Below are positions 1 through 49,200 of a stretch of 49,200 nt of DNA, in pieces. A program made the position numbers and the translations under genes. The notes under the pieces are model-generated. The model had not been told where the DNA came from and did no database searches. It was given only the letters and a program-made list of their open reading frames with translations. The stretch spans positions 1-49,200 of the forward strand of contig JANYES010000012.1 of assembly GCA_025362975.1 (NCBI GenBank), in the 5' to 3' direction. Origin of the DNA: Alphaproteobacteria bacterium. GTDB lineage: Bacteria; Pseudomonadota; Alphaproteobacteria; Rickettsiales; SXRF01. Within the stretch, counting starts at the first letter, position 1; every line of letters starts with the position of its first letter.

Positions 1-108
1 TATGCGATCTTTGAATATATAGAGGTGTTCTATAACAGAATCAGAACCCATTCCGCTAACGATTACCTGTCACCAGTGGAATACGAAACCATGCAAATAT
101 CCGCTTAA
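1..108 (+). CDS. IS3-family transposase, C-terminal end (partial)
   Basis: An open frame enters from the left edge and stops at a TAA after 35 codons. The peptide contains EVFYNR, HSA and YLSPVEYE, the typical C-terminal end of IS3-family OrfB transposases (the part of the rve/DDE integrase domain after the last catalytic Glu). The catalytic triad itself lies outside the window. The element presumably extends leftwards, so completeness cannot be judged. Confidence 0.8.
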
Positions 109-111
109 CAA

Positions 112-133
112 TGTGTCCGGAAAACTGTTGCCA
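112..133 (+). mobile_element. Probable right terminal inverted repeat of the IS3-type element
   Basis: Four bases after the transposase stop lies a TGTGTCCGG motif followed by an A-rich run and ending in CCA. IS3-family elements commonly place a GTGTCC-type terminal repeat right after the OrfB stop, and their outer ends are TG...CA. The left end is outside the window, so the repeat cannot be matched to its partner. From 134 to 261 I see no gene. Confidence 0.45.
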
Positions 134-261
134 TATTATACCACGTCGAACACAAACCCAAAAACAATCCACGTCTTGGTCGGTGCCAAGCTGTAGGTGT
201 GTTTGCTACATAATACCGCATAAATGCGACCTGATTCCAAGCGCGAAGCGTGTGTTTTCGA

Positions 262-522
262 TTAGAAGTTCAACGTCACCCGACTCGTGAGCATGTGATG
301 CATCATCTTCTGCTCCGGTGTCTCGCCTTCGTGGGGAGGACCGAGCTTTTGGTTGTCGAGGTGAACCTCGATTTCCATGCCCGGCTCCGGGATGAACTGC
401 TCACCGTCCTTCATCGCCTTGTACTCGACCTGTTCGCTCCCTCGATTAATCTTGAGAGTGAGGTCGGTCATGGCCTTGATGAACTCATCGCAGGCCGAGA
501 AGGCCTTCGATTGCACCTGCAT
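262..522 (-). CDS. Hypothetical protein, 86 aa
   Basis: Function not recognised. The start at 522 is chosen because a GGAG ribosome-binding site sits 7 nt upstream of this ATG; the longer frame to 621 would translate through the inverted-repeat structure at 545-630. The protein is acidic in its middle, has one Cys near residue 12, and ends in a hydrophobic segment (TLNF). The residues KMMHHML near the C terminus stand out. The opposite strand also has an open frame (250-537) over the same bases. I favour the minus strand because it has the better ribosome-binding site and a more protein-like composition. Confidence 0.5.
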   Translation of the reverse strand: MQVQSKAFSACDEFIKAMTDLTLKINRGSEQVEYKAMKDGEQFIPEPGMEIEVHLDNQKLGPPHEGETPEQKMMHHMLTSRVTLNF

Positions 523-544
523 CTGAAGCTCCAATAGAAGGTGA

Positions 545-630
545 TTCTCGCGCTTACCAGTGTGGTGGTAAGGTGGTAAGCCTGGACTCTTTTCGGCGGT
601 ACGCCTGAAGAGTCCAGGCAAGCGCGAGAA
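545..630 (-). other. Three-way-junction inverted-repeat structure upstream of the 262-522 gene
   Basis: An outer 11-bp stem pairs 545-555 (TTCTCGCGCTT) with 620-630. Inside it, a perfect 12-bp stem pairs 580-591 (GCCTGGACTCTT) with 608-619, with a small GGCG/CGCC stem in its loop. A third 7-bp stem pairs 553-559 (CTTACCA) with 566-572. Read on the minus strand the element would form the 5' leader of the small gene starting at 522. It could be a structured leader or ncRNA, or a mobile palindromic repeat. There is no U-tract, so it is not a simple terminator. Confidence 0.55.
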
Positions 631-710
631 GAAGTAAGAAACAGTGCCATTATATATTAATTTTTGTTAATTTTCAAAAGCGCTGCTCTTTCTACGAATA
701 ATAGGTATCT

Positions 711-1676
711 TTAGAAATGCTGATATCCCGCTACGTTCAGAACAAAAGGCTTATGATGACTCAGAACCGTCACACCCGACCCTGCTTGTATGACGCCAAT
801 CGCCGTACAGCCTTGCGGCGGGGGCAGGGAGGCAGGCAGAGTAAACAGTAACTCGTAGTCATCCCCACCAGCCAGCGCAAATTCAATAGCTTGCTCCGCC
901 GAAACGGTATTTCGAAGCGCCTCCGACAGCGGCAAATTCTCCACATGGATCACCGCGCCCACACCGGATGCCGCACAGATATGCCCCAGATCCTGCACCA
1001 GCCCATCCGATATATCCATGCACGAAGTCGCCCGATCGACCAACGACATCCCAAGCGCCATGCGCGGCTGCGGTAGCAGGTAGCGTTGAATTAGCTCCTC
1101 GCTAATTAGGGTGGCATTCCGGTGCGAGGCCCCTTCCAGCTTCCCTCCTGCGGGCGGAGAAGCAAGCAGCAGAAGACCCGCCGCCGAATCCCCAAGCGTG
1201 CCCGAAACAACAATAATATCGCCCTCGCGCGCGCCGTTACGGCGCAGCATCGTCCCTTTTTTTACCAACCCCATCGCCGTCATCGAAAGCGTCAGCGTTC
1301 CTTTGGTCGAGATCGTATCCCCACCCCCCAGATGAATCGAACACTCCTCCTGATCCTGCGCCAATCCCTCGGCAAACCGCTTCACCCAAGCCGCATCAAT
1401 GCTCTTAGGCAACGCGACCGCAAGAAAATACGTCAGCGGCTTCGCTCCTTTAGCCGCTAAATCGGAAAGATTCGTCCGCATTAGCTTCCTTGCCACCAGC
1501 GCCGCATCCTCATTCCCAATAAAATGCACCCCCTCGCTCATCGCGTCTTTGGTGACGACCAGCTCATACCCCTCAGGAACGGAGATCACCGCCGCATCGT
1601 CGGTCAGCCCAAGGCTGCCGGGAAACCCTTTGGCCAGCGGTTTAAAATACTGGCCAATCAGATCAAATTCATGCAT
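711..1676 (-). CDS. thiL: Thiamine-monophosphate kinase ThiL
   Basis: ThiL phosphorylates thiamine monophosphate to the active cofactor thiamine diphosphate. At 321 aa the length is normal. The N terminus (EFDLIGQYF, then GLTDDAAVI) is the ATP/Mg-binding start of the PurM/ThiL fold. Further signatures are LGGGDTIST near residue 117, a DISDGL motif near residue 221, and AGGDDYELLFT near the C terminus. It is the last gene of the riboflavin-nusB-thiL run, and its start overlaps the 3' end of nusB by 8 bp, which implies co-transcription and translational coupling. No convincing hairpin-U-tract terminator is visible downstream. Confidence 0.95.
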   Translation of the reverse strand: MHEFDLIGQYFKPLAKGFPGSLGLTDDAAVISVPEGYELVVTKDAMSEGVHFIGNEDAALVARKLMRTNLSDLAAKGAKPLTYFLAVALPKSIDAAWVKRFAEGLAQDQEECSIHLGGGDTISTKGTLTLSMTAMGLVKKGTMLRRNGAREGDIIVVSGTLGDSAAGLLLLASPPAGGKLEGASHRNATLISEELIQRYLLPQPRMALGMSLVDRATSCMDISDGLVQDLGHICAASGVGAVIHVENLPLSEALRNTVSAEQAIEFALAGGDDYELLFTLPASLPPPQGCTAIGVIQAGSGVTVLSHHKPFVLNVAGYQHF

Positions 1677-2181
1677 CGCTTGCGGTTACCTGCGGCGGCA
1701 GGCGGTCGGTGTATTTGCGCGCCAGTGTCGACAGCGCCGCATGCACAAAATTGACTTCGCCGTCGGCAAAGAAGCTTCGCGTGAGGCGCGCATATTCGTC
1801 GATCACGATTTTCGGCGCGATGTCCTTGGTAAAGAACATTTCAAAAATGCTGCACTGGAGAATGGCGATCAGCAGCGGGCTCATGCGCTCGCGCTTCCAC
1901 TCGCCGTTGAGCACTTCTTCTAGGCGCGAATCGATTTTCGGCGCCCATTCCTCAACGCCATCGAGCAGCATCTCGACCAGCTTGTAGTTAGGCTCTACGC
2001 CCACGCCTACCTGTAGTTTTTGTTCTTCCTTGTTGCCCTCAAGCTGCTTTTTTAAAATAAGCACTTGTTTTGCAGAAGAAATTTTATCCCCACTCATCGC
2101 CAGCTTATACAGGCACTGCACCGCAGATACGCGCGCCGCCGTTTTCTTTTGCAGGGATGGGTTCGGTGCTTTTGCTTCCAT
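1669..2181 (-). CDS. nusB: Transcription antitermination factor NusB
   Basis: NusB is an RNA-binding helical protein. With NusE (S10) it binds boxA and promotes rRNA antitermination. The N terminus has the family pattern TAARVSAVQCLYKL, and later come LLIAILQCSIFEM and APKIVIDEYARLTRSFF, the conserved C-terminal helices. The longer frame begins at 2214 inside ribH. I prefer the ATG at 2181 (170 aa) because an AGGAAG ribosome-binding site lies 5-6 nt upstream and this leaves a short gap after the ribH stop. The C terminus overlaps thiL by 8 bp. Confidence 0.92.
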   Translation of the reverse strand: MEAKAPNPSLQKKTAARVSAVQCLYKLAMSGDKISSAKQVLILKKQLEGNKEEQKLQVGVGVEPNYKLVEMLLDGVEEWAPKIDSRLEEVLNGEWKRERMSPLLIAILQCSIFEMFFTKDIAPKIVIDEYARLTRSFFADGEVNFVHAALSTLARKYTDRLPPQVTASDA

Positions 2182-2188
2182 TGTCTTC

Positions 2189-2641
2189 CTATTCGAAACT
2201 GCGTTTGAGCTCAATCATGCGTAAACATGCGGTGGCCGCGTCCTCGCCCTTGTTGCCCTTTTTCACATCGGCGCGGAACTCCGCCTGTTCCATATTCTCA
2301 ACGGTGAGGATGCCATACCCGATACAGGACTGCTTGCGTACTGACAAATTCATCAGCCCGCGTGCGCTTTCGCCGCATACATAATCATAATGCGACGTCT
2401 TGCCGCGGATTACGCAGCCCAGCGCAATGAACCCATCATAAGTGGCGTTGCCAAGCGCCATGCTGATCACGCCGGGAATCTCGAACGCACCTGGCACATT
2501 GATGATTTCATGTGTTGCACCGGCCTTTTTAAGTGTTGTAAGTGCACCTTTGACCATCATTTTGGTGATATCGGGGTAAAAATCAGCAGTGACGATGAGG
2601 ATATGTGGCACCAGCCTCTCCGGAGCTTGAGGTTTTCTCAT
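2189..2641 (-). CDS. ribH: 6,7-dimethyl-8-ribityllumazine synthase RibH
   Basis: RibH condenses 5-amino-6-ribitylaminouracil with 3,4-dihydroxybutanone 4-phosphate to give lumazine, the penultimate riboflavin step. At 150 aa it has family-typical length. Visible motifs are VPGAFEIPG (substrate loop), LGCVIRGKTSHYDYV (phosphate-binding and catalytic His region) and GILTVEN. The start overlaps the ribB(A) stop by 4 bp (ATGA type), so the two are translationally coupled. The enzyme acts with the ribE and ribD products encoded just upstream in the transcript. Confidence 0.95.
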   Translation of the reverse strand: MRKPQAPERLVPHILIVTADFYPDITKMMVKGALTTLKKAGATHEIINVPGAFEIPGVISMALGNATYDGFIALGCVIRGKTSHYDYVCGESARGLMNLSVRKQSCIGYGILTVENMEQAEFRADVKKGNKGEDAATACLRMIELKRSFE

Positions 2642-3744
2642 ATTTCGATCTTTTCGTAGCCTTTCACCGTTAAACCATAACCTTCGAGTCCGATAATGGC
2701 CCGTTTGGAGTTCGATAGCAGTATCATATCTTTCACGCCGAGGTCGAGCAGGATCTGTGCGCCGATGCCGTAATCGCGCAAATCCATCGGCGCAATCGGC
2801 TGTGTGCCTAGCTTCAGGCGCAAGCGGTCCGACACCGACGTACGAATTGGTTCGCGGATGAGCACTACGATGCCGTTATCCATCTGCCCGATCTGTTTCA
2901 TCGCCGCCTGTAACACCCCGCTGCCATGTGCTTGCTTATCGCCCAGCATATCGGTCATCAAATTCAGCGAATGCATGCGCACATGTATCGACGCATTAGT
3001 ATCAATTTTACCCTTTACCAGCGCGATATGCTCGGCATATTCCGTCGTGCTAGTGTAGACAATCATGCGGAATACCCCGCCGAAATCGCTTTCGAAATCG
3101 CTTTCGATCACGCGCTTGACCAGCTTTTCCGAACGCCTGCGGTAGGAAATCAAATCGGCGATGGTGGCGATTTTCAAGCCGTGTTGCTTGGCAAACGGAA
3201 CCAGATCGGGAAGGCGCGCCATCGTGCCGTCGTCGTTCAGAATCTCGCAGATCACACCCGACGGGTTCAAACCCGCAAGGCGGGCAATATCCACCGCCGC
3301 TTCCGTATGCCCGGCGCGCACCAGCACGCCGCCGTCACGCGCGACGAGCGGAAACACATGCCCCGGCGTGCCGATATCGGCCGCTGTTTTCGACGGGTCG
3401 ATGGCCACCTGAATCGTATGCGCCCGATCCGCCGCCGAAATGCCGGTTGTCACACCCTCGCGCGCTTCAATGGACACGGTAAACGCCGTCTGGTGGCGCG
3501 ATTTATTATCGCGCGACATCAAATTCAGCTCTAACTGCTCTACGCGCTCGCGCGTCATCGTCAGGCAAATCAGCCCGCGCCCGTATTTGGCCATGAAATT
3601 GACCGTCTCGGGCGTGGAAAACTGCGCCGGGATGACAAGGTCGCCCTCGTTCTCGCGGTCCTCATCGTCGACGAGGATGAACATGCGGCCGCTGCGCGCT
3701 TCTTCGATAATGTCTTCGATGGGGGAGAGCGTGTTGTGCGGCAT
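2638..3744 (-). CDS. ribB: 3,4-dihydroxy-2-butanone-4-phosphate synthase with degenerate GTP cyclohydrolase II-like domain (RibBX type)
   Basis: The N-terminal domain (about residues 1-205) is a complete Rib[11 protein letters not shown] (metal/catalytic acidic loop), SRDNKSRH-type loop, GTPGHVFPL and [10 protein letters not shown]. It should convert ribulose 5-phosphate to 3,4-dihydroxybutanone 4-phosphate. The C-terminal half has the RibA fold, ending in [11 protein letters not shown] and GLTVKGYE. The region that normally carries the three zinc cysteines (pattern C-x10-C-x-C) reads [14 protein letters not shown] with no Cys at all. The GTP cyclohydrolase activity is therefore probably lost, as in the described RibBX variants of Proteobacteria. 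A separate RibA should then be encoded elsewhere. Confidence 0.92.
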
Positions 3745-3746
3745 GG

Positions 3747-3974
3747 CTAGCAGTAATCCTTGGCATTTTTAAGTTCGTCCCGACATTTTTCATTTTCCGT
3801 AGCTAAATGGCAGGTGTCGATACTGTCGTTATCTACAATTCCTTCATTTTTTAAATGCGTAAACGTAATATTTGCCGGCCAGTGATTAGGACCACCCCAA
3901 TCCGGTCCACCCTGCTTGGCGAGTGCGGTGGTGGAAAGAAGAAGCGGTGCAAAAAATATCCAATAGTATTTCAT
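3747..3974 (-). CDS. Small secreted hypothetical protein, 75 aa
   Basis: Not recognised as a known family. Residues 1-19 look like a Sec signal peptide: MKYYW, then a hydrophobic core, then TALA before KQGG, with cleavage expected after ALA. The mature part is about 55 residues, with a Trp/Pro/Gly-rich start ([10 protein letters not shown]) and three cysteines near the C terminus, suggesting a small, possibly disulfide-bonded periplasmic peptide. It lies between ribE and ribB(A) with short gaps (12 bp and 2 bp), so it is probably co-transcribed, but nothing links it functionally to riboflavin. Confidence 0.6.
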
Positions 3975-3986
3975 TAATGCAGCCGA

Positions 3987-4607
3987 TCAGGATTTGTCTA
4001 ACAACCGCGCCACGTAGCGCGCGATCATGTCGATTTCGATGTTGAGGCGGTCGCCCGGCTGGCGTTCCGAAAGCGTCGTTGCTTTCCATGTATACGGGAT
4101 GATGTTGACCCACAGGCGCGCGCCCTGCACCTGGTTGACGGTAAGCGAAATCCCATCCAGCGTCACCGAACCTTTTTCCGCGACAAAGCGCGCGAGGTTT
4201 TCCGGCACTTCTATTTCCATCACGTGGCTGTCGCCCGCCTGCGTGATCGCTTTCACCGTGCCCAAGCCATCCACATGGCCCGACACCATATGCCCGTCGA
4301 GCGTATCGCCCAGTTTCAACGAGCGTTCGAGGTTCACTTTGCGGCCTTTTTCCCACTGGCCGGGGACGGTGCGGGTGATGGTTTCATCCGAGAGGCTCGC
4401 GGTGAAATAGCTTTTGCCCGAGGCGAGGAAGCCTTTGTTGATGATGGTCAGGCATGCGCCGTTACAGGAGATGGATTCGCCCTGCTGCAACATTTCCGCC
4501 TTCATGTCGGAGGCGATTTTGATGCGCAGATCGCCCTGAAACTTGGAAGTGTCGGGTTGCTCAGCTGATTCGATAGTGCCTATATGGGCGATGATGCCGG
4601 TGAACAT
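3987..4607 (-). CDS. ribE: Riboflavin synthase alpha subunit RibE (RibC)
   Basis: This enzyme dismutates two lumazine molecules into riboflavin and the ribitylaminouracil precursor. At 206 aa it has the usual two tandem lumazine-binding repeats. The N terminus is MFTGII; repeat one includes GESISCNGACLT, and the junction reads GDTLDGHMVSGHVDG. Repeat two carries GSVTLDGISLTVN and ends near residue 200. The start overlaps the ribD stop by 28 bp, indicating a single operon. All four named pathway proteins except a functional RibA are encoded together here. Confidence 0.95.
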   Translation of the reverse strand: MFTGIIAHIGTIESAEQPDTSKFQGDLRIKIASDMKAEMLQQGESISCNGACLTIINKGFLASGKSYFTASLSDETITRTVPGQWEKGRKVNLERSLKLGDTLDGHMVSGHVDGLGTVKAITQAGDSHVMEIEVPENLARFVAEKGSVTLDGISLTVNQVQGARLWVNIIPYTWKATTLSERQPGDRLNIEIDMIARYVARLLDKS

Positions 4608-5611
4608 TCCAATATACTCAAGCTGTCTGATTCAAAATTCTGTGTCTGCACTAGTTTCCAGCGCGGCAAATGCGCCAGCACCGGGTCGAAGCCAACACCT
4701 GCCGCCGCTTTGCCGTCATGTCCGATGACGATAGGCGCTCGGAACCAATAAATACGGTCAACCAGCCCGCTTTGCAAGAAGGCGGTTGATAATTCTGCGC
4801 CAGCTTCCACCAGCAGGCGGGTAATGCCCTTTTCGGCCAACTCGCGCACGGCGTCCTCCACCGGCGTATCGAATACCCAGACGGGGATATCAGCGGCGGT
4901 TTTGACCAGTTTTGAGTCCAGGGGCAGCCGCCCTTTGCGGTCAAACACGACGCGCACAGGCGAGCGGTCTTCCAGCCCCGGAAGGCGGACCGTCAGCAAG
5001 GGGTCGTCTGCCAGCACCGTGCCAATGCCAGTGGCGATGGCGTCGAACTGAGAGCGAAGCAAGTGTAAGTATTTACGGCTTTTTTCATTAGTTATCCACT
5101 GGCTGTCGCCGCCGCCGGTAGCAATTTTGCCGTCAAGAGAGGTCGCAAGCTTGAGTGCGACATAAGGGCGATGGAGATCAATCACCGAGAAGAATCCGCG
5201 ATTGATCTCCAGCGCCTCCGCCTCGCCGATGCCTTCGATAACCTCAATGCCCGCTTGTTTGAGTAATACAATCCCCGCGCCTGAAATCAATGGGTTAGGG
5301 TCTTTGCAGGCAACCAAAACCGTGGTAATTCCCGCCGCTATAATGACCTCCGCACAAGGCGGTGTCTTGCCATGATGTGAACACGGCTCCAGCGTCACAT
5401 ATAAAGTTCCGCCCCGAGCGCCATCCGCCGCGCTTGCAATGGCCTGCGTCTCTGCATGCGGCCTGCCGCCGCGCGCGGTAATGCCTTCGCCGATGATTTT
5501 ACCGTCCTTAACCAGCACCGCGCCTACGCTCGGGTTCGGCCATGTGATGCCGACATGGCGCCTCGCAAGCCCGAGTGCCTGTTGCATGAAACGCTGGTGG
5601 TTGACCGGCAT
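4580..5611 (-). CDS. ribD: Bifunctional diaminohydroxyphosphoribosylaminopyrimidine deaminase / 5-amino-6-(5-phosphoribosylamino)uracil reductase RibD
   Basis: RibD performs the deaminase and reductase steps of riboflavin synthesis. The N-terminal CMP/dCMP-deaminase domain shows the zinc motif HAETQAI (His plus catalytic Glu) and PCSHHGKTPPC (two Cys ligands). The C-terminal reductase domain begins near residue 145 with RPYVALKLATSLDGKIA and includes DPLLTVRLP and a GITRLLVEAGAELS NADPH-binding segment. At 343 aa it is slightly short but complete. It sits directly after nrdR (3-bp gap). Confidence 0.95.
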   Translation of the reverse strand: MPVNHQRFMQQALGLARRHVGITWPNPSVGAVLVKDGKIIGEGITARGGRPHAETQAIASAADGARGGTLYVTLEPCSHHGKTPPCAEVIIAAGITTVLVACKDPNPLISGAGIVLLKQAGIEVIEGIGEAEALEINRGFFSVIDLHRPYVALKLATSLDGKIATGGGDSQWITNEKSRKYLHLLRSQFDAIATGIGTVLADDPLLTVRLPGLEDRSPVRVVFDRKGRLPLDSKLVKTAADIPVWVFDTPVEDAVRELAEKGITRLLVEAGAELSTAFLQSGLVDRIYWFRAPIVIGHDGKAAAGVGFDPVLAHLPRWKLVQTQNFESDSLSILECSPASSPI

Positions 5612-5614
5612 GGG

Positions 5615-6073
5615 CTATTTCTTGGTTTCGCCGAGTTCGTCGATGATGTTTTCGAAATCCTTCGCTTCGCGGAAATCGCGATACACCGAGGCGAAGCGGA
5701 TATAGGCGATGGAATCGAGTTTTTTCAGCTCGTCCATGATGGTGGTGCCGATCATCTGCGTCGGGATTTCGCTTTCGCCGATGCTTTCCAGACGCTGCGT
5801 GATGCGCGTCACCAGCTGCTCGGATTGCTCGGGCGTGACCGGGCGCTTGCGCAGCGCCAGTTGCAGCGAACGTGCCAGCTTGTCGCGGTCGAACAGGCGG
5901 CGCTCGCCGTTCTTTTTTACCACGGTGAGTTCGCGTAGCTGCACGCGCTCGAACGTCGTGAAGCGCGAGTTGCATTCCGGACAGTAACGCCTGCGGCGGA
6001 TGGTAAGCCCGTCTTCACTCGGGCGGGAGTCTTTCACTTGCGTGTCGGCGTGGCCGCAGAAGGGGCATTTCAT
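5615..6073 (-). CDS. nrdR: Transcriptional repressor NrdR
   Basis: NrdR is a zinc-ribbon/ATP-cone repressor that senses dATP/ATP and controls ribonucleotide reductase genes. The N terminus MKCPFCGH...[14 protein letters not shown] gives the four zinc-ribbon cysteines; the ATP-cone follows from about residue 47 ([18 protein letters not shown]). Length is 152 aa, typical for the family. Its position between glyA and ribD is the common alphaproteobacterial arrangement. Confidence 0.96.
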
Positions 6074-6110
6074 GGTAAAATCCCTATAATGGTGAATGGA
6101 CGCATGGTCA

Positions 6111-6395
6111 TCATGGCTTAGCTTTCAGTTTTTTGATTTCACGCCATTTGCCTGGAATGACTTTCAACAGCATGAAAAAAATAACCACGCACATCGCAAG
6201 GTGAATCCAGTACACAGCCGGGTTTACGGTTTCTACGACCATGAAGTGATTGATCAGGAAAAAAAGCGCCGAACCGCCGGTGCTGAGCGCTTCGTAGATA
6301 CCGAACACCAGCACCACCAGATACGTGCTGAGCAGCGTGATCAGCGCATATTCCTGATATAATAGTAGATTGCGTTTGCGGTGCTTGCCTGTCAT
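6111..6395 (-). CDS. Small two-helix membrane protein, 94 aa
   Basis: Not assigned to a named family. It has two clear hydrophobic segments, about residues 13-36 ([20 protein letters not shown]) and 58-79 ([20 protein letters not shown]), flanked by basic residues at both ends ([21 protein letters not shown]). This predicts a hairpin inner-membrane protein with cytoplasmic termini. It lies 5 bp after the glyA stop and 37 bp before nrdR, so it is probably co-transcribed. Confidence 0.6.
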
Positions 6396-6400
6396 GGAGC

Positions 6401-7705
6401 TTATTTATCCCCGTAAATCGGAAAGGCCTTGCACAGCTCCAGCACCTGTGCGCGGACTTTCTTTTCCACGGCCGAGTTGTCGTCACCGGCGGCAAGCCCG
6501 TCCAGCACATCGCCGATCAGTTCGCCGATAGTCACGAACTCGGCAATGCCGAAGCCGCGCGTGGTACCCGCTGGGGTGCCAAGGCGGATGCCCGAAGTCA
6601 CGAACGGTTTTTCCGGGTCGAACGGAATCGCGTTTTTATTGCAGGTGAGGCCGGCGCGCTCAAGGCTTTCTTCGGCCGCTTTGCCGGTGAGTTTTTTCGG
6701 ACGCAAATCAACCAGCATCAGATGCGAATCGGTACCGCCGGAAACGATATCCACGCCGCGTTTGATCAGCGTTTCAGCCAGCGCACGCGCGTTGTCGACA
6801 ACCGCTTTGCCATACACTTTAAACGATGGCTGCAGCGCTTCGCCGAACGCCACCGCCTTACCCGCGATCACATGCATGAGCGGACCGCCCTGCAAGCCCG
6901 GGAAGATGGCCGAGTTGAACTTCTTGCCCAGATCTTCATCGTTAGCCAGAATCAGGCCGCCGCGCGGGCCGCGCAACGTTTTATGCGTGGTCGATGTCAC
7001 GACATGCGCATGGGGAATCGGGCTCGGATAGACGCCTGCGGCAACGAGACCGGCAAAATGTGCCATATCCACCATGAAATACGCACCGACCGAGTCGGCG
7101 ATTTTGCGGAAACGTGCAAAATCGATGGTGCGCGGATAAGCCGAACCGCCCGCGATGATAAGTTTCGGCTTATGTTCTTTGGCCAGACGTTCGACTTCGT
7201 CGAAATCGATCTGCGAATCTTCCTTACGCACGCCGTACTGCACGGCCTTGAACCATTTGCCGGATTCGTTGACGGAAGCACCGTGTGTGAGATGGCCGCC
7301 AGCGGCTAAGCTCATACCCAGAAACGTATCGCCCGGCTGCAGGAGCGCCAAAAACACGCCTTGATTTGCCTGTGAACCGGAGTTCGGCTGCACATTTGCA
7401 TAGGTGCACCCGAAGATTTTCTTCACGCGGTCGATAGCGAGCTGCTCGGCAACGTCTACGAATTCGCAGCCGCCGTAGTAGCGCTTGCCCGGATAGCCTT
7501 CAGCATATTTGTTGGTCAGCACTGTGCCCTGCGCTTGCAGCACCGCTTTGCTGACAATGTTTTCCGATGCGATCAGCTCGATCTGCGTTTGCTGGCGGTT
7601 CAGCTCTTCGCCGACGGCGGCGAAGATTTCCTTATCGGCAGTGGCGAGGTCGGTATCAAAGAATGCGTTCATGGTGGTATCCGGTTTGCGTAATGGTTGG
7701 GTCAT
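6401..7705 (-). CDS. glyA: Serine hydroxymethyltransferase GlyA
   Basis: GlyA is a PLP enzyme interconverting serine plus tetrahydrofolate with glycine plus methylene-tetrahydrofolate, a central one-carbon source for purine and thymidylate synthesis. Motifs include [11 protein letters not shown] near the N terminus, [30 protein letters not shown] and the PLP-lysine loop [13 protein letters not shown] keep the first ATG (434 aa) because AAGGA lies 6 nt before it; an internal ATG 11 codons later lacks such a site. rpiB-glyA-nrdR-rib is a standard alphaproteobacterial neighbourhood. Confidence 0.96.
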
Positions 7706-7714
7706 GGATTGTCC

Positions 7715-8146
7715 TTAAAGTGAGGGAAAGTTCGTAGTGTCGAGGCCGCGTACCGCTTCCTGCACCGCAAAGTTGATCTGCCTTGCGTGCTTGCGCAGCG
7801 GCTCGGCGAATTCGTTAGAAGTTTCGGCAATCGCCAGCGGCATGAACGCGTCCACGCGGATTATGTCGGCTTCGCTCCAGTGGTCTTTGTTCAACACGCC
7901 CGCCGTCATCGCGGTTGCCGCAACCGGCGACAGTCGGCTATCCCATTCGGCCAGATCGTCGGGGATGAGCTTGCTGCGTTCGGTCAGCAGCTTTTCCAGC
8001 ACTTCCTTGTCTTTGGCTTCGGCGCGCGTTTTGGGTTTGAGCAGATTGGCGTAATTATTGGTAAGCACCGTCATCGTGCGTTCGTGCACGGTTTTAAGTT
8101 CAGCGCGAATTTTATCCGGCAATGTATTATCCGCCGTGTGCCTCAT
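7715..8146 (-). CDS. Hypothetical protein between rpiB and glyA, 143 aa
   Basis: No family recognised. The predicted product is soluble, helical and charged, with no signal peptide or membrane segment. The N-terminal half has a basic heptad-like stretch (LKPKTRAEAKDKEVLEKLLTE). The rest is acidic and ends with a hydrophobic helix around NFAVQEAVRGLD. It sits 6 bp after rpiB and 9 bp before glyA on the same strand, so it is almost surely co-transcribed with these two metabolic genes. Confidence 0.6.
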   Translation of the reverse strand: MRHTADNTLPDKIRAELKTVHERTMTVLTNNYANLLKPKTRAEAKDKEVLEKLLTERSKLIPDDLAEWDSRLSPVAATAMTAGVLNKDHWSEADIIRVDAFMPLAIAETSNEFAEPLRKHARQINFAVQEAVRGLDTTNFPSL

Positions 8147-8152
8147 GCGCCA

Positions 8153-8584
8153 TTACCCTAATTTTTCAACGCGGGCCGCGTGGCGTCCGCCTTCGAATTC
8201 GGTATTCAGAAACTGCTTCACGCAATCCTTCGCCATGTCGACGCCGATCAACCGCGCGCCCATGCACACGACATTGGCGTTGTTGTGACGGCGCGACAGC
8301 TGAGCTTCCAGCCCCGTGCTTACCAGCGCTGCCCGCATATGCGTATGCCGGTTCGCCGCAATCGAAATGCCGATGCCCGAGCCGCAAATTAAAACGCCTT
8401 TGGCGTTTTTGTGTTCGAACAGCCACGCGGCGAGCTTGTTGGCATAATCCGGATAGTCGACCGACGACGCGTCGACCGGTCCCAGATCATGGACCTCAAC
8501 ATCAAGCGAAGACATCTCTTTGACGAGGATGCCTTTCAACTCAAACCCAGCGTGGTCGGATGCTATAGCAATTATTTGTTTCAT
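8153..8584 (-). CDS. rpiB: Ribose-5-phosphate isomerase B
   Basis: RpiB interconverts ribose 5-phosphate and ribulose 5-phosphate in the pentose phosphate pathway; ribulose 5-phosphate also feeds RibB in this same gene cluster. The sequence (143 aa) starts IAIASDHAGFELK, then has the phosphate/catalytic loop LICGSGIGISIAANR and RRHNNANVVCMGARLIG, all family signatures. It is the first gene of the minus-strand run, so its upstream region (8585-8693, AT-rich with TATATATAGTATAG) probably carries the operon promoter, although no clean -35 is visible. Confidence 0.95.
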   Translation of the reverse strand: MKQIIAIASDHAGFELKGILVKEMSSLDVEVHDLGPVDASSVDYPDYANKLAAWLFEHKNAKGVLICGSGIGISIAANRHTHMRAALVSTGLEAQLSRRHNNANVVCMGARLIGVDMAKDCVKQFLNTEFEGGRHAARVEKLG

Positions 8585-8693
8585 GGCCTTCTATACTATA
8601 TATAGAGGGGCTGTTGTGCCACGGGATTGTGGATAACGCAAGGTAAAAAAGCGCTAAGATAATGTCTTTGAATAATAAAAAGCGACCTTATCT

Positions 8694-9443
8694 ATGGAGG
8701 TGAACCTCTTGTCCACACTAGTGTTTTTTAGCGTGTCATTCGTGGCCGCCGCCATCAACTCCGTCGCTATCGGCGAAACTTTCCTTACATTTCCGGTGTT
8801 TATCCTAAATGGCCTAACTGCCGCGCAGGCCAATATCATGTCCGCCACACCCTCTGGCCCGGCGTGCTCGCCAGCGGCTAAGGCTATCGCAAGGAGTTCG
8901 GGGAACAGAAGAAACTGCTGATTCCCTTCCTCGTCATCGACACCGTATTCGGCGGAGCAGGGGCGCTGCTCTTTTTATTCACGTCGGAAACCACCTTCCA
9001 GTGCAGGGTGCCGCGGCTGCTATTAGTCTCCACCTGCGTGTTCACCTTCGGCAAGCATGTCACAGCGATCATGTGCCGCCGCGCGCGTGCAAACTTCTCG
9101 CGTTGCTCCTGTAAATCGTCATCGCCATTTACGGCGGCTATTTTGACGCAGGCAGGGCATCCTTATCCTCGCCATGTTCCAGATCATGGGGCTCACCTAC
9201 ATCCACCAGTTGAACATACTCAAGACATTGCTCACCGGCGCTATCAACGCGGTCACCACATTAATCTTTATTTTTTTCGGCAAAGTGCTGTGGTCGCTTG
9301 CGCTCGTGATGGTATGCGGCGCGATTCTCGGCGACTATGTGGGCGCGCGTCTGGCGCTCAAAGTCTCGCCAAACATCGTCCGCACGATGGGGAGCTGCAT
9401 AGGCTTCTCGATGACGGCATATTTTTTCCACCATCACACTTAA
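8694..9443 (+). pseudogene. Decayed TauE/SafE-family permease
   Basis: The remains of a sulfite-exporter TauE/SafE-type membrane permease are spread over all three frames. Frame one gives FVAAAINSVAIGETFLTFP, close to the family start (normally NSVAGGGTFLTFP). Another frame continues LWPGVLASG, a stop codon, then GYRKEFGEQKKLL and an FLVIDTVFGGAGALLFLF helix. The last part (from about 9174) reads FQIMGLTYIHQL, then GAILGDYVGARLA. At least two frameshifts and an internal TAA make it nonfunctional. It lies between the divergent rpiB operon and mipZ. Confidence 0.75.
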
Positions 9444-9467
9444 GTAAAATTTTTATTAAAATTACCA

Positions 9468-9495
9468 TTGAGTGATTAGCAATCACGGTTATAAT
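9468..9495 (+). promoter_or_regulatory. mipZ promoter with palindromic operator
   Basis: A -35 box TTGAGT (9468-9473) and a perfect -10 TATAAT (9490-9495) are separated by 16 bp, 40 bp upstream of the mipZ ATG. A perfect inverted repeat GTGATT-AGC-AATCAC (9472-9486) occupies the spacer and overlaps the -35, an ideal place for a repressor. A further AATCAC half-site overlaps the -10 end. This suggests mipZ expression is controlled by an unidentified dimeric regulator. Confidence 0.6.
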
Positions 9496-9534
9496 CACCA
9501 TCACAGCAAAAAATGTTAAGAGGGTGGAAAAATC

Positions 9535-10701
9535 ATGAGTGAACCAGTAATTTCCTCGCCGGTGTTCTCGTCATCAGTCACGCCAGTGCCCCTGCCGGGC
9601 AAAAAGTCGCATATTGTCATCCTCGGCAATGAAAAAGGCGGCTCCGGCAAAACCACGACCTGCATGCACCTCATCGTATCGCTCCTTCGCCTTGGGTTTA
9701 CGGTAGGTTCCATCGATATCGATTCCCGCCAGCGTTCGCTGTCGCGCTACCTCGAAAACCGCCGCCAGACCATGCTGAAAGAAGGCGTGCCCCTGCCGCA
9801 ACCGCAGCACATCGTCATCCAGCGCTCGCCGTTCAACATCGTGCAGGAAGCCGAAGAAGACGAACGCGAACGTTTCACTAAGGCGCTGTCGCGTTTAATG
9901 GTTAACAACGACTTCATCGTCGTCGACTCGCCGGGTTCCGACACGTTCTTAGCGCGCGTCGCGCACGCCTATGCCGACACCGTCATCACCCCAATCAATG
10001 ACAGCTTCGTCGACTTGGACGTGCTCGCCACTGTCGATGGGCAGACGATGAAAATCATCAAGCCGTCTATCTATTCCGAAATGGTCTGGGAGCAAAAACT
10101 CCAGCGCGCCAAACGCGACGGCGGCTCCATTGAGTGGATCGTTATGCGCAACCGTCTTTCCAACATAGACGCGAAGAACAAACGCTTCATGACTCAGGTG
10201 ACTACCGATTTGTCGCGACGCATCGGCTTCCGCGTGGCCCCGGGCTTCTCCGAGCGCGTGATCTTCCGCGAAATGTTCTTACAGGGCCTCACCGTGCTTG
10301 ATATCATGGAAGCTGGTGGCAACACCAGCCTGTCTATGTCCCACGTCGCCGCCCGTCAGGAAGTGCGCGATTTGCTGAAAACACTGAACATCGGCCTGAT
10401 CAACGACCGCATCGCTAAAGTGCGCGTCGACGAAGAAAAAGAACCGGCTGCCGCTCCCGCAGCGCCCGCCGCCGATGCGACGCAGGTGGCCCCGGTTGTC
10501 ACAACCGAGCAAACCGCCCCGGTTATATCGGCTTCCGTGCCCGAAACTGCGGCTTTGCCGCCTCAGCCGACGCTCGGTTCCGGCGTTCCCGCGCAAGTAG
10601 AACCGGTGCTGTCCCGCCCCGAACCGCTCACCCGCGAGCAGATTGAGCGCGAACTGGAATCGGCCGAAATCAAACAGTCGCTCGTCGAACTCGCTTCTTA
10701 A
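9535..10701 (+). CDS. mipZ: Division-site positioning ATPase MipZ (ParA/MinD superfamily)
   Basis: In alphaproteobacteria MipZ binds ParB at the chromosome poles, forms a gradient and inhibits FtsZ assembly away from midcell. A deviant Walker A motif, NEKGGSGKTTT (about residues 31-41), is followed by GSIDIDSRQRSLSRYLENR, a signature distinguishing MipZ from ordinary ParA. Walker B-like FIVVDSPGSD lies near residue 125, and NDSFVDLDVL follows. The last about 95 residues are Pro/Ala/Val-rich and probably disordered. The monocistronic gene has its own promoter and converges on the 10706 gene with a 4-bp gap. Confidence 0.93.
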   Translation: MSEPVISSPVFSSSVTPVPLPGKKSHIVILGNEKGGSGKTTTCMHLIVSLLRLGFTVGSIDIDSRQRSLSRYLENRRQTMLKEGVPLPQPQHIVIQRSPFNIVQEAEEDERERFTKALSRLMVNNDFIVVDSPGSDTFLARVAHAYADTVITPINDSFVDLDVLATVDGQTMKIIKPSIYSEMVWEQKLQRAKRDGGSIEWIVMRNRLSNIDAKNKRFMTQVTTDLSRRIGFRVAPGFSERVIFREMFLQGLTVLDIMEAGGNTSLSMSHVAARQEVRDLLKTLNIGLINDRIAKVRVDEEKEPAAAPAAPAADATQVAPVVTTEQTAPVISASVPETAALPPQPTLGSGVPAQVEPVLSRPEPLTREQIERELESAEIKQSLVELAS

Positions 10702-10705
10702 GGGA

Positions 10706-10960
10706 TTATTGCCGACCCGAAGACTGGATCGCGTTTTCCTGCCAGTGTGTCACATCAGTCGATGTCGCCTTTGCGTCGAAATACTCACCGTTCTTCCACG
10801 CTTTTTTAAAATCCGGCAGCGACGTTAGCAGCGCCTCTTCGTTGAGGTTGTAGGTTTCTTTCACATGCGGGACTTCAAAACCGATGGTTTCCGCCAGATG
10901 TTCCAGCACAATGCGCGAAAACGTCGCTTGCCCGCGAATGAAATGCACGTCCTGCGACAT
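10706..10960 (-). CDS. Hypothetical protein, 84 aa
   Basis: No family recognised. It is a small, soluble, acidic protein without signal peptide or membrane helix. The N terminus contains HFIRGQATFSRIVLEHLAE, an amphipathic helix-like stretch, and the middle has LPDFKKAWKNGEYF. It ends 4 bp from the convergent mipZ stop and starts 3 bp after the stop of the 10964-11674 gene, so it is the last gene of a four-gene minus-strand cluster. Confidence 0.55.
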   Translation of the reverse strand: MSQDVHFIRGQATFSRIVLEHLAETIGFEVPHVKETYNLNEEALLTSLPDFKKAWKNGEYFDAKATSTDVTHWQENAIQSSGRQ

Positions 10961-10963
10961 CAG

Positions 10964-11674
10964 TCAGTAAAGCTCCACCGCCGCCGCCTCGCGCTTATCC
11001 TTCGTCATGCGTTCATCGAGGCATTCGCTGAATTTGTGCGACATCGCCGCCCAGCGATGCTCATGGGCGTAATCCTCGCCCTTGGCATGGCCGAATTTCA
11101 GCGTGTCCACCATATCGGGATGGCTGATGGTCAACCGATTACCCTTCGTGTCCAATTCCACTGAGCCGAGCTTTAAATTGATGCCTTGCCCACCGTTATG
11201 GGTATTAAGCGTCTCACCGTCCGTATCGCGCAAATAGTGCGCTTTATAATCGAAGCTGGTGTCGTAATCGTTGCGCCGAAAACGTTTAAGGAAGCTCGGC
11301 TCCTGTCGTTTTTGGTAGCGGTTCACCGCTGGGGAAGTGCGCGAGCGTATCGAGGTTTTAGGAGACGGGATCGACCCGCTCGGAGTCAGGCGCGTAATCA
11401 GCGGCCCCTTCATGTCCTTGACCGAATTGGAGCTGTACGCCGCCGCGCTCGATTCCTCGGCCACCGGCCTGTTCTTGAAAAATTCCGAGCGATGCGCATA
11501 CGGATTGATCGGCGGCATGCTTTGCTGTTTCTCCTGTAAAATTTCAACCGCTTGCGCGAGGCTTAGCGGTTTTTGCCGCCCCAGTTCCTCGGCAAATTCC
11601 ACGCACACCTTCGGGTATTCCTTCGATTGTGGAATCTCCTCGCAGCGCACGATAAATTTAGCCGGGTCGATCAT
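10964..11674 (-). CDS. Hypothetical protein, 236 aa
   Basis: No family recognised. Residues 1-50 look folded and helical (CVEFAEELGRQKPLSLAQAVEIL). The middle (about 55-135) is Ser/Pro/Arg-rich and probably disordered, including SGSIPSPKTSIRSRTSPA and many basic residues. The C-terminal about 90 residues look structured again, with NHGGQGI-like turns, LTISHPDMVDTL and a charged final helix (CLDERMTKDKREAAA). No signal peptide. It is flanked by the creatininase-family gene (6-bp gap) and the 84-aa gene (3-bp gap). Confidence 0.6.
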   Translation of the reverse strand: MIDPAKFIVRCEEIPQSKEYPKVCVEFAEELGRQKPLSLAQAVEILQEKQQSMPPINPYAHRSEFFKNRPVAEESSAAAYSSNSVKDMKGPLITRLTPSGSIPSPKTSIRSRTSPAVNRYQKRQEPSFLKRFRRNDYDTSFDYKAHYLRDTDGETLNTHNGGQGINLKLGSVELDTKGNRLTISHPDMVDTLKFGHAKGEDYAHEHRWAAMSHKFSECLDERMTKDKREAAAVELY

Positions 11675-11680
11675 AGCTTC

Positions 11681-12481
11681 CTACTGTGCGGGGAAGGATT
11701 TACGAATCTGTTCCACCGCCGATTGCACTTTCAAGGCGAGCAACGCCTTGCCATACTCCGCCGTCGCTTCGCTCGGGTCGCCGCGCGCGCCGTTCACATC
11801 GAAATCTTTTTCCGCATAATGCTTGATGAGACCCGAGCGCACCGCGCTCGGGTCAATCGCCATCACCTCCGCCGCATCCATAAACCCCGCATGCGCCGAC
11901 GCGTTTTCCACATGCAGCGTCTTCGCTATCTTCTGCTTATCCACCCATTCATCGGCCAGCCTGTCGGTGTAATAATCGCTCACCTGCAATACGCTGACAC
12001 CTTGGTCTTTCCATTCCTGTGTCAATTTCTCCGCCACCTTCGCTTGCGCGTCCTGATTCCCGCCATGATCACCGATAAAACAAATATGCTTAAACCCATG
12101 CTGCTTGAAACTGCGCGCCGCATCCTCCAGCACCATCGCAAACCCTTCCTCACGCACCGAGATGGTGCCGGGGAACATCATATGCCCGCTGGCAGGCGTA
12201 ATCGGCCCTTCGGGCACATAGGCCAGCACGGGTGCCGCCACCGCATTGCCAAGCGCCTTTGCAATGGCCCCGGAGGTGTAATACACGATCATGTTATGTT
12301 TGCCGATGGCAATGTGGGGCCCGTTCTGTTCCGTGCCGCCCGTCGGGATGATGACGGTGTCGGTGCCATGCAGCATGCGTTCTTTCAGCTCTGGCCACGT
12401 CAAATCTTCGAGGTAAAACGATGGGCCCGCTAATGCAGGTGACGTAATCAGCAACAGCAATGCAAAGACTGGATATTTCAT
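11681..12481 (-). CDS. Creatininase-family amidohydrolase with signal peptide
   Basis: Creatininase-fold enzymes hydrolyse cyclic or linear amides with a binuclear metal centre. Key motifs are IPTGGTEQNGPHIAIGKHN near residues 46-64 (Glu, His and Asn/Asp metal ligands) and CFIGDHGGNQDAQ near residue 138 (His-Gly-Gly-Asn), plus ENASAHAG later. Residues 1-18 form a signal peptide (MKYPVFALLLLITSPALA, cleaved before GPS), which is unusual for this mostly cytoplasmic family and predicts a periplasmic enzyme. Length is 266 aa. The substrate cannot be told from sequence. Confidence 0.85.
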   Translation of the reverse strand: MKYPVFALLLLITSPALAGPSFYLEDLTWPELKERMLHGTDTVIIPTGGTEQNGPHIAIGKHNMIVYYTSGAIAKALGNAVAAPVLAYVPEGPITPASGHMMFPGTISVREEGFAMVLEDAARSFKQHGFKHICFIGDHGGNQDAQAKVAEKLTQEWKDQGVSVLQVSDYYTDRLADEWVDKQKIAKTLHVENASAHAGFMDAAEVMAIDPSAVRSGLIKHYAEKDFDVNGARGDPSEATAEYGKALLALKVQSAVEQIRKSFPAQ

Positions 12482-12527
12482 AAGCCCCTTAAGTGTAAGG
12501 CAAATCTATTAAAACTCTATGAAGCGC

Positions 12528-13523
12528 CTAGTGCAGCGACTTGCTTCCCTGCAAGGCTTCGCGCTCATCTAGGATGCGCTTGCGGTGTTCGGAGAGGTTG
12601 ACGTCGTTCGGGGCCACTTCGAACGGCTTGTCCGACACCTTGCTCAGTGGGTTGGCGAACAGCGCATTATATTTCTGGATGCCCGCCACTTCGCGACAGG
12701 TTTCGCCGCTGGCGATAAACGTAACTGTGCTCGCTTTGATACTGCCTTCGTTGACCGCATCTGTCAGCGCCACGATACGCAGCTGCGGCTCATACATTTC
12801 CACCACACGCTTTTTCTGCAACACCGGCAAATCCGCATATTCGGCGCCGACCTGCTTTTTAACGTCGGCTTTCAGCACTGAATTTTCATCCACGAACAGT
12901 CCGAACACTTCCACAGGGCTGAGCGGCTTTTCCTTGATTTCCTCACCGATGCGCATCAGGCGCTGGTGCACGGAGTTATCCATTTCCTTGTCGCCCACCA
13001 GCACATTAGCTGTCGCGCGCACGGTTTTAGCTACCAGCGTATGGCCGAAGCCGATCAGGCCGAGCCCTAAAATCATGGTCAAGCCACCGCTTAAAAACCC
13101 GGTGATGGTGCTAAGTGCTACCAAAACTCCCGTGGTGATAACCGAGGCCACCGAACTAGTCGCGATCCGTACCTTTTTCAGGCTTTCCAGCCCGTCGAGT
13201 TCTTTTTGCAGGGTTTCGATGCCGCGCCCGCCCAAAGCTTCAGGTTTAGCCACCTGTTTCAAATCTTCAATGTTCACGTCGTCGGGGGATTTGTGCAGGA
13301 GTGCCCCGATTTCATCCTTGTAGAAGCTCACCAGCTTCTTTTGCTGGACCGTGCGCTCATGGCGCGTCACGCCCGAATTCACCGCGATACACGCCGCACC
13401 TGTCGCTAGCACCGCGTACACGCCAAGCGGCGCCGACGCTGCCAGCAACCCGCCAATAATCAGGCGTTTGACCGCCACGACGTTGTCTTTCTGCAGCAGC
13501 TTATCGAAATAGGTTTCTTGCAT
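12528..13523 (-). CDS. Hypothetical membrane protein, 331 aa
   Basis: No family recognised. Hydrophobic segments lie at about residues 22-48 (IIGGLLAASAPLGVYAVLATGAACIAV) and 118-165, a long Gly/Leu-rich stretch that could form two helices (VASVITTGVLVALSTITGF; GLTMILGLGLIGFG). Between them is a charged cytoplasmic-type region, and the C-terminal half is soluble with LQKKRVVEMYEPQLR and a predicted coil. It is divergent from the large metallopeptidase/AAA/ankyrin operon and shares the 335-bp intergenic region with it, so shared regulation is possible. Confidence 0.6.
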   Translation of the reverse strand: MQETYFDKLLQKDNVVAVKRLIIGGLLAASAPLGVYAVLATGAACIAVNSGVTRHERTVQQKKLVSFYKDEIGALLHKSPDDVNIEDLKQVAKPEALGGRGIETLQKELDGLESLKKVRIATSSVASVITTGVLVALSTITGFLSGGLTMILGLGLIGFGHTLVAKTVRATANVLVGDKEMDNSVHQRLMRIGEEIKEKPLSPVEVFGLFVDENSVLKADVKKQVGAEYADLPVLQKKRVVEMYEPQLRIVALTDAVNEGSIKASTVTFIASGETCREVAGIQKYNALFANPLSKVSDKPFEVAPNDVNLSEHRKRILDEREALQGSKSLH

Positions 13524-13858
13524 GGCCTCAGAGTCCAGACTGGTTCAGGCCCTATTATAGCGGCGTCGGCAGTCAAGTAACGTGACAACTTTATGACAAA
13601 TAAAATTAATTAAAAACAACTGCATAACTAGAGAATCGCCTGATCGCGAGACTTAGATACCTAATGATTGTGTTTCAATAACTTAGAATTTAAAAAAACG
13701 CGCCCGCGGTCCCTGAACGAGTCAAAAGTTAACATCCTGACCGTCATCAAGATTTCACAATTCAAAACTAACGAAGTTCTTAAAATCCATTAATATAGTG
13801 TTCAGCTTTGCTAGGCTACAATAAGCCTACGCTAAATGCGGCAATGTGAGGCATGCAA
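13524..13858. promoter_or_regulatory. Divergent intergenic region upstream of the AAA/VWA/ankyrin operon
   Basis: This 335-bp AT-rich stretch contains no gene. It must hold the promoters of the minus-strand membrane gene and of the large plus-strand operon. A TATAGT-like box occurs at about 13794 and a TACAAT box at about 13817, but neither has a convincing -35 at proper spacing. Six- to seven-A and T runs are frequent. The only sharp symmetric site is the inverted repeat at 13812-13829, listed separately. Confidence 0.45.
13812..13829 (+). promoter_or_regulatory. Inverted repeat, possible operator of the large operon
   Basis: TAGGCT (13812-13817) and AGCCTA (13824-13829) are perfect inverted arms separated by ACAATA, about 30 bp upstream of the first start codon. 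The TACAAT sequence overlapping the left arm could be a -10 element, in which case a regulator bound here would block transcription. It may equally be a small leader hairpin. Confidence 0.35.
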
Positions 13859-14117
13859 ATGGTAGCTCGTCGCGCACGTTCCGTGCAAGAACTGATGACA
13901 GGGAAAACGCCTGAAGGCTTACCGCCTTTGACGAACGTCCGCGCCTTGCCGTTTGCCGACGAACGTCTCGACCTTGTCGATATCGCCACAGAACTCAAAA
14001 CACTAAAACAAACACAAGCTGCCGGTGAAGACGCGGACGAACCCGCAGCACCTCCGGAAAATCCGCCCGATATGCCCGAGCCACCCGTATTGGACGTTCC
14101 TGCCGAAGATAAAAAAA
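13859..14117 (+). CDS. N-terminal segment of the metallopeptidase/VWA protein, in a different frame from the body
   Basis: This frame starts at an ATG (13859) preceded by GAGG at 7-nt spacing and reads a plausible, Pro-rich N terminus: VARRARSVQELMTG, then DLVDIATELKTLKQ and PPENPPDMPEPP. After the A7 run at 14111-14117 it becomes meaningless and stops at 14233, while the frame one base on (14118 onward) continues smoothly with KKPAYTLKQ and the large protein. One extra A in the run (A7 instead of A6) explains everything. Either the gene is frameshifted, the base is a sequencing error, or slippage at the A tract restores the frame. Confidence 0.6.
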
Positions 14118-16850
14118 CCGGCCTACACGCTCAAGCAGATGCAAGCCGATCTGGAAACTCCGCTGAACGAAGCGCATGTCGCGGGCGCCACATCGTTGGT
14201 CACGCGTTTATTCGCCGACATCGCCAAATATGAAACGGGCGGCGAGCTGGCCAAGCGCCAGAAAGAATTCAAGCGCGAAGCCGCGCTTGTGCGCGAATTG
14301 CTTACCACCGGTATACTTAACGGCAAGCCTGACCTCGACCTGCCCGAGCGCCAGCTCCTCTGGGCCGGCGCGCTGGACTCGCTGCATGCGCAAAACAAAC
14401 TCACCCGTGGCTTCCATGACGACCCGATCGTCGAAGCCGTGTCAGGCAGCCGCTTCGTCGATAGCATGACGATGGATTTCGCCCTGCAGGCCGGTATCAG
14501 CAAAGACGGCGCGCAGGCGCGCATCGTCATGGGCCCACCTGGCAGTTGGTTTTACAACGATTCGAGCCGCCACATCATCAACCTCGACCTCATCCAGTCG
14601 CTCATCCTCGGCGGCGTACGCGACGCACAGACCGGGCTTACCAGCACCAATGTCGACGACGTGTTCAACCACGAAGACGGCCATAACCGACTCTCGCTCG
14701 AATGGCCAGAAAGCATGCGCAAGCTGTACGACGAAATCGCCGTGCTGATGATTCGCGGCGGGCGCGAGGACGAAGTCATTTCCTTCCCCGACGAAAGCGA
14801 CGTGGTCAAAGAGGCCCGCGCCAAAGGCCCGGATCCCGAGGGCATCGAAAAAGAAGAATACATCAAACTGCACATGCTCAACGCCGAGTTCGAAATGCGC
14901 AGGCGGCAGTTGTGGAACTCCGCCGAGGACATCTGCGTCAACACTTTCGCCGTATGGAATTCCGACCCCGAGATGGGCGGCACCCACGAAGTGCACCTTG
15001 CCGACGGCATCAACGTCGTCAGCACCATCTCCACCAGCAACGGCAAGCGCGCTATGGAATATCTCGAAGGCAAAGCCAAGCCCATCGAAAGCGATTTCAG
15101 CCATTTCTGCCATTTCGTGAACATGACGTTCTTTGTCGAAAACCACCTGACGCCCGACACGAAAGAAGGCTGGCAGGCGCTCGGCGTCGATCTCGACCGC
15201 ATCGAGCAGGAAGCTATCCGCCAGGGCACGACACTCGCCGCCTTACGCGAAGTCTGCCATGCCATCGGGCAGGCGCAACCTTCGCTCATCCACGCCAACA
15301 AGCCTAAGGGTAGGGTGCCCGAAATCACCATCCCCGCGCTTGACGGGTCCGGGCCGCGCACGCTCGGTAAATCTGAAGTCGTCGATTCGAAAGAGTTGCC
15401 GAAGCGCTACAACCGCATCCGCAACGACATGATCGAAGAACTTCAGAGTTTTTGCAATTTGATGATTAAAAAAGAACTCGAAAAAGCCGCCAAAGACCTC
15501 GAAAATCAGATGAAGAACCCCAAAGGCGGCAAGGGCAAATCCTCCGGTAAAGGCCTCAAGGTCAAAGGCATGGAAGGCGACGCGCCCGCACCTGCCATAC
15601 ACGGCGGCAATCCCAATCAGGACCGCGGCAAGGAGCAGAAGAAAAACGGAGGCGGTGAAGCAGGCCGCAAAGCGCAGGACAAAGCAGCCGAAAAAGCCAA
15701 AACCGCTGGCACCATCCGCGAAGAAAAAATGGACGGCCGCAAACCCGGTGAAGACGACAGAACCCCATCCGAACTCGGCGAACGCAACGACAAGCCCCTC
15801 GACCCGTCTTCCGAACAAAAAGACGAATCCTACGCTCCGGGCAACATGTCCTCGGCGCGCGAAGGCTTACTTCTTGGCGACGGCAAAACCGTGCGCGAAA
15901 CCGCCAGCAGCTACGGCTTCATGGAGGCGGTCGCTGAAATCACTGCGTCGCTCAAGAGCATTTCGCGCCTTACCCGCCAGACCGAAAACGCCATCAGCGA
16001 CGACAATCTTTCACTCGTCCCCAAGCTCTCCGGGGGGCGCATGTTCAACCGCCCGGCGCTCAACCGCCTACAATCCAAACTCGCCTCCAACACTTTCCGC
16101 CCCGAAGACGCCGCCGTGTTCAACACGCGCGAGGAAAAAATCATCCCGTGTGAAGGCGATATCGTCATCATGGTCGACGGTTCGGGCAGCATGGGCGGCA
16201 CACCGCTGGAAATCGCCATGAAAACCGCCGAGCTGATTCGCCAGTCAGGCGAGGGCGCCAATTACCGCGTTTTCGTCACCATGTGGGGCGACAACAAGGA
16301 CTGGAGCAACATCGTCGCCGAGCAGAATCCCTACCTCATCGCCGAACCCGGCATGGACGCCGATCAGGTGCAGCGCCGCATGGAAACCGTGCTCAAAGGC
16401 CTCGAATCCGGCACCGAACTGGCGCCGGGCTTCCCCAATATGCTTAATCGCATCGGCGTCTCGCACCGCAAGCAGGGCGTTATGCAAGGGCGCACGCATT
16501 TCCTCATTATTAGCGATTGCGGCATCGCCGACCCTGAAGCAAGCCGCAAGAACATGGAAGCCGTGCTTAACGGCCTGCCGCAGGCGACGATGGACATCGT
16601 CCTGCTGCCAAACAGCGATTCCGGCGGGCTGCTTGACGTGGTCGCCAGCTTAAAACTCGATGACGAAAACAAGGCCCCGAAAATCATTCGCATCGACGAC
16701 GTCAACGAAATTACCGCCAAGATGGTCGGCCTGTTTGAAGAACGCGCCGGCAGCCTGCCAGCCAAATCCGCGCAATCGGCTACCGGCTATCGCATGCGCG
16801 TCAACAGTATTGCCAGTGACACCAAGCCGGAAAGCTGGGGTCATGACTAA
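14025..16850 (+). CDS. Large protein with HExxH metallopeptidase-like motif and C-terminal VWA/MIDAS domain (CobT/DUF2201-like)
   Basis: The coordinates give the open frame; real homology starts near 14118, and the genuine start is probably 13859 through the A7 frameshift. About residue 215 is FNHEDGHNR, a match to HExxH zinc-peptidase motifs. Near residue 297 WNSAEDICVN resembles the WNxAxDxxVN motif I associate with DUF2201-type putative metallopeptidases. Residues about 480-600 are a Lys/Gly-rich low-complexity linker. The C terminus is a VWA domain: MIDAS DGSGS near residue 718, then GTELAPG and ISDCG. Such proteins usually work with a MoxR/CobS-type AAA+ partner, and the next gene is one. 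CobN is absent here, so cobalt chelation is unlikely. Confidence 0.75.
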   Translation: MKTRTNPQHLRKIRPICPSHPYWTFLPKIKKPAYTLKQMQADLETPLNEAHVAGATSLVTRLFADIAKYETGGELAKRQKEFKREAALVRELLTTGILNGKPDLDLPERQLLWAGALDSLHAQNKLTRGFHDDPIVEAVSGSRFVDSMTMDFALQAGISKDGAQARIVMGPPGSWFYNDSSRHIINLDLIQSLILGGVRDAQTGLTSTNVDDVFNHEDGHNRLSLEWPESMRKLYDEIAVLMIRGGREDEVISFPDESDVVKEARAKGPDPEGIEKEEYIKLHMLNAEFEMRRRQLWNSAEDICVNTFAVWNSDPEMGGTHEVHLADGINVVSTISTSNGKRAMEYLEGKAKPIESDFSHFCHFVNMTFFVENHLTPDTKEGWQALGVDLDRIEQEAIRQGTTLAALREVCHAIGQAQPSLIHANKPKGRVPEITIPALDGSGPRTLGKSEVVDSKELPKRYNRIRNDMIEELQSFCNLMIKKELEKAAKDLENQMKNPKGGKGKSSGKGLKVKGMEGDAPAPAIHGGNPNQDRGKEQKKNGGGEAGRKAQDKAAEKAKTAGTIREEKMDGRKPGEDDRTPSELGERNDKPLDPSSEQKDESYAPGNMSSAREGLLLGDGKTVRETASSYGFMEAVAEITASLKSISRLTRQTENAISDDNLSLVPKLSGGRMFNRPALNRLQSKLASNTFRPEDAAVFNTREEKIIPCEGDIVIMVDGSGSMGGTPLEIAMKTAELIRQSGEGANYRVFVTMWGDNKDWSNIVAEQNPYLIAEPGMDADQVQRRMETVLKGLESGTELAPGFPNMLNRIGVSHRKQGVMQGRTHFLIISDCGIADPEASRKNMEAVLNGLPQATMDIVLLPNSDSGGLLDVVASLKLDDENKAPKIIRIDDVNEITAKMVGLFEERAGSLPAKSAQSATGYRMRVNSIASDTKPESWGHD

Positions 16851-16891
16851 TAACGCAACCCATTACACGATTTCACCAGTGGAGAATCAGC

Positions 16892-19759
16892 ATGTCTGAG
16901 AAAAAATTTAAACGCATCAAACTCAAGGCGGAAGACCGCAACGGCGGTTCCATCAGCACCGTCGCGCGCGATGCGCAGACAGGCAGTTACGGCTTCGCCG
17001 AGCGCGGCCTACTTTCTTCACACACGCCCGAAGAGGCGGTGGGCATCATTATGCGCCGCCATCCGACACTGGCAATGATGGAAGGCTGGCAGCACATGGT
17101 CAGCAATGTCGGCGAAAATTCCGACTGCCGCGCCACGTACATCGAAGGTCCTCCGGGCATCGGTAAAACTGAAATCGGCCTCGTGCTCGCAGAAGCGATG
17201 GGCGCCGAATCCCGCCTGATTCTGTGCGAAAAAAACAAGAGCTTAGACGATTTGATCGTGCGCCCGTTGCTGCGTCCCGAAGACAAGCGTTCCGACACCC
17301 AGAAGATCCAAGACAAAATCAACGTCGGTGAAATCAGCAAACTCGGCGTGCGCAAACTCAAGATTGCCCTGTCGGCAAAAGTTCTCGGACAGGCAAACGA
17401 CGCCTTTACCGAAGTTGATGGCAAAATCAAAATCGACCTCGATAAAGTGCCCGACGATAAAATCCCTGATGTCGATAAAATCATCGAAGGCCTGATCGCC
17501 AAGGAATTGCCCAAAGTCACCGGCGGCGGCCTCGGCTTCGACAACGTCGACGGCGATCTGATGCTCGCGCTCAAAGAATCGCTCGACCTCGATCAGCCCG
17601 ACAAATCAAAGCGCAAGACCAAGCCGATGGTTATTATGATCGACGAATTCTCGCGCCGCGGCGACGACGGTTCGCTCCAGCATTTCTTCGAAGCCATCAG
17701 CGGCGACAAGCGTGTGGCCTCGCTCACCGACGCCAAAGGCGTGAAGCACGAAATCACCGCCCAGCAGCTCAAAGATGCTGGCACGTATTTCATCTTCTCC
17801 GCCAACATGCGCCGGGAAGATGACAAGGTGATGGACATGCCGCCCGCGCTTCAGCGCCGTTTAAAACCGATCACCATCCGCGATTACGGTGTGTCGGATT
17901 TCCGCCACAGCCTTGAACGCGCCATAATGGGCGTGCCGCTTTCCACCATCAGGATGGCAGGCAAGCAGAACCCGATCTACCATCAGCAGACCCAGACGGA
18001 AGACGGCCTGCGAGATCTCGGCCTCGACATCCGCGACTTAGGGCGCGGTGACGAAGCCAGCCCGCTGCCGGATTCGCAGATCAGCTTCATTCATAACCAC
18101 GTAAAAGTTGCCAAGGGCCTGATGAAAGTCGCCGAGCTGTTCGACGAATGGCGCTCCATCGAAGACCCGAACTCGACCTATTACAAAGGCAACCCCGTCA
18201 CTACTACCGACGCCGAAGCCAAAGTCAGGGCCGATGTCGTCAGCAGCAAGAAAGCTCAACTCGGGCTCGCGGCGCGCAAATATAAAGAAGACCCTCGCGG
18301 TGTACCTTCGACGCCCGACATGAGCATCGGCATCGCGCTCGATCTCGTACGTAAAAGCTGGGAAAACGCCATCCGCCCGGACGATCTCCCGCAGCTAATC
18401 CGCAAGGAAGACGAGCCGCTGGAAGAGCGCTTCGGCGACTTCCTCGTGTTCCGTATCCACGAGTTCATTAACCAGCGTTATCCCGATCCCGATAACGTCA
18501 TCCGCTTGCACCTTGAAAAGCGCATGCTGGAACTCGGCGCGTTGCCCGAAGAACAGATCAATGCGGCTAAAAAGCGTTTAACCGATAAAGGCCAGGTCGT
18601 CTCCGACGTCGCGACCGAAACGCTGCCGGCCCTGCTCAACACCAACCCGCCGCTGCGCGCCAGCGAACAGGCGACCGGCTGGCGCGACGCGCTCGTCGAT
18701 TTCCTGAAGCAGAAATACAAGGATACCGAGCACCACATCAATGCCGATACGCCGCCCGCTGGCGTGCTTAGCGACGTGGCCGTCGACGCGCTCCTCAAGC
18801 GCATGCCGGAAGAATTGGAACAACACGTGAAGGATTTAGGCCCTATCGCCAAGACCCTGCCGCTGATTTTCGCGCAATCGCAAGAGGACGAGCACACCAA
18901 AAAAGTAACAAAGCGCGTCGGCATCGGCGAGATGCAGGCATTCGACCTCATCATGATGCACTCGCGCGAAATGAAGGATGCGATCGCGCAGGGCAATGAA
19001 GTGACGGGCGCGCTCCCCGGCCCGGATGCCAAGCGCGTGATCATGACCCTCGCCCTGCCGGGCGCCATGGATAAAGTCGGCGATCACCTTTTCATGGCAG
19101 GATACAGCAAGCATGTCGCCACCAAGAAGGGCAGCGACCATGAAGAGTTCTACATGATGGAAAATAAATCGCCGTCAGGCCTTGCTATCACCACGCTTCG
19201 CACCGAAGAACGCGAAGACGGCGACGCTGAAGTCTTGCAGGTCATCAAGCACACCAACAAAAAAACTGGCAACAGCACCATGCTGATCGTCGGCGACCAT
19301 GCGCTCGGTGGCGACCCGAAGGAAGACCACAAGCTGCGTAGCCGCCTCAAAGCCGCCAACATCACCTATGTGGCGCGCAGCGACGAGAACGCCCGCAACG
19401 CGGTAGAAAGCAAAATCGAAATGCTGGCCACCCTCGGCAAGCAGGAACTCGGCAACTCCCCACAGGCCGACCAGCTCGATTTGAAACTGTTGCTCAGCCG
19501 CACCTTCCGCCACCGCAATCCCGTGGTGCCGGAGTTGATCGAAAAGGCCGCCGCATTCCACGGTAAAGCCCCCGGCGAACTTTTCATCGAACAGGATGTT
19601 ATCCCCGGAAAAACCATTGCCGATCTGTTGCTGGAACCCGAGCTGACCATCACCAAATGGCCCGTCGTGCTTCGCGATAAGATGTTAGAGACCGTTGAAT
19701 GCGGCAGCCACGCAGCCGCCGCCGGAGCCGCGAAACCCAATGCCCAGCACACGAAATAA
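16892..19759 (+). CDS. MoxR/CobS-like AAA+ ATPase, 955 aa
   Basis: This is an ATP-driven remodelling protein, predicted to pair with the VWA protein encoded 41 bp upstream. Walker A is GPPGIGKTE (about residues 86-94), Walker B MVIMIDEFSRR (about 247-257), sensor 1 FSANMRRE near 301, and an arginine-finger-like segment PPALQRRLKP follows. At 955 aa it is roughly three times the length of a typical MoxR protein. The C-terminal about 550 residues are helical, charged and without a recognised domain, and could bind substrates. An ATG with GGAG upstream decides the start. It ends 12 bp before the 108-aa gene. Confidence 0.85.
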   Translation: MSEKKFKRIKLKAEDRNGGSISTVARDAQTGSYGFAERGLLSSHTPEEAVGIIMRRHPTLAMMEGWQHMVSNVGENSDCRATYIEGPPGIGKTEIGLVLAEAMGAESRLILCEKNKSLDDLIVRPLLRPEDKRSDTQKIQDKINVGEISKLGVRKLKIALSAKVLGQANDAFTEVDGKIKIDLDKVPDDKIPDVDKIIEGLIAKELPKVTGGGLGFDNVDGDLMLALKESLDLDQPDKSKRKTKPMVIMIDEFSRRGDDGSLQHFFEAISGDKRVASLTDAKGVKHEITAQQLKDAGTYFIFSANMRREDDKVMDMPPALQRRLKPITIRDYGVSDFRHSLERAIMGVPLSTIRMAGKQNPIYHQQTQTEDGLRDLGLDIRDLGRGDEASPLPDSQISFIHNHVKVAKGLMKVAELFDEWRSIEDPNSTYYKGNPVTTTDAEAKVRADVVSSKKAQLGLAARKYKEDPRGVPSTPDMSIGIALDLVRKSWENAIRPDDLPQLIRKEDEPLEERFGDFLVFRIHEFINQRYPDPDNVIRLHLEKRMLELGALPEEQINAAKKRLTDKGQVVSDVATETLPALLNTNPPLRASEQATGWRDALVDFLKQKYKDTEHHINADTPPAGVLSDVAVDALLKRMPEELEQHVKDLGPIAKTLPLIFAQSQEDEHTKKVTKRVGIGEMQAFDLIMMHSREMKDAIAQGNEVTGALPGPDAKRVIMTLALPGAMDKVGDHLFMAGYSKHVATKKGSDHEEFYMMENKSPSGLAITTLRTEEREDGDAEVLQVIKHTNKKTGNSTMLIVGDHALGGDPKEDHKLRSRLKAANITYVARSDENARNAVESKIEMLATLGKQELGNSPQADQLDLKLLLSRTFRHRNPVVPELIEKAAAFHGKAPGELFIEQDVIPGKTIADLLLEPELTITKWPVVLRDKMLETVECGSHAAAAGAAKPNAQHTK

Positions 19760-19771
19760 GGAGTACTTGTC

Positions 19772-20098
19772 ATGGATAATAAGCAAGCCAAACAGAAGTT
19801 CGAAGAAATCGCCGCCCATTTGCTGCCGGAAGCTGCGCGCCAGAAAGCGTATAACCGTCCGCTGCAAAACGTCAACCTTATCGATGTCTACGGTGTGGCC
19901 ACCGGCTGGGAAACTGAAGAGCTGGCGAGTGCTCGCAACGTCGAAACCGCAACGACGTCCGAGCAGGTCGAGGCCGCGCTTAAAAGCCGCGACCACGACA
20001 GCCTGCTCATTCGTAAAAGTGCGAAGCTCACACTGGAATTGCTGGTGCAGAAACTTCGCCTGTGTACCGTTCCCAAGCACATCTTCCTTGAACAATAG
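19772..20098 (+). CDS. Hypothetical 108-aa protein linking the AAA+ gene to the ankyrin array
   Basis: No family recognised. It is a soluble, mostly helical protein (KQAKQKFEEIAAHLLPEAARQ at the start; SAKLTLELLVQKLRL near the end), with no signal peptide and a single Cys. It lies 12 bp after the AAA+ gene with AAGGAG upstream, and 23 bp before the first array gene. It lacks the C-terminal tail shared by the downstream paralogues. Its place in the operon suggests an accessory subunit of the AAA/VWA complex or an adaptor (inference). Confidence 0.6.
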   Translation: MDNKQAKQKFEEIAAHLLPEAARQKAYNRPLQNVNLIDVYGVATGWETEELASARNVETATTSEQVEAALKSRDHDSLLIRKSAKLTLELLVQKLRLCTVPKHIFLEQ

Positions 20099-20121
20099 CC
20101 CGATGAGCAAAGGCGGGCGCC

Positions 20122-20892
20122 ATGTCATCTCTTCTATTGGATAATATTTTCCGCTCGCTGCGGAACACGATCGACGAGGACGATTTTTCGTCGTTGCGCG
20201 CTGGGCTTCGCAACGCTGTGCGTTATCCGGGGTTTGACATCAATGCCCCGATCCCCGGCAATCCGATGGGCATGAATCTGCTGCATTATGCGGTGGCTAA
20301 TGTCGGCACCGGTCAAATCCAGAAATATCTGATCAACGACATGAAGATGGATCCGAACGCGCGCAACGCCACCGGCGGTACGCTGATGCATAGCTTCGCC
20401 ACGGGCTCCATCGGCAACCGCTCAAGCGCCAGCGCAACCTTCGAATGGCTGGAATCGCTGGGCTTAAACTGCATCGAAAAAGACGATCTCGGCCGCACTC
20501 CCATCGCGCTTGCGTCTAACCATACCCAGCCCGGCAATGCCGTACGCGCACGTTACGAATCCTCGCTGGATTTCATCGAAATCCTTAAAGAAGAAAATTT
20601 CCCCATGCATGCGCTGCTGGAGCGTGACGGTAAGCCCGGCGTGTCGTTGATCCGCCTCGCCGAAGTCGGCCTGTTGCCCACCCTCGCCAAGCCTGAATAC
20701 TGGGAAGGCCGCATCGACGATCTGCATAAAGTCATCGCCGCCCTGCCGGTTAAATACCACAATGAAGTCGACGTCACGCATTGGCGCACTGCTCTCCTCG
20801 ACAAAGCCCCCAACGAAGAACCCAGCGCCGTCAAGCGCTACGTCCGCCCGAAGAAAGATTCCTCTGCCGACAAAAAGACCGGCAGGAGCTGA
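20122..20892 (+). CDS. Ankyrin-array protein 1, 256 aa
   Basis: First and most divergent of the 20 tandem paralogues. Ankyrin-like units are seen at about residues 50-85 (NLLHYAVANVGTGQIQKYLI, then DPNARN) and 88-150 (GRTPIALAS). The shared C-terminal module follows: ERDGKPGVSLIRLAEVGLLP, then YWEGRIDDL (the Trp-x-Gly position), VDVTHW in place of IDMS, and the tail SAVKRYVR. It has no signal peptide or membrane helix. It ends 2 bp before gene 2 with a ribosome-binding site inside its last codons. Confidence 0.75.
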   Translation: MSSLLLDNIFRSLRNTIDEDDFSSLRAGLRNAVRYPGFDINAPIPGNPMGMNLLHYAVANVGTGQIQKYLINDMKMDPNARNATGGTLMHSFATGSIGNRSSASATFEWLESLGLNCIEKDDLGRTPIALASNHTQPGNAVRARYESSLDFIEILKEENFPMHALLERDGKPGVSLIRLAEVGLLPTLAKPEYWEGRIDDLHKVIAALPVKYHNEVDVTHWRTALLDKAPNEEPSAVKRYVRPKKDSSADKKTGRS

Positions 20893-20894
20893 CA

Positions 20895-21374
20895 ATGGCA
20901 GACATCGAAGAAATCACCAATAACCTCTATCTCGGCGCCGATCCTTATACAAAAAACGGCCACGGCAAAACCGTGCTCGAAGCCTGCCCGGATTTTAGAA
21001 TCCAGTGGGACGGACACGTCGCATACTTGCAAAACCAACTGACCGGCGCGCTAAAAAAACCTGCCACCCTGAAAAACCACCTCATCGAAAACAGTGAATT
21101 CACGCCACTCACACAACAATATGTGGTTGCGCGCATCCTGCCTGATGTGTTCCGGCCCGATTGCTGGCAGGGCAAAGAAAAACAGGCGATCGAACTCTAC
21201 GACCAACTCCTCGACGCCGCGCCGAGGGCGCAAAAAGCAAAAATCATCAACAGCATCGACGTCACGTCCTTGCGCGAAAAACTCCTGCCCGAGCCCGAAG
21301 ACATGAACTCCGCCGTCAAACGCTACGTGCGCTCGCCCAAACCCGGCAAGAGCGCGGGGAGGGCCGATGGTTGA
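20895..21374 (+). CDS. Array protein 2 without recognisable ankyrin repeats, 159 aa
   Basis: It starts at ATG 20895, 2 bp after the stop of array gene 1, with GGCAGGAG as ribosome-binding site; the open frame extends further upstream but overlaps gene 1. The N-terminal about 75 residues show no ankyrin pattern. The C-terminal half is the common module: LPDVFRPDCWQGKEKQAIELYDQL, SIDVTSLREKL and the tail SAVKRYVR. It thus shows that the module can exist without the repeats. Confidence 0.75.
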   Translation: MADIEEITNNLYLGADPYTKNGHGKTVLEACPDFRIQWDGHVAYLQNQLTGALKKPATLKNHLIENSEFTPLTQQYVVARILPDVFRPDCWQGKEKQAIELYDQLLDAAPRAQKAKIINSIDVTSLREKLLPEPEDMNSAVKRYVRSPKPGKSAGRADG

Positions 21375-22338
21375 CCCCTCATCGCCCCAGATCAAGCTGC
21401 TCAAAGCCATTGCCGAACGCAGGCTTGCCGATATACGCGACGCCATAGAGCTGGGTGCTTCGCTAGACTATCACTACACCAACGAAGAAATCCGCACCCA
21501 GTATTGCAGCGAAAAGGCTGGCGACATGACGCCGTTCTACATGGCGATCATATGGGCCATGCCGCAGGTCGCGGACTATCTCCTGTTGCAAGGCGCCAAT
21601 CCCGCCGAGCGGTGTCAGGATAACACCGTTTCGCCCGTGCATCAGGCCCTCAAATACGACACGATGGCGGATTTACTGCGCATCATGCTCCAGCAGCCAG
21701 CAACCCACACTCTCCAGCTAAAAAATGGCAATTATCCTCTTGATACCGCCATCGCGACCCAATCGATCGTCGGTCTGCAAACATTGCTTGAAGCGGGCGT
21801 CTCACCCAACGTGTTCAATCAGAAAAATGTCCCGCCGCTGTGGGCATTGAGTCTAAGCACCTACAGCTCGATGGACCTGCCCGTGCGCAAGCAAATGGCC
21901 AATATTATGCTGGCCGCCGGCGCCGATATGCGCCTGACCCACGACGGCGTCAGCATCCTCGATTACAATCGCGGCAATCTCGCCGCCTATTACTGGCAGC
22001 ATCAGGAAGCTCTGCGCGACGAACTCAAAAAGACGTCCAGCCCCTTAAAAACTTCCGATTACGTGCAAGACGGCAAGCCGACCTCAACGCTGCTAAAAAC
22101 TTGCGGTGCCGGACTGCTGCCGCATCTGTTTTTGCCTCAGCACTGGCAGGGAAAAGAGGCCGAAGCGGTTGAATTCTGTAACGCGCTGGGCGAGCATCTC
22201 CCGCCCTATTTCAAGCCCGAATTTGCCTATGTTGACATGTCGCGACTGCACAGCGAAGCGGTAGATCGCAACGAAACCGAAAGCGCCATCACGCGCTACG
22301 TTCGCCCTTCCGCGCACGCGTACGGCAGGAGGGATTAA
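21367..22338 (+). CDS. Ankyrin-array protein 3, 323 aa
   Basis: About five ankyrin units cover residues 1-205: an N-terminal LLKAIAERRLADIRDAI unit, MTPFYMAI with DYLLLQGANP, SPVHQAL, PLDTAIA with TLLEAGVSPN, and LAAGADMRL. The C-terminal module has LLPHLFLPQHWQGKEAEA, YVDMSRLHSEA and the tail SAITRYVR. It overlaps gene 2 by 8 bp. Its layout and wording (ARCQ/ARCH after the second repeat) are closest to protein 4, its direct neighbour. Confidence 0.8.
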   Translation: MVDPSSPQIKLLKAIAERRLADIRDAIELGASLDYHYTNEEIRTQYCSEKAGDMTPFYMAIIWAMPQVADYLLLQGANPAERCQDNTVSPVHQALKYDTMADLLRIMLQQPATHTLQLKNGNYPLDTAIATQSIVGLQTLLEAGVSPNVFNQKNVPPLWALSLSTYSSMDLPVRKQMANIMLAAGADMRLTHDGVSILDYNRGNLAAYYWQHQEALRDELKKTSSPLKTSDYVQDGKPTSTLLKTCGAGLLPHLFLPQHWQGKEAEAVEFCNALGEHLPPYFKPEFAYVDMSRLHSEAVDRNETESAITRYVRPSAHAYGRRD

Positions 22339-23303
22339 TGCCAACCGCAAACCCTCAAATGAAACTGCTTATCGCCGTGTATAACAACGATCTCGACGCC
22401 GTTAAAAATGCGATCAACGAAGGCGCCCAACTCGAGTACCGCTACAATCAGCAGCAGATTAGCACCTGCAATTACATGCTGGAGATGGACGATGTCACGC
22501 CCCTGATGTTTGCCCTCAACACAAGTGATGACACTATTCCTGAATACCTAATATCGCAGAATGCCGATCCCGCTGCGCGGTGCCACAAAGGTTATCGCAC
22601 GCCGCTGCACAGCGCTATGATCTACAGATTAAACCCTGCAATACTGCAAACCATGCTTGAACGGGCCCAAACGCTCGATCTGCGACTCGAAAACGGCGAT
22701 TACCTACTTGACAGCGCCATCGACCACAGACATCTGGCCGGAATAGAACTTTTATTAAAAGCTGGTACATCACCCAACCAGTTTAATCCGGAAAAAGAAC
22801 CACCACTTTATAGATTAAGCTGCAAATCCCGGCGGGCTGAAGATGCTATCACGCGCGAGAAAATTGCCCGGCTCCTGCTCGATCACGGCGCAGACATGCG
22901 CATTGTTAGCAAACACGGCAATGACATCCAGCATTGCAGCGACGGCAATCTCGGTGATTATTATGCCAAGTATTATGAAATGCTCACGCGCTCGCTTGCC
23001 AGCTCCCACAAGCTTCCACCGCTGGCGCTAGACGGCCAGCCAACTCCTGAGCTGTTGCAGATTTGTGGTGCAGGGCTGCTTCCGCACATCTTCACACAAG
23101 AACGCTGGCATGGCAGGGAAGACGAAGCCTGCGAACGCTACGACCAGCTCAACAAGCTTCTGCCGCCCTACTATAAACCGCATCTTGCCGCCGAAGTCGA
23201 CATGTCGGCGCTGCACAGCGACGCCGTGGAAAATCATAAGGAAGAAAGCGCCGTCAAGCGCTACGTGCGCCCGCGTTCCGACCCCCGCAAAGGCATCACA
23301 TGA
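22338..23303 (+). CDS. Ankyrin-array protein 4, 321 aa
   Basis: Start and previous stop share one base (TAATG), with GGCAGGAGGG as ribosome-binding site. The ankyrin units include VTPLMFALN, RTPLHSAM and LLLDHGADMRI. The module reads LLPHIFTQERWHGREDEA, EVDMSALHSDA, then tail SAVKRYVR. Repeat by repeat it parallels protein 3 (both have an NG-Y-LD-AI unit and a PSPN-like finger before the last repeat), consistent with an adjacent duplication followed by strong divergence. Confidence 0.8.
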   Translation: MPTANPQMKLLIAVYNNDLDAVKNAINEGAQLEYRYNQQQISTCNYMLEMDDVTPLMFALNTSDDTIPEYLISQNADPAARCHKGYRTPLHSAMIYRLNPAILQTMLERAQTLDLRLENGDYLLDSAIDHRHLAGIELLLKAGTSPNQFNPEKEPPLYRLSCKSRRAEDAITREKIARLLLDHGADMRIVSKHGNDIQHCSDGNLGDYYAKYYEMLTRSLASSHKLPPLALDGQPTPELLQICGAGLLPHIFTQERWHGREDEACERYDQLNKLLPPYYKPHLAAEVDMSALHSDAVENHKEESAVKRYVRPRSDPRKGIT

Positions 23304-24217
23304 GCGCGCAAAACGATTTACTCAAAGCCATCCAGAGCGGCACGCTTGCCGACGTGCAAGCAGCGGTAGCCAACGGTGCAGAGCTTGAACACCACTACCG
23401 CCTTGCCGCCGTCGGCACGCCGCCAGTGCAATATCCCGACGCCACCGCGCTGATGCTCGCCATCAAAGCGGAGCGTCCGCATTTTGCGCTCGAATTGCTT
23501 AGGCTAGGCGCCGATCCGATGACGCCTCATAAGAATGCAAGCCGGCCGTTTCTGGCCGCCGCTGCGCTCGGCATGGACGATGTCGTCCGCAAAATAGCCG
23601 AGCGCGACCCGACAGGTGAGGCAAGCCATTTAGCGCTTTCATCCGCCCTTTCGAACCGCAGGATGGGCACGGCCAAACTACTGCTGGAAATGGGCGCGCC
23701 GGTCAATATTTTGGGCTATTCCCCCATGCAACACGTGCCCGTGGACAGGGAAGACGATAGGCCATACCGCCAATTGATGTTCGACAGCGGCGTCGATATT
23801 TCCAACCGCCTCGAATTAGCCGCGTTGCAACGTGCGATCCAGCTTAAATGTGCGCAGCAAAAACTTGAAGTGCAGAAAAAAATCAAAGCCGCCAAACAAG
23901 CCGCCGCATGGAGCGAACCGCTGGTCGAAAACGGCAAACCGACAGTCATGTTAAATCACCTGCTTGGGCTCGACATGCTCAAGCAGGTCTTCATGCCCAA
24001 GCTTTGGGAAGGGCGCGAAAGCGACGCCGTGGCGTTGTTCCGCAGCGTGTCCGCCGCCGTCAACGGCTATTACCGGCCCAACATCGAAGAAATCGATATG
24101 TCGGCTTTCCACAGCGCCGCCATCAGCGGCGCGCCGGAAGAAAAATCCGCCGTCGAACGTTTCGTGCGCTGCCGTAAATCCGGCAAGGAATCGCCGAAGG
24201 AAGGCATAGTGCTATGA
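23300..24217 (+). CDS. Ankyrin-array protein 5, 305 aa
   Basis: It overlaps gene 4 by 4 bp (ATGA). Units seen: LLKAIQSGTLADVQAAVANGAEL, ATALMLAIKAERPHFALELLRLGADP, and TAKLLLEMGAPVN; the third repeat (FLAAAALGMDDVVRKI) is degenerate. A Lys-rich helix (KLEVQKKIKAAKQAA, about residues 200-214) precedes the module, which reads PTVMLNHLLGLDML, LWEGRESDAVALF, EIDMSAFHSAA and the tail SAVERFVR. Confidence 0.8.
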   Translation: MSAQNDLLKAIQSGTLADVQAAVANGAELEHHYRLAAVGTPPVQYPDATALMLAIKAERPHFALELLRLGADPMTPHKNASRPFLAAAALGMDDVVRKIAERDPTGEASHLALSSALSNRRMGTAKLLLEMGAPVNILGYSPMQHVPVDREDDRPYRQLMFDSGVDISNRLELAALQRAIQLKCAQQKLEVQKKIKAAKQAAAWSEPLVENGKPTVMLNHLLGLDMLKQVFMPKLWEGRESDAVALFRSVSAAVNGYYRPNIEEIDMSAFHSAAISGAPEEKSAVERFVRCRKSGKESPKEGIVL

Positions 24218-25140
24218 CCAAAACCGCACAGGAACGTTTAAGAGACGGCGCCCTCGGCAACGACATCCCGATGATGCAGCAAGCAGTCAAAGATGGTGCT
24301 AAAATCGATGCACTCTACCCGGAAACCAGCTTCGCCAGCGGTAGAGCCGTCCGAAAAAACAGCACCGCTCTTTACCTTGCGTTGCTGGGAAAACAGTTGG
24401 ACGCAGCGAAATGGCTGATCGAACAGGGCGCAAACCCGAACGCGGTGTGCGAAAGCCTCAGCTGCCCGCTACATGTGGCCTGCAAAGAAGACGATGTCGA
24501 AATCGTCAAAAAAATGATCGAAAAAAATCCCGCCCTGAATCTCGATATGGATATCAACGGCATCACGCCGGTCGATTGCGCCATCGGTTTTGGCCATGTG
24601 GCGACGCTCAGAGTGCTGCTCGAATCCGGAGCCTCCCCCAACCGCAGCGATCCGCCACCGCTCTATGCCCTCGATTCGGAAGACCCCAACGCGTCCGATA
24701 TGACTAAATTACTATTGTATCACGGCGCTAATATCCATGCAAAAAACTCAAGAGACGAGCCATACCATTACCAAGTAGAGACATTGACGAAATCCCGCAT
24801 TGCCCAACACCGCAGCGAACTGAACGACGACCTCGCCTGCGCGCCCGGACAGGGCATGCCGCTACAGGATTTGATCGGAAACGGCCAGCCGACATGGCTG
24901 TTCAACGCCATCCTCGGCGACAACCGACTGCGCGAGATATTTTCAGCCCAGCGCTGGGAGCGCATGGAAGCCGAGGCAGTTACCTTGCGCGCCGATATCG
25001 ATCTGCTGACGCCTGAATATTACCGCTCGCAACTGGCCATCGACATGTCCGCGCTCAGCGAAAAAGCATTAAGCAAACAGGAAAAAAAATCCGCCGTCGA
25101 CCGTTATGTGCGCAAACCCACCGGCGAGGTAAAGCGATGA
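24214..25140 (+). CDS. Ankyrin-array protein 6, 308 aa
   Basis: It overlaps gene 5 by 4 bp. It has clear repeats: STALYLALLGKQLDAAKWLI with EQGANPNA, CPLHVACKEDDVEIVKKMI, and ITPVDCAIGFGHVATLRVLL with ESGASPN, then LLLYHGANIHAKN. The module has PTWLFNAILGDNRL, QRWERMEAEA (the Gly of Trp-x-Gly is replaced by Arg), AIDMSALSEKA and the tail SAVDRYVR. Soluble, no signal peptide. Most similar in layout to protein 7. Confidence 0.8.
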   Translation: MTKTAQERLRDGALGNDIPMMQQAVKDGAKIDALYPETSFASGRAVRKNSTALYLALLGKQLDAAKWLIEQGANPNAVCESLSCPLHVACKEDDVEIVKKMIEKNPALNLDMDINGITPVDCAIGFGHVATLRVLLESGASPNRSDPPPLYALDSEDPNASDMTKLLLYHGANIHAKNSRDEPYHYQVETLTKSRIAQHRSELNDDLACAPGQGMPLQDLIGNGQPTWLFNAILGDNRLREIFSAQRWERMEAEAVTLRADIDLLTPEYYRSQLAIDMSALSEKALSKQEKKSAVDRYVRKPTGEVKR

Positions 25141-26072
25141 CCGCCACCGCACGCACCCAATTGCTCGAAGGCATTATGGCCGGTAATTTTGACATGGTGC
25201 AAAGCGCCGTCAAAGCTGGTGCCGACGTCAATGAGCGCTACGGCAACGTGCGCGTCGCTACCAAGCTGTACAAAGACGGCACACCGCTTTACTTCGCCCT
25301 TGAAAATGGCTGGACCGACATCGCCCGATACTTAATCGCCGAAAACGCCGACGCGCTTGCCATCATCAACGGCAACACCACGCCACTGCACACCGCCGCC
25401 CAGCACGGCGTCACTGATATCATCACCGACCTCGCCGAAAAAAGCGTTAACCTCGACTACATCGTGCCCGGAACCGACACCGGCACCGCGCTGCACGTCG
25501 CTGCCCACAAACATGATTACTGCACCGTCAAAACCCTGCTCGAATGTGGCGCCTCGCCCAATATCGGCCATCCGCCGGTGATGTTCCATATGGACGTGGA
25601 TAGCAAAAGCATCGCCATCGCCACCGAACTGCTCGCCTCCGGCGCCAACCTTATGGCCACCGACCTCAACGGCAGAAGCTACCTCGATTCAGCACCTTCA
25701 AAACTGCGCCGCCTGTGCGAAGGCCACCTCATCAACATCGAAAACCGCTTAAGCGCCACCGCCACCAGCGGCATGCCCATCCGCGAAATGGTCGTCGGCG
25801 GTAAACCCACCACGCTGCTCAACCACATGTTCGGCGCGGGCAAGCTCAACGAACTCTTTTCGCAGCAACGATGGGACGGCCGCGAACGCGGCGCCATCAA
25901 GCTTTATCAGGAAATATCCGCCGCCGTGCCGCCCTATTACCGCCCCGCCTTCAACGCTATAGATATGTCCGCCATCCACGACCGCGCCATCAGCCAGCCG
26001 CTCGACGTCTCTGCGGTCGAACGCTACACACGCCCGAGCTTGCCTTCCAAAAATAAGGGAGGCATCGGATGA
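25137..26072 (+). CDS. Ankyrin-array protein 7, 311 aa
   Basis: It overlaps gene 6 by 4 bp. Repeats: MVQSAVKAGADVNERY, GTPLYFALENGWTDIARYLI, TTPLHTAAQHGVTDIITDLA, GTALHVAAHKHDYCTVKTLL with ECGASPN, and LLASGANLMA; these are among the best canonical ankyrin matches in the array. The module has PTTLLNHMFGAGKL, QRWDGRERGA, AIDMSAIHDRA and the tail SAVERYTR, close to the consensus of the whole set. Confidence 0.82.
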   Translation: MTATARTQLLEGIMAGNFDMVQSAVKAGADVNERYGNVRVATKLYKDGTPLYFALENGWTDIARYLIAENADALAIINGNTTPLHTAAQHGVTDIITDLAEKSVNLDYIVPGTDTGTALHVAAHKHDYCTVKTLLECGASPNIGHPPVMFHMDVDSKSIAIATELLASGANLMATDLNGRSYLDSAPSKLRRLCEGHLINIENRLSATATSGMPIREMVVGGKPTTLLNHMFGAGKLNELFSQQRWDGRERGAIKLYQEISAAVPPYYRPAFNAIDMSAIHDRAISQPLDVSAVERYTRPSLPSKNKGGIG

Positions 26073-27019
26073 TCAGCAAAAATAACCTCACCCCACAGCA
26101 AGAACTCGTCAAAGCCATTCACGAGCACCGCTTTGGCAATGTCAAAGCCGCCATCGCGCACGGCGCCGATCCGAACGCTAACGACATTTGCTACGTCTCC
26201 GACCGCGACGGCAACACCTACAACCACGCCACGCCGTTGCTTATAGCCATCGAAGCTGGCTCGCCAGAAATAGCCCAGTGGCTGGTAAACGAGCACAATG
26301 CCGACCCGGTCGCGCTCATCGATTATCGCACCACCCCGCTGCATCAAGCCGTGCAATATAATTATAGCCAGCTCATCGGAGACATGGCCGGTAAAAAAAT
26401 CGATCTCGATTTCGAAATCGACGGCGGCGAGACGCCGCTGCTGCGCGCTATCAGTTCCTCGCGCCTGACCGGTATGCGCCAGCTGCTCTCGCTCGGCGCG
26501 TCGCCCAACGCCGGCAGCACCGTTCTGCCCTTGTTCAGCTTGAATGAAAACAGCAATGCCGGAGCTTATGCCAAGGCGTTGATTGAAGCCGGCGCCGACA
26601 TGCACGCGCGCCAGCGTAACGGCATCAGTTTTTACAATGCAGCCTACATCGACATTCAGAATATTATCGACGAAAAACGTAACGACGTGGATGCGTTCCT
26701 GCGCGCTCAGCCCGGCTCCGGTATGCCGCGCGAGCGGCTGATCGGCGACGACGGCGCGCTCAAACCGGCGATGTACCAGATTTTAAGTGCCAAGCGCCTG
26801 CCGCAGTTGTTTTCCGCGCAGCGCTGGCAGGGCAAGGAGGTTCAGGCCATTGAACTGTTCGAAACCCTGTCCCCCCTGGTGCCGCCATATTACCGCCCGA
26901 TGCTCGATAGTCTTGACCTCACCGATTTGCACGAAAAAGCTATCGCCCATCAACCGCTCGCGGAATCGGCCGTCGTGCGCTACACGCGCCGCCAAGTCCC
27001 AAAAGGCAGGCAACCATGA
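26069..27019 (+). CDS. Ankyrin-array protein 8, 316 aa
   Basis: It overlaps gene 7 by 4 bp, with GGGAGGCATCGG as the embedded ribosome-binding site. Repeats: NVKAAIAHGADPNAND, ATPLLIAIEAGSPEIAQWLV, TTPLHQAVQYNYSQLIGDMA, ETPLLRAISSSRLTGMRQLL with SLGASPN, and LIEAGADMHARQ. The module has an extra GDDGAL variant of the NGKPT segment, then RLPQLFSAQRWQGKEVQA, SLDLTDLHEKA and the tail SAVVRYTR. Confidence 0.82.
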   Translation: MISKNNLTPQQELVKAIHEHRFGNVKAAIAHGADPNANDICYVSDRDGNTYNHATPLLIAIEAGSPEIAQWLVNEHNADPVALIDYRTTPLHQAVQYNYSQLIGDMAGKKIDLDFEIDGGETPLLRAISSSRLTGMRQLLSLGASPNAGSTVLPLFSLNENSNAGAYAKALIEAGADMHARQRNGISFYNAAYIDIQNIIDEKRNDVDAFLRAQPGSGMPRERLIGDDGALKPAMYQILSAKRLPQLFSAQRWQGKEVQAIELFETLSPLVPPYYRPMLDSLDLTDLHEKAIAHQPLAESAVVRYTRRQVPKGRQP

Positions 27020-27528
27020 CCGCGCAACAGTATTTATTCGACGCCATCCGTGAAAGCAGCCTGCGCAAGACGAAAGTTGCCATTGCCGCCGGCTCGGACA
27101 TTTTAACGCGCGCGCCGGACGGCCAGTTGCGCAATAAAAACGACTACCCGCTCATAACCGAAACCCGCCCCAAAATCGCTCTACGCACGGAAGAAGGCCT
27201 CGCTAAATTGCTCGAAGGCCCCATCATCGAACACGCGTTGTTCAAACCCGGCGGCGACTCCACCGCGCTACTGCAATACCTCTTCATCAATGACAAGCTG
27301 AAGGAGATTTTCAAGCCCGCGAACTGGCAGGACAGGGAAGACGAAGCCACGCAACTCTACACCAGAATTGGCGTCGCTGTTCCAGAGGAATTCACTAAAT
27401 CCTACGCATCGCCGGATTTATCCTCCTTACGCGAAACCTCGCTCAGCGACTCCTCCCGGGAAAAACCCGCCGTCCACCGCTATGTCCGCAATCGCCCGGT
27501 TAAAGGCGAAGAAAGGTTGCTCACATGA
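27016..27528 (+). CDS. Array protein 9, shortened, 170 aa
   Basis: It overlaps gene 8 by 4 bp. Only one N-terminal half-repeat remains (LFDAIRESSLRKTKVAIAAGSDI); the other repeats are missing as if deleted. The C-terminal module is whole: STALLQYLFINDKL, NWQDREDEATQLYTRI, SPDLSSLRETS and the tail PAVHRYVR. Both neighbours are full length, and the frame is retained with the same 4-bp overlaps, so the shortened gene is probably expressed. Confidence 0.75.
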   Translation: MTAQQYLFDAIRESSLRKTKVAIAAGSDILTRAPDGQLRNKNDYPLITETRPKIALRTEEGLAKLLEGPIIEHALFKPGGDSTALLQYLFINDKLKEIFKPANWQDREDEATQLYTRIGVAVPEEFTKSYASPDLSSLRETSLSDSSREKPAVHRYVRNRPVKGEERLLT

Positions 27529-28448
27529 GCGATCAGGACACGCTGCTCGAAGCTATTTATGAAGGCGATCTTCCGCGCATCAAAATGGCCGTCATTCACG
27601 GCGCGCAACTCAATTACGTGTATCGCAACGCGAGTTTAACGGACGTCAATTTCAAAAACGTGACGCCTTTGGTCGCGGCGATCGGCAATTACAAACAGAC
27701 GATTGCGCTGTGGATGCTTGAAAACGGCGCCGAATTCCGCGAAAGCTTCATGCTCGATGACGCGAATTACCAAACCAACACGTTGGTAGAAGCCGCACGC
27801 TACGGCATGCCAGATGTCATACGCTGGCTGCTTGAGCACGAAATACATCCGGACGCGAAGACCTCCTCCGGCGAAACCGCGCTCACGGCCGCTTTGAACG
27901 CGGACAGCATCAACACGTTTAGTGCGCTGCTCGATGGTGGCGCATCGCCAAATAGCCCCAATCCCCCCAACTCCCCCATCTTTGAAATGACCTACGGCAG
28001 CGTGGACGAGCTTATCAAAAACTACTGGAACCCGCTGGTCAACGCAGGCGCGGATGTCACGCTGTATAAAACGAACCGCGCGGATGATAAACTCAAGGAA
28101 AAATGCGAAAAACAGATCGCAAAAATCCATGCGAAACTTTCCTGCTTGCCCGGCGCGGGCGCGCCGCGCTTCACGCTGGTCGAAGATGGCCGCCCGACCA
28201 AAGACCCGCTGCATATTCTCGGCGCTGGCGAACTGCCTGAGCTGTTTTCTAATCACCGCTGGCAAGGCAAAGAAAAGCAGGGCATCGAATGTTATGAAAG
28301 CATTAAAGATGTTCTGCCCGAGTATTTCAAAATCGCCCATCCGCTCGACTTATCCGCGCTGCGCGAGCAATCGCTGCACCATCTCGAAGAGACATCCGCC
28401 GTTAAACGCTACGTGCGCCCGCGCGGGCCGGAAAGCAGGCAGCCATGA
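27525..28448 (+). CDS. Ankyrin-array protein 10, 307 aa
   Basis: It overlaps gene 9 by 4 bp. Repeats: LLEAIYEGDLPRIKMAVIHGAQL, VTPLVAAIGNYKQTIALWML with ENGAEF, TLVEAARYGMPDVIRWLL, and ETALTAALNADSINTFSALL with DGGASPN. A basic coil (KLKEKCEKQIAKIHAKL) links to the module: KDPLHILGAGELPELF, RWQGKEKQGIECYESI, PLDLSALREQS and the tail SAVKRYVR. Confidence 0.8.
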   Translation: MSDQDTLLEAIYEGDLPRIKMAVIHGAQLNYVYRNASLTDVNFKNVTPLVAAIGNYKQTIALWMLENGAEFRESFMLDDANYQTNTLVEAARYGMPDVIRWLLEHEIHPDAKTSSGETALTAALNADSINTFSALLDGGASPNSPNPPNSPIFEMTYGSVDELIKNYWNPLVNAGADVTLYKTNRADDKLKEKCEKQIAKIHAKLSCLPGAGAPRFTLVEDGRPTKDPLHILGAGELPELFSNHRWQGKEKQGIECYESIKDVLPEYFKIAHPLDLSALREQSLHHLEETSAVKRYVRPRGPESRQP

Positions 28449-29356
28449 GCGCCGCGTCACAAAATATCCTCCTGCGCGCCATGCTGCGCAACAAGCGCGA
28501 CCTGTTCGAAGAGGCGGTCGCTGATCACGCCGACGTCAACTTCATCTACGACTCCGTGCAGATCGGTAACGATAATCACCGCGATATCACGGCGCTGCGC
28601 ATCGCCATCGAACAGCGCAACACAATCCTCGCTGAACGTCTGATCGAACTTGGCGCCGACCCGCACGCATTGATGTATAACCGCTCCTCGTTGACCCAGG
28701 CGGTAGAAAAAAACATGCAGGCGCTGATCAACAAAATCGCTGATAAAGGCATCGACCTCGATGTGCCCAACGCGCATGGCAACCGCGCGCTTGAAATTGC
28801 TATCTTCAATTCCAATAAGGAAATGTTCGAGCTGCTATTGGAGCGGGGTGCTTCGGTCAACCCCAAGGGCGGCCTGCCGCCGTTGGCGCAGATCGAATCG
28901 TACTCGCCCTACATTCAAAAACTAATTGACCGCGGCGCCGACACCCAGCCGAAGGACAATTCCGGCCTGCGCATTGCGCTCCATGAAGCCACCTGCCCGG
29001 TCGTGCAGCGCACGAATCAAACCATCACCGAGTTGCTGCGCGGCTACATAAACGACCCCACTCTGGAAGCCGCCCTCATCGACAAAAACCAGCCGACAAT
29101 CCTGCTCAACCAGATCCTGTCGCTGCACCGGCTTGAAGAAGTCTTCACCCGCTATATCTGGAAAGGCCACGAGCGCGACGCGCTAGAATTTTTTGATACC
29201 ATTGCTAAAACCGTGCCCCCGCATTATCGCGATTCGCTCAGCGAAATCGATATGTCGGCGCTGCGCGAAGGCGCGCTCAGCAGCCCACAAAGCGAATCTG
29301 CCGTTGAACGCTTTACCAAGCGACAGTCACGCACGCCGGGAGGCAGGCTCTCATGA
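28445..29356 (+). CDS. Ankyrin-array protein 11, 303 aa
   Basis: It overlaps gene 10 by 4 bp. Repeats: LLRAMLRNKRDLFEEAVADHADVN, ITALRIAIEQRNTILAERLI with ELGADPHA, SLTQAVEKNMQALINKIA, and RALEIAIFNSNKEMFELLL with ERGASVNP, then LIDRGADTQPKD. The module has PTILLNQILSLHRL, YIWKGHERDALEFF, EIDMSALREGA and the tail SAVERFTK. It shares GADTQP and other unique strings with protein 12, its neighbour. Confidence 0.8.
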   Translation: MSAASQNILLRAMLRNKRDLFEEAVADHADVNFIYDSVQIGNDNHRDITALRIAIEQRNTILAERLIELGADPHALMYNRSSLTQAVEKNMQALINKIADKGIDLDVPNAHGNRALEIAIFNSNKEMFELLLERGASVNPKGGLPPLAQIESYSPYIQKLIDRGADTQPKDNSGLRIALHEATCPVVQRTNQTITELLRGYINDPTLEAALIDKNQPTILLNQILSLHRLEEVFTRYIWKGHERDALEFFDTIAKTVPPHYRDSLSEIDMSALREGALSSPQSESAVERFTKRQSRTPGGRLS

Positions 29357-30261
29357 ACCCGCAGGAAAGACTCCAGAAAGCTATCATCAGCGGCGATCAG
29401 CAAGAATTCGAACAAGCCATCGCGCTGAAAGCCGATGTCAACTACTTGTATCCACGAATCAGCGGCACGCGTATGGGCGACTTAGTCAATATCCATCCGC
29501 TGCATCTGGCGATTGTCTGCCGCAAGCCTGAACTTGCCGAACGCCTCGTTGAACTCGGCGCCAATCCCAGCAATCATTTTAACGGTTGCTCAGCCGTCAA
29601 CGTCGCGATCGAATACCGCATGCTACCGCTCATCCGCGCCATGCATAAAGCAGGTGCCAACCTCGACCAGATGGACGATTTCAACTTCTGCCCGCTCACC
29701 GTAGCGATCAACTATGGGGACTCGGAAATGTTCGACCTGCTGTTGGAACTCGGCGCCTCGATCAATCCTGCGGATACCGATATGTCGCCGCTTGAGAAAC
29801 TCAATCACGAAACACTTCCCTTCACTCGCCGGCTGCTAGACAAAGGTGCCGACACGCAACCGCGCGATAGTCGTGGCACGATCAGGCCGCTAAACAGTGA
29901 AGTACAAAAAGTCATCACTGAAAGCCGCGCCGTTCTCAGTCAGATGTTTGACGAAATGCCGGAAAAAGGCGTAAACGAAACCCTCTTCGTCGATCACGGC
30001 AAACCCCCTGCGCGTTTGCTGCTCATCCTCGGCCAGCACCGCCTGCCGGAGCTGTTCGCCCCTAAGCAATGGAAGGGCAATGAGCGCGAAGCCGCCCAAT
30101 TCTTCAAACAGATCAAAGCCGCCACGCCCGCGCATTACCGCCAGCAGCTCGCGCAGATCGACCTGTCCGCCCTCAACGAAACGGCGCTGGGTAATCCCGG
30201 CACTTCCGCCGTCGAACGCTTCAAGCGCTCGAAGAAAATTGCAAGGGAGTTAGGCTCATGA
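29353..30261 (+). CDS. Ankyrin-array protein 12, 302 aa
   Basis: It overlaps gene 11 by 4 bp with GGGAGGCAGG as ribosome-binding site. Repeats: FEQAIALKADVNYLY, IHPLHLAIVCRKPELAERLV with ELGANPS, NVAIEYRMLPLIRAMHKAGANLD, and PLTVAINYGDSEMFDLLL with ELGASINP, then LLDKGADTQPRD. The module has LLLILGQHRLPELF, QWKGNEREAAQFF, QIDLSALNETA and the tail SAVERFKR. Probably a tandem duplicate of protein 11. Confidence 0.8.
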   Translation: MNPQERLQKAIISGDQQEFEQAIALKADVNYLYPRISGTRMGDLVNIHPLHLAIVCRKPELAERLVELGANPSNHFNGCSAVNVAIEYRMLPLIRAMHKAGANLDQMDDFNFCPLTVAINYGDSEMFDLLLELGASINPADTDMSPLEKLNHETLPFTRRLLDKGADTQPRDSRGTIRPLNSEVQKVITESRAVLSQMFDEMPEKGVNETLFVDHGKPPARLLLILGQHRLPELFAPKQWKGNEREAAQFFKQIKAATPAHYRQQLAQIDLSALNETALGNPGTSAVERFKRSKKIARELGS

Positions 30262-31196
30262 ACGATCAGGAGAAACTCCTCTGGGCCATCATTCGCAAAA
30301 ACCCCGCCGACGTGCAAGCAGCACTTCTGGCCGGTGCCGATCCGCAGTTCCATTACCCCATCGTGGAGTTTGTCGGTGAGAACGTTACGCCGCTTTACAT
30401 CGCCGTCAGCAGGTCCAGCGACGAAATCGCAGACATCTTCCTGCCGAAAAAAATAGACGCCCCGATGGAAGTGTTCGGCGACCCCGCCCGCCCCAACTTC
30501 GTCGGCAACACCATCTTCCACGAGGCGGCGGTCAAAGGACGCACCTATATTATCAAAAAACTGGTCGAAGCCGGTGCGGATATCCACACCTCCGTGCATG
30601 GCGGTGAAACGGCACTGCACTGGGCAGTCATGACCGATAGAATCGACAGCGCCAATACCCTGCTCGAACTTGGTGCCGACCCGAACGCAGGAAAACCCGG
30701 CATGTTCGGGCTAATCAAAAATAACGAACACCACGACGAATTAGCCCAAACCCTGATCGACGCGGGCATCGACGTGAAAGCAAAGGACGCCAAAGGCCGC
30801 GCCTCGACCGATTTCAACATGCCGATGCACCGCGCCGCGAGCCAGCACCTGCGCGAACTCGCCGACAAGCTGGGCCGCATCGGCAACGACATGCCACAGC
30901 AAGTACTCGTTGAAAACGGTAAACCCACCATCCTGCTCAACCACATCCTCGGTGCTCACCGCTTGAACGATGTCTTCAAACTCGGCCGCTGGAAAGGCCG
31001 CGAACAAGAGGCGTTCGACACCTACGACGCCATCAAAAACGCCGTCACCGCGCATTACCGCGCCGATATGCGCGCCGTCGATATGTCGGCGCTTGCCGAA
31101 AGCACACTCGGATCGCCGAAAAAATCCGCTGTCGAACGTTTCACGCGCTCCGCTAAATCGCGCGCCGATAAACCCTACGATGGGGGAATCGGCTGA
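30258..31196 (+). CDS. Ankyrin-array protein 13, 312 aa
   Basis: It overlaps gene 12 by 4 bp. Repeats: LLWAIIRKNPADVQAALLAGADPQ, VTPLYIAVSRSSDEIADIFL, NTIFHEAAVKGRTYIIKKLV with EAGADIHT, ETALHWAVMTDRIDSANTLL with ELGADPNA, and LIDAGIDVKAKD; all five are easily recognised. The module has PTILLNHILGAHRL, RWKGREQEAFDTY, AVDMSALAEST and the tail SAVERFTR, nearly consensus. Confidence 0.83.
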   Translation: MNDQEKLLWAIIRKNPADVQAALLAGADPQFHYPIVEFVGENVTPLYIAVSRSSDEIADIFLPKKIDAPMEVFGDPARPNFVGNTIFHEAAVKGRTYIIKKLVEAGADIHTSVHGGETALHWAVMTDRIDSANTLLELGADPNAGKPGMFGLIKNNEHHDELAQTLIDAGIDVKAKDAKGRASTDFNMPMHRAASQHLRELADKLGRIGNDMPQQVLVENGKPTILLNHILGAHRLNDVFKLGRWKGREQEAFDTYDAIKNAVTAHYRADMRAVDMSALAESTLGSPKKSAVERFTRSAKSRADKPYDGGIG

Positions 31197-32047
31197 TGCA
31201 CCCACAACAGAAACTCCTCAACGCCATAGCGACCCACGACCTGCCCCTCGCCAAAGCCGCCGTGGCCGACGGTGCCGATCTCGAATACCACTATCCCGAC
31301 GTCAATTTCAGCGATGATTTATTCGGCAATTTCTACTTCAACCAGACCGCGCTCTCGCTCGCCATCGCTACGCATAGCGAGAAAATCGCCGTCTACCTCG
31401 CGTCGCACATGCCAGATAGCATCCACAATTTGCAGACCTTTGAGAATGATACATACCTCCACCTCGCTGCCCAATACGGCATGGTGGAGTTGATCTTGCA
31501 TATTGCCAAAGCGGGCGGCAACCTCGACATCGCGCTGGCGGATTATGAAGCTCCGCTTGACCGCGCGCTTTCCAACAACCAGCCCGCCGCTTTCATCGCG
31601 CTGCTGGAGCAGGGCGCATCGCCGCACAAGGCGCGCAACATTCTTTTGCTTGGCATTACGTCCGAGCTTCGCAACTGGGACGAATGCCTGCAATCGCTGT
31701 TCGACCACGGTGAGCATATCCGCGCCGCTGGCCCAAACGGCTTGCAGCTCAATCGGCTTGAACATAAACCAAAAGAAATGTGCCTCCAGTATTTACGTGA
31801 TGTCGACAAGCTGATGGAATGCAAGGAAGGCGAAGGCGCCGACCATTTCAAGCTGCTGGAAAACGGCCGTGCCGCTAAAAAGCTCAACCACATTCTTGGC
31901 GCCGATAAACTGCCCGATTTATTCTCCCTCAAGCGCTGGCAGGGCAGGGAACAAGAAGCCCTCGATCTGTACAAAGCCATCGAACCCGCCATCGACCCCT
32001 ATTACCGCTCGCAATACGACATGCTCGATATGTCCGCCATACGCTAG
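31196..32047 (+). CDS. Ankyrin-array protein 14, stopped by an in-frame TAG just before its C-terminal tail
   Basis: It shares one base with gene 13 (TGATG). Ankyrin units: LLNAIATHDLPLAKAAVADGADL, TALSLAIATHSEKIAVYLA, TYLHLAAQYGMVELILHIA, APLDRALSNNQPAAFIALL with EQGASPH. The module reads LNHILGADKL, RWQGREQEALDLYKAI, LDMSAIR and then TAG at 32045-32047. The same frame continues without interruption to 32131 and encodes the missing tail (SAVERYTRK), so a single base change created the stop. The product lacks the tail unless the stop is read through. Confidence 0.78.
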   Translation: MHPQQKLLNAIATHDLPLAKAAVADGADLEYHYPDVNFSDDLFGNFYFNQTALSLAIATHSEKIAVYLASHMPDSIHNLQTFENDTYLHLAAQYGMVELILHIAKAGGNLDIALADYEAPLDRALSNNQPAAFIALLEQGASPHKARNILLLGITSELRNWDECLQSLFDHGEHIRAAGPNGLQLNRLEHKPKEMCLQYLRDVDKLMECKEGEGADHFKLLENGRAAKKLNHILGADKLPDLFSLKRWQGREQEALDLYKAIEPAIDPYYRSQYDMLDMSAIR

Positions 32048-32127
32048 CACGCCCTCGGCGTTCCCAAAGACACCTCCGCCGTGGAGCGCTACACGCGCAA
32101 ACCCGGAAGGCAGGAAGGCAGGCAATC

Positions 32128-32208
32128 ATGAAACACGCCGTGGAAGCCAGCACCGTCGTGCGCTACCGGCGCAGACGCGAACCGAACGCACCGAAGGATA
32201 AATCCTGA
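32128..32208 (+). CDS. Array remnant 15: tail-only mini-gene, 26 aa
   Basis: The ATG overlaps the distal stop (32129-32131) of the gene-14 frame by 4 bp, as in the rest of the array. It encodes just MKHAVEASTVVRYRRRRE and eight more residues before TGA. That is the terminal SAVERYxR-type tail with a Met in front, everything else having been lost. The stop shares a base with the next start (TGATG). Whether it is translated as a peptide or merely relays ribosomes is unknown. Confidence 0.5.
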   Translation: MKHAVEASTVVRYRRRREPNAPKDKS

Positions 32209-32597
32209 TGATGCCGGAAAACGATAACCCGCTGGTCAATGCCATCGTCGCCAACGATTTGCCCGGCGTCAAACGCGCCGTCGCGAACGGTGCCGATCTC
32301 AACGTCAGGTACGAGCTCGTCCTGCTCGGCTGCAGCAGCAGCAAGAACGTCTATGCCCGCGGCCTGCCGCTGGAAATCGCCATCACCGCCGAGCGCGACG
32401 ACATCGGCGCCTATCTCGTCGGCTTTATTAAAACCACCAACGCTCTCGCCGATATCCTCCAGACCGCCGCCACCCGCGAGGTGCCGCACACCATCGAAGC
32501 CCTCGTACGCGCCGGTTACGACGGCGAGCCGCAAACCTGCGCCGTCGAACGTTTCACGCGCAAAAACATGGCTATTAAACCAGAGGGCAGGGTTTGA
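32208..32597 (+). CDS. Array protein 16, internally deleted, 129 aa
   Basis: It starts in a TGATG junction. The N-terminal repeat is retained (LVNAIVANDLPGVKRAVANGADLN) with a second partial unit (PLEIAITAERDDIGAYLV). About 150 residues expected from full-length members are missing, including the Trp-x-Gly-x-Glu and IDMS parts of the module. The tail CAVERFTR is present. It is a clean in-frame internal deletion, not random decay. Confidence 0.65.
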   Translation: MMPENDNPLVNAIVANDLPGVKRAVANGADLNVRYELVLLGCSSSKNVYARGLPLEIAITAERDDIGAYLVGFIKTTNALADILQTAATREVPHTIEALVRAGYDGEPQTCAVERFTRKNMAIKPEGRV

Positions 32598-33034
32598 TGT
32601 CAGCGCAAGACGATCTCATCGAGGCGGTCAAAGCGAAAAACACAAGCGGCGTGAAAAAAGCGTTCACGTCAGACGCCGACGCGAATTACGCCCACTCCTT
32701 TGCCGGCATCCGCTATGAAACCTATGACGACGGCCGCTCCAACATCCGCGCGCTTGATCTATCTGGCCTTCGCGCTGATGCGCTCAACACCAAATCCGAA
32801 CCCGCTGCCTTCGAATGTTTCCGGCGCTTCGCCTCCCATCACTGGGAAGGCAGGGAGCCTGCCGCCGTCTCCCTCTTTGAAGACCTCATCGCCGCCATGT
32901 CCGTGCGCGTCAAGCACATCGCTCTTGCCGATATCGACATGTCCGCCCTGCGCAGCGCTGCTGCCGCCGTGAAACCGACTGAAAAAAGCGTCGTCGAGCG
33001 TTACAAGCGACAGGACACGGAGCGCAGCCGATGA
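32594..33034 (+). CDS. Array protein 17, shortened, 146 aa
   Basis: It overlaps gene 16 by 4 bp. The N-terminal about 45 residues keep the first ankyrin helix pair (LIEAVKAKNTSGVKKAF with DADANYAH). Residues about 50-65 contain ALDLSGLRADAL, which looks like an extra copy of the IDMS segment joined directly to a second module (HHWEGREPAAVSLFEDL, DIDMSALRSAA, tail SVVERYKR). It therefore seems to be a fusion of two degenerate array genes. Confidence 0.65.
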   Translation: MMSAQDDLIEAVKAKNTSGVKKAFTSDADANYAHSFAGIRYETYDDGRSNIRALDLSGLRADALNTKSEPAAFECFRRFASHHWEGREPAAVSLFEDLIAAMSVRVKHIALADIDMSALRSAAAAVKPTEKSVVERYKRQDTERSR

Positions 33035-33804
33035 CCGATTTCATGATAAGCGACAACACCTCGCTGATGCACCAGATGATCCGCACCGGCAACCTTGCCG
33101 GAGTCAAAGAATGCCTCAATCGAGGCGTCGATTTCCGCCAGCGTTGCATCACGCGCGACTTCGCAGGTTACCTGCCGCTGCACCTCGCCGCCCGGATGGA
33201 AGCGTCCACCACAATGCAGCCGATCATAGACGCATTGCTCAAAGCCGGTGCTGGCATCGACGATAAAGGCTGCGAAGACGGCAAAACCGCCGTCATGACC
33301 GCCGCGCAATTCGAGAAGTGGCGCAGCTTCGAGCGGCTGCTCAACGCGGGCGCAAATCCTTACGAGCAAAACAAAGCCGGTCTGGACCTGCTGCATGTCC
33401 TTGTCTACGGCCATCAAAACTACAAAACAGCCGCCGCCACCGCCTATTTTAATTATGCTAATAATCTGAAAAAAGCAGTGCACCAGAAACATTTCGAACC
33501 CGCCGAATTGCGCCGGACCCTGATCGGTGACGACGGTGCTGCCACCGGCATGGCCAAAGCTTACACCTACGCCCACGCCCTGCCGGAAATCTTCGCTTTG
33601 CATCACTGGAAAGGCAAGGAGGCGCAAGCCACCGAACTATTCGCAAACCTTATTGCCGCCATGCCCGCGAGCGTAAAGAAGATAGCACTTGCCGATGTCG
33701 ATATGTCTGTCCTGCACAGCGCCGCCGTCGCCGGTGATACTAACGAAAAAAGCGCCGTCGAACGATACAATCGCAACAAAGACTCCAAAGGAAACCTGCG
33801 ATGA
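33031..33804 (+). CDS. Ankyrin-array protein 18, 257 aa
   Basis: It overlaps gene 17 by 4 bp. Repeats: MIRTGNLAGVKECLNRGVDF, YLPLHLAARM with LLKAGAGIDDKG, TAVMTAAQFEKWRSFERLL with NAGANPYEQN. The module has a GDDGAATG insertion also seen in protein 19, then LPEIFALHHWKGKEAQATELF, DVDMSVLHSAA and the tail SAVERYNR. With protein 19 it forms a distinct subfamily in which the second repeat reads LPLH. Confidence 0.8.
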   Translation: MTDFMISDNTSLMHQMIRTGNLAGVKECLNRGVDFRQRCITRDFAGYLPLHLAARMEASTTMQPIIDALLKAGAGIDDKGCEDGKTAVMTAAQFEKWRSFERLLNAGANPYEQNKAGLDLLHVLVYGHQNYKTAAATAYFNYANNLKKAVHQKHFEPAELRRTLIGDDGAATGMAKAYTYAHALPEIFALHHWKGKEAQATELFANLIAAMPASVKKIALADVDMSVLHSAAVAGDTNEKSAVERYNRNKDSKGNLR

Positions 33805-34580
33805 ACCCAGATTTACGCGACAACACCGAAATTCTTTACCAGATGCTCGAGAGCAATAACCCCGGCGGCGTCGAAAGCTGCCTCGCGCTCGGCGTCAACT
33901 TCGACCAGCCCTGCACCAACTCGGACTTCATCGACTGCCTACCCCTGCACATGGCTGCCATCAGCCCGCATTCGCCGGATAAAGCAAGAATCATCCACAT
34001 GCTGCTCGACGCCGGCTGCGACATCGACGGCCCCTGCCGCGCGAGTAATTCCACGCCCCTGATGGTCGCCTCCGACAGCGGTGAGTGGCTTAATTTTCGC
34101 CTGCTGCTCGACATGGGCGCCAACCCGCACCTCAAGGACACCACCGGCAACGCCGTCACCAGCATCACGCAGTATAATCGGGACAAAATGGAGCTCGAAA
34201 CCACCCCCAATACACATTACGAGTCATACTGCAAGCAGCTCAAAGGTTATCTGCATAACCTGCCCGCCGACCCCGACCGCTATCGCCGCATGCTCTTCGA
34301 CGACGATGGCAAAGCCACCGGCCGCGCCACCGCCATCATCCACGCCAATTTGATGCCGCACGTATTCACGCCCAAGCGCTGGGTGAACAAGGAAGCGGAT
34401 GCTGTCGACCTCTACGATCAGCTCGTTGCCGTCCTGCCGCCGCCTCTGCGCGCCATCGTACGCAAGGAAATCGAAGTGTCGGATTTGCGCAGCAAGGCCG
34501 TAGAAAAACCAAGCTCCCCGAGCGCCGTCGAGCGCTACAAAGCTAAAAACAGAAAATCCAAAGGCCACGACCGCGAATGA
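33801..34580 (+). CDS. Ankyrin-array protein 19, 259 aa
   Basis: It overlaps gene 18 by 4 bp. Repeats: MLESNNPGGVESCLALGVNF, CLPLHMAAI with MLLDAGCDIDGP, STPLMVASDSGEWLNFRLLL with DMGANPHLKD. The module has FDDDGKATG, LMPHVFTPKRWVNKEADA (Gly of Trp-x-Gly lost), EIEVSDLRSKA in place of IDMS, and the tail SAVERYKA. The N-terminal two repeats align without gaps to protein 18, the most similar pair in the array. Confidence 0.8.
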   Translation: MNPDLRDNTEILYQMLESNNPGGVESCLALGVNFDQPCTNSDFIDCLPLHMAAISPHSPDKARIIHMLLDAGCDIDGPCRASNSTPLMVASDSGEWLNFRLLLDMGANPHLKDTTGNAVTSITQYNRDKMELETTPNTHYESYCKQLKGYLHNLPADPDRYRRMLFDDDGKATGRATAIIHANLMPHVFTPKRWVNKEADAVDLYDQLVAVLPPPLRAIVRKEIEVSDLRSKAVEKPSSPSAVERYKAKNRKSKGHDRE

Positions 34581-35404
34581 CTGCTGTGCGCCATATCTCC
34601 ACCCATCTGCACGAAGCCATCTCCAGCGGCCGCCTGACCCACGTACACCAGTTGCTGCAAGACGGCGCCGACCCGAACGATGCTTCGTCGGACTATGGCA
34701 TGCGCCCGCTGGGGGTCGCCCTTTCGAGCCGCGCGCGCGTCCCTACCGATGACCTGCTGAAAATCACCGCCATGCTGATGGAATTCGGCGCCGATCCGCA
34801 CCTCATCGACCCGCGCGACAACACCAACGCCATCACCTATGCTTCCCTCATCGGCGACAGCTCACGCTTCCTTGAAATCATGTTCACCACCGGCAGGCAT
34901 CGGGGCAACCCCAACCTCACCGACCATAACGGTCTGCTGCCGCTGCAAATGGCCAACGGCCAGGCCGAAGCTAAAACGCTGATCAAATTCGGGGCCGATA
35001 TTTTTAAGCCCTGCTACGACGGCCAATCTGCGCTGGAAACCTACCGCCTTGAACGCCCAGAATGGGTGCCGATGCTGCTGATGGAAGCTCTCGTCCGCCC
35101 GCACATGTGCAACGGCCGCATCAACATCAACTTCCTCGTCGATAGTCGCGGCAACCCGACCAGAATGATGATACAGCTGCTGCAAAACACCGTACCCGAA
35201 GCGCTGATCGACCCTGCGCTCTTCGAGCGCCCGCAGGATTTATACCGGCTCTTCCCGCTGCTTCCTCCCGCGCTGCAAGGCCGCATCGACATGTCAGGCT
35301 ACCGCAACCATAAGCTAGAATCCTATCCACAGGACGCCGAAGCCGAAGGCTTCATCAAGCGCTACCGCCGCTCTCCCCCGGAAAAAATCCCCAACGAACG
35401 TTAG
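34577..35404 (+). CDS. Ankyrin-array protein 20, last of the array, 275 aa
   Basis: It overlaps gene 19 by 4 bp. Repeats: HEAISSGRLTHVHQLLQDGADPN, RPLGVALSS with MLMEFGADPHLID, LPLQMANGQAEAKTLIKFGADI. The module is the most divergent: no Trp-x-Gly-x-Glu, but RIDMSGYRNHK and a tail EGFIKRYRR remain. It is the 3' end of the plus-strand operon. Its TAG stop overlaps the TAA of a convergent minus-strand fragment (35401-35514); no terminator hairpin is seen. Confidence 0.78.
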   Translation: MTAVRHISTHLHEAISSGRLTHVHQLLQDGADPNDASSDYGMRPLGVALSSRARVPTDDLLKITAMLMEFGADPHLIDPRDNTNAITYASLIGDSSRFLEIMFTTGRHRGNPNLTDHNGLLPLQMANGQAEAKTLIKFGADIFKPCYDGQSALETYRLERPEWVPMLLMEALVRPHMCNGRININFLVDSRGNPTRMMIQLLQNTVPEALIDPALFERPQDLYRLFPLLPPALQGRIDMSGYRNHKLESYPQDAEAEGFIKRYRRSPPEKIPNER

Positions 35405-35514
35405 CCTATCTCCAAGTCGCGCAGGTTTTCACGCACACGTTGCTGCCAGCGCGCTTTTTCGTTTGTGCCCATCAACGTGTCGATGGGAATGCCGCTCGGA
35501 TCAGACAGGCGGCT
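35401..35514 (-). pseudogene. C-terminal remnant of a convergent gene (about 38 aa)
   Basis: In one minus frame, reading leftwards from about 35514, the peptide LSRLSDPSGIPIDTLMG, then KARWQQRVRENLRDLEIG, ends at a TAA that overlaps the ankyrin operon stop. The composition and GC-rich codon use resemble backbone genes. Upstream of 35514 the frame becomes Cys/Arg-rich nonsense and the DNA becomes more AT-rich. I interpret it as the tail of a backbone gene cut off by integration of foreign DNA. The family is not recognised. Confidence 0.4.
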
Positions 35515-35783
35515 TAAGCTTCGCGCGGGGTAACAACGATTTCTTGCTTTACGGTTAGGGGAACAACGTTCTTTTTACGGAGGCTCTCAAACTGCATATT
35601 CCAGTGCTTTTGCAGTTCAAAATGCTTTGGCAATGCCTCACTTTCAACCTTAATGCCAAGGGAAGTGCGGATTTCAGTCTTGCCTATCTCAGCGCGTAAA
35701 TCATCAGGCACGACTTCCCGGAAGTAATAAACGCCATTTTCTGGCCGTTTTAGCAGCATTGCATACCTACTCATCCGTACCAC
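35514..35783 (-). pseudogene. Truncated tyrosine integrase, N-terminal arm-binding part (89 aa)
   Basis: The peptide has LLKRPENGVYYFREVVPDDLRAEIG, then EIRTSLGIK, a pattern of the N-terminal DUF6538-like/arm-binding domain of phage-type integrases (YYFRRxVPxDLR). The core-binding and catalytic domains (R-H-R-Y) are missing; the frame stops at the junction with backbone-like sequence. It is presumably left from an older integration event at the same place as the adjacent element. Confidence 0.6.
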
Positions 35784-35857
35784 CCTTTTGTACCAGTTGC
35801 CTCTGATACGCTAGATGATTCAGTAAGTTATTGTAGATAAACTATTCTGTAGGAAAG

Positions 35858-35871
35858 TGGTGACCCCTACG
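35858..35871. repeat. Candidate attL (tRNA 3'-end-like)
   Basis: TGGTGACCCCTACG reads, on the minus strand, CGTAGGGGTCACCA, like the 3' acceptor end of a tRNA. A copy with one C fewer lies at 43093-43106. P4-type integrases usually recombine at tRNA 3' ends. No complete tRNA can be folded next to either copy. Confidence 0.35.
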
Positions 35872-35879
35872 TCCGCCAA

Positions 35880-35896
35880 AGGGGGTGGTTCCCCCT
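35880..35896 (+). other. GC-rich hairpin upstream of the integrase gene
   Basis: AGGGGG and CCCCCT pair perfectly around a 5-nt loop, 131 bp before the integrase start. It is followed by GTTTC, not a full U-tract, so it is at most a weak terminator of transcription from the left. It may also be part of the recombination site. The rest of 35784-36027 is AT-rich with no gene. Confidence 0.35.
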
Positions 35897-36027
35897 GTTT
35901 CAACCCGTGCCAATCTACAGCACAATTTTTTGAATTTCACGCATTTTTCCGGTTTTAAATATTTCAATCTGTTGCAAAGAACGTGTAATGGTGGTAACTG
36001 TTTTGGCATCTAGCAAGGAATCTAGCC

Positions 36028-37293
36028 ATGCCAAAACTCGCAAAAGAATTAAGTGCGCTCGCAGTCAAAAATATACAACATTCCGGCAGAAGGAAAGACG
36101 TGCCGGAACGATATGCTGTCGGCGGTGTATCGGGGCTGTTACTGCAAGTTACGCCTAATAATGCCAAAAGCTGGCTATTGCGTACCACAATTGCAGGGCA
36201 GCGGCAATTAATGGGATTTGGGTCGTACCCGGAAGTATCGCTGAAAAACGCAAAAGAACTAGCGGCTGCGGCAAAGCAGCAAGCGCGAGACGGTATTAAT
36301 CCTATCGTGGATCGCAAGGTCAAAAGAGCGACACTGGAAGCGGAAAAGCTGCGTGGCAGGACATTCGCGCAGGTGGTCGATGAATATTTAAAACTGAAAA
36401 TGGAAGGCGAACGGAAAAAAACCAGTAGCCAATGGCGTTCTAGCCTTGAAAGCTACGCATTGCCGGAAATGGGCGATATTCCTGTTGATGATATTAAAAG
36501 GCAGGACATTCTGCGGGTTTTAGAACCAATATGGCGCAGCAAAACCGAAACGGCACGCCGCGTGCGTGCGCGTATAGAATCCGTATTGAATTATGCGATG
36601 GTGAAAGGCTATCGCAAAGATGGTGATAATCCTGCCCGGTGGAACGGCCATTTAAAAGAAATTCTACCGTCACCCAATAAAATTCAAAAAATAACCCATC
36701 AACCCGCTGTGCAGCTTAAGGATATACATGCGTGGTATTCAGCCTTACGGAAATCCGAAAGCATAAGCGCACTGGCTTTGGAGTTTACCGCCCTTACAGC
36801 TTGCCGGAGCGGTGAAGTGCGCGAAGCGGCATGGGATGAGATTGATTTGAAGTCGAAAATTTGGGTTATTCCTGCGGATCGCATGAAAATGAAGCGAGAG
36901 CATAGAGTTCCTTTGTCTGACAGGGCGATTGAAATCCTAAAACAGACCCCGCGTTTTGAAGGCAGTAACCATGTCTTTCCGGCAACCAAGGGCGGTGCGT
37001 TATCCGATATGACGCTTTCCAAGCATATGAAGGATATGCACGAGCGTGAATTGAAAGCAGACCGCAAAGGTTGGCTTGATAGCAAATCAGGCCGTCCGGC
37101 TGTGCCACATGGCTTGCGCTCGACATTCCGTCAATGGGCAGGAGAGGAAACCGATTATCCGCGTGAAATAGTCGAATTGTGTTTAGCGCATGACATTATG
37201 GGCAGCGTGGAACGCGCATACATGCGAACGGATATTTTGGAGAAACGCCGGGCAATAATGAACGCCTGGACAAAATTTCTAATGGAGAAATAG
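36028..37293 (+). CDS. P4-type tyrosine recombinase/integrase, 421 aa
   Basis: It catalyses site-specific integration and excision of the element. The N-terminal DUF4102-type domain has RYAVGGVSGLLLQVTP and SWLLRTTIAGQRQLMGFGSYPEVSL. The core-binding domain follows near residue 110. The catalytic domain shows the first Arg in LTACRSGEVREA, the HGLRSTFRQWA box (His and second Arg), and ERAYMRTD with the nucleophilic Tyr near the C terminus. AAGGA lies upstream of the ATG at good spacing. The catalytic set looks complete, so it is probably active. Confidence 0.93.
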   Translation: MPKLAKELSALAVKNIQHSGRRKDVPERYAVGGVSGLLLQVTPNNAKSWLLRTTIAGQRQLMGFGSYPEVSLKNAKELAAAAKQQARDGINPIVDRKVKRATLEAEKLRGRTFAQVVDEYLKLKMEGERKKTSSQWRSSLESYALPEMGDIPVDDIKRQDILRVLEPIWRSKTETARRVRARIESVLNYAMVKGYRKDGDNPARWNGHLKEILPSPNKIQKITHQPAVQLKDIHAWYSALRKSESISALALEFTALTACRSGEVREAAWDEIDLKSKIWVIPADRMKMKREHRVPLSDRAIEILKQTPRFEGSNHVFPATKGGALSDMTLSKHMKDMHERELKADRKGWLDSKSGRPAVPHGLRSTFRQWAGEETDYPREIVELCLAHDIMGSVERAYMRTDILEKRRAIMNAWTKFLMEK

Positions 37294-37574
37294 TGGATAT
37301 TTCACAAATAAAAACCGCAAAAAATAAGCGCGGCAGGCCATATCTTAATATATTAAGAAAGTGGGCTGATCCTACAAAAATGGATTGTTTAACGGGATTG
37401 TATGAAAAAATTGCTGAGAGAAAACTTAAATATAAAGGCGGAATGCTGCGTTACGGTAAAAAGGACGAAATTATTGATTCCATAGCTAAAAAATATGGGG
37501 TTTATGCCGATCAACTTAGAGTTCATGTAAATAGAACTAAAAAGCCGAGAACCACAAGAAAGTCTAAAAAGTGA
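37293..37574 (+). CDS. Small basic hypothetical protein, 93 aa
   Basis: It starts with GTG overlapping the last base of the integrase stop, so it is translationally coupled. Unrecognised. The protein is strongly basic and ends in KKPRTTRKSKK, suggesting nucleic-acid binding. The middle contains a possible helix-turn-helix (IIDSIAKKYGVYADQLRVHV), so it could be an excisionase-like partner of the integrase (inference). Confidence 0.55.
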   Translation: MDISQIKTAKNKRGRPYLNILRKWADPTKMDCLTGLYEKIAERKLKYKGGMLRYGKKDEIIDSIAKKYGVYADQLRVHVNRTKKPRTTRKSKK

Positions 37575-37642
37575 ATTTTTGGCTGGTGATTTGATATTTC
37601 AAAATAGCGCATACTTTGCCAACCCATAAAAGGAGAAGCAAA

Positions 37643-37924
37643 ATGCACAATTTTAGTAAATTACTGAATATCACAACCAGCTTACTCAATGTTGGCGCAT
37701 GGGCAAACTGCTGCCCAGAAAAGCGTGAAATTAAGCCAGTAGTATCAGGTCAGGTGTATCTGACATCAGCGCAGCTAGCACGTATGCTTTGTGTTTCTCG
37801 AACAAGCCTATGGCGAAGGATAAAAGATGATAAAGCATTTCCTAAGCCAGTCCGGTTTGGGAAAGCCATGCGGCGATGGTCGCTGCCGGAAATCGAAACA
37901 TATCTTGCCGCATCACGCGCTTAA
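37643..37924 (+). CDS. AlpA-like helix-turn-helix regulator, 93 aa
   Basis: The start at 37643 is chosen for an AGGAGA site 6 nt upstream; the open frame reaches 37616 without one. The C-terminal half is a MerR/AlpA-type winged helix: VYLTSAQLARMLCVSRTSLWRRI, then FPKPVRFGKAMRRWSLPEIETYL. AlpA-type proteins in P4-like elements activate excision or regulate replication genes. The N-terminal about 35 residues have two adjacent cysteines (NCCPEK) and are not conserved in the family as I know it. Confidence 0.8.
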   Translation: MHNFSKLLNITTSLLNVGAWANCCPEKREIKPVVSGQVYLTSAQLARMLCVSRTSLWRRIKDDKAFPKPVRFGKAMRRWSLPEIETYLAASRA

Positions 37925-37935
37925 CAATTAAAAAA

Positions 37936-37968
37936 TACCCCGCAGGTATGGAGCAACCGGACGGGGTA
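37936..37968 (+). promoter_or_regulatory. Inverted repeat in the leader of the primase-helicase gene
   Basis: TACCCCG (37936-37942) and CGGGGTA (37962-37968) are perfect inverted arms around a 19-nt loop containing CCGG. The hairpin ends about 14 nt before the ATG at 37983 and just before the AAAAGG ribosome-binding site, so it could control translation of the replication protein, for instance as an antisense-RNA or protein target. Confidence 0.4.
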
Positions 37969-37982
37969 AGAAAAGGTGTATT

Positions 37983-39878
37983 ATGGATGCTATCATAAAC
38001 CCCGCTCCGGGTTTGAATGCTGGCTGCAATCCCGCGCTCAGTATCACATTTTTTAAGAATAATAAAAATCCTACCGGTGTAAAACGCGATACTGACTGGC
38101 AGAGTATTTGCAACTGGCTGAAAGAATGCGCCACTGTCGTTGTTAGCGACAGGGATAGTCTTTGCCTTATAAAGCTTGCGGTTTTTCAAAATAATTATCG
38201 CAATGATCAAAATTTACAGTGGGTGTATGGTATTGAAGGGGATTACGATGCCGGTATGCTTCCGGTTATGCAGGCGGTGGAAATTTTGGGCTTCACTGGA
38301 ATTGAATCCTTTGTTTACACTACCACTAGGCATACGGACGAGCGGCCAAGATTTCGCATTCTCTGCCCCTTGTCCAAGCCGATTGGCGCACAAGATCGTA
38401 GCAAATATGTAGCGAATCTCAATGGCGTGCTTAGTGGCGTTCTTGCATCGGAGAGTTTTTCACTTTCACAGTCATTTTATGTTGGCAGCGTTGCAGGAAA
38501 CCAGCTTATGCAATGTTACCATGTTGCAGGCTGGCCAATTGATTTGATGCCAGATTTACCAAGTATTGGTGGGGAAAAAGCTGAAATTAGTCAGCGCGTC
38601 AATAGCGGGCGGCTTGCGCCAAATTATAACATAGCATTAGAAGCCCTTATGAGCCGACATCCTGCGGATGGTGAAAGAGATTGGTGGTTAAAATTTTCCG
38701 GCGCATTTTTTACTGCCACAAGAGGCTTAACCAGCGATGAACAAAGATTGAATGATTGGCAGGCTTGGAATTTACCTTATGGTGAAAAAAACGATGCTGT
38801 TAAAAATCTGGCAACCTGGAGAGATTTCGAGCGGAATGGCACAAGCGGCGATTTTTTAACACTGGCGGATATGTCCGATAATGCTAATGCCAAAGGATGG
38901 GCATATTTCGGAGAAATGAAAATACAGTCAAACAAGGTGCGCGGATTCCAATTTACTCGCTGGGATCAGCTTGAAACGACAAAGCAGCAATGGATTATCG
39001 AAGGGATCATACCAGAAGGATTATGCCAGCTTTTCGGCGCTTCGGGATCAGGCAAAAGTTTTGTTGCTATCAGTATGGGGATGTCCATAGCCGCAGGCAT
39101 ACCTTGGTTCGGACATAACACACGTGCTGGCGATGTCATCTACATTTGCGGCGAAGGAAAGGCCGGTATTAAGAAGCGCCTGAAAGCTTGGGAAGCGCGC
39201 TATGGGCAAAATATATCGCCTATTCCGTTCTATGTAAGCAGCGAACGGGTAAATTTTCCCGACCCTGCAAGCATAGCGCAAGTCAAACGCGCAATAGAAA
39301 CCCTGAATATCAAACCTGGCTTCATCATCATCGATACGTTTAGCCGCAATTTTGTTGGCAATGAAAATGACACACAGGATATGGCAGGTTTTATTCGAGC
39401 AATTGACGATTTAAAAGATCACTATGGAGCAAGCGTTGCAATCATTCATCATACAGGTCACGGTGATAAAGAACGTGGGCGAGGATCAAGTGTAGCCAAG
39501 GGCGCAATGGACGCGGAATTTTTGATTGAAAAAAGCGGCGAGCAAATCACTTTCCAATGCAGGAAAATGAAAGATTCGCAGGAGCCAGTGGATAAAAAAT
39601 TTGAACTGGCAAATACCATCCAGCTTGTAAATGGTTTCCCTGAGAGCGAGGCGGTATTGGTTAGCGCAGGATTTCCTGCTCTGCATGAACGAACGGTAAA
39701 AACGATCAGCCTCCTACAATCGCAAAAAGATGAACTTTCAAAAGATGATCTTTTTGACCTTTTGGTAAAAAAAGGAATCTTAAACGGAAAACCTGACACA
39801 CAGCAGCGTTATTTCCGTGGAATTTTGGCTGACTTCCAAAACAATAATCTCGATCCTCAATGGGTTAGGAGTTTATGA
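37983..39878 (+). CDS. Primase-helicase replication protein (RepA/AAA-type), 631 aa
   Basis: Predicted initiator and helicase of the element. The N-terminal about 200 residues resemble an archaeo-eukaryotic-type primase domain (GIEGDYDAGML; ERPRFRILCPLSKPI). A PriCT-like linker follows (about 220-300: ALMSRHPADGERDWWLKFSGAF). The C-terminal domain is a RecA-fold hexameric helicase: Walker A GASGSGKSF near residue 355, ICGEGKAGIKKRL, Walker B FIIIDTFSRN near 443, and AIIHHTGHG. An iteron array lies directly after the stop, fitting an initiator that acts on a neighbouring origin. Confidence 0.82.
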   Translation: MDAIINPAPGLNAGCNPALSITFFKNNKNPTGVKRDTDWQSICNWLKECATVVVSDRDSLCLIKLAVFQNNYRNDQNLQWVYGIEGDYDAGMLPVMQAVEILGFTGIESFVYTTTRHTDERPRFRILCPLSKPIGAQDRSKYVANLNGVLSGVLASESFSLSQSFYVGSVAGNQLMQCYHVAGWPIDLMPDLPSIGGEKAEISQRVNSGRLAPNYNIALEALMSRHPADGERDWWLKFSGAFFTATRGLTSDEQRLNDWQAWNLPYGEKNDAVKNLATWRDFERNGTSGDFLTLADMSDNANAKGWAYFGEMKIQSNKVRGFQFTRWDQLETTKQQWIIEGIIPEGLCQLFGASGSGKSFVAISMGMSIAAGIPWFGHNTRAGDVIYICGEGKAGIKKRLKAWEARYGQNISPIPFYVSSERVNFPDPASIAQVKRAIETLNIKPGFIIIDTFSRNFVGNENDTQDMAGFIRAIDDLKDHYGASVAIIHHTGHGDKERGRGSSVAKGAMDAEFLIEKSGEQITFQCRKMKDSQEPVDKKFELANTIQLVNGFPESEAVLVSAGFPALHERTVKTISLLQSQKDELSKDDLFDLLVKKGILNGKPDTQQRYFRGILADFQNNNLDPQWVRSL

Positions 39879-39880
39879 TT

Positions 39881-39979
39881 GCGGATTGAGCGGATTCCGT
39901 GCGGATTGGCTACGGATAAGGGCGGATTACAAACGGATAAAATACGGATTGGCGGATTTGCCCTATAAGGGCAATCCGC
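39881..39979 (+). repeat. Iteron array, candidate origin of replication
   Basis: Eight direct copies of a heptamer GCGGATT (variants ACGGATA, ACGGATT) start at 39881, 39890, 39901, 39912, 39922, 39933, 39944 and 39952. The spacing is 8-11 bp, mostly 10-11, which puts the copies on one face of the helix. Inverted copies follow (AATCCGC at 39973-39979, then ATCCGA). The last direct and first inverted copies form a hairpin around GCCCT/AGGGC. The array begins 3 bp after the replication gene and is followed by an A/T-rich stretch. This fits iterons bound by the upstream protein. Confidence 0.72.
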
Positions 39980-40010
39980 TATCCGAATCCATCATATAAT
40001 AAAAATTGGG

Positions 40011-40700
40011 CTAAATCGGATTTTTTACCGCTGCGTTTTTAGAGGCTCTTCTTGCGGCATCTGCTTTTTCATATATGTTCATTAGATCGTTATCGATAAC
40101 AGTTATATCCATTAGCTGGTCAAACAACACAGACATCGCAATAGTTTGGGTCGCGTTTTTCCAAGTGACTTTATCTTTGCTCCCAATATCTGGGCTGGTA
40201 TCGATTGCCGGTTTTCCAAATTTTTTCGTTAATGCTTCTAGCGCGATGCCATAGACATTCTTTGAATAACCTCCGTTGAATTTATAAAAACGAAGCGTGT
40301 GATCTTTATGATCAGGCATGAAACTGAAACTATAAGCAATGGTTCCATATCCAGAACTGGTCAATAAAAGCTGATCTACTGATCCAGAATCATCTATCCA
40401 GGCGCATTTTTTTACTCCCAGCTGCCTTTCAGTTTCATCTAAGCTTAACATTACTGAATAAGGTGAACCGTTCACCGAAGCTTTATCTTCTGTGCATACC
40501 ACTGTCGAAGATTTTGTCTTATGATCAGGATTTCCCGTATCGGGATGTTGCATCTTTTTAAAATCATCTAACGCTGTTCCAATAGGAATTCCTTTGAAAT
40601 CAAATTGCTTTAAATTGGAGGATTGAGCAAATGCGTAATAAATCGCTGTGCCTGATAGCAAGCAGATAATTAAACTGATCCGAACTATCTTATTTTTCAT
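40011..40700 (-). CDS. Secreted hypothetical protein, 229 aa, cargo of the element
   Basis: I use ATG 40700; the longer frame to 40859 runs through an RNA-like region with a terminator. Residues 1-25 form a signal peptide (MKNKIVR, then ISLIICLLSGTAIYYAFA, cleavage before QSS). The mature part is soluble with two cysteines (VVCTED; KKCAWID) that could pair, and contains FDFKGIPIGTALDDFKK, a start motif common to several small periplasmic proteins of mobile elements. The C terminus is basic and Ala-rich. No enzymatic motif is recognised. It is on the opposite strand from its neighbours. Confidence 0.65.
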   Translation of the reverse strand: MKNKIVRISLIICLLSGTAIYYAFAQSSNLKQFDFKGIPIGTALDDFKKMQHPDTGNPDHKTKSSTVVCTEDKASVNGSPYSVMLSLDETERQLGVKKCAWIDDSGSVDQLLLTSSGYGTIAYSFSFMPDHKDHTLRFYKFNGGYSKNVYGIALEALTKKFGKPAIDTSPDIGSKDKVTWKNATQTIAMSVLFDQLMDITVIDNDLMNIYEKADAARRASKNAAVKNPI

Positions 40701-40724
40701 TTTTATTGCCCTTCGTGGATAGTG

Positions 40725-40755
40725 AAAAAAAGTCGCCAGATTTTTCTCTGGCGAC
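40725..40755 (-). terminator. Intrinsic terminator (minus strand)
   Basis: A perfect 9-bp stem, GTCGCCAGA (40732-40740) with TCTGGCGAC (40747-40755), and a 6-nt loop are followed on the minus strand by seven U (A-run at 40725-40731). This is a textbook Rho-independent terminator. It stands 25 bp upstream of the 40700 start codon, so it ends a short upstream transcript or attenuates the gene. Confidence 0.82.
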
Positions 40756-40930
40756 TGGGTGTTTTCATCCGTATCAAGCGAAACGGCGCGATGCTTTTGG
40801 GCTTGCGCCTTGAACATGGCAATCGCCACCCAGCCATACTGAGTAGCGACACGCTTCACGGCGGTGTCTTAGCCGCGCTTGATTAGGGGATGAAAAGCCC
40901 CAGCCTTCTGAAAAAGGCCAATGACAGATT
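40725..40930 (-). ncRNA. Probable c4-type antisense RNA locus
   Basis: Upstream of the terminator the minus strand carries sequence whose conceptual translation contains GWVAIAMFKAQAQ and QSPEKNLATFF. These strings recur in P4- and P1-like elements where the c4/CI antisense RNA is encoded, and they are RNA structure, not protein, signatures there. A GGGG...CCCC hairpin (about 40884-40900) and a GACACCGCC-type segment lie within it. In P4 this RNA silences replication or antirepressor genes in the lysogenic state. I recognise it from memory; the 5' end is a guess. Confidence 0.45.
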
Positions 40931-40987
40931 TAGCCGAAAAAAAATCAAATTACACGATATTATTGAAACGCTTTGGCGATGGTTGAA

Positions 40988-41001
40988 ATGTTATGTAACA
41001 T
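40988..41001 (+). promoter_or_regulatory. Palindromic operator ATGTTA-TG-TAACAT
   Basis: A perfect 14-bp palindrome lies 10 bp upstream of the -35 box of the next promoter, in an otherwise AT-rich region, and is the sort of site bound by a dimeric helix-turn-helix regulator of the element. The same region faces the possible promoter of the c4-like RNA on the other strand, so the site could control both directions. Confidence 0.45.
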
Positions 41002-41011
41002 ATTGTATTTA

Positions 41012-41039
41012 TTGACTATATTTTAAAACATGGTAAACT
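41012..41039 (+). promoter_or_regulatory. Promoter of the 41068 operon
   Basis: TTGACT (41012-41017) and TAAACT (41034-41039), 16-bp spacer, 28 bp before the start codon. The -35 matches five of six consensus positions. AGGAG at 41056-41060 provides the ribosome-binding site. It should drive the five overlapping genes up to 43002. Confidence 0.55.
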
Positions 41040-41067
41040 CCGATGGTAGTTAAACAGGAGACTTCCC

Positions 41068-41829
41068 ATGCAAAATTTCCTTGAATTTTCAACGAATCAA
41101 GATGAACGACAGCTTTATTTCACCACCAGCCGTTCTGGGCAGCCCAGCGCAATGGTTGCTATTCCTCGCACCCTCATCGGGGATAAATTCCTAGACACTA
41201 AGCCATTGATGGCGGCAATACAGAAATTCACAGAAACCGCTCCTGTCACCATGAATACTCTTAATGCTCGCGGCTGGTCAGAACGCGCTCAAAAAGAATT
41301 ATTGCCTATCGCCACGGCTGCGTGTGATCTTCAAAAAATGGCTATGGGAAGGTTACAGGAACTGGCTATTCGATGGAAAGAATGGATTGCGCCGCCTAAA
41401 AACGTCAGCTTGGAATATCTTGCAGAATTGCGCGGCTATTTAAGGTCATTAAAGGCTGCCGATGTCATGCGGGAATCACTGAAAAATGGCATTGCCGCCA
41501 TTGCCGCGCTGGAATTGCCGTCAGGTATCGATGGCTTGCAAGATGCAGGAATTCGCGCTGAACTTGAACGATCCGCTGCCATATTCAGTTTAAAAAAATT
41601 ATACGCTTCACAGTCACAGCTTAAGCCAAGCTTAGATAATGTTCTGGCCTTTGGCCAAGATGATGCTGCTCTACAAAAATTAGCTGATTCAGCACTACAA
41701 AATTATAGGAAAGCACTTGAGGATGTTGATGCCGTAAAGGGCATACTCAATCGCACCGTCATTTTTTACAGTATCGCTGCCGATGTTGATTTGAAAACAG
41801 CTTTTGATAACATTGGGTTAAGAAAATAA
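41068..41829 (+). CDS. Hypothetical protein, 253 aa
   Basis: No family recognised. The protein is soluble, helical and Ala/Leu-rich, without signal peptide. The N-terminal 70 residues may form a small domain (DERQLYFTTSRSGQPSAMVAIP). The rest looks like helices with coiled-coil tendency (LLPIATAACDLQKMAMGRLQ; YLAELRGYLRSLKAADVM; ALQNYRKALEDVDAVKGI). First gene of the second operon of the element, joined to the next by a 1-bp overlap (TAATG). Confidence 0.6.
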   Translation: MQNFLEFSTNQDERQLYFTTSRSGQPSAMVAIPRTLIGDKFLDTKPLMAAIQKFTETAPVTMNTLNARGWSERAQKELLPIATAACDLQKMAMGRLQELAIRWKEWIAPPKNVSLEYLAELRGYLRSLKAADVMRESLKNGIAAIAALELPSGIDGLQDAGIRAELERSAAIFSLKKLYASQSQLKPSLDNVLAFGQDDAALQKLADSALQNYRKALEDVDAVKGILNRTVIFYSIAADVDLKTAFDNIGLRK

Positions 41830-42053
41830 TGCAGCATGTTTTTCCAGAACCAGTCATCTTACCCAAAGACCGGGTTATAGAAAATGGTAGGTTGCAGATT
41901 GCTTTAGGGAAAGCCTCCAAGGCGTTGCTGTACACATGGCGAACACGTAAAGGTTTTCCCGTATTTCATAAATCGGGTCGTAATACGTTTTATCTCTGCT
42001 CTGAAATCGTCGCATGGTTAGATAAGCAGGGGATTGATTATGTCCGAAAATAA
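41829..42053 (+). CDS. Small helix-turn-helix-like protein, 74 aa
   Basis: The start overlaps the previous stop. The sequence LQIALGKASKALLYTWRTRKGFP, then FYLCSEIVAWLDKQGID, resembles the DNA-binding winged helix of AlpA/excisionase or of small phage terminase-type proteins, where the Trp-Arg turn contacts DNA and the C-terminal Trp-Leu helix packs on it. It would be the second such regulator in the element. The family assignment is tentative. Confidence 0.55.
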   Translation: MQHVFPEPVILPKDRVIENGRLQIALGKASKALLYTWRTRKGFPVFHKSGRNTFYLCSEIVAWLDKQGIDYVRK

Positions 42054-42453
42054 CGGCGGCAATACGGGCGATTTTCGAGACGTGCAGGGACGTTTTTTAC
42101 CGGGCAATCCGGGGAAGCCAATTGGCGCGAAAAGTAAGACACCACGAGCAGTATTACAAAAAATCGAGGCGATGGAAGCTGGCGCGGTTCAGAAATTATG
42201 GGAAGGTGTTTGTTTAGGGGAGCAATGGGCAGTCGAGTTTGTTCTAAAGAAATTGCTGCCTGCTGATCGCACCATTGCGCTTGAAAATTTTGATACCTCA
42301 AATTTGAAGGATGCGATTATTGCCGGGGATGTTTCTCCTGCCGAAGCAAAAACGCTCGCTGCTGTGCTGAAAAACCTGAACGAGATTGAAAGTCTTGATG
42401 CAATTAAGACAAGGCTGGAAGAACTGGAACAGGCAGTAAGTAGCGATGAGTGA
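42040..42453 (+). CDS. DUF5681-like protein, 137 aa
   Basis: The start at ATG 42040 follows AGGGG by 7 nt; a TTG two codons earlier is less likely. The N-terminal half has DVQGRFLPGNPGKPIGAKSK, the pattern of the DUF5681 domain found in phages and integrated elements, often near terminase genes. The rest, EAGAVQKLWEGVCLGEQWAVEFVLKKLLPAD, fits the same family. It overlaps the 41829 gene by 14 bp and the next by 8 bp. Function unknown. Confidence 0.65.
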   Translation: MSENNGGNTGDFRDVQGRFLPGNPGKPIGAKSKTPRAVLQKIEAMEAGAVQKLWEGVCLGEQWAVEFVLKKLLPADRTIALENFDTSNLKDAIIAGDVSPAEAKTLAAVLKNLNEIESLDAIKTRLEELEQAVSSDE

Positions 42454-42760
42454 TCGATCCCGTACCTTAATCAAACGGCTGAAAAGAATTGATGGTGCTA
42501 TTTTTCCGCCGGGTAGTGTTGCAGCCAATATCAGAAATTTATCGCCGCATGATCGCGCAATCTTTGATGAACATAAGCGGAAGTGTTCTGCTTGGACTAA
42601 GGAGCGCCCAGGCGAGCAAGCATATACAGATTTATTGGCTGGTGAATTTCCGCCGGAATTGCCGCATTACCTTTATGTGAAAATTTATCCTACCTACAGC
42701 GAAGAATTAAGCGCGGAAGCAAACTATTTAAATTTTGTGGAGAGATTAAGATGCAATTAA
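42446..42760 (+). CDS. Hypothetical protein, 104 aa
   Basis: Unrecognised. A small soluble protein with a basic N terminus (SRTLIKRLKRID) and an acidic, Tyr/Pro-containing C-terminal half (FPPELPHYLYVKIYPTY). One Cys in the middle and one near the end. It overlaps both neighbours (8 and 10 bp), so it belongs to the five-gene operon. The motif HDRAIFDEHKRKCSAW suggests a helix, but nothing more can be said. Confidence 0.5.
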   Translation: MSDRSRTLIKRLKRIDGAIFPPGSVAANIRNLSPHDRAIFDEHKRKCSAWTKERPGEQAYTDLLAGEFPPELPHYLYVKIYPTYSEELSAEANYLNFVERLRCN

Positions 42761-43002
42761 AAGGTCGCGTTGATCCGTTGAAGGTAGCGGAATTGGATGA
42801 ACAGGAATTCCAGACTTTGTTTCGGGCGGTTGATTTGATACAATCTAATCAAGGACTATCGGATTGCCTGCAAGCTGTGGCATTCCGCCTTATGCGGAAG
42901 GTTGGTGCAAAAGTTATGTCGCCTAATTGTATGAAAATGGCAGCTGTACAGTTATCATCATGCCGCCGATTGATTTCTAGCCTGCGAACGCTTAGCATTT
43001 AA
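42751..43002 (+). CDS. Hypothetical protein, 83 aa
   Basis: Unrecognised. It is helical (EFQTLFRAVDLIQSNQGLSDCLQAV) with three cysteines spread over its length and a basic middle (RLMRKVGAKV). Last gene of the element's second operon, ending about 90 bp before the candidate right attachment site, with no clear terminator between. Confidence 0.5.
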   Translation: MQLKGRVDPLKVAELDEQEFQTLFRAVDLIQSNQGLSDCLQAVAFRLMRKVGAKVMSPNCMKMAAVQLSSCRRLISSLRTLSI

Positions 43003-43308
43003 CTAGCGCAAAATCTTTGGCTTCTCTTTTGGATTCTAGCTATACTGGGTACTACAGCAAGCCATTGAATTATATCTTCATTTTATGAAGAATGGTGACC
43101 CTACGGGACAGCCATTGGTATCGCAAGCAATTAATATAAAACAACTGTTCTGTATTCATTGTGCAAAAAATGCCCCCAGCGATGCCTCTTTATTTTCTGG
43201 ATGTGGTTGGATTGCTGCGGACAGGACACGCCTTCGGATACTACTTTTGTGTTCAAACTACGCACTAACGGCAACATTACTCGATAAACTCGTTAAAACG
43301 TACAAATC
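43003..43308. other. Intergenic region with the right border of the element
   Basis: 306 bp between convergent genes. It contains the candidate attR (43093-43106). The right part is AT-rich, with short open frames that show no family resemblance. I see no tRNA and no clear intrinsic terminator for either convergent operon. Confidence 0.4.
43093..43106. repeat. Candidate attR (tRNA 3'-end-like)
   Basis: TGGTGACCCTACGG differs from the 35858-35871 copy by loss of one C. In the minus direction it reads like a tRNA 3' end (CCGTAGGGTCACCA). It lies about 90 bp after the last element gene and before the change to the photolyase block, as expected of the distal attachment site. Confidence 0.35.
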
Positions 43309-44310
43309 TTATTCGGTATGACTGTAAATTGATTGGATTATGTTTTGAGCTAAATCTTTAGCATTCAACCATACTTCTTCGATACGCGAGGTGGATGCCC
43401 AGTCACTGGTCGCGGCGATGCCTTGACCGAGATCACAATAGAAGCCAGCATTCTCCGTCTCTTCCACAATCGCATATTTCCAGCGATGGATAGAAATATA
43501 GTCGGCATTCACCGTCGAAATTCCTGTGACGGCCTCAAATTGTTCCACAAGAAATTGCTGCGCTTGCTGCATGTCATCATCTATATGCCGTTCTGCCCAA
43601 TCATTGCTCGAATGGGCTACAATACTCGTTACGACATTATTTCTACTTGGCTTAGTAGAATTGATCGAAATCCATTTGAGGGGGTTATCTCGAACTTTAG
43701 CTGCTATCCAGCGCTTATCCCACGGTTTGTTAAACCCAATCATCAGTGCGTAACAACCTTGCAAACGCGCTGTATGAAGGGGCGAGCTAACTGTTAGAGC
43801 AGTTTGAAACAGCCGTAACGTTTGGGCGGGGGGTGCGGTTGAAATAACAAAGTCATACTCAGCGAGGGCATTGCCTTCTTTATCTTGCAACGCCCATGCC
43901 CCAGTGTGCTTCTGTACGAGCGGTGCAACTTCTACTGACACGCGCACATCAAGACCTTCTGATAGTTTTTTGCATAAGCTATTCATGTTTGGGCTGGCCA
44001 CCAGATGCTGCTCAAACCACAGGCGTTTGGTTTCTTTTTTTCCGATTTCAATGTTGATTACTTTACCGCTCCATTCAACGATAGTGCCCGCATCCATGAA
44101 TGGTTTAAGAAAATCCTGAAATTCTTTGGTTCGTGCGGTAAAATACTGTGTGCCATGGTCAAAATAAAACGGATCAGCGTAGCGCGTACTCATGCGGCCA
44201 CCCACGCCGCGCGCTTTTTCATACACCACCACATCCGCATAGTGTTTGAGGTTTTGCGCCAGCGTAAGGCCGCAGATACCCGCGCCGATAATAGCGATTC
44301 GTTTTTTCAT
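43309..44310 (-). CDS. FAD-dependent amine oxidase/renalase-like oxidoreductase, 333 aa
   Basis: The N-terminal FAD-binding Rossmann motif is IAIIGAGICGLTLAQNL, followed by VVYEKARGVGGRMSTR, the GG-doublet typical of the amine-oxidase/renalase-like group (COG3380). DHGTQYFTAR, then a C-terminal FAD-contact region (CDLGQGIAATSDWASTSRIEEVWLN), complete the family pattern. I start at 44310 because this ATG overlaps the upstream stop (ATGA); the longer frame adds only unlikely residues. It is the last gene of the photolyase operon. The substrate is unknown. Confidence 0.85.
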   Translation of the reverse strand: MKKRIAIIGAGICGLTLAQNLKHYADVVVYEKARGVGGRMSTRYADPFYFDHGTQYFTARTKEFQDFLKPFMDAGTIVEWSGKVINIEIGKKETKRLWFEQHLVASPNMNSLCKKLSEGLDVRVSVEVAPLVQKHTGAWALQDKEGNALAEYDFVISTAPPAQTLRLFQTALTVSSPLHTARLQGCYALMIGFNKPWDKRWIAAKVRDNPLKWISINSTKPSRNNVVTSIVAHSSNDWAERHIDDDMQQAQQFLVEQFEAVTGISTVNADYISIHRWKYAIVEETENAGFYCDLGQGIAATSDWASTSRIEEVWLNAKDLAQNIIQSIYSHTE

Positions 44311-44738
44311 GAAAGCCCCATGAATATGGCATTGCATAAAACAACAATGATGGTGGCATTACGGCGCAGAGTGTAAAACCACTGCTGCAATATTCCTGCA
44401 TCACGCAACTTCAAGTCGAGCGTGAGCAAATACAGAAAGCACAATGACTGCAATAACAGCGTTATGGGCTGATGTATTGTCAACAACGAAGCCCATGCAA
44501 GCAGTGCAACGGCGTTACTGGTGATCAGTAAATTATGTGGACATTTCTCCGCAAAAAAAAGATAGGCCGCCCAATGAATACCACATAAGAAGGAAATAAT
44601 AATCGCACTATAGGTGTTTGCGATCATGCCGCTATTCACGCCAAATGCAGGGAATTGCGTAAGTAAAACAGACGCTATCAGTGGTAGGGTGCCACTATAT
44701 GTTAAGATTTTTGCGAGTGTAATATGGTTTTTTTTCAT
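44307..44738 (-). CDS. DUF3429-family inner-membrane protein, 143 aa
   Basis: Four to five hydrophobic helices are evident (LTYSGTLPLIASVLL; YSAIIISFLCGIHWA; NAVALLAWASLL; ITLLLQSLCFLYLLTLDL; NATIIVVLCNAIFM), with FLCGIHWA as a typical DUF3429 signature. Such proteins are often found next to photolyase genes in marine and light-responsive bacteria, without known function. It begins 2 bp after the DUF2256 gene stop and overlaps the oxidoreductase start by 4 bp. Confidence 0.8.
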   Translation of the reverse strand: MKKNHITLAKILTYSGTLPLIASVLLTQFPAFGVNSGMIANTYSAIIISFLCGIHWAAYLFFAEKCPHNLLITSNAVALLAWASLLTIHQPITLLLQSLCFLYLLTLDLKLRDAGILQQWFYTLRRNATIIVVLCNAIFMGLS

Positions 44739-44740
44739 GA

Positions 44741-44875
44741 TTATTTCTTACATTTATCCGAGCAATATTTCACTTCATTCCACACTTTCTCCCATTTTTT
44801 CCGCCACTCAAACGGCCTATTGCAGCGCACGCAGATTTTGGTTGGGAGATCAGCTTTTTTAATACCTTTAGGCAT
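44741..44875 (-). CDS. DUF2256 zinc-ribbon-like small protein, 44 aa
   Basis: A very short gene. The peptide MPKGIKKADLPTKICVRC, then NRPFEWRKKWEKVWNEV and YCSDKCKK, matches the DUF2256 family: two CxxC/CxxxC pairs as a likely zinc site and the conserved RPFxWRKKW core. DUF2256 genes are commonly neighbours of photolyase/cryptochrome genes. It overlaps the previous gene by 8 bp and is followed by DUF3429 after 2 bp. Confidence 0.85.
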   Translation of the reverse strand: MPKGIKKADLPTKICVRCNRPFEWRKKWEKVWNEVKYCSDKCKK

Positions 44876-45296
44876 CAGATCCCCCACTATGCAGAAATAC
44901 TGTTTTTTCTGCCTTATTCCAGTATTGGAAAAAGCGACGAAATTCTGCGCCTTTTTTAATCACGGCAAAGGCTTCGTCTTCAATTAAATCGATAGGAACA
45001 ACAGCTTTTAGCGAGGTAACAATTTCCATAATAAGTGGATTATTCGTCGCAGGAATAAATAAGGCGGGTGGCGCAAGCTCACGGATCACATGGAGCGTAT
45101 TGCCATAAATAATATCGATGGGCAGCTCGCACAGAGTTTCATAAATAAAAATAAGCCGTTTGAGAGTATAGCCCGTGCTCTTAAAATAGGCGTCATCCCA
45201 TGCAAAGATGGCTCTGGTTCCAGCAGGAGCAGCCTTGAATACGGGGTGCGATATGCGCAGCGCTTCTTCATGCAGCCAGATGAGAGGGGCGTTCAT
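44868..45296 (-). CDS. Stand-alone photolyase N-terminal alpha/beta-like domain, 142 aa
   Basis: The pattern LIWLHEEALRISHPVF, then AIFAWDDAYFKSTGYTLKRLIFIYETL and IIYGNTLHVIREL, follows the Rossmann-type alpha/beta domain that begins DNA photolyases and cryptochromes (WxRxxLRxxxNP; VFVxDxxxL; SLxxLxxxL). It ends in EFRRFFQYWNKAEK, like the linker before the FAD domain. The FAD-binding domain is encoded separately by the gene directly upstream in the transcript (4-bp overlap), the reverse of the domain order in normal photolyases. The two probably form a heterodimer. Confidence 0.65.
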   Translation of the reverse strand: MNAPLIWLHEEALRISHPVFKAAPAGTRAIFAWDDAYFKSTGYTLKRLIFIYETLCELPIDIIYGNTLHVIRELAPPALFIPATNNPLIMEIVTSLKAVVPIDLIEDEAFAVIKKGAEFRRFFQYWNKAEKTVFLHSGGSDA

Positions 45297-46084
45297 TCGT
45301 GTCCACCAAGATTCGGAAAAAGCAGTGCGAGCAGTATTTCGTAGCTGGCGTGAAGTGGTTGATTCGTTAGCGGTGAAGTATCGACCAGTTTGCCAAAGTA
45401 TTTGTCCACATTTTCAAGATTGAAAATATAGGGCTTATGACTAAACGTGCTCGCCACCCACTGCCAGGAGAGATTGTTACTTGCCACGTCCCCATCCAGC
45501 AGATGCTTCAAAAACCAGCGTGCTCCCGCTTGCCATTTAACACGACGAAAATGCACCACGTAGCTCGCCAAATACATCCGTGCGTGATTGTGGATATAGC
45601 CTGTAGCTGTCAGCTCATGGATAAAAGCATCTATGCAGGCAACATCCGTTTTCCCTTCAGCTATGTCACCTGGAAGCGTATCCGAATAATTCTCTGCGCT
45701 AAAGCCAGTCTTGTAAGGTTCAATATCTTCCCATGCCCACTGCGGATGCGAGGATAAAATACGCTGCCAGAAATCCCGCCACGCCAGCTCCTGAATGAAC
45801 TTCGTAATCTGCAACGGCTCACTGCATTTGGTGAGTGCGTAGTTGCGCGCCTCGTTCAGGCTCATAACCCCATGATGAATATAGGGAGAAAGCTTAGTAA
45901 CGTTTCCATCGCCAAAATTACGCGTGCGTGCATAGTTAATCGGGTCAATAGACGCTAATTTTTTCTCTGCTTTTTGCCAGCCGCCCTGAATATAACTACG
46001 CTCACCTTCTGCCCATGGTGCCAGCTCTTTGACGTAAGCGATAAGACTTTCTCTGCTGTCAAAGTTTTTTTGTAACTGCTGCAT
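45293..46084 (-). CDS. Stand-alone photolyase/cryptochrome FAD-binding domain, 263 aa
   Basis: The sequence contains LSPYIHHGVMSLNEA, IQELAWRDFWQRIL, TGYIHNHARMYLASYVVHF and LLDGDVASNNLSWQWVA, which are the ordered FAD-binding and substrate-pocket motifs of class I photolyase/cryptochrome C-terminal domains; the WQW segment holds one Trp of the electron-transfer chain. Usual photolyases are about 450-500 aa with an N-terminal antenna domain; that domain is missing here and present in the following gene. It overlaps both neighbours (4 bp downstream, 1 bp upstream). Confidence 0.8.
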   Translation of the reverse strand: MQQLQKNFDSRESLIAYVKELAPWAEGERSYIQGGWQKAEKKLASIDPINYARTRNFGDGNVTKLSPYIHHGVMSLNEARNYALTKCSEPLQITKFIQELAWRDFWQRILSSHPQWAWEDIEPYKTGFSAENYSDTLPGDIAEGKTDVACIDAFIHELTATGYIHNHARMYLASYVVHFRRVKWQAGARWFLKHLLDGDVASNNLSWQWVASTFSHKPYIFNLENVDKYFGKLVDTSPLTNQPLHASYEILLALLFPNLGGHE

Positions 46085-46431
46085 TATATGACCTTACAGT
46101 GAGGCAACCGTTTGAAACGCCACGCGGCAAAAGTGCTGTATGCTTTGTTTGCAACGGGGCGGATTATGGGTAGTGCCATGAGGCTAGCAAGAAAATGCAA
46201 GCGCGGCATTTGCTGCCATATCAGGACAAACGCATCGACACCCACGTGTAGTTTTTCCTGCGAGTCAGTGGCATGTAGCAATCGTAAGCCATCGGCGTAA
46301 GCAACGCCGAGCCTCGCAAGGGCTGAGGCATCAACCGTAATATCCACCCAATCAAATACGCCATCAGGCGCGATACGCCTATAATGCTCAATCTCGCGCC
46401 GACATAGGCCACATTTACCATCATAAAACAC
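46084..46431 (-). CDS. DCC-family thiol-disulfide oxidoreductase-like protein (DUF393)
   Basis: The N terminus FYDGKCGLCRREI carries the CxxC motif of the DCC/DUF393 family. Then come DITVDASALARLGV and a C-terminal LHATD, GVDAFVLIWQQMPRL and FLASLMALP pattern typical for it. It starts at a GTG (46431); a GGAGG sequence sits farther upstream, before ATA and ATT codons in frame, so translation may begin three codons earlier. The family is found beside photolyase genes, with unproven redox function. 115 aa. Confidence 0.82.
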   Translation of the reverse strand: MFYDGKCGLCRREIEHYRRIAPDGVFDWVDITVDASALARLGVAYADGLRLLHATDSQEKLHVGVDAFVLIWQQMPRLHFLASLMALPIIRPVANKAYSTFAAWRFKRLPHCKVI

Positions 46432-46436
46432 AGTAA

Positions 46437-47975
46437 TTATAACGTACCTCCACTCATTTTTCTGAGTGTTGTAATTGCTTGAGCGCGAATGGATTTTTGT
46501 TTTTCAGGCGCGAATTTATCCCATGTCGAAAATACATAAGGCATGCGTTGATTGCCGCGAAACTTATCTTCGTGGCGCACCAGAAAATCCCAATAAAGTG
46601 CGTTGAATGGACAGGCTTTTTCGCCGGTCATTTCGTCGGGATCATAGTTGCATTTCTCGCAATAGTTGCTCATGCGATGAATATATTTTCCACTGGCCGC
46701 GTAAGGCTTGCTTGCCACTATGCCACCATCGCCAAATAGTGACATACCAAGCGTGTTAGGCATCTCGACCCATTCATACGCATCGGAATAGACCGCCAGA
46801 TACCATTCCTGCACGGCTTTGACATCAAGCCCTGCAAGCAGCGCGAAATTGCCTGTAATCATCAGCCGCTGAATATGGTGTGAATAGGCATGATCGCGCG
46901 TGTGGCGAACGGCTTCTGCTACACAGAACATATCGGTCGGCGCGCCCCAGTAAAAATCCGGCAACGGACGCGTGGTATTAAGCGAGTTTCGCTCACTATA
47001 TTCGGGCATAAAATGCCAGTAAATGCCGCGTATATATTCCCGCCAGCCAAGAATCTGGCGAATGAATCCCTCCACTGCATTCAGAGGTGCGCTGCCAGCA
47101 CGATACGCAGTTTCCGCTTTCTCACATATCTCTAGCGGCAACAGCAAGCCCGCGTTCAGATAGCTTGAGATAAACGAGTGGTAGAGATACGGTTCTCCCG
47201 TTACCATCGCATCCTGATAATCACCAAAGTTGGGCAGCAAATGCGTGATGAAATGCTCTAGTTCCATCAATGCCTCTTCCCGCGTGACAGCGTAGTGAAA
47301 TGGCTCTAGCATTCCGAAATGGTGACTGAAACGCTCTTTGACCAGCGCCAGCACTTCTTTGGTGATGGCTGATTTTTTATGACTGATGCGCGGTGGCGAT
47401 TTCATGCCTGCTTTGGGTGGCTTACGATTTTCTTTATCGTAATTCCACTCACCTCCGGTGGGCTTTCCGTCTGGCTCCATCAGGATAGCGTGTTTTTTAC
47501 GCATATCACGGTAAAAAAACTCCATGCGGAGTTGTTTCTTGCCTTTTGTCCATGCAGCAAACTCTGCATGCGATGCTAAAAAGCGTGTGTCAGGCAAAAT
47601 TTCAACTGGAATACCCAGTGCCGCCTGCCAGCCCTGCATCATCTGAAGTATGCGGTATTCACCTGGTTCTGTTACGATCAAGCGCGATAGCTTGAGTTCT
47701 TTTACCGCACGCTGCACCTCACCGGTGAAGCTACCTGTATTCGCTGGGTCATCTAATTTTACATATCGCACGCGCACGCCGGTTGCTTCCAGACCTGCTG
47801 TAAAATGGCGCATGGCTGAAAATAAAAATGCGATTTTTTTAGGGTGGTGATGAACATAGGTCGCTTCCTCCATCAACTCACAAAGCAGGACAGTATCCTG
47901 ATCTTTATCTAGTCCTTGCAACGAAGCAATAGATTCAGAAAGCTGATCGGCCAGAATCAGGCGAAGGGCAGCCAT
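46437..47975 (-). CDS. phrB: FeS-type (6-4) photolyase/cryptochrome, PhrB/COG3046 family
   Basis: It repairs UV photoproducts using light, FAD and a 4Fe-4S cluster. The N terminus LRLILADQLSES is the family start. The four cluster cysteines are visible: one in MFCVAEA (about residue 351), two in YCEKCN (about 439 and 442) and one in KACPFN (about 455), spaced as in Agrobacterium PhrB. PFHY, HMPEY and WVEMPNTLGMSLF are further family segments. Length 512 aa from ATG 47975, which overlaps the TAA of the upstream gene (TAATG). The longer frame to 47993 lies inside that gene. Confidence 0.92.
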   Translation of the reverse strand: MAALRLILADQLSESIASLQGLDKDQDTVLLCELMEEATYVHHHPKKIAFLFSAMRHFTAGLEATGVRVRYVKLDDPANTGSFTGEVQRAVKELKLSRLIVTEPGEYRILQMMQGWQAALGIPVEILPDTRFLASHAEFAAWTKGKKQLRMEFFYRDMRKKHAILMEPDGKPTGGEWNYDKENRKPPKAGMKSPPRISHKKSAITKEVLALVKERFSHHFGMLEPFHYAVTREEALMELEHFITHLLPNFGDYQDAMVTGEPYLYHSFISSYLNAGLLLPLEICEKAETAYRAGSAPLNAVEGFIRQILGWREYIRGIYWHFMPEYSERNSLNTTRPLPDFYWGAPTDMFCVAEAVRHTRDHAYSHHIQRLMITGNFALLAGLDVKAVQEWYLAVYSDAYEWVEMPNTLGMSLFGDGGIVASKPYAASGKYIHRMSNYCEKCNYDPDEMTGEKACPFNALYWDFLVRHEDKFRGNQRMPYVFSTWDKFAPEKQKSIRAQAITTLRKMSGGTL

Positions 47976-48208
47976 TATTCCAACTCCACACACATCAATT
48001 TTGCCCGCTTCTCATGCTTGGAACTTCGCCCCGATACACGCTTACGCCATAACTTAAAGCTGCTGGCTTTGAGATTTTTACGCATCATTTTAATCACTTC
48101 CGATTCAGCTACTCCACGCTCCTTTTTGATTTTATCAAACGAAACATCATCTGCCCATGCCATACGGATAATGTCATCGATGAAAACTTCTGTGTGTTCT
48201 TTTTTCAT
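47975..48208 (-). CDS. TIGR03643/DUF2805 family protein, 77 aa
   Basis: A small basic protein with IDDIIRMAWADDVSFDKIKKE, then GVAESEVIKMMRKNLKASSFKLWRKRVSGRSSKH, an exact style of the TIGR03643 (DUF2805) family, which resembles a helix-turn-helix protein. The family co-occurs with photolyase genes. It overlaps the SDR gene by 4 bp and the photolyase by 1 bp. Confidence 0.88.
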   Translation of the reverse strand: MKKEHTEVFIDDIIRMAWADDVSFDKIKKERGVAESEVIKMMRKNLKASSFKLWRKRVSGRSSKHEKRAKLMCVELE

Positions 48209-48903
48209 GCCTTCATCTTTGGCCTAACGCGAGAAAGCCCGCCATCCACTGCGAGAACTTGCCCAGTGATCCAATTATTGTCGGGATCAAGCAAGAACAC
48301 AATCGCACGCGCCACATCTTCGGGTTTGCCAAGCCTCCCCAGCGCGTGCATGTTTTCTGAGAATCTACGCGAGGTTTCGTTGCTCGTCAGTGCTGCAGTG
48401 AGTGGCGTTTCAATAAGACCCGGTGCTACTGCGTTCACGCGCAAATTTTGTCCGGCATAGGTAGCCGCCGCTGAGAGTGTAAGTCCTAGAATGCCAGCCT
48501 TTGCTGCCGCAATCGCCTCATGGTTTGCCAACCCTTCCATTGCGGCTGCCGAGGATACCAGCACGACCGCTCCGCCTTTGCTCATATGCTTGCCTGCGGC
48601 ACGAACTGTGGCGAAAGCTGTGGTGAGCGAAGCATCAATCACGCTATGATATTGCTCTTTGCTGGTGAGGTGTGCTGATTTAAGGAGCAATGAACCACTG
48701 CAATTCACCACGCCATCAATGTCACCTGCTTGCTTAAATACAGCGCCCACAGCATCAAAATCGGTAGCATCCAGCATTACATCCGGCGTAATTTTTTTAT
48801 CATCGCGTGCAGTGGTGAATACGCTATTTCCGGCTTCTTTAAGTAATCTAACAGTTGCCTGTCCGATGCCGCTGCTTGCTGCTATCACTAAAAAACGCGC
48901 CAT
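48205..48903 (-). CDS. Short-chain dehydrogenase/reductase-like protein without the catalytic Tyr
   Basis: SDR fold: the N-terminal dinucleotide-binding loop is AASSGIGQA, NCSG replaces the usual NNAG motif, and VLVSSAAA holds the catalytic Ser. The YxxxK motif is altered: the Lys is in AIAAAKAGI but the residue four positions before it is Ile, not Tyr. VNAVAPGLIETPL and TGQVLAVDGGLS end the fold. It may therefore bind NAD(P) without normal dehydrogenase activity. First gene of the nine-gene photolyase operon; its start is 153 bp from the divergent SOUL gene. Confidence 0.85.
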   Translation of the reverse strand: MARFLVIAASSGIGQATVRLLKEAGNSVFTTARDDKKITPDVMLDATDFDAVGAVFKQAGDIDGVVNCSGSLLLKSAHLTSKEQYHSVIDASLTTAFATVRAAGKHMSKGGAVVLVSSAAAMEGLANHEAIAAAKAGILGLTLSAAATYAGQNLRVNAVAPGLIETPLTAALTSNETSRRFSENMHALGRLGKPEDVARAIVFLLDPDNNWITGQVLAVDGGLSRVRPKMKA

Positions 48904-48995
48904 TTAATTGCTCTTTCTTTGCACTTATATATCGAAACATAGTTGTTGTATTAATTATAGAATTGCCAAAAATATGGAAATACTAACTTATAAAG

Positions 48996-49015
48996 TTTAC
49001 ATTTTACATTTACAT
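48996..49015 (+). promoter_or_regulatory. Triple TTTACAT direct repeat in the divergent promoter region
   Basis: TTTACAT occurs at 48996, 49003 and 49009 (7- and 6-bp steps, last two sharing a base), between the SDR-photolyase operon and the SOUL gene. Such an array in an otherwise plain AT-rich region could be a binding site for a regulator shared by both directions, for example a light-responsive MerR-type (LitR/CarH) protein as seen with similar clusters elsewhere. No such regulator gene is in the window. Confidence 0.35.
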
Positions 49016-49056
49016 TGCTCATTATCATAATTTACTAGTTTGAAAGTTACAAGATC

Positions 49057-49200
49057 ATGAAACGCATGTTATGGATTATCGTAGGTATAGCAGTGATTGG
49101 CGCAGCGGCATGGGGACCGATGGTGAGTAGTAATGTCGAACAGGCAAAATACGAGGTGGTGGAATCGCAGGGCAATATCCAAGTCCGCGACTACGCGACG
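49057..49200 (+). CDS. SOUL-family haem-binding protein, N-terminal part (cut by the window end)
   Basis: An ATG at 49057 starts MKRMLWIIVGIAVIGAAAWG, a signal anchor, followed by AKYEVVESQGNIQVRDYAT, which is the opening of the SOUL/HBP domain (YEVVxxxxxxEVRxYxP). The frame stays open to the last base (48 codons). SOUL proteins bind haem and are frequent members of bacterial photolyase clusters. Its divergence from the SDR gene suggests common control. Confidence 0.85.
   Translation, partial: MKRMLWIIVGIAVIGAAAWGPMVSSNVEQAKYEVVESQGNIQVRDYAT

What the first reader, a model, noticed from the sequence alone, without database searches (positions are those of the whole stretch)
13859..35404. Undescribed-looking operon: metallopeptidase/VWA protein + giant MoxR-like AAA+ ATPase + 20 tandem ankyrin paralogues with a common C-terminal tag
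Seen: one directional run of about 21.5 kb with no gap above about 41 bp after the first gene. It holds a protein with HEDGH and a DGSGS MIDAS, a 955-aa AAA+ protein with Walker A/B and sensor 1, a 108-aa protein, then 20 genes sharing Trp-x-Gly-x-Glu, IDMS and SAVERYxR-like C-terminal motifs. Known: MoxR-type AAA+ ATPases work with VWA proteins (RavA-ViaA, CbbQ-CbbO, NorQ-NorD, CobS-CobT) to remodel client proteins. Inference: the ankyrin proteins are clients or interchangeable adaptors that present bound targets to the AAA+/peptidase machine through the shared tail. A role in defence, interbacterial competition or host interaction is open.
Basis: partly seen in the sequence, partly recalled or inferred. 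Interest (0 to 1): 0.92.

Follow-up and report, generated by a model that had tools for sequence, protein, structure and literature searches.

The report
AAA+ protease with swappable adaptor genes
A bacterial gene cluster pairs an ATP-driven, probably protein-cutting machine with about twenty recognition proteins that share one C-terminal docking-like part, and related clusters put the same part on a different kind of recognition repeat, which suggests an exchangeable library of target receptors.

Summary
The operon is real. Its core has three genes: an HExxH metallopeptidase fused to a VWA/MIDAS domain, a AAA+ ATPase, and a small protein. I found this core in 15 alphaproteobacterial genomes (19 loci). 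HExxH and MIDAS residues (14 of 14 aligned) and Walker and sensor-1 residues (13 of 13) are invariant; the small gene follows the AAA+ gene in 16 of 16 checkable loci. Beside the core lie variable repeat-protein genes, ankyrin in the window and leucine-rich in others, that share a C-terminal module. A profile of window ankyrin tails finds LRR proteins of another genome (E 0.003-0.006), and an LRR-tail profile finds ankyrin proteins (E 2e-11). One genome carries both kinds. In the order (343 genomes) the module was found in four, all with the core. The module folds confidently; a short C-terminal peptide is the best-conserved part. Best reading: a MoxR/VWA-type machine with exchangeable solenoid adaptors, mechanically closest to Rea1-MIDAS and NorQ-NorD. 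Docking, cleavage and targets are inferred.

The parts
13859..16850 (+). HExxH metallopeptidase plus C-terminal VWA/MIDAS protein, frameshifted: ORFs 13859-14233 and 14025-16850, A7 run at 14111-14117
   Evidence: HExxH and DxSxS invariant in 14 of 14 homologues; VWA fold
16892..19759 (+). AAA+ ATPase, 955 aa
   Evidence: Pfam AAA_5 above cut-off; Walker A GK, Walker B DE, sensor-1 N and an Arg invariant in 13 of 13
19772..20098 (+). small core protein, 108 aa, no known family
   Evidence: homologue follows the AAA+ gene in 16 of 16 loci; no Pfam hit at E up to 1
20122..20892 (+). ankyrin protein 1 with C-terminal module
20895..21374 (+). protein 2 with C-terminal module
21367..22338 (+). ankyrin-type protein 3 with module
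22338..23303 (+). ankyrin protein 4 with module
23300..24217 (+). ankyrin-type protein 5 with module
24214..25140 (+). ankyrin-type protein 6 with module
25137..26072 (+). ankyrin protein 7 with module; structure predicted (repeats 1-187, module 222-287, flexible tail)
26069..27019 (+). ankyrin-type protein 8 with module
27016..27528 (+). short protein 9, mainly module
27525..28448 (+). ankyrin-type protein 10 with module
28445..29356 (+). ankyrin-type protein 11 with module
29353..30261 (+). ankyrin-type protein 12 with module
30258..31196 (+). ankyrin protein 13 with module
31196..32047 (+). ankyrin-type protein 14, in-frame TAG just before the tail
32128..32208 (+). 26-codon ORF, little more than a tail
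32208..32597 (+). short ankyrin-like protein with only the end of the tail
32594..33034 (+). short protein with module (TTG start)
33031..33804 (+). ankyrin-type protein with module
33801..34580 (+). ankyrin-type protein with module
34577..35404 (+). ankyrin protein with a divergent module

Best explanation
An ATP-driven remodelling and probably proteolytic machine with a library of exchangeable receptors. The AAA+ ring engages the VWA protein as in NorQ-NorD. Solenoid proteins (ankyrin or leucine-rich repeats) bind varied targets with their N-terminal repeats and dock on the machine through their shared C-terminal module and flexible tail, perhaps with the conserved acidic residue of the [IV]DMS motif as ligand of the VWA MIDAS, as the UBL domains of Ytm1 and Rsa4 do on Rea1. 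ATP hydrolysis pulls or unfolds the target, and the N-terminal HExxH domain cuts it. The repertoire grows by tandem duplication, and the repeat class can be exchanged while the docking part stays. SHOWN: conserved three-gene core; invariant active-site motifs; a module common to ankyrin and LRR proteins; co-occurrence in the genomes searched; folded module and a conserved flexible peptide. INFERRED: docking, target binding, cleavage and biological role (intracellular surveillance, perhaps of mobile elements or phage, is my guess and the least supported step).
For: Core in 14 genomes by VWA profile, all 14 with the AAA+, plus G049 by AAA+. HExxH and MIDAS invariant in 14 of 14, AAA+ motifs in 13 of 13. 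Small gene after the AAA+ gene in 16 of 16 loci. Cleanest evidence for repeat exchange: in G049, which supplied no training sequence, an LRR protein (LRR_6 133.7 bits, cut-off 23.4) and an ankyrin protein (Ank_2 53.7 bits, cut-off 27.3) both carry the module (E 1.9e-17 and 4.5e-14). A window-only tail profile hits 12 of 3,173 six-frame ORFs outside the window at E up to 0.01, including that LRR protein (0.0059); an LRR-tail profile hits 22 outside its training loci, including that ankyrin protein (1.8e-11). Profile-profile: LRR tails vs G008/G442 tails probability 99.3, E 8e-21; window vs LRR tails E 2.5e-6, probability 88.7; control against the small protein 0.2%; 0 hits in reversed ORFs. The VWA domain matches Rea1-MIDAS/Ytm1-UBL (Z 17.9) and NorD bound to NorQ (Z 17.0) best. 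Conservation over 15 paralogues (mean BLOSUM): ankyrin 0.67, linker 0.05, module 1.55, peptide 288-299 2.46, last 12 residues 0.14; pLDDT 92-95 in the module to residue 280, 45-58 from 291 on.
Against: No evidence of binding or cleavage. 6 of 16 loci have no such gene beside the core, and G316 and G344 have no module hit at all. Window tails vs G008/G442 tails give only probability 37, and the tails of G007 and G336 are not significantly related to the rest. Window-only hits on LRR proteins are weak (0.003-0.006). The acidic position inside the SAVERY motif varies. No zinc ligand beyond HExxH was identified, and the peptidase part got no fold match (one search covers mainly 592-877). The first gene is frameshifted in this assembly.
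Confidence: 0.5

Rival explanations
1. The ANK and LRR proteins are effectors exported to a eukaryotic host or another cell, probably by a type IV secretion system; the C-terminal module and basic tail are the export signal, and the AAA+/VWA pair prepares them for export.
For: VirB4 is present in 14 of 15 core-bearing genomes. Ankyrin proteins that interact with the SCF1 ubiquitin ligase are reported for Orientia (PMC4148323, search listing only). The tail is basic and C-terminal.
Against: VirB4 is equally present in 5 of 5 relatives without the core, so it does not discriminate. G442 has the core and four proteins with the module but no VirB4 hit. The folded module is larger than a typical C-terminal secretion peptide (recalled). 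No PRANC or F-box match in the five window ankyrin proteins scanned.
Confidence: 0.2
2. The solenoid proteins are clients, not adaptors: the AAA+/VWA/metallopeptidase machine matures, assembles or activates them, for example by cutting or pulling the tail, as MoxR/VWA pairs do for dedicated targets.
For: NorQD acts on a dedicated target (abstract of PMC13036017). The tail peptide is the most conserved part, which also fits a processing site. The genes are co-directional with tight overlaps.
Against: A folded, separately conserved module beside the repeats, different repeat classes on it and many divergent copies look more like receptors than like one client. Six loci have the core without such proteins beside it.
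Confidence: 0.2
3. A variant of the MoxR-vWA ternary conflict systems in which the solenoids are invader sensors and the machine sets a threshold, with an output other than proteolysis of the bound target.
For: Kaur 2020 (PMC7159879; abstract, outline and passages) describes MoxR-vWA systems with variable further components. Two core loci lie beside the same mobile-element-like genes (three genes at 60-71% identity between G007 C8 and G020 C46; recombinase by eye).
Against: Only two weak PADLOC matches, each in one of 13 AAA+ proteins (E 1.7e-4 and 4.7e-4). The peptidase lies N-terminal of the VWA, not as an effector C-terminal to it. The words ankyrin and HExxH do not occur in that paper's main text.
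Confidence: 0.1

Closest known systems
Metallopeptidase-vWA plus MoxR AAA+ pair of group 2.2 jumbo phages; phage CobT-like VWA proteins
   Same: Metallopeptidase N-terminal to vWA, MoxR AAA+ paired with it (PMC7824862, passages). Foldseek's best viral matches are CobT-like or VWA proteins with up to about 900 alignment columns (E 3e-11), but with low TM-scores of about 0.2, as for flexible multi-domain models.
   Different: Bacterial genome loci; one VWA homologue had no tblastn match in 50,697 phage records and alignment A6 found no relative in viral contigs; conserved small third gene; solenoid repertoire. The phage pair was proposed to act in virion assembly.
Rea1/midasin with Ytm1 and Rsa4
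   Same: AAA+ motor with a MIDAS domain that binds a small domain of factors to be pulled (PMC6624252, passages); best structural match of the VWA domain
   Different: Eukaryotic single chain, pre-ribosome target, no peptidase, two known ligands here instead of a large paralogous library
NorQ-NorD, RavA-ViaA, CbbQ-CbbO, CobS-CobT
   Same: Separate AAA+ and VWA partners; NorD VWA among the best structural matches
   Different: Dedicated targets, no HExxH domain, no small third gene, no solenoid array (recalled, except the NorQD abstract)
MoxR-vWA ternary conflict systems (VMAP, iSTAND, iSTAND2, TERNS3)
   Same: MoxR plus vWA plus a further, variable component
   Different: Third components and effector position differ; no ANK/LRR library with a common tail in the passages I saw
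Ankyrin/SOCS-box, LRR/F-box and poxviral or rickettsial ANK/F-box substrate receptors
   Same: Would work alike: N-terminal repeats recognise, a common C-terminal part plugs into a shared degradation machine (analogy, recalled; listings)
   Different: Eukaryotic ubiquitin ligases; no F-box, PRANC or SOCS-box match in the five window proteins scanned

Membership tests
MoxR/VWA AAA+ pair | AAA+ of the AAA_5 (dynein/MoxR-related) family with intact Walker A/B and sensor 1 | tested here: met
   Pfam AAA_5 28.9 vs cut-off 22 bits; motifs invariant in 13 of 13
MoxR/VWA AAA+ pair | Position within the MoxR clade in a phylogeny | not tested
   no tree was built
MoxR/VWA AAA+ pair | Adjacent VWA protein with MIDAS and a VWA fold of the AAA+-partner type | tested here: met
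   DxSxS invariant in 14 of 14; Rea1-MIDAS and NorD best matches
MoxR/VWA AAA+ pair | Hexameric ring that binds the VWA partner | not testable with these tools
   needs biochemistry or complex prediction
Jumbo-phage metallopeptidase-vWA/MoxR pair | HExxH domain N-terminal to VWA in one protein, AAA+ next to it | tested here: met
Jumbo-phage metallopeptidase-vWA/MoxR pair | Carried by a phage genome | tested here: not met
   bacterial housekeeping genes on the left flank of the window; no match of one homologue in phages, none in viral contigs with A6
VMAP-type MoxR-vWA ternary systems | Effector domain typically C-terminal to the vWA domain in the same protein | tested here: not met
   VWA is the C-terminal domain, peptidase motif N-terminal
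VMAP-type MoxR-vWA ternary systems | VMAP, iSTAND or TERNS3 third component | tested here: inconclusive
   no Pfam hit for the small protein and only repeat matches for five ankyrin proteins; whether Pfam holds models of these components was not checked
ANK-PRANC/F-box effectors | F-box or PRANC domain at the C-terminus | tested here: not met
   none at E up to 1 in the five window ankyrin proteins scanned
CobS-CobT cobaltochelatase | CobT_C VWA above the curated cut-off | tested here: not met
   12.7 bits vs 21 for the window protein; best E among 14 homologues 0.015
Known anti-phage defence systems | Convincing match to a PADLOC model | tested here: inconclusive
   two models each match one of 13 AAA+ proteins weakly (E 1.7e-4 over 28 residues; 4.7e-4); VWA, small and solenoid proteins were not scanned

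The most novel reading that the evidence does not exclude
A bacterial modular targeted-proteolysis system: a split Rea1-like AAA+/MIDAS machine with a built-in metallopeptidase and an expandable library of ankyrin or LRR substrate receptors that plug in by one C-terminal module, a prokaryotic functional counterpart of F-box and SOCS-box receptor families.
Probability: 0.35. Interest if true: 0.95.

Novelty: new variant of a known kind. Interest (0 to 1): 0.82.

Why it matters
If true, a bacterial AAA+ protease chooses targets through many exchangeable repeat-protein receptors, a logic otherwise known from eukaryotic ubiquitin ligases. The 20-unit array would be a natural library of ankyrin binders with one docking tail, which could be re-used for directed protein degradation in bacteria, and the system would link MoxR/VWA remodelling, Rea1-type MIDAS docking and proteolysis.

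Tried and rejected
Small protein as a stray copy of the module: rejected, no similarity (probability 0.2). Module as an ordinary ankyrin repeat: rejected, its profile finds only 4 of 343 genomes of the order at E up to 0.001 and nothing in reversed ORFs. Phage or plasmid origin of the core: one VWA homologue gave no tblastn match in phages, one AAA+ homologue none in plasmids, and A6 none in viral contigs; 2 of 14 VWA proteins match one unnamed phage family, best E 1.5e-5, which I did not follow up. Wider spread: in 398 genomes sampled from the phylum only the own genome matched strongly; seven others matched weakly and in the VWA region only. A scan of genome contigs with the window AAA+ alone found nothing. 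Promoter- and terminator-like sites between 13500 and 33499 are at chance level (6 found vs 8.5 in shuffles; 34 vs 36). Sequence profiles against the PDB gave nothing useful for the small protein or the module. The peptidase domain got no fold assignment, since the PDB matches cover mainly residues 592-877. Kinship of the G007 and G336 tails with the other modules could not be shown.
Full report
OBSERVATION. The window is one whole contig (C12, 49,200 bases) of a 3.26-Mb draft genome of 28 contigs. The run of co-directional genes from 13859 to 35404 is present. Of 22 junctions, 13 are 4-nt overlaps and 3 are 1-nt overlaps, and the C-terminal motifs are far above shuffled expectation.

CORE. 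Searches with the VWA profile A1 found the family in 3 of 16 genomes of the family, 10 of 343 of the order and 5 of 385 sampled from the class, the own genome included each time. That is 14 genomes, and all 14 also hold the AAA+. A fifteenth, G049, was found through the module and holds the AAA+ at a contig end. I count 19 loci: three in the own genome (C12, C15, C20), two in G007, two in G315 and one in each of the other twelve, with the two contigs each of G336 and G344 taken as one locus. In a sample of 398 genomes of the phylum only the own genome matched strongly. Five of the loci have named records: four 'Alphaproteobacteria bacterium' and one 'Rickettsiales bacterium', all metagenome-assembled. 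In 14 aligned VWA proteins the HExxH and DxSxS residues are invariant; in 13 AAA+ proteins Walker A GK, Walker B DE, N305 and R323 are invariant. Broken VWA genes (G342, G344, G027) were left out of the first alignment, and truncated AAA+ genes (G020, G342, G392, G049, the C132 copy of G315) out of the second, as was G336. The small gene follows the AAA+ gene in 16 of 16 loci whose AAA+ 3' side is held: 13 in the alignment, two by profile and one recognised by eye. In G342 the AAA+ gene itself carries stops. The other three loci are cut (G315 C73, G392) or have a truncated AAA+ (G020).

WHAT FOLLOWS THE CORE. Of the 16 loci, 10 have repeat or module genes beside the core. Ankyrin: window, G007 C13, G008, G313, G336, G342. 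Leucine-rich: G000 C15, G315 C132, G702 (three in tandem). Module repeats without a recognised solenoid: G442. Six do not: G000 C20, G007 C8, G316, G027, G344 (contig ends 973 bases later) and G049. Of these, G000, G027 and G049 have module genes elsewhere, and G007 has its second locus; G316 and G344 show none. In G313 and G342 the ankyrin protein has no clear module. Basis of the repeat class: Pfam supports ankyrin in the five window proteins scanned, G008 and G049, and LRR above cut-off in G000 C15 and three G049 proteins. One scanned G702 protein is below cut-off, another had no hit and the third was not scanned; G315 had no Pfam hit. Those, and the ankyrin calls for G007, G313, G336, G342 and G027, rest on my reading of the sequences.

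COMMON MODULE. A profile from window tails alone, iterated five times over 2,395 six-frame ORFs of 29 loci, recruited outside the window only genes downstream of other cores: two of G008, one of G442, two of G702 and, at E 0.023, the one of G315. On 3,173 ORFs of 40 loci, a window-only profile hit 12 ORFs outside the window at E up to 0.01 (one of them a remnant in the own genome), an LRR-tail profile 22 outside its training loci, and a G008/G442 profile 23. The combined profile hit 43 ORFs at E up to 0.001 and none in reversed sequences. The cleanest case is G049, which supplied no training sequence: an LRR protein with LRR_6 133.7 bits and an ankyrin protein with Ank_2 53.7 bits both carry the module (E 1.9e-17 and 4.5e-14), and LRR-type and ankyrin-type genes with it lie in one run (L156; there one LRR gene is above and one below cut-off, and the ankyrin gene is below cut-off). 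I count 15 module genes in G049 from the hit lists. Profile-profile comparison: LRR tails against G008/G442 tails E 8e-21, probability 99.3; window against LRR tails E 2.5e-6, probability 88.7; window against G008/G442 tails E 3.6e-4, probability 37. The G007/G336 tails are not significantly related. In the order, module hits at E up to 0.001 occur in 4 of 343 genomes, all with the AAA+. Three of these four had supplied training sequences, so only G049 is an independent case, and this profile does not see the G007/G336 tail type. The own genome also holds a degraded module remnant on C20.

STRUCTURE. The model of the 25137-26072 protein has mean pLDDT 90.7 and pTM 0.84. It shows ankyrin repeats (Foldseek matches to DARPins and gankyrin), a folded helical module at 222-287 and a low-confidence tail. 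Over 15 paralogues the peptide 288-299 is the best-conserved segment (mean BLOSUM 2.46), then the module (1.55), the ankyrin part (0.67), the last 12 residues (0.14) and the linker (0.05). The VWA protein model is moderate (pLDDT 74.3, pTM 0.56). Its C-terminal part matches Rea1-MIDAS in complex with Ytm1-UBL (Z 17.9, rmsd 2.9 over 205 residues) and NorD bound to NorQ (Z 17.0, rmsd 6.0 over 237); ordinary VWA domains follow at about Z 14. Against predicted viral proteins the best matches are phage CobT-like and VWA proteins with long alignments but TM-scores near 0.2.

MECHANISM. NorD's VWA finger enters the NorQ pore (abstract of PMC13036017). Rea1's MIDAS binds a conserved glutamate of the Ytm1 and Rsa4 UBL domains, which Rea1 removes from pre-ribosomes (passages of PMC6624252). 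By analogy the shared module presents repeat-bound targets to the VWA/AAA+ machine, and the HExxH domain cuts them. The Asp of the [IV]DMS motif is nearly invariant in 15 paralogues (D276) and is my candidate MIDAS ligand. Docking, targets and cleavage are inference. I put 0.5 on adaptors that feed a remodelling or proteolytic machine, 0.2 each on secreted effectors and on clients, and 0.1 on a conflict system with another output. VirB4 is in 14 of 15 core genomes but also in 5 of 5 relatives without the core, and it is missing from G442, which has core and module genes, so it discriminates poorly.

KNOWN OR NEW. MoxR/VWA pairs are known. A metallopeptidase-vWA with MoxR is reported in jumbo phages (passages of PMC7824862). 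MoxR-vWA ternary conflict systems are known (PMC7159879: abstract, outline and passages; PMC8195603: passages). Searches listed no paper whose title or abstract start describes a common C-terminal module on ankyrin and LRR proteins next to such a pair; most subscription journals are not in that library. I rate the whole a new variant of a known kind.

Noticed in passing
window 36028-39878: Right after the array the GC content drops from about 0.57 to 0.45, with a tyrosine integrase (36028-37293) and an AAA_25 protein (37983-39878): probably an integrated element that abuts the operon. The array itself has the GC of the left flank.
   Followed up: partly
window 14111-14117: A7 run in the overlap where the reading frame of the VWA/peptidase gene changes; assembly error, slippage and a real break cannot be told apart.
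   Followed up: partly
L016 910-6980 and L050 7369-12637: Three genes (one recombinase-like by eye) are shared at 60-71% identity next to core loci of two different families, which suggests that core loci can travel with a mobile element.
   Followed up: partly
L015 11562-12377; L055 14880-16031; L016 11521-13050: In some loci a gene behind the small protein codes another HExxH protein (HEIAH, HELTH) or a 509-aa protein with an EEILH motif.
   Followed up: no
L155-L160 (G049): Many module genes of this genome end in the same last residues, GIGR or similar; this may be a C-terminal signal or only recent duplication.
   Followed up: no
window 12528-13523: 331-aa protein without a Pfam match, divergently oriented just upstream of the operon.
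   Followed up: no
L017 (own genome C20, 382-400 kb): A separate ankyrin gene lies among large genes that by eye look like helicase or nuclease genes.
   Followed up: no
VWA alignment A3: 2 of 14 VWA proteins match PHROG 1576, a phage family without a name (best E 1.5e-5); a possible sequence link to the phage CobT-like proteins.
   Followed up: no
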